Both the position numbers and the translations under genes were made by a program. Shown piece by piece: positions 1 through 17,512 of a DNA stretch of 17,512 bases. This DNA comes from Burkholderiales bacterium UBA954. Its GTDB lineage: Bacteria > Pseudomonadota > Gammaproteobacteria > Burkholderiales > Burkholderiaceae_A. Position 1 is the first letter of the stretch. Each line of letters starts with the position of its first letter. Under the pieces are notes generated by a model. The model made no database searches. It was not told the origin of the DNA and saw only the letters and a program-made list of their open reading frames with translations. Location of the stretch: positions 1 through 17,512 of the forward strand of contig DBCQ01000002.1 in NCBI GenBank assembly GCA_002293155.1, given 5' to 3'.

Positions 1-3
1 GCG

Positions 4-420
4 CTACTTGCTCTTGCCCGGGCGTCCGCTCTTGAGTTTTTCTAGACCGCCAAGATGGCGCTTTAAGACAGTTAAACTAGTCTTGCCAATTAAAAGTAAC
101 CCAACTCTAAGAAGCTCCGTTTTCTTGACTTCTACGCCACTCTTCGTAAGTAACTTCTTGGTGTTGACGAGAATCTGATACTCCGCTTCCGGAATTGTAA
201 AACTATCCCGCACAAGCTTTTGTTTCGCTGGCTTTGCAGCAGTGACCTGGCTGACCTTCCGTAAAAGCTTCGGTTTAACGGCCTTACTGACTTGCTTCGT
301 GTTGGGCTGTTTTTTTGGCAACTGCTTCCTGGCGGGCCGCTTCTTCGCAGACGGCTGCTTTGCTTTAGGAACTGCCAGTGCCGAAGCGGGATTGGTTTCT
401 ACGGGAACTGCAGTGTTCAT
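4..420 (-). CDS. Lysine-rich protein with ribbon-helix-helix-like C-terminal domain
   Basis: A 138-residue protein in two parts. Residues ~1-70 are low complexity, rich in Lys, Ala, Pro and Gln, like a histone H1 tail. The C-terminal ~65 residues are better ordered: a short strand (RDSFTIPEAE), a helix, then KKTELLRVGLLLIG, an arrangement resembling ribbon-helix-helix DNA-binding proteins. I infer a DNA-binding or nucleoid-associated role; the exact family is not recognised. The start at 420 is chosen because AGGAGG (425-430) lies 4 nt upstream; a longer reading frame from 447 has no such site. A perfect palindrome (450-469) sits about 30 bp upstream and may be an autoregulatory operator. The stop codon lies at the window edge (4-6), so the gene is complete. 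It follows the secreted phosphatase gene on the same strand. Confidence 0.75.
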   Translation of the reverse strand: MNTAVPVETNPASALAVPKAKQPSAKKRPARKQLPKKQPNTKQVSKAVKPKLLRKVSQVTAAKPAKQKLVRDSFTIPEAEYQILVNTKKLLTKSGVEVKKTELLRVGLLLIGKTSLTVLKRHLGGLEKLKSGRPGKSK

Positions 421-449
421 AGGGCCTCCTAATCGGGTTTTTGTCATTC

Positions 450-469
450 TAAACGATATAAATCGTTTA
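450..469. repeat. 8-bp inverted repeat, candidate operator
   Basis: TAAACGAT (450-457) and ATCGTTTA (462-469) are perfect reverse complements around a 4-nt ATAA centre. The repeat lies about 30 bp upstream of the start of the lysine-rich gene, in AT-rich DNA where a -10 element would be expected. Ribbon-helix-helix proteins typically bind such short palindromes in front of their own genes, so autoregulation is plausible but inferred. There is no T-run to suggest a terminator in either direction. Confidence 0.5.
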
Positions 470-495
470 TATTTTTGCAGTGCATAAAAAGCATG

Positions 496-1455
496 CTATT
501 GGCCTTTTTGGTGAGTTATAGGAGAGATCATCGACAAAGAAAATGGCGATGTACTCCGAGCATCAATTGTGACTTGTACTGCCCTCACGTCCTGATTCCC
601 AGGCACAACCAGCTGGTAGAGGTTTGATACCGATTCTCCCTGAATTGTAAACGGCTGCCCAAACTTAAATTCATGACTATCACCACTAATAAGGAGCACA
701 GGGCGCCCGAATTTTCGACTTCGAGGAATAATGGTGTCGCCTACGCTCGCCTTAAAACCCGAATGGCTTGGAAACTGACTAAACCGTGACGCACTTTCTA
801 GAACATCTGCCTGAAAGGCGATAACTATAGCCTCTAAATTCTTACGTTCTGCTAAATCAAAAGCAGCATTAATCCACCCAATATTTGCTCGATCACGATC
901 AAAGAACTCAGCCACAGCCTTCGGGTCACGGCTCTCAAAATTATTGTTGCTGCCGACAATGTGAACAGTTAAAAAGAGGATGGAGTTTTTCTGCCATCTC
1001 CGATTTTCAACAAATTGAGAAAACTCAGGTTGCTCTTGGGGTTGTGTCGCTACCTGCATAGAACGCTTGCCCATAGAGCTTAACGAGGAGAAGAACACCG
1101 ATCGAAGCCGAGCGAGACGTTCCAGCGGATCATAGCCGCCGTTACTCTTTCGGTGACAGTCCGTCCACTCATTATCCCCCGGGGTGTAGATCACGGGCCT
1201 CTCATAGAGATTAAAGTGTTCGCGCTGACGCAGAAGTTCCTCGTCAGAGCAGACCGAGGAACCTGACTTTATATCACCCACATGGATTGAGAATTCATGG
1301 CGTGATTGGTTAATCGTGGCGATTAACTGACGATAACGAAAGCCAGCTGAGTCATCCTTGCCATATGGTAAATCACCCAGCGCAATAAACGTTACTTCCG
1401 ATGCTGATAGAGCTACACACCAGCCGAGTAAGAGCGGCAGAAGCCATAACTTCAT
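496..1455 (-). CDS. Secreted calcineurin-like metallophosphatase
   Basis: A 319-residue protein that probably releases phosphate outside the cytoplasm. It starts with a signal peptide (MKLWLL..., hydrophobic to residue ~17, likely cleavage near ALSA-SE). Metallophosphoesterase-like motifs follow in order: GDLPYG (27-32), HVGDIKSG (58-65), TPGDNEW (91-97) and a late GDSHEF. Motif I has Pro where the usual D-x-H histidine would be, and motif III reads GDNE rather than GNHE, so this is a divergent subfamily with unknown substrate. The reading frame is open back to 1524, but 1455 is preferred: a signal peptide begins there and a weak Shine-Dalgarno (AAGGC) precedes it. A Pho-box-like array at 1568-1596 on the same strand suggests induction by phosphate starvation. 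It is divergent from the phosphonate operon. Confidence 0.75.
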   Translation of the reverse strand: MKLWLLPLLLGWCVALSASEVTFIALGDLPYGKDDSAGFRYRQLIATINQSRHEFSIHVGDIKSGSSVCSDEELLRQREHFNLYERPVIYTPGDNEWTDCHRKSNGGYDPLERLARLRSVFFSSLSSMGKRSMQVATQPQEQPEFSQFVENRRWQKNSILFLTVHIVGSNNNFESRDPKAVAEFFDRDRANIGWINAAFDLAERKNLEAIVIAFQADVLESASRFSQFPSHSGFKASVGDTIIPRSRKFGRPVLLISGDSHEFKFGQPFTIQGESVSNLYQLVVPGNQDVRAVQVTIDARSTSPFSLSMISPITHQKGQ

Positions 1456-1567
1456 GGCTGCCTTAGGCGGCAGATGGTCTGCTAAGAAAAATATCCAAAG
1501 CCTCATATCCATTCGATAGCCCACAGTGTTGAAAGATTATTGCTATCAGGAAGAGTGGTGCCAAAAG

Positions 1568-1596
1568 ATTACAATTTTTTGACAACTGAATGGCAC
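1568..1596 (-). promoter_or_regulatory. Pho-box-like array upstream of secreted phosphatase
   Basis: Reading the minus strand, three 7-mers start exactly 11 nt apart: GTGCCAT (1596-1590), TTGTCAA (1585-1579) and TTGTAAT (1574-1568), with an AAAA linker between the last two. The last two form an 18-bp site close to the PhoB consensus (CTGTCAT, 4 nt, CTGTCAT). It faces the metallophosphatase gene. I see no convincing -10 at the expected distance. Confidence 0.6.
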
Positions 1597-1650
1597 TGCA
1601 CACTCTTCGCGACACAATCTAGGCGATGTGCAGGTACTCGACTGAAATAT

Positions 1651-1682
1651 TTGTAATAAATGCGTCATGGAATCTTCATAGT
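1651..1682 (+). promoter_or_regulatory. Pho-box-like promoter of the phosphonate operon
   Basis: TTGTAAT (1651-1657), linker AAAT and GCGTCAT (1662-1668) form an 18-bp Pho-box-like element in the orientation of the phosphonate operon. A -10-like CATAGT lies at 1677-1682, 8 nt after the box, the position expected for a PhoB-activated sigma70 promoter. Transcription would start near 1690, giving a leader of about 10-15 nt. That may explain the absence of a clear Shine-Dalgarno before the first gene. Confidence 0.6.
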
Positions 1683-1702
1683 GTAAGCGTCTAATTGTCT
1701 GG

Positions 1703-2257
1703 ATGAGACATTTCGAGTCAAAGGTATTCGACCTTTATCAGAATCGCGGTTCACTTCAATATCAGGGCGAGGCTCTTGACCAGCTAAGCCATGGCTGGTT
1801 GTGCGCTAAGAACGCTCGTATAAGCTCCGCATCCTCCGCACTCTGTTTGGCAGCTTTTCTTCATGATATCGGCCACCTCTTTAGTGAGCATGAAACCCCC
1901 ACTCTCGAGGCAATCAATGACCGTCACGAAATGCGAGGGGCAGATTATCTCAAAGTAGGGTTTGCGGATTCAGTGACTGAGCCGATTCGATTGCATGTAC
2001 AGGCCAAGCGGTACCTGGTCGCATCAACCCCAGGTTACCTTGAATTGCTCTCGGAAGACAGCGTTCGGAGCCTTGCGCTCCAGGGCGGCCCGATGCCCCT
2101 GCACGAGCGCCGGCATTTTGAGACTCATCCGTACAGCAAGGACGCGATTCGATTGCGGCTATGGGACGAGCAAAGCAAGCAGCGGCACTTGGTGCCCATA
2201 TCAAAAAAGGAAATGCTCTCTGATTTGCGTCTATTAATTTCTGAGGTGTGCAATTGA
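1703..2257 (+). CDS. phnZ: PhnZ-like HD-domain mixed-valent diiron oxygenase
   Basis: A 184-residue HD-domain protein of the kind found in phosphonate degradation operons (TIGR03276-like). PhnZ cleaves the C-P bond of 1-hydroxy-2-aminoethylphosphonate oxidatively, giving glycine and phosphate, using a diiron centre. The residues recalled for PhnZ are present with matching spacing: Tyr20 and Glu23 (substrate loop), His30, the HDIGH core (His54, Asp55, His58), His75, His98, Lys102 and Asp155 in RLWDEQSK. This makes an active oxygenase more likely than a simple phosphohydrolase. Its usual partner PhnY, a 2-oxoglutarate hydroxylase, is not in the window, so the substrate is uncertain. It is the first gene of the operon, behind a Pho-box-like promoter, and overlaps phnC by 1 nt. 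The start ATG has no obvious Shine-Dalgarno. Confidence 0.85.
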   Translation: MRHFESKVFDLYQNRGSLQYQGEALDQLSHGWLCAKNARISSASSALCLAAFLHDIGHLFSEHETPTLEAINDRHEMRGADYLKVGFADSVTEPIRLHVQAKRYLVASTPGYLELLSEDSVRSLALQGGPMPLHERRHFETHPYSKDAIRLRLWDEQSKQRHLVPISKKEMLSDLRLLISEVCN

Positions 2258-3120
2258 TGACCTACCCATCGATCGGTCTGCATCGTGTCTCAAAAACCTT
2301 TTTCCGTCCGAACTCGCCAACCACCCAGGCCTCCGGCTGCCAGGCATTGCGTTCCGTCTCTTTTCAGATTCTGCCGGGAGAGCGTGTGGCGCTACTTGGC
2401 GCATCTGGGTCAGGAAAATCTACCCTTATTAGGCTTCTCTGCGGTCTCGAAGCGCCCGATACAAACCAAGGCGAGATTTTAATTGAAGGCGTTCCCCTTT
2501 TTAGGGCTGGATGCCGGGCTAGCCGCAGCGCATTCGGGCATGCCCGAGCCGCTACAGGAGTCATATTCCAACAATTTAATCTCGTAGGGCAGCTCTCGGT
2601 GCTGGAAAATGTACTCGTTGGTCAATGCGCATCACTCCCTATCTGGCGCGCTATCGGTCGTAATTTCTCCAGAGATGCTCGCGCGATTGCTTTAGATTGC
2701 CTCGAGAAGGTGGGCTTGGCAGACAAAGCGGATCAACGTGCATCCACCCTATCTGGGGGCCAGCAGCAGCGCGTGGCAGTCGCCAGGGCGCTGGCAAAAG
2801 GCTCGAGAATCATACTGGCTGACGAGCCAGTAGCCTCTCTTGATCCTGCATCTTCCCGGCGTGTAATGAAGATTCTGTGCGATCTTGCAGCCCAATTTGG
2901 AATCACTCTGTTAGTGAGCCTGCATCAGACGGAGGTCGCGAAGCAATTCTGTTCACGTGTCATTGCTCTGCGCCAGGGAGAATTAGTTCTCGACTCTCTA
3001 ACCACTGAACTCTCAGAGACCGTGCTACGCAATCTCTACGGAGTCAATGCAGAGGAGCTATTGACCACTTCTTCGGGCGGTTTTGATGTTGTTGATTCAG
3101 AAGTTCTAAGTGTTGCTTAA
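2257..3120 (+). CDS. phnC: Phosphonate ABC transporter ATP-binding protein PhnC
   Basis: A 287-residue ATPase that powers phosphonate import with PhnD and PhnE. Visible motifs are Walker A (GASGSGKST, 48-56), the Q-loop (FQQFNLV), the ABC signature LSGGQQQRVAVARAL, Walker B (IILADEP) with D-loop SLDP, and the H-loop (SLHQ). The insertion between Walker A and the Q-loop (GCRASRS...) and the VLENVLVG segment are typical of PhnC. The start is set at the ATG whose first base is the last base of the phnZ stop codon (TGATG), a translational-coupling overlap; TGAGG at 2242-2246 may serve as Shine-Dalgarno. An upstream GTG at 2248 is in frame but less likely. The assignment to PhnC rests on family motifs plus the adjacent phnD and phnE. 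Confidence 0.93.
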   Translation: MTYPSIGLHRVSKTFFRPNSPTTQASGCQALRSVSFQILPGERVALLGASGSGKSTLIRLLCGLEAPDTNQGEILIEGVPLFRAGCRASRSAFGHARAATGVIFQQFNLVGQLSVLENVLVGQCASLPIWRAIGRNFSRDARAIALDCLEKVGLADKADQRASTLSGGQQQRVAVARALAKGSRIILADEPVASLDPASSRRVMKILCDLAAQFGITLLVSLHQTEVAKQFCSRVIALRQGELVLDSLTTELSETVLRNLYGVNAEELLTTSSGGFDVVDSEVLSVA

Positions 3121-3144
3121 CTGTAAATTTAAAGGAGAGTTTTG

Positions 3145-4098
3145 ATGACTAAAAATCTTGTGCGTTTTTTTGCGACGATGCTACTTCTCGTAACAGCCCC
3201 CTTTGCTATTGCAAAAGAGATTTCATTTGGAATTATCTCAACCGACTCAGCGGCGGCGCAGCGCGACCGCTGGGAGCCATTCTTTCGTGATATGGAAAAA
3301 AAGACCGGTCTTACTGTGAAATCTTTTTATGCATCAGATTACGCCGGCGTAATCGAGGCTATGCGTTTTAATAAGGTGCAAGTAGCCTGGTACGGTAATA
3401 AAGCAGCTATGGAGGCCGTAGATCGAGCAAACGGGGAAATCTTTGCGCAGCTCATGTATGCAGACGGAACCTATGGATATCATGCCTTGCTAATTACCCA
3501 CAAGGATTCGCCATACAAATCCTTAGATGATGTGTTTGCTAATGGTAAGAACATCAATTTCGGGATCGGAGATCCAAATTCTACCTCGGGGTTTTTGGTG
3601 CCAACCTATTATGTATTCTCCCAACGTAAGGTCGATCCACGTGAGGTCTTTAAAACCGTGCGAAATGGTAGCCATGGTGCCAACATACAGGCCGTGCTCG
3701 CTAAGCAGCTTGATGTTGCCACCAATAACACGGAAGACTACGGCCGCCTTGAGGCAACAAAGCCGGATCAAGCCAGTCAGATTCGAGTGATTTGGAAGAG
3801 CCCACTTATCCCGAGTGACCCCTTCGTTTGGAGAAAGGACCTCGATTCCGCCTCCAAAGAGAAAATCAGAAATTTTGTTCTGAACTATGCCAAGACAGAT
3901 CCCGCTGAAAAGCTGATTCTGAAGAATATATACAACTATGGTGGATTCAGAGCCTCTACTAATGCTCAGCTTAATCCAATTCGGCAGCTCGAGCTATTCA
4001 AAGATAGGCGCAAGATCGAGTCTGATTCGGCGATGTCTGTCGCAGAGAAAACCGTCAAACTCGCAGAGATTGATAAAGCTTTAGCTGCTATTAAGTAG
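3145..4098 (+). CDS. phnD: Phosphonate-binding periplasmic protein PhnD
   Basis: A 317-residue substrate-binding protein of the phosphonate importer. A signal peptide (residues ~1-23, ending AIA before KEISFG) directs it to the periplasm. It carries the phosphonate-pocket motif DPNSTSG, then [21 protein letters not shown], and later [13 protein letters not shown]. In E. coli PhnD the equivalent Ser/Thr and His hold the phosphonate group, while the Glu of NNTE and the Asp of PxDP hold the amine of 2-aminoethylphosphonate. Both acidic residues are kept here, so an aminophosphonate ligand is likely (inference). The start is the ATG at 3145, with AAAGGAG (3131-3137) 7 nt upstream, the best ribosome binding site in the operon, as expected for a binding protein needed in excess. 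A TTG just before it is ignored. Confidence 0.93.
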
Positions 4099-4099
4099 T

Positions 4100-4912
4100 G
4101 TGAAACTAACACCCACAGCAAATTCCCTGGCGCTCGTGGAGACACGAGCCCAGGCGCAACGAAAGGGACTCTTCTATTATCTAAACTGGAGTGTCATTTT
4201 GTTGGTCTTGGCCTGGGCATGGCACGGAGCAGAGGTCCGTCCTTTAGATCTCATACGATATTCCGACAATATGGTCACGCTTGGGAGAGACTTTTTTCCC
4301 CCAGATTTTCGGGACTACCGTCTCTACGTTACGGAGATGATCGTAACTATCCAGATCGCGATATGGGGTACGGTCCTTGCTGTGCTCGCGGCAGTTCCTT
4401 TCGGATTGCTGAGTTCGGCCAATTTGGTTCCCGGATGGGTCTATCAGCCTATACGACGTCTCATGGACGCCCTACGTGCCGTCAATGAAATGGTCTTTGC
4501 CCTGATCTTCATTGTCGCTGTCGGACTCGGGCCTTTTGCTGGAGTAATGGCTTTATTTGTACACACCACAGGGACACTCGCGAAGCTGTTTTCGGAAGCA
4601 GTTGAGGCTGTTGATCCTCGGCCTATTGAAGGAATTCGCGTGTGCGGCGGGGGAAGACTCACCGAAGTAATCTTTGGAGTCATCCCGCAGGTACTTCCTT
4701 TGTGGATCTCGTTCTGCCTGTATCGATTTGAATCTAATGTCCGCTCGGCCTCAGTTGTGGGGATGGTGGGCGCTGGAGGAATTGGGACGATTCTGTATGA
4801 GGTGATCCGGTCGTTCGAGTACGCACAGACATGCGCTGTGCTTATTATTCTAATTGTCTCGGTAAGTGTAATCGACCTCACCTCAGCCTATCTTAGAAAA
4901 TTGGTTACATGA
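4100..4912 (+). CDS. phnE: Phosphonate ABC transporter permease PhnE
   Basis: A 270-residue inner-membrane permease of the phosphonate importer. Several hydrophobic segments are visible (for example near residues 30-45, 85-105 and 130-155, and a C-terminal one near 240-262). The cytoplasmic EAA-type loop that contacts the ATPase is seen in [20 protein letters not shown], followed by [35 protein letters not shown], a segment typical of PhnE. It starts at a GTG one nucleotide after the phnD stop codon, without an obvious Shine-Dalgarno, so translation is probably coupled to phnD. There is one permease gene only; some phn operons carry two, but a homodimer of one PhnE is common. Confidence 0.92.
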
Positions 4913-4934
4913 GAAATTGGTTTGGGCAGTAAAT

Positions 4935-5987
4935 ATGCAGATAATTATTGATAGTGGCGCGATTAGCGAGATAAAAGACCTCTACCTGGATCGCCGGGCC
5001 TTAGTCCTGATTTACAGTCTGGATAATCAGCCGCTACTTGAAAAAGTCTCGGGATTACTTGGGGCAAGACTGCTCAGATTTGTGGCCATCAATGAGTCGC
5101 TGCCCTCTATTGAGTATGTCTCGGCGATGAGAAATCAAATCTGGAAAAGCCTCAATCCCGATAAAACTTTTATCCTCGCTATTGGGGGGGGAACTGTTTT
5201 AGATACTGCAAAAGTTGTCCGATTCTCTCCTCCGATTGGGATAGAGTTAGATGAAGAGCTTGACGAACCAGTTAAAAGTGGTCGAAATCCAATTCCTCTT
5301 GTACTCTGTCCTACAACGTCGGGGACTGGGAGCGAGGTAAGCAATACAGCGACACTCTGGAATTTTTCGGGGGGGTCAAAGCACTCCTTTTTCGGGCCCG
5401 ATGTAGTTGGCGATATTGCGCTAATCGATCCTGAATTGACGATGACTCTCGGGCCAATCGAGACTCGCAATGCCGCAATCGATGCACTCTCCCATGCGCT
5501 GGAGTCAATTTGGAATAAGAACCGTAATGACGAAACCTTAAGGCTCGCCATTGAGGCGGCTCGCTTGATTATTAATGCACTGCCGATTGTGCTAACTGAT
5601 CTAAAGAGCCTCAAGGGCCGCGAAAAACTGAGTATAGGGTCGCTGCGGGCGGGTCAGGCGATGTCAGTAACACAGACTTCTCTCGCACATGCGCTGTCCT
5701 ATGAAGATACGCTCAGTCTGCGACTCCCCCATGGCGAGGCAGTGGGGCGTTGGCTTCCCGTGGTCTACCACAACGCGCTCTCTTCGGACAGGACAGCCGC
5801 ACGCGCCCTATCGAAGGCCTTAGGGTCTTCGATTACTTCTGCTAAGGAGTTGGCATTGTGGCTGGAGAGCATGGGACTCAGAACCGTAAACCCTTATCAG
5901 TCGGATCCGACAATTCAAAATCGAATAACTCAAGCGTTATCAAGCACTCGAGGTCAGACCTTCAGCGGAGAGTTGCACTTTGGCTAA
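4935..5987 (+). CDS. Phosphonate-associated iron-containing alcohol dehydrogenase
   Basis: A 350-residue group III (iron-dependent) alcohol dehydrogenase, most like the subgroup found in phosphonate operons (TIGR03405-like). The nucleotide-binding motif is GGGTVLDTAK (84-93), followed by PTTSGTGSE (126-134). The metal ligands are Asp183 and His187 in IDALSHALE, His252, and His266 in LPHGEA, so it looks catalytically intact. In this operon the likely reaction is interconversion of 2-hydroxyethylphosphonate and phosphonoacetaldehyde, the PhnX substrate. That is inferred from context and from PhpC-type enzymes of biosynthesis, which run the reverse reaction. The ATG at 4935 is chosen; an in-frame TTG at 4917 is possible and neither has a strong Shine-Dalgarno. 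The gene contains two poly-G tracts, of 8 and 7 G. It overlaps the next gene by 8 nt. Confidence 0.85.
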   Translation: MQIIIDSGAISEIKDLYLDRRALVLIYSLDNQPLLEKVSGLLGARLLRFVAINESLPSIEYVSAMRNQIWKSLNPDKTFILAIGGGTVLDTAKVVRFSPPIGIELDEELDEPVKSGRNPIPLVLCPTTSGTGSEVSNTATLWNFSGGSKHSFFGPDVVGDIALIDPELTMTLGPIETRNAAIDALSHALESIWNKNRNDETLRLAIEAARLIINALPIVLTDLKSLKGREKLSIGSLRAGQAMSVTQTSLAHALSYEDTLSLRLPHGEAVGRWLPVVYHNALSSDRTAARALSKALGSSITSAKELALWLESMGLRTVNPYQSDPTIQNRITQALSSTRGQTFSGELHFG

Positions 5988-7125
5988 CAGCATTCCTTAT
6001 GACATCGTTATTGCAGGCGCTGGCATTGTTGGCTTAGCACACGCCTACGAGGCAGCCCGAAGAGGCCTATCGGTAGCCGTCGTCGAGAAAGACTCACGGT
6101 GTGTTGGGGCCTCGATTAGGAACTTTGGGTTTATCACCATATCGGGACAGGCGCAAGGCGACACATGGCGCAGAGCGCGCTACTCTCGAGACATATGGAA
6201 CTCGATTGCACCGGACGCCGGCATAGAGGTAGTACACAGGGGGTCATGGATAGCCTGTCAGCGCCCCGAGGCGATTGAAGTTGCAAGAGCCTTTTTGCAA
6301 AGCGAGATGGGTGTGGGTTGTAAGCTTTATCAGAAGCCAGATTTTCCTCAGCTTCTTGCAGAGCACCCAGACGCAAATAGTCTCCTGTTGGAGGACATAC
6401 TCGGAGTGCTACACAGCCCATTAGAACTTAGAGTGGAATCAAGAACCGCAATTGAAAAACTTGCACATTGGTTAGAAGAGAGATGGAATGTGCAGTTTTT
6501 TTGGAATACGGAAGTGCTTGGAATTCGGAAACCGGGGGTGCAAACTTCATCGGGGCCAATTCGTGCAGATCGCGTGCTTCTCTGCTGCGGTGGAAGTCTG
6601 AGTGGTATCGCAAAAACCGCGTTAGCTGACTATGATCTTAAGCTCTGTACCCTACAGATGTTAAGGGTTCGGCCAGCACCAGGGTTTCGTCTTCCAGGAT
6701 CAGTAATGACCGATAACAGCCTAGCAAGGTACTCAGGCTGGGCAGAACTGCCCGAGGCTGAGAAGCTCAAGGCCTGCATCAAGTCTGAGATGCCCGAGTA
6801 TCTTGAGGCAGGTATTCATCTTATTGCGGTTCAAAGCGCCGATGGAAGCCTCATCGTAGGCGATTCGCACGTCTACAGCGACTCGGAGACAGTATTTTCA
6901 AGCGCCGAGGTTGATCACTTAATACTTAACCTGGCGCGTAGTGTGCTCGACATTGGACAGGCAGAGATTGTCGAACGCTGGGCGGGAACCTACCCCGTAT
7001 GGCAGGGTGGGGACGCGTTGATTCATCGTCTTTCGCCCCGCGAATGCATAGCAGTTGTAACAAGTGGAACAGGTGCAAGCACCGCTTTTGGTCTTGCGAG
7101 AGACACTTTTGATATCTGGAGGTAA
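5980..7125 (+). CDS. FAD-dependent aminophosphonate oxidoreductase (TIGR03364-like)
   Basis: A 381-residue D-amino-acid-oxidase-fold flavoprotein. The N-terminal dinucleotide-binding fold reads VIAGAGIVG (10-18), with Glu36 ending the second strand (VVEKD) to bind ribose. The C-terminal part has WAGTYPVW and the FAD-binding SGTGASTAFGLA segment. This matches the family that recurs beside phosphonoacetaldehyde hydrolase. Characterised members oxidise N-methyl-2-aminoethylphosphonate, and some also 2-aminoethylphosphonate itself, to phosphonoacetaldehyde plus amine and H2O2. Here it lies directly before phnX and no phnW transaminase is in the window, so it may be the only supplier of phosphonoacetaldehyde from aminophosphonates (inference). 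It starts at TTG (5980), 8 nt inside the dehydrogenase gene, with CGGAG at 5966-5970 as Shine-Dalgarno. The cofactor family is clear; the exact substrate is not. Confidence 0.85.
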   Translation: MANSIPYDIVIAGAGIVGLAHAYEAARRGLSVAVVEKDSRCVGASIRNFGFITISGQAQGDTWRRARYSRDIWNSIAPDAGIEVVHRGSWIACQRPEAIEVARAFLQSEMGVGCKLYQKPDFPQLLAEHPDANSLLLEDILGVLHSPLELRVESRTAIEKLAHWLEERWNVQFFWNTEVLGIRKPGVQTSSGPIRADRVLLCCGGSLSGIAKTALADYDLKLCTLQMLRVRPAPGFRLPGSVMTDNSLARYSGWAELPEAEKLKACIKSEMPEYLEAGIHLIAVQSADGSLIVGDSHVYSDSETVFSSAEVDHLILNLARSVLDIGQAEIVERWAGTYPVWQGGDALIHRLSPRECIAVVTSGTGASTAFGLARDTFDIWR

Positions 7126-7129
7126 TAAA

Positions 7130-7936
7130 ATGATTAAAGCTGTTATTTTTGACTGGGCCGGAACTACTGTCGATTTTGGTAGCCGTGCCCCAATGGGCGC
7201 ATTCGTTAATCTATTCAAAGAGTATGGCATCGAGATTACTATCGAAGATGCACGGCGTCCGATGGGGGTCAATAAGTGGAACCATATTGATGAACTACTA
7301 CAGTTTCCCCATATTCAATCGCAATGGGTCAAGGTCTATGGAAGAATGCCCACATCAGTCGATGTGGACGAGATGTTGCAAGCATTCACCCCGATGAATA
7401 TGGAAAGTATTCGGCAATACTCCCAACTAATTCCGGGCGTACGCGAGGTGGTGACCTTGTTGCGGGCTCGTGGCATTCGAATTGGCGCAACGACTGGCTA
7501 CACCCGGGAATTAGCCAACGTACTCATGCCTTTGGCCGCAGAGCAAGGGTACGCTCCAGATGCGTGTGTCTGCGCAGGCGAGACAGAACAGGGAAGGCCT
7601 TCCCCGCAGATGGTTGCGCACTGTGCGAGCCTTTTGGGAATCTCAGACCCGTCAGAGGTAATTAAGGTGGACGATACCGTGCCAGGGCTTATGGAAGGAA
7701 TTAATTTTAATTGCTGGACGGTCGGAGTTAGCGTTACTGGAAATGCAATGGGATTATCGCTTGAAGAGTATCAAGACTTGCCAGACTCGGATCGTACCCT
7801 GAAAGAGAATCATGCGCGACAGGAGTTACAACAGTGTCAACCCACCGTTGTCATCGACAGTGTTGAAAATCTACTGCCTGTAGTCGATGAGATCAACGAT
7901 CGAATTATTAGCAAGAAGCGATCGGCAGCTGCATAA
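7130..7936 (+). CDS. phnX: Phosphonoacetaldehyde hydrolase (phosphonatase) PhnX
   Basis: A 268-residue HAD-superfamily enzyme that hydrolyses phosphonoacetaldehyde to acetaldehyde and phosphate, the C-P-breaking step of the pathway. The HAD nucleophile is Asp8 in FDWAGTTVD, with the aspartate-to-alanine change (DWAG) typical of phosphonatases. The cap domain contains RRPMGVNKWNHI, in which Lys49 is the Schiff-base lysine that separates true PhnX from other HAD proteins. Motif II is GATTGYT, motif III lies near GRPSPQM, and the acidic motif IV is KVDDTVPG. The ATG at 7130 has GGAGG-type sequence (7118-7122) upstream, overlapping the stop of the preceding gene. The 3' end overlaps the convergent phosphatidylserine decarboxylase gene by 29 nt and no terminator is visible. 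Confidence 0.95.
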   Translation: MIKAVIFDWAGTTVDFGSRAPMGAFVNLFKEYGIEITIEDARRPMGVNKWNHIDELLQFPHIQSQWVKVYGRMPTSVDVDEMLQAFTPMNMESIRQYSQLIPGVREVVTLLRARGIRIGATTGYTRELANVLMPLAAEQGYAPDACVCAGETEQGRPSPQMVAHCASLLGISDPSEVIKVDDTVPGLMEGINFNCWTVGVSVTGNAMGLSLEEYQDLPDSDRTLKENHARQELQQCQPTVVIDSVENLLPVVDEINDRIISKKRSAAA

Positions 7937-8789
7937 TTGGCTCACCCATTCTCAAACGCTGACCAATCGCCAGATGGGGGTTAAATTCAAATTCGGGTGG
8001 TGTAATCATGATGATCGTTGACCCATGCTCAAACCATCCCATCTCATCTCCCCGATTGAAGCGTCGGCCAGATTCGAGAGTTAGACCATTCGGGGATTTG
8101 CAATTCAATGTCGCATTTATCCCGTGAATTCGAATACCTGCAACCAAGATCGCAGCCACCGGAATCATGATAATCGGGGTGCTCTTCTGTCCTATCGAAA
8201 GCTCTAGTATCGCGCGCTCGTTCTTGCAAAATAGGCTTTCCACTCTCTTTAATGCAATAGGATTGACATTCCATGTATCACCGGAGATGTAACGCACACG
8301 CTGGAGCTGCCCATCCTCCGGCGCGTGAAATCGGTGATACATCGATGAGGTAATGCGAATTGTAAGAAAGCGGCCGTTTTGCCAAGTTTTCACTAGGCTC
8401 TCGGTTAGCAACAGATCCTTGAGAGAATACGGAAAACCTTTAGCCTGAAAAAGCTGTTGGTCTTTAATCATGCCAAACTCCCCAACGATTCCGTCGCATG
8501 GGCTAATGAGGGTATCTGGGTCACCGCAGATCGGTCGGGCTCCAGGCAACAACTCTCGAATGAAGCAGTCGTGTACGCTTTTAAACCTCTTCTGTCGGGC
8601 CTCTTCGAGTTTGAGATTCGCAAATAGCCCCCAGAGGAAAATGGACACTCGGACAATCAGCGGGTGCTCAACTCGGCTAAACCTCCCCATAAGCCTTGTG
8701 GCAAGCGCGCGAGGAATTCGGTTGGTGAGCAGGAAATTTATATCCTCTAGCAGGAGAAGAGTTTTTAGGGTTTTTACAAAAGAAATCAT
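7908..8789 (-). CDS. psd: Phosphatidylserine decarboxylase, HGST-type cleavage site
   Basis: A 293-residue pyruvoyl-dependent decarboxylase that converts phosphatidylserine to phosphatidylethanolamine at the membrane. The catalytic triad aligns with the E. coli enzyme: Asp99 in SPCDGIVGE, His155 in YHRFHAPEDG and Ser257 in HGST (255-258). The precursor should cleave itself between Gly256 and Ser257, giving the pyruvoyl cofactor and a short alpha chain of about 37 residues. The usual LGST is replaced by HGST. The segment before it (PVAAILVAGIRI) is hydrophobic, but its sequence departs from the common VGATNVGSI. ATG at 8789 is the only good start, with a weak Shine-Dalgarno. A Pho-box-like array belonging to the divergent aminotransferase begins 2 nt upstream. 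This could be the housekeeping enzyme or a specialised paralogue. Confidence 0.85.
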   Translation of the reverse strand: MISFVKTLKTLLLLEDINFLLTNRIPRALATRLMGRFSRVEHPLIVRVSIFLWGLFANLKLEEARQKRFKSVHDCFIRELLPGARPICGDPDTLISPCDGIVGEFGMIKDQQLFQAKGFPYSLKDLLLTESLVKTWQNGRFLTIRITSSMYHRFHAPEDGQLQRVRYISGDTWNVNPIALKRVESLFCKNERAILELSIGQKSTPIIMIPVAAILVAGIRIHGINATLNCKSPNGLTLESGRRFNRGDEMGWFEHGSTIIMITPPEFEFNPHLAIGQRLRMGEPIMQLPIASC

Positions 8790-8790
8790 T

Positions 8791-8819
8791 TGGTCATCAC
8801 TTCGTCATGTTTGCGTAAT
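8791..8819 (+). promoter_or_regulatory. Triple Pho-box-like array upstream of aminotransferase
   Basis: Three 7-mers start exactly 11 nt apart on the plus strand: TGGTCAT (8791-8797), TCGTCAT (8802-8808) and GCGTAAT (8813-8819). They face the aminotransferase gene, whose strong Shine-Dalgarno AAAGGAGGG lies at 8836-8844. A weak -10-like CAACAT lies at 8827-8832. The first unit begins 2 nt from the start codon of the divergent decarboxylase gene, so a bound regulator would sit on that gene's leader or promoter. Confidence 0.6.
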
Positions 8820-8851
8820 ACAAATACAACATCGCAAAGGAGGGCTTTTGG

Positions 8852-10516
8852 ATGGATGGACAGATTTTGGTAGGAATTACCTCGGCTGCAATATTGGCAA
8901 CAGGTCTCTACAAGGGCTACCGAAGACTCAAGCTCTCGAGAGCAAAATACCCCTCGTTGACTGGGCACTCCCGAATGGCCAAGCTGTTCACAGGCTTGAT
9001 TCCAAACTATGTCTACCCCGAGGACTCTTGGCTTAATCGCGATGGCGTGCACGAGGTAGTAGCCACCCGTCGGCGAGGCGCCTTTAGTCAACTGGTCTCC
9101 GACCTGGAGCAGAAGTGCCCTAGAACCCTTGCCGCAACCGACGCTATCGCTCCGCGGATCTCCGATATTCAGTTCACGCGACGCTATCGAATCCCTTTTC
9201 AGTTTCGAAATGCAAGTGTCAAGAAGCTCCAGATTGGCAACGTCTGGGAGTCGAGTCACGGGTCTTGGCTTGTCGATCTCGATGGCAATCGATATCTCGA
9301 TCTCAGCGGCTCCTACGGAGTAAATTTGTTCGGTCTTGATTTCTATAAGTCCACTATCAACGAGGCAGTGGACAATGCTAAGGATCTCGGCCCCTTCCTT
9401 GGTGGCTATCACCCCAGCATCGTTCGAGTCACAGAAGATCTGTTGGCGATTTCGGGGATGGATGAAGTCTCTTTTCATATGTCCGGCACCGAGGCAGTTA
9501 TGCAGGCGGTTCGCCTTGCCCGTTACCACACCGGTAAGCGCCGCCTCGTAAGGTTTTGCGGGGCCTATCACGGCTGGTGGGACGATGTACAGCCCGGGCC
9601 CGGAAATCCTATGCCGCCCTCTCGCCAGACTCTGACCCTCCGGGAGATGCATCAAAGAACGCTTGACTATTTGGCGACGAGTAAAGACGTCGCCTGCGTT
9701 TTGATCAATCCAATTCAAGCCATGCATCCTAATAAGGCCGCTCCAACCGACTCGATGCTCATTGATGGGCAGCGTCATGTTGAATTCAACCGTGAGGCCT
9801 ATTCGGCCTGGCTTTCCGCTCTTCGCTCGGTCTGTGACGCTCGGGGAATTGTCATGATTCTTGATGAGGTGTTCTTGGGCTTTAGGCTCGCCAAAGGGGG
9901 CGCCCAAGAGTATTTCGGTGTTCGAGCGGATTTGGTAACTTACGGGAAGACCCTTGGCGGCGGTTTTCCTGTCGGCGTGCTTTGCGGCAAGTCTAGCCTG
10001 ATGCGTCGGTTCAAAGAAGGTCGCCCGGCAGATATCTGCTTTGCGCGTGGTACGTTTAACGCGCACCCCTATGTACTTACTGCGATGCAAGCCTTCCTCG
10101 ATAGAACTAAGAGCCCCGAAATCAAAACTCTCTACGCTGAGATGGAGGTTTTGTGGACTGCTCGTCGGGAGCGGCTGAACCGTCAGCTGGCAGAGCGCCA
10201 ACTGCCCTTGAGATTCGAAGGAATGCCAACAGTCTGGTCGCTGATTTTTACTCGTCCAGGTCGATATCATTGGCTATTGCAGTTCTACCTGAGGCGAGAA
10301 GGTATTGTGCTGAGTTGGGTTGGTACCGGCCGCCTGATTTTCAATCTGCAGTTTTCCGAGCAGGAATTTGAGGAATTTAGCCATAAGTTGTTTGCTGCGG
10401 CATTGCAATTTCAACAACATGGCTGGTGGGCCGGCTCCCCGCATCGCGGGGAGGCTGGACGTATTCGCAGGCAGATACTAAAAGAGCTTCTGATCAATCG
10501 ATTTAAGAGTGCTTAA
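8852..10516 (+). CDS. Membrane-anchored class III PLP aminotransferase
   Basis: A 554-residue protein, about 100 residues longer than typical class III (glutamate-1-semialdehyde aminotransferase-like) enzymes. Residues ~5-20 (ILVGITSAAILATGLY) form a hydrophobic segment followed by basic residues (KGYRRLKLSR), a likely N-terminal membrane anchor with the enzyme on the cytoplasmic side. The catalytic part from ~120 has SGTEA (211-215), AYHGWW (238-243), LDEVFLGFR (Asp338 for the PLP ring nitrogen) and TYGKTLGGG (Lys366 for the PLP Schiff base). It looks intact, with an added C-terminal basic tail. The substrate is unknown. The membrane anchor, the Pho-box-like promoter and lipid-enzyme neighbours suggest an amino-lipid or lipid-precursor substrate (inference). 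It starts at ATG 8852, 7 nt after AAAGGAGGG. Its 3' end overlaps the convergent Mpo1-like gene by 14 nt. Confidence 0.85.
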   Translation: MDGQILVGITSAAILATGLYKGYRRLKLSRAKYPSLTGHSRMAKLFTGLIPNYVYPEDSWLNRDGVHEVVATRRRGAFSQLVSDLEQKCPRTLAATDAIAPRISDIQFTRRYRIPFQFRNASVKKLQIGNVWESSHGSWLVDLDGNRYLDLSGSYGVNLFGLDFYKSTINEAVDNAKDLGPFLGGYHPSIVRVTEDLLAISGMDEVSFHMSGTEAVMQAVRLARYHTGKRRLVRFCGAYHGWWDDVQPGPGNPMPPSRQTLTLREMHQRTLDYLATSKDVACVLINPIQAMHPNKAAPTDSMLIDGQRHVEFNREAYSAWLSALRSVCDARGIVMILDEVFLGFRLAKGGAQEYFGVRADLVTYGKTLGGGFPVGVLCGKSSLMRRFKEGRPADICFARGTFNAHPYVLTAMQAFLDRTKSPEIKTLYAEMEVLWTARRERLNRQLAERQLPLRFEGMPTVWSLIFTRPGRYHWLLQFYLRREGIVLSWVGTGRLIFNLQFSEQEFEEFSHKLFAAALQFQQHGWWAGSPHRGEAGRIRRQILKELLINRFKSA

Positions 10517-11123
10517 CATGGTTCATCGGATCGATGTATTCACCCTTTAACAGGTAAATCGGTGAGCGGTGATAGAGTTTGACATCGTGAAAGGGATCAG
10601 TAAGGATCTTGGCTATCCATGCAAGAGCGTGAGTGATGTTCTCGTTCTTAACGAGTTGAAGTGCCCTGAAAAGCAACCCAGCAACACCTAAGAAAAACCA
10701 CGCCATACCAACAATTCGAAGTGTTGAGTCTTCAAAGGACTCAGGAACAGCCCATGTAACTGCGGGCGGCCAAATGACCGCAAAAATAGGTATCGCCCCC
10801 CAAATCGAGAGCAGGATTACCTTGCGGTGGAGGTTGTAGCCCACCTTAATTGCCTCTTTATGCTCATGAGATGCATTATTGATCGAATCAAATTCCTTTG
10901 ATTCAAAAAAGAAATGCCCAATTTGACGAGTTGTCATGGCCAGTAACCAGCCAATTAGAGCCGCGCTAACAGGATCAAAAAACAACAGGATATAAGCAGC
11001 TAAGAAACTGAGAGCACTGACGAGATGCAGGGCCTGGTTGATCCTGCTTTGATGATAGTAGCGATGATCATCCCAGCGCTGTACACGTAGTGCAGTTGTA
11101 AATTGGCTTAGGGTTTTAGACAT
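10503..11123 (-). CDS. Mpo1-like (DUF962) integral membrane protein
   Basis: A 206-residue protein with about four membrane segments (near residues 30-49, 52-68, 102-119 and 136-152). The signature fits the Mpo1/DUF962 family: His24-x4-Asn29-x3-His33 at the start of the first membrane segment, and RQIGHFFFE (His70) at the end of the second. Yeast Mpo1 is an iron-dependent dioxygenase that shortens 2-hydroxy fatty acids from phytosphingosine. By analogy this protein may act on hydroxylated lipid chains, but that is inference and the match is by eye. A Shine-Dalgarno-like GGGAGAGG lies 3-4 nt before the ATG. A Pho-box-like element and a -10-like CATAGT lie upstream on the same strand. It converges with the aminotransferase gene, overlapping it by 14 nt. 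Confidence 0.65.
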   Translation of the reverse strand: MSKTLSQFTTALRVQRWDDHRYYHQSRINQALHLVSALSFLAAYILLFFDPVSAALIGWLLAMTTRQIGHFFFESKEFDSINNASHEHKEAIKVGYNLHRKVILLSIWGAIPIFAVIWPPAVTWAVPESFEDSTLRIVGMAWFFLGVAGLLFRALQLVKNENITHALAWIAKILTDPFHDVKLYHRSPIYLLKGEYIDPMNHVKHS

Positions 11124-11184
11124 TTACCTCTCCCATTTCGTTGGTGGATCAAAGCCGGCCAGATTCGGGGGCTCTGACAGCCTG

Positions 11185-11218
11185 ACTATGCCGAGAATGC
11201 ATGTCAAATTGATGACAT
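11185..11218 (-). promoter_or_regulatory. Pho-box-like promoter of the Mpo1-like gene
   Basis: On the minus strand ATGTCAT (11218-11212), linker CAAT and TTGACAT (11207-11201) form two 7-mers 11 nt apart. A -10-like CATAGT follows at 11190-11185, the same hexamer as in the phosphonate operon promoter. The element is also an inverted repeat (ATGTCA, 6 nt, TGACAT), so a different dimeric regulator cannot be excluded. Confidence 0.5.
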
Positions 11219-11248
11219 CTCGATGATGAAATACAAAGATTTTTAATT

Positions 11249-11303
11249 TTGTAATAAAAAGTTAGTCTAACTGTCATAGAACTGCTATCTCTCCTCCTTA
11301 ACA
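11249..11303 (+). promoter_or_regulatory. Four-unit Pho-box-like array and promoter of glycosyltransferase
   Basis: The core is CTGTCAT (11271-11277), AGAA, CTGCTAT (11282-11288), the closest match to the PhoB consensus in this window. Further positions at the same 11-nt period upstream hold TTGTAAT (11249-11255) and a poor unit AGTTAGT (11260-11266). A -10-like TTAACA lies at 11298-11303, 9 nt after the core. Transcription would then start near 11310, very close to the first possible start codon of the glycosyltransferase. Confidence 0.7.
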
Positions 11304-11311
11304 TCAGGCTC

Positions 11312-12496
11312 ATGGAGACAGCAGAACTTGATGTGATGTCATTTCCGGCGATTCATCGGCAGATGCGGATCGCCGTTGTTACCGAAACCTATCCACCAGA
11401 TGTAAACGGTGTGGCGCTGACTCTGCGACGGGTTGTAGAGGGGCTCCAGGGGCTTGGACATGACGTCTTTCTCGTTCGCCCGCGTCAATCGAATGACGCC
11501 AAGGCAGGCGACCCAGCTCACGAGCTTCTGGTTCAAGGTATGCCGATTCCAATGTACCCCGCTCTGAAAATCGGCTTTCCCGCGAAGCGCGCCCTGGTTA
11601 AGCTCTGGACCTCCCGGCGTCCTGACCTGGTTCACATCGCGACCGAGGGACCTCTTGGCTGGTCAGCAATACAGGCCGCTAAGAAGCTGAGAATTCCGAT
11701 GACATCGGATTTTCGAACAAACTTTCACGCCTACAGTGCTTTTTATGGCTTCCGTTGGATGAAGAGCACAATCTTCTCTTACATGAAGAAGTTTCATAAT
11801 GCGACACAATGCACGATGGTTCCAACCGCGGAGTTAAAGCAGACCCTCGCGGGCTTGGGGTTTCATCGCCTAATGGTTATCCCACGAGGGATTGATACGC
11901 AGCTCTTTGATCCAGTACGACGCTCAGAGGCACTCAGGAGTTCTTGGGGCGCAACCGCAGCAACCTGCGTGCTGCTGTCAGTTGGCAGACTAGCAGCAGA
12001 GAAAAATCTAAATCTAGTCTTGAAGGTATTCCATCAGGCACGAATGCAGAACCCCGATATCCTTCTCGTATTCGTGGGAGATGGTCCACTAAAAGAAAAG
12101 TTAGTGTCACAGTGCCCAGAGGCAATTTTCTGCGGTGTCCAACACGGTGAAGCGCTTGCAGCTCATTACGCAAGCGGTGACATCTTTTTGTTTCCAAGCC
12201 TGACGGAGACATTTGGAAACGTGACCCTAGAGGCGCTTGCAAGCGGCATCGCTGTGGTTGCGTTTGACTGCGCAGGGGCTCGCCAGTTAATCAGTTCAGA
12301 TGTCTCAGGCATCCTGTTGCCACCACAGGATGAATCCTCCTTCGTTGAAAGATCGATACGACTCGCGCAGGATGCGAATCAAAGAAATCGTCTCGGGATG
12401 GCCGCCCGCCAGGTGAGTCTCGAGAACCAATGGGCGACGGTTGTTAAACGAACCGAAGCCGTTATGCTACAGGTGTTGGCCGATAGAACCAGTTAG
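11312..12496 (+). CDS. GT4-family glycosyltransferase, probable glycolipid synthase
   Basis: A GT-B fold retaining glycosyltransferase of up to 394 residues. The N-terminal acceptor domain begins MRIAVVTETYPPDVNGVA, typical of the GT4 group containing SqdX/MgtA/Agt-like lipid glycosyltransferases. The donor domain has IPRGIDTQLFDP, LLSVGRLAAEKN, VFVGDGPL and the E-x7-E motif (Glu299 to Glu307 in TETFGNVTLEALASG). The probable role is sugar transfer to diacylglycerol or a related lipid, replacing phospholipids under phosphate limitation. That is inferred from the family and from the strong Pho-box-like site just upstream. The start is uncertain: ATG 11312 gives 394 residues but lies almost at the predicted transcription start; ATG 11336 or ATG 11363 (beginning MRIAVV) are alternatives, none with a good Shine-Dalgarno. 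The hydrolase gene follows after ~70 nt and may be co-transcribed. Confidence 0.82.
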   Translation: METAELDVMSFPAIHRQMRIAVVTETYPPDVNGVALTLRRVVEGLQGLGHDVFLVRPRQSNDAKAGDPAHELLVQGMPIPMYPALKIGFPAKRALVKLWTSRRPDLVHIATEGPLGWSAIQAAKKLRIPMTSDFRTNFHAYSAFYGFRWMKSTIFSYMKKFHNATQCTMVPTAELKQTLAGLGFHRLMVIPRGIDTQLFDPVRRSEALRSSWGATAATCVLLSVGRLAAEKNLNLVLKVFHQARMQNPDILLVFVGDGPLKEKLVSQCPEAIFCGVQHGEALAAHYASGDIFLFPSLTETFGNVTLEALASGIAVVAFDCAGARQLISSDVSGILLPPQDESSFVERSIRLAQDANQRNRLGMAARQVSLENQWATVVKRTEAVMLQVLADRTS

Positions 12497-12567
12497 AATG
12501 GGGCTAGAGAAATACCTCAGAGGATTCATTTTGTTGGCTTATAAGCATCTTTTTGAATCGTCTGCCA

Positions 12568-13422
12568 ATGAAGTTTAGACGCAGGCGATTTGAATTAACG
12601 GTTTTTGAAGCTGGTCGACATCGAAAGCTTATAGGAGAAGATATCGGCGAGGAACGCTCTCCAGATCTTTTCTTATGTCTTCCAGGGCTACTCGAAACAC
12701 ACGATAGTTTTGACGAATTTATTTCGTTTTTAGCACCCAACGCTCGAGTCATGGTTCTTGATTGGTGCGGTCGGGGCGACTCTGATTGGCTTGCCGCAGC
12801 CCATGACTATAAGATGAGTGTTTATCTTAGTGACTTGTGGCGTTTTTATACGTATGCGATGGGCGTTATGAGTAGCTGGGCATTCACAGGACAGGGCGAG
12901 CGTGATGCAATAACGGTATCAAAATCAGCTCGGATTCATCTTGTGGGGACGAGTATGGGCGGCTTACTTGCGGTTATGTTGGCAAGTGGCAAGCCTAAGA
13001 TGTTGGGGAGTGTAATCCTAAACGATATCGGGCCCTTATTGCCGTGGAGCGGTGTATTCGCGCTGATGACAAACATTAGTACTGCGAAGTCATCAAGTAT
13101 GAATACCCTTCGGGGTCCTGATCTTGCCAAGCAGCTCGATGTAGATCCTCAGTTGCTACGTGCAGTTCGACAACCAGCTCATCTTGACTTGCCGCACGAG
13201 AACCGATTATCCGGTGTCGACTTTAGTGATCGCTTTGCTGCAGTAACCACACCGATTCTCGTACTACGAGGAATGGACTCTGAGATTGTTAACGATTCAG
13301 TGGTGAAGCGAATGTTTGAGATTCATCCGCTTACCCGCATTCATGAGTGCCCAGAGAGCGGCCACCCCGTTGCCTATAGCAAAACGGTTTGTGAAGCCAT
13401 TCGGCACTTTATCGGTCCCTAG
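12568..13422 (+). CDS. Alpha/beta hydrolase
   Basis: A 284-residue cytoplasmic alpha/beta-hydrolase-fold protein without signal peptide. The oxyanion strand reads LCLPGLLETHDSF, then VLDWCGRGDSD. The nucleophile elbow is GTSMGG with Ser129, and the acid and base are probably Asp237 (LRGMDSE) and His266 (PESGHPV). The catalytic triad is complete. The substrate cannot be read from sequence. Its position 71 nt after the glycosyltransferase on the same strand, with no promoter recognised between them, suggests one transcript and possibly a lipid ester substrate (inference). ATG 12568 is preferred over an in-frame TTG at 12553; neither has a clear Shine-Dalgarno. It is convergent with the TPR gene and separated from it by 54 nt. 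Confidence 0.8.
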   Translation: MKFRRRRFELTVFEAGRHRKLIGEDIGEERSPDLFLCLPGLLETHDSFDEFISFLAPNARVMVLDWCGRGDSDWLAAAHDYKMSVYLSDLWRFYTYAMGVMSSWAFTGQGERDAITVSKSARIHLVGTSMGGLLAVMLASGKPKMLGSVILNDIGPLLPWSGVFALMTNISTAKSSSMNTLRGPDLAKQLDVDPQLLRAVRQPAHLDLPHENRLSGVDFSDRFAAVTTPILVLRGMDSEIVNDSVVKRMFEIHPLTRIHECPESGHPVAYSKTVCEAIRHFIGP

Positions 13423-13476
13423 TCTCCCCAGGCTTAAGCCCTGATTCAGAGCGATATACCTCTTTGCCTCTCCTCG

Positions 13477-13929
13477 TTACTTTCGTAACTTAAATGACAT
13501 GATGCCGGCCTCCAGATCACGGTACTCTTCGCAATCCAACGGGCAAGCCTTGCCTAGTCGGTTCAGAAGCGCTTCTGCACCAGTCAGATCGTTTCTGATC
13601 AACAGCAGCTCGCCGTAGTACTCCAGCGCACCACGATGCAGGGGATCCAATGCAAGGGCTGCTTTGTAGAAAACCTCGGCATTGCTCAGGTCGGGTGGTG
13701 ATTTCTTGCGTAAACTAAAACCCATCAGGTTATTCCAGTCGGCAGAATGTTTTTGTTCGGCTTTTTTAAGCAACTCAACCGCCTTGTCAAACTGTTCAGA
13801 CTTAATCGCTTCCCGTGCCTGATACATAGGGTGCGTTGGGAAGGTCTCTGGATCCGAAACGCTAGAGGTGTCTACGGCGTGCGCGGTGACTGTCACACTC
13901 CATGCAATCAGAAAGGCTAGACTTTTCAT
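13477..13929 (-). CDS. Small exported TPR-repeat protein
   Basis: A 150-residue protein with a signal peptide (MKSLAFLIAWSVTVTAHA, likely cleaved before VDTSS) and about two to three TPR-like helical pairs, for example AREAIKSEQFDKAVELLKKAE and AEVFYKAALALDPLHRGALEYYGELLL. It is probably periplasmic and may mediate protein-protein contacts; no specific function is recognised. The frame is open back to 14001, but the start at 13929 is chosen for two reasons: the signal peptide begins there, and a strong terminator hairpin for the upstream phoX gene (13957-13987) lies within the longer version. No Shine-Dalgarno or separate promoter is obvious, so it may be expressed by read-through from phoX. 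Confidence 0.7.
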   Translation of the reverse strand: MKSLAFLIAWSVTVTAHAVDTSSVSDPETFPTHPMYQAREAIKSEQFDKAVELLKKAEQKHSADWNNLMGFSLRKKSPPDLSNAEVFYKAALALDPLHRGALEYYGELLLIRNDLTGAEALLNRLGKACPLDCEEYRDLEAGIMSFKLRK

Positions 13930-13956
13930 ATTGGATATTGAGGAGGGGCTTGGCTG

Positions 13957-13987
13957 AAAAAATGGCCACGCACTCGGGCGTAGCCAT
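13957..13987 (-). terminator. Rho-independent terminator after phoX
   Basis: On the minus strand, ATGGCTACGC (13987-13978) and GCGTGGCCAT (13971-13962) form a 10-bp stem with one G-U pair around a 6-nt loop. The stem is followed directly by a T-run (13961-13957). The hairpin begins 36 nt after the phoX stop codon and is the clearest intrinsic terminator in the window. It separates phoX from the small TPR gene. Confidence 0.8.
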
Positions 13988-14022
13988 GTTAATACCCGCA
14001 TGGGGCAGCTGAACCCGTTCCG

Positions 14023-16248
14023 TTAGAGCCCGATCATTCCGCCATCCTTGCGGGTGATCACGATGGTGGCGGACCTTGGCCGACCGGGGTTGCCATACCC
14101 CTGGTTACCGGGCCAAGCACTCTGCGGTGGCGCCGATGCGGCCAGAGGCTTAGACAGCTCGCCCGGGTGCTGAATATTCACAAAGAGCGTTCGGCCATCA
14201 GCCGTTTCCGCAATACCGGTTACCTCTGCCCCGAGCGGAGCTACCAAAAAACGCCGAAGTTTTGCATCACCCAAGGCGGCTCCCAGAAAAGTTTCTTGTG
14301 TGCCCGTTTGCTCTACCCCATTGACTACCATCTTATTTTTGACGGTGACTTTTCCACCATCACCAACCTGACCAGGAATAGCGGCGAGCATCATGCAGTT
14401 TGTCTCATCGGTAAAGGCGCCATCATCCGTTTGAATCCAGCAAATTCCAGTTGCTTTACTGAACCAGAGCCCGTCTGGTGAAGAAAATGCATTTTTTGAT
14501 GAGAGACCGGATAAATTCGCATCACCCGAATCCTCTTCAGCACCAAATAGAAAAATATCCCAAGCGAAAGCTTTCGCGGTTGCTTTCTGATCAGCCTCTC
14601 TAAAACGAATAATATGACCATTTGGGTTTCCTGCGCCTTTGGTTCCATCTGGATCCATGTAGGCACGCGGATTTGCGGGATCTACCTTTGAGGGTGTTCT
14701 GTTCGCAGCACTATTATTGGTTAGTGCAAAGTAGACCTCACCGTTGCGATAATTCAGGGCACCCCACTCTGGGCGGTCCATTTTAGTCGCGCCAACAGCA
14801 TCCGCAGCATGCCGAATATTTACGAGCACATCCGCCTGATTTGCAAACTTGTAGGCGCTGTAATTAGCGAGTCTTGAGTCAGTTATAGTAAGTTCAAGCC
14901 ACTCACCCCGGCCAGTTGAGTCAAAGCGAGCAGCATAGAGCTTCCCCTCGCTGAGATACTTGTCGCCAGCGGCGATGCCGCCACCGATATCCCGGGGATC
15001 CCAGACCGCCGTGGTTACGAATTTATAAATATACTCATTTCGAGCATCGCACCCCATGTAAAACGCGAGGGGCTCGCCAGTCTTTGGAAGACTGCAGACA
15101 GCGGCTTCGTGTGCAAAACGACCCATTGCGATTCGCTTGGCGGGCGTTGCGTTGGGCGCTAATGGGTCAATTTCAACGTTATAACCAAAAGTGTTGGCTT
15201 CGTTACGAAAATCCTTCTCGGCATTGTTTCCTAAAGCCGCCAGATTCCAACGAGCAAAACGATCGTCTGTAGTCGACACAGTGTGCCAGCCCTGACTGAT
15301 TGCCTTTGAAGCATTTGCTGCAGGCGCTGCTGAGGCAACCCCATAGCGGCGTCTCGCGGCGATTTCCTTGGCGGGCAGCTCGGAACCAGAACCTGCCACC
15401 TGAAAGTAAAACGCCCAGTTCTCTTCGCAGCCAAGATATGTTCCCCACGGGGTCTTTCCATGCCCGCAATTATTCAAAGTACCGCGTGCCATAGACCCGG
15501 CAGTGTCCCAGCGGGTCACCATAAAGCTACGAATCTGATCGATTTGCGCCCGTGGGCCACTAATTCGCATCGGCGTTTGGGCAGTAACGCGACGGTTCAA
15601 CGGTGAGTTTCTTTCAATCCGCCAGCCCTCGGGTGTCTTCACAATCTCCACAATAGAAATTCCGTGTTGATTGATCTCCTTTAACACCTCAAGCTCTGGT
15701 CTAACACCGAGATCCCAGTCACCAAACTGAGTGAACTTCTTGCCGCTGATATTGTTCGACGTCTGGCCATTAGGATGCATAAAGTGCGCATCTGCTGAGC
15801 TCTCATGATTCACGCACAGAACTGCCCTTCCGGTCTCTTTCTCGGTGTAGCGGCCGTTGGCATCAATGTAGAAAATATCCATACCATCATGATGGTCCCC
15901 AATCCGGCGAGACCAGTCATCTAACTCAGCGCCTCGGTTGGTGTAAGCAGCAAGCGTTGCATCAATTGCATCGCCTGTAGCATGCAAGACACTGTACTGA
16001 TAGCCGGGCGGAAGGATCACATTATCAAGCAAGCTTTTTTCGACTGCAGGAAAGCCTAGCGCCTTAGGGATTGCTGCGGATCCGTAGTCGAGGGTTGCGC
16101 ACCCGGGCAGCACGGCCATTCCAGCAAGCCCCAGACCGCCGCGCAAAAGGCCCCGCCGAGCCGGGCTCTGGAGGGATTGCGCGAGGACATCTTGAAAATG
16201 AACGTTATCAGAGGTGTTACAAATGGGGTCAAGATCAGGGTGGGACAT
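14023..16248 (-). CDS. phoX: PhoX-type alkaline phosphatase, Tat-exported
   Basis: A 741-residue member of the PhoX family (PF05787, formerly DUF839), monomeric Ca/Fe-dependent phosphatases that release phosphate from many organic esters. The N-terminus is a twin-arginine signal: Arg31-Arg32 in SPARRGLLRGG, a hydrophobic stretch, then PGCA. Cys50 after LPG resembles a lipobox, so a Tat-exported lipoprotein is possible. The body carries family-typical segments such as CVNHE, CGHGKTPWGTYLGCEEN, GRFAHEAA, YMGCDARNEYIYKF and SSPDGLWF. The length is close to the family's usual ~700 residues. ATG 16248 has AAGGAG (16255-16260) 6 nt upstream. A Pho-box-like array lies at 16287-16315 and a strong terminator follows the gene, so it is probably a single-gene Pho unit. 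Confidence 0.92.
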   Translation of the reverse strand: MSHPDLDPICNTSDNVHFQDVLAQSLQSPARRGLLRGGLGLAGMAVLPGCATLDYGSAAIPKALGFPAVEKSLLDNVILPPGYQYSVLHATGDAIDATLAAYTNRGAELDDWSRRIGDHHDGMDIFYIDANGRYTEKETGRAVLCVNHESSADAHFMHPNGQTSNNISGKKFTQFGDWDLGVRPELEVLKEINQHGISIVEIVKTPEGWRIERNSPLNRRVTAQTPMRISGPRAQIDQIRSFMVTRWDTAGSMARGTLNNCGHGKTPWGTYLGCEENWAFYFQVAGSGSELPAKEIAARRRYGVASAAPAANASKAISQGWHTVSTTDDRFARWNLAALGNNAEKDFRNEANTFGYNVEIDPLAPNATPAKRIAMGRFAHEAAVCSLPKTGEPLAFYMGCDARNEYIYKFVTTAVWDPRDIGGGIAAGDKYLSEGKLYAARFDSTGRGEWLELTITDSRLANYSAYKFANQADVLVNIRHAADAVGATKMDRPEWGALNYRNGEVYFALTNNSAANRTPSKVDPANPRAYMDPDGTKGAGNPNGHIIRFREADQKATAKAFAWDIFLFGAEEDSGDANLSGLSSKNAFSSPDGLWFSKATGICWIQTDDGAFTDETNCMMLAAIPGQVGDGGKVTVKNKMVVNGVEQTGTQETFLGAALGDAKLRRFLVAPLGAEVTGIAETADGRTLFVNIQHPGELSKPLAASAPPQSAWPGNQGYGNPGRPRSATIVITRKDGGMIGL

Positions 16249-16286
16249 AGAGGGCTCCTTAAAAGCCTCTATTGAATGCCCTTACT

Positions 16287-16315
16287 ATGACAACCTGATG
16301 ATGGAAATATGACAA
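16287..16315 (-). promoter_or_regulatory. Triple Pho-box-like array upstream of phoX
   Basis: On the minus strand TTGTCAT (16315-16309), CCATCAT (16304-16298) and TTGTCAT (16293-16287) start exactly 11 nt apart. The outer two are identical and differ from the PhoB half-site CTGTCAT only in the first base. A -10-like CATTCA lies 8 nt downstream (16278-16273). This is consistent with classical Pho control of the phosphatase gene. Confidence 0.7.
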
Positions 16316-16328
16316 AGATAATTAGGCC

Positions 16329-17417
16329 CTAACGTTCACAGACTACCTGTCGCGCGGCCTGAAGAGTCAGTAGCGTAGTGAGAGCCGAAGCCCCGCGGAC
16401 TGGGGCGTTAAGAGTTGGCTCAGGTGGCATCGAGCGTATCCACTGGCCGATATCCTGAATGACTTCAGCAGCGCCTAACTGTCGGGTGAGTAAATGCCAG
16501 CCCTCAGGATAGATCAGAAACTGAATATGAACTGGAAGACTCGAACTTTCCCGATCTAATCGCGTTAGCCAGCTGCAAATGGGGGCCGGTGGGATGATGC
16601 GATCGTTTAGCCCGTACAACACCAAGGTGGGCACGGGGAAAGACATCGGATGATGGAGGGCTTGGCCCATCAGATCAGTGACCCCCATTAGGCTGCTGAC
16701 CCTGGTTTCTTTGATAAAAAAAGGATCGCGACTCAAGTCCTTTGAAACCTCAGGATCATTCGTCGGCTTGATGCCCAGCGCGCGCACGCCACGACCAGAG
16801 AATGTGAAATTGGGCGCAACTGCGTTGAGCATTTGAAGTCCCGCCCGCTGAAACCAAGGCATCGTTTCTGCCCCCCAAAGAGCCGGTGCCTTTAAGATCA
16901 GCTGACTCACTGGCAATCCTGGCGACTCGGTGCTGGCCCGAATTGCCACTGCGCCGCCCATGCTCTCTCCAATAAGAGTGATCGGTAGTCCGGGATGTTC
17001 TTTACGAAGTCTACTGACCACTTCGCGCAAATCCGCAACCAATCGATCTGAGCCCGGCCAGACACCTGGGGCAGAATTTTCGCCAAAGCCGCGCTGATCG
17101 TAGGCATAGAACGTAGCTGTTAACTCTGTCGCCAGACTGCGAGCAAGTGGATCAAAAGCTTTGCTGTAGTCATTAAACCCGTGAATGCCAATTACAATAC
17201 GCTGTGGTGCTGCGACTGCCCAGACTCTGAGTGACAACTGGGTAGTATCTTGCAGAGTAATCACGCTGCGTTCAGGCATTGCCATCAGTGGCCCAGATAA
17301 CTGGAACAGAATTGCAACCGACAACAGGGTGAGGTTTAATCTGGTCGGTAGGGTGGGAAGCAGCCCAAAAGCCCAATCGATAGGCTTTCGTTGGCGCAGC
17401 GATTGAAAAGCAATCAT
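16329..17417 (-). CDS. Membrane-anchored lysophospholipase/monoacylglycerol-lipase-like hydrolase
   Basis: A 362-residue alpha/beta hydrolase of the serine aminopeptidase/Hydrolase_4 (lysophospholipase) type. An N-terminal hydrophobic segment (residues ~28-46, LNLTLLSVAILFQLSGPLM) is a membrane anchor or uncleaved signal. The oxyanion motif is GIHGFNDYSKAF, followed by YDQRGFGENS. The nucleophile is Ser152 in GESMGG, the acid Asp272 (GLNDRIIP) and the base His308 (EGWHLL), so the triad is complete. The likely substrate is a mono-acyl lipid; the precise one is unknown. The start is taken at ATG 17417; an in-frame TTG at 17441 would add 8 residues, and neither has a clear Shine-Dalgarno. It is upstream of phoX on the same strand with an 80-nt gap containing the phoX Pho-box array. 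Confidence 0.8.
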   Translation of the reverse strand: MIAFQSLRQRKPIDWAFGLLPTLPTRLNLTLLSVAILFQLSGPLMAMPERSVITLQDTTQLSLRVWAVAAPQRIVIGIHGFNDYSKAFDPLARSLATELTATFYAYDQRGFGENSAPGVWPGSDRLVADLREVVSRLRKEHPGLPITLIGESMGGAVAIRASTESPGLPVSQLILKAPALWGAETMPWFQRAGLQMLNAVAPNFTFSGRGVRALGIKPTNDPEVSKDLSRDPFFIKETRVSSLMGVTDLMGQALHHPMSFPVPTLVLYGLNDRIIPPAPICSWLTRLDRESSSLPVHIQFLIYPEGWHLLTRQLGAAEVIQDIGQWIRSMPPEPTLNAPVRGASALTTLLTLQAARQVVCER

Positions 17418-17512
17418 ATGTACGCTGGAGTAAAAGCTCAATTTATCGCTAAAGCTGCCATCAATCCAGCAGAGTTCTCCTATTTAAAGCCATCAAAAAC
17501 CACGACAAAAGC
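17418..17512. other. Upstream region of the lipase-like gene, cut by window edge
   Basis: This stretch precedes the lysophospholipase-like gene on the minus strand. It contains TTGTCGT (17508-17502) followed 11 nt on by TTTGATG, a weak Pho-box resemblance, and AT-rich TTTAAAT. I do not see a convincing promoter, and the region is truncated by the window end. Confidence 0.25.

Follow-up and report, generated by a model that had tools for sequence, protein, structure and literature searches.

Repeated sites that look like phosphate-starvation switches precede a conserved gene block that probably remodels membrane lipids in Burkholderiales

We analysed a stretch of 17,512 nucleotides from Burkholderiales bacterium UBA954 (contig DBCQ01000002.1), which we call the window. 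It carries the following genes and arrays of short repeated boxes.

496..1524, minus strand: metallophosphoesterase-like protein, 342 aa, probable signal peptide, named from GD/GDN/GDSH-type motifs recognised by eye
1568..1596, minus strand: metallophosphoesterase array, 3 boxes, no good -10 (CACTCT)
1651..1695, plus strand: phosphonate operon array, 3 boxes (1651-1679; the third, TCTTCAT, at 1673-1679), 10-nt spacer, -10-like TCTAAT
1703..7936, plus strand: phosphonate operon (HD oxygenase-like protein, PhnC, PhnD, PhnE, Fe-ADH, FAD oxidoreductase (TIGR03364), phosphonoacetaldehyde hydrolase (TIGR01422))
7908..8789, minus strand: PSD2, a second phosphatidylserine-decarboxylase paralogue, its start inside the aminotransferase array
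8780..8824, plus strand: aminotransferase array, 2-3 boxes (8780-8808), 10-nt spacer, -10-like TACAAA
8852..10516, plus strand: class-III aminotransferase, 554 aa, N-terminal membrane-type helix
10503..11123, minus strand: Mpo1-like membrane-type protein, 206 aa
11185..11229, minus strand: Mpo1-like gene array, 3 boxes (11229-11201; the third, TCATCAT, at 11223-11229), 10-nt spacer, -10-like CATAGT
11249..11304, plus strand: GT4 array, 4 boxes (11249-11288), CTGCTAT, then 10 nt, then -10-like TAACAT
11312..12496, plus strand: GT4 family glycosyltransferase
14023..16248, minus strand: PhoX alkaline phosphatase
16271..16315, minus strand: phoX array, 3 boxes (16315-16287), 10-nt spacer, -10-like TTCAAT

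An earlier note on this DNA had described six arrays with an 11-nt period; all six lie where it placed them, and all score better than shuffled intergenic DNA (three-box p <=0.0046). Our scoring matrix was made from E. coli PhoB half-sites. In a scan of the whole window the six arrays took ranks 1-5 and 9 of the three-box list, ranks 6-7 coming from the GT4 array read in a shifted register and the match at rank 8 lying inside phoX coding DNA. We compared each best three-box score with the scores of 5000 mononucleotide shuffles made from that intergenic region on that strand. The array before phoX (16287, minus strand) scored 19.7, which 0/5000 shuffles reached, followed by those before the metallophosphoesterase (1568-1596, minus strand; 13.8, p 0.0008), GT4 (11249, plus strand; 12.9, p 0.0014, and p 0.0002 with four boxes), the Mpo1-like gene (11201, minus strand; 12.7, p 0.0018), the HD/phn genes (1651, plus strand; 11.2, p 0.002) and the aminotransferase (8791, plus strand; 7.7, p 0.0046, the largest of the six). 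Eight control tests covered two regions on the strand for which no array had been claimed, and three further intergenic stretches on either strand; seven of them gave a three-box p of at least 0.13, the exception being the minus strand of TPR|abH1 (p 0.018 with two boxes, 0.012 with three).

The Pho box consensus quoted in PMC8528852, CTGTCATNNNNCTGTCAT, matches this genome 107 times at up to three mismatches, against 63 for the reversed control. Three-box scores above 10.5 occur at 27 sites (17 coding and 10 intergenic by our own ORF calls) in 355 kb of the genome, a background whose stretches were chosen partly around matches to that pattern. All five window sites above this score are intergenic, and the top score in the 355 kb (22.6) belongs to a coding match elsewhere. 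An array at L041:16371 lies 199 nt upstream of a gene whose AddB/Cas4-type matches are weak; we took it as chance.

The box registers listed above mostly place a -10-like hexamer 10 nt past the last box. For the aminotransferase, the register 8780/8791/8802 has a matrix score of 5.5, below the 7.7 of the register claimed earlier. Because the -10 was used in choosing them, the window registers are no independent test of this spacing; that test comes from the relatives' regions. Two arrays had been thought to be followed by the same -10, CATAGT. This hexamer adjoins three of the six (1677-1682, 11190-11185 and 16289-16284), and the copy before the Mpo1-like gene does sit in the -10 position, but the other two overlap box ends, so we rejected it as a shared element.

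The relatives in which we looked for these arrays are mutually related and include duplicate loci (L058 and L149 look identical). The EM motif search, the first part of the -10 test and the upstream-array test were run on thinned sets, while the array scores at the 107 aminotransferase loci were not thinned. Motif discovery by EM, with no PhoB prior, returned TCAT-type boxes 11 nt apart from the relatives' intergenic regions, with occupancies of 0.96 (69 regions) and 0.98 (70 regions), the latter being the ceiling of the script. Direct repeats with an 11-nt period exceed chance in the relatives as in the window. When gaps of 4-19 nt were scanned in the relatives, the match to a -10 peaked exactly 10 nt past the last box, at 3.12 of 6 in the aminotransferase regions (77/103 used), 2.55 in the Mpo1 regions (65/83) and 2.81 in the GT4 regions (73/83), these counts excluding regions whose arrays were weak or whose ends were short.

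Arrays are kept in relatives before the aminotransferase, the Mpo1-like gene, GT4, plcP and phoX. The earlier note had tied all six arrays into one regulon; conservation bears this out for the aminotransferase, Mpo1-like gene and GT4 but fails for the metallophosphoesterase, where 4/30 upstream regions, the window itself among them, have an array at p <=0.05. We therefore rejected the metallophosphoesterase as a secure member despite its good score in the window; the protein has no Pfam or NCBIfam match at E <=0.001. By the same upstream test, which covers stretches of at least 150 nt free of N runs, PSD2 has an array of its own at p <=0.05 in only 7/73 cases, and no conserved array lies upstream of the inner phn genes. 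In the phylum search, 5 of the 12 loci examined (L224, L225, L226, L228 and L235) had no significant aminotransferase array.

With E. coli promoters of the phoA/pstS type, the arrays share CTGTCAT-type boxes, the 11-nt period and a -10 starting 10 nt past the last box, and as PhoB promoters they precede phoX, phn and lipid genes. In contrast to the E. coli promoters, their boxes are more degenerate (e.g. TGTCATCAAATTTTCAT), and the number of boxes reaches three or four in several arrays. PhoB itself is encoded in the genome (TIGR02154, 350.9 bits against a cut-off of 296.2). These sites appear to be true switches of the response to phosphate starvation. The phosphate-linked role predicted earlier for the aminotransferase and the Mpo1-like gene is thus supported by the shuffle scores, the conserved sites and the encoded PhoB.

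PSD2, the aminotransferase, the Mpo1-like gene and GT4 form a conserved block in Burkholderiales, and versions of it occur in other Proteobacteria as well as in records that carry Verrucomicrobia in their titles. Among 107 aminotransferase loci of relatives, a PSD gene lies divergently beside the aminotransferase in 102 and Mpo1 and GT4 form a divergent pair in 82; we use the latter figure because an alternative GT4 count of 91/108 includes GT4 genes away from Mpo1, and the match list behind it omits overlapping matches, so that Mpo1 goes missing from the copy in the window itself (L053). L084, L086, L125, L156 and G147 have space beside Mpo1, yet no GT4 there, and at L145 the aminotransferase occurs with none of the other three. 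In our sample of the order the aminotransferase is present in only 28 of 250 genomes. All 28 have two PSD genes, compared with 13 of the 222 others (Fisher 1.9e-27), and 26 of the 28 have plcP at E <=1e-30 (all except G147 and G135), compared with 99/222 (Fisher 8.7e-7); both tallies were counted by hand. In 16 of the 28, by our own count, plcP lies on the same contig within 15 kb. Around the block in 80 named-contig loci we found plcP-like (39), lplT (37), ugd (23), olsB-like (16) and phoX (9) genes, the plcP and olsB names resting on scores below the equivalog cut-offs. Some versions lie near OlsF-like or PmtA-like genes, tentative names that in part have scores below cut-off. Cultured carriers of the block include Zwartia hollandica and Z. 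panacis (loci L119 and L130). No description of the four genes as a block was found in the literature, covered mostly as titles and the beginnings of abstracts.

The aminotransferases have an N-terminal membrane-type helix in 86% of 107 cases, placed at residues 2-31 in the predicted structure. By both sequence and fold the closest structure is the aminotransferase domain of mycosubtilin synthetase (6kfm, ~26% identity), compared with which the protein here stands alone and carries a membrane helix. One source names relatives as HemL (glutamate-1-semialdehyde aminomutase), with which the PLP fold is common, but the extra N-terminal region with its helix sets the protein apart and we rejected that name (171.8 bits against the HemL equivalog cut-off of 527.3). 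The Mpo1-like protein scores 23.2 with PF06127, just under the gathering cut-off of 24, and has no PDB fold match at E <=0.001; it has in common with the Mpo1 2-hydroxy-fatty-acid dioxygenase family the conserved His/Asn motifs, YHxxxxNxxxH and GHxx(F/Y)E, present in 98/98 relatives. For each of the 25 NCBIfam families listed, out of 38, the block GT4 scores under the cut-off, and other GT4 matches near the block, at nine loci, are 31-35% identical to it.

Elsewhere in this genome a strong array precedes a plcP-like gene, after which come a GT4 and an OlsB-like gene; this cluster is like that of PlcP-Agt remodelling, in which a Pho-boxed plcP is found with a GT4 glycosyltransferase (PMC4796936, PMC8528852 and PMC9239053). 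What the block has beyond that system is an aminotransferase anchored in the membrane, together with an Mpo1-like protein and a second PSD; neither "aminotransferase" nor "decarboxylase" appears anywhere in the main texts of those three papers. From the gene neighbourhood of the block we infer that the phosphate-linked function of the block is membrane-lipid remodelling, probably at scarce phosphate.

We consider it quite likely that the arrays are PhoB operators and the block a further branch of membrane-lipid remodelling of the PlcP type. Under phosphate scarcity, PhoB in its phosphorylated form would bind the tandem 11-nt boxes and recruit sigma-70 polymerase to the -10 starting 10 nt past the last box. 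This would switch on phoX, the operon for phosphonate uptake and degradation, the aminotransferase, the Mpo1-like gene and GT4. GT4 would glycosylate diacylglycerol freed from phospholipids, and the aminotransferase and Mpo1-like protein, with PSD2, the second phosphatidylserine decarboxylase and fourth block gene, would build or modify an amine-bearing lipid. We propose that through these steps the membrane would keep its charge balance with less phosphorus. Computation establishes the sites with their geometry and conservation, and the block with the lipid genes around it; PhoB binding, induction and the lipid product are predictions drawn from these. More tentatively, the product may be an undescribed phosphorus-free amino- or aminoglyco-lipid, to which the stand-alone relative of the mycosubtilin aminotransferase would add the amine at the membrane, the same PhoB array possibly setting the level of PSD2.

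One form of this last idea is that PhoB, once bound to the array of the aminotransferase, sits over the PSD2 start and shuts PSD2 off while the aminotransferase is on, which we regard as rather unlikely. In 75 of the 98 loci examined, those whose array has a two-box score of at least 8, the median position of the array start relative to the PSD2 start codon is -6 nt (10-90% range -9 to +5), or -9 relative to the homology-projected start, and the scarcity of own PSD2 arrays fits this. G064, which is without the aminotransferase, keeps an opposite-strand array at the PSD2 start (12.9, p 0.0007). However, PSD2 of G064 comes directly after Mpo1, with a strong array ahead of them, and PSD2 is co-directional with the aminotransferase, GT4 and Mpo1 in L239 and L240. 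In these arrangements PSD2 should therefore be co-expressed, and because of them we keep repression of PSD2 only as a sub-hypothesis; the opposite-strand array of G064 may be a relic.

It is unlikely that the block instead salvages phosphorus, PSD2 and the aminotransferase processing phospholipid head groups (for example of phosphatidylethanolamine cleaved with the help of PlcP) while GT4 only re-uses the diacylglycerol. PSD2 is by score a full member of the PSD family (PF02666, 194.3 bits; TIGR00163, 162.2 against 111.75), with the GST motif, the self-cleavage motif of phosphatidylserine decarboxylase, kept in 96/99, and the block is often near plcP and lplT, a lysophospholipid transporter gene, all of which would suit salvage. 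But the aminotransferase is membrane-anchored and best matches an acyl-chain aminotransferase domain and aminomutases, and the versions near OlsF-like or PmtA-like genes hint, as far as such tentative names allow, at synthesis.

That another OmpR-family regulator binds the arrays is very improbable: the assembly does have a second Trans_reg_C response regulator (C1:9105-9317), but the motif, the 11-nt period and the 10-nt spacing are the PhoB pattern, PhoB is encoded, and the same arrays also precede phoX and plcP. Chance matches in AT-rich intergenic DNA can be dismissed almost entirely, since, although single scores are modest (such as that of the aminotransferase array) and coding DNA holds chance arrays with higher scores, chance is opposed by the shuffle tests, by the controls on the period, and by the motif found de novo and the -10 geometry in roughly 70 non-redundant relatives for each intergenic region, and conservation already contradicts it.

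For planktonic bacteria, replacing phospholipids under phosphate limitation is an important means of saving phosphorus. To our knowledge, some lipids and genes are not accounted for by the known enzymes PlcP, Agt, Bta and Ols. With its four conserved enzymes, its PhoB-type sites and its frequent place next to the genes of those enzymes, the block is a direct candidate for a new lipid pathway.

The window spans an entire contig (C3, 17512 bases) from a 72-contig genome of 1.61 Mb that is 79% complete, and it carries a phosphonate operon, a second phosphatidylserine decarboxylase (PSD2), a class-III aminotransferase (AT), an Mpo1-like protein, a GT4 glycosyltransferase, phoX and other genes. We scored it for runs of three boxes with a half-site matrix built from E. 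coli PhoB sites. All six 11-nt arrays described in the earlier note are confirmed, each outscoring shuffled intergenic DNA (p 0 of 5000 to 0.0046, 5000 shuffles per intergenic region; one of eight shuffle controls was also low, p 0.012). The top five scores belong to phoX (19.7), the reverse-strand array at 1568 (13.8), GT4 (12.9), Mpo1 (12.7) and HD, the first gene of the phosphonate operon (11.2), while the AT array (7.7) ranks nine; between them come the GT4 array read in two shifted registers and a match in coding DNA. With the register slightly shifted, five of the six promoters have boxes, exactly 10 nt, and then a -10-like hexamer that agrees with TATAAT at 4 or 5 positions, a layout that this reading did not find at the metallophosphoesterase promoter; at the AT promoter the 10-nt register lowers the matrix score (5.5 vs 7.7). 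At 1690-1703 and 11299-11312 the hexamer ends 7 nt 5' of the ATG annotated for HD and GT4, which may mean that these transcripts lack a leader or that translation truly starts further in. The sites in themselves are ordinary PhoB-type sites.

Relatives came from AT protein searches of the order (250 genomes, 28 positive at E<=1e-60), the phylum (398 genomes, 25 positive at E<=1e-80) and named genome contigs (best 80 of 157 relatives). Most of the named relatives are MAGs whose titles give Burkholderiales or one of its families, and from the record titles we read them as largely freshwater. In seven loci (L082, L100, L111, L113, L122, L143, L151) the block of PSD2, AT, Mpo1-like and GT4 genes matches Burkholderiales loci, and their MAG titles, e.g. 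Bordetella parapertussis and Akkermansia muciniphila, look like wrong labels.

The mean best 3-box score was 8.2 in PSD2/AT intergenic regions (n=103) and 10.9 in Mpo1/GT4 regions (n=83), window included in both, vs -2.2 and 0.0 in dinucleotide shuffles; no other period tried in the range 8-22 exceeded -0.6 and 5.3, respectively. Run without a PhoB prior, an EM motif search returned TnGTCATCATTTTGTCAT for PSD2/AT (occupancy 0.96 in 69 thinned regions) and TGTCATCAAATTTTCATG for Mpo1/GT4 (occupancy 0.98, the script's ceiling, in 70), and 11 nt was also the peak lag in a motif-free test (z 3.4 and 4.7). Over gaps of 4-19 nt, the TATAAT match was maximal at exactly 10 nt (AT 3.12, Mpo1 2.55, GT4 2.81 of 6).

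Upstream arrays passing p<=0.05 against shuffles, by gene in relatives. Part of the window (L191) is counted in the metallophosphoesterase, HD and phnC rows, and the plcP pool contained a stretch of the window's own genome (L161).
AT: 53/70
Mpo1: 49/75
GT4: 46/62
plcP: 42/67
phoX: 6/7
phnC: 4/10
PSD2: 7/73
metallophosphoesterase: 4/30
HD: 2/9

At the same threshold no arrays were found for PhnE (0/8), HpnW (0/4), Fe-ADH (0/5) or PhnX (0/4). The proposal that the arrays tie the region into a phosphate regulon is supported, except for the metallophosphoesterase array at 1568-1596 (-), for which the count is 4/30 with the window included.

The genes behind the arrays are themselves conserved. Among relatives' loci with AT, many of them short or cut, a PSD lies divergently beside it in 102/107 and a divergent Mpo1/GT4 pair is present in 82/107; Mpo1 was matched in 106/108 loci (window included). 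AT stands alone in L145, and five loci (L084, L086, L125, L156, G147) have room, yet no GT4 adjoins Mpo1. PSD and Mpo1 are kept in 11/12 phylum-search loci examined, with a significant array before AT in 7/12 (all genus g209) and not in the other 5. In L106, L119, L122 and L130, phoX, the block and phn genes share a locus, as they do in the window, although their order differs: a reshuffled phosphate island.

AT has YGK, the PLP-lysine motif, in 107/107 and a membrane-type N-terminal helix in 86% of these. The mycosubtilin synthetase aminotransferase domain, which places an amine onto a fatty acyl chain, tops its PDB matches in both sequence and fold comparisons. PSD2 has the GST motif in 96/99. 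The Mpo1-like model is helical and confident (pLDDT 91.8), with no PDB fold match at E<=0.001.

Single-linkage clustering of neighbour proteins in the 80 named-contig loci gave plcP-like (39 loci), lplT (37), ugd (23), olsB-like (16) and phoX (9) genes, with plcP in 20/28 loci with nearly full flanks. LplT scores 435.9 against an equivalog cut-off of 297, and the ugd protein 465.6 against the nucleotide-sugar-dehydrogenase subfamily cut-off of 189.8; the names plcP and olsB denote resemblance below equivalog cut-offs. By hand tally with Fisher's test, PlcP occurs in 26/28 AT-positive genomes of the order vs 99/222 of the rest, while the figures for a pair of PSD genes are 28/28 vs 13/222. The window's own genome has a four-box array (C50:72045-72084, L037:16046-16085; best 3-box 21.7) where a plcP-like metallophosphoesterase gene begins; GT4 and an OlsB-like acyltransferase follow that gene, making this a PlcP-Agt-type lipid cluster. 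Another array (C46:7404-7432, L035; 11.9, p 0.0017) precedes ArsJ-associated GAPDH and ArsJ, both over cut-offs, which suggests shared regulation of arsenate defence and phosphate uptake; in G147 (L223) a GAPDH/MFS pair that by eye looks the same lies ~4 kb from the block.

In 75/98 loci the AT array starts near the PSD2 start codon (median -6 nt), and PhoB is therefore predicted to sit on the start of PSD2, where it could silence PSD2 while AT is on. Three gene arrangements favour PSD2 co-expression where they occur. In G064, of the window's genus, GT4/Mpo1-PSD2-PhoX-like genes (L221 7741-12802) lie between a PhoU-like gene and, by eye, pst-transporter-like genes. Two arrays here score 21.4 and 19.4, and another, scoring 12.9, is located where PSD2 starts but on the opposite strand; AT was not found in this genome in the order search (E<=1e-60). 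In L239 and L240, AT, a long GT4 protein, PSD and Mpo1 are all co-directional.

In these two loci GT4 makes up the C-terminal portion of a protein of 893-958 aa (L239:3674-6352, L240:4611-7484), whose N-terminal half has no Pfam match and opens with a DLHCHD motif, PHP-domain-like by eye. The next gene after the four-gene set in L239 combines Acyltransf_2 and GNAT, the domain pair of OlsF. On a Sphingomonas parapaucimobilis plasmid, PSD-AT-Mpo1-like genes are followed by a methyltransferase (best NCBIfam match PmtA, below cut-off), and L238 has a similar gene near the block.

We read the conserved block behind the arrays as a predicted phosphate-switched membrane-lipid module, and it is in this block, rather than in the PhoB-type sites themselves, that the interest lies.
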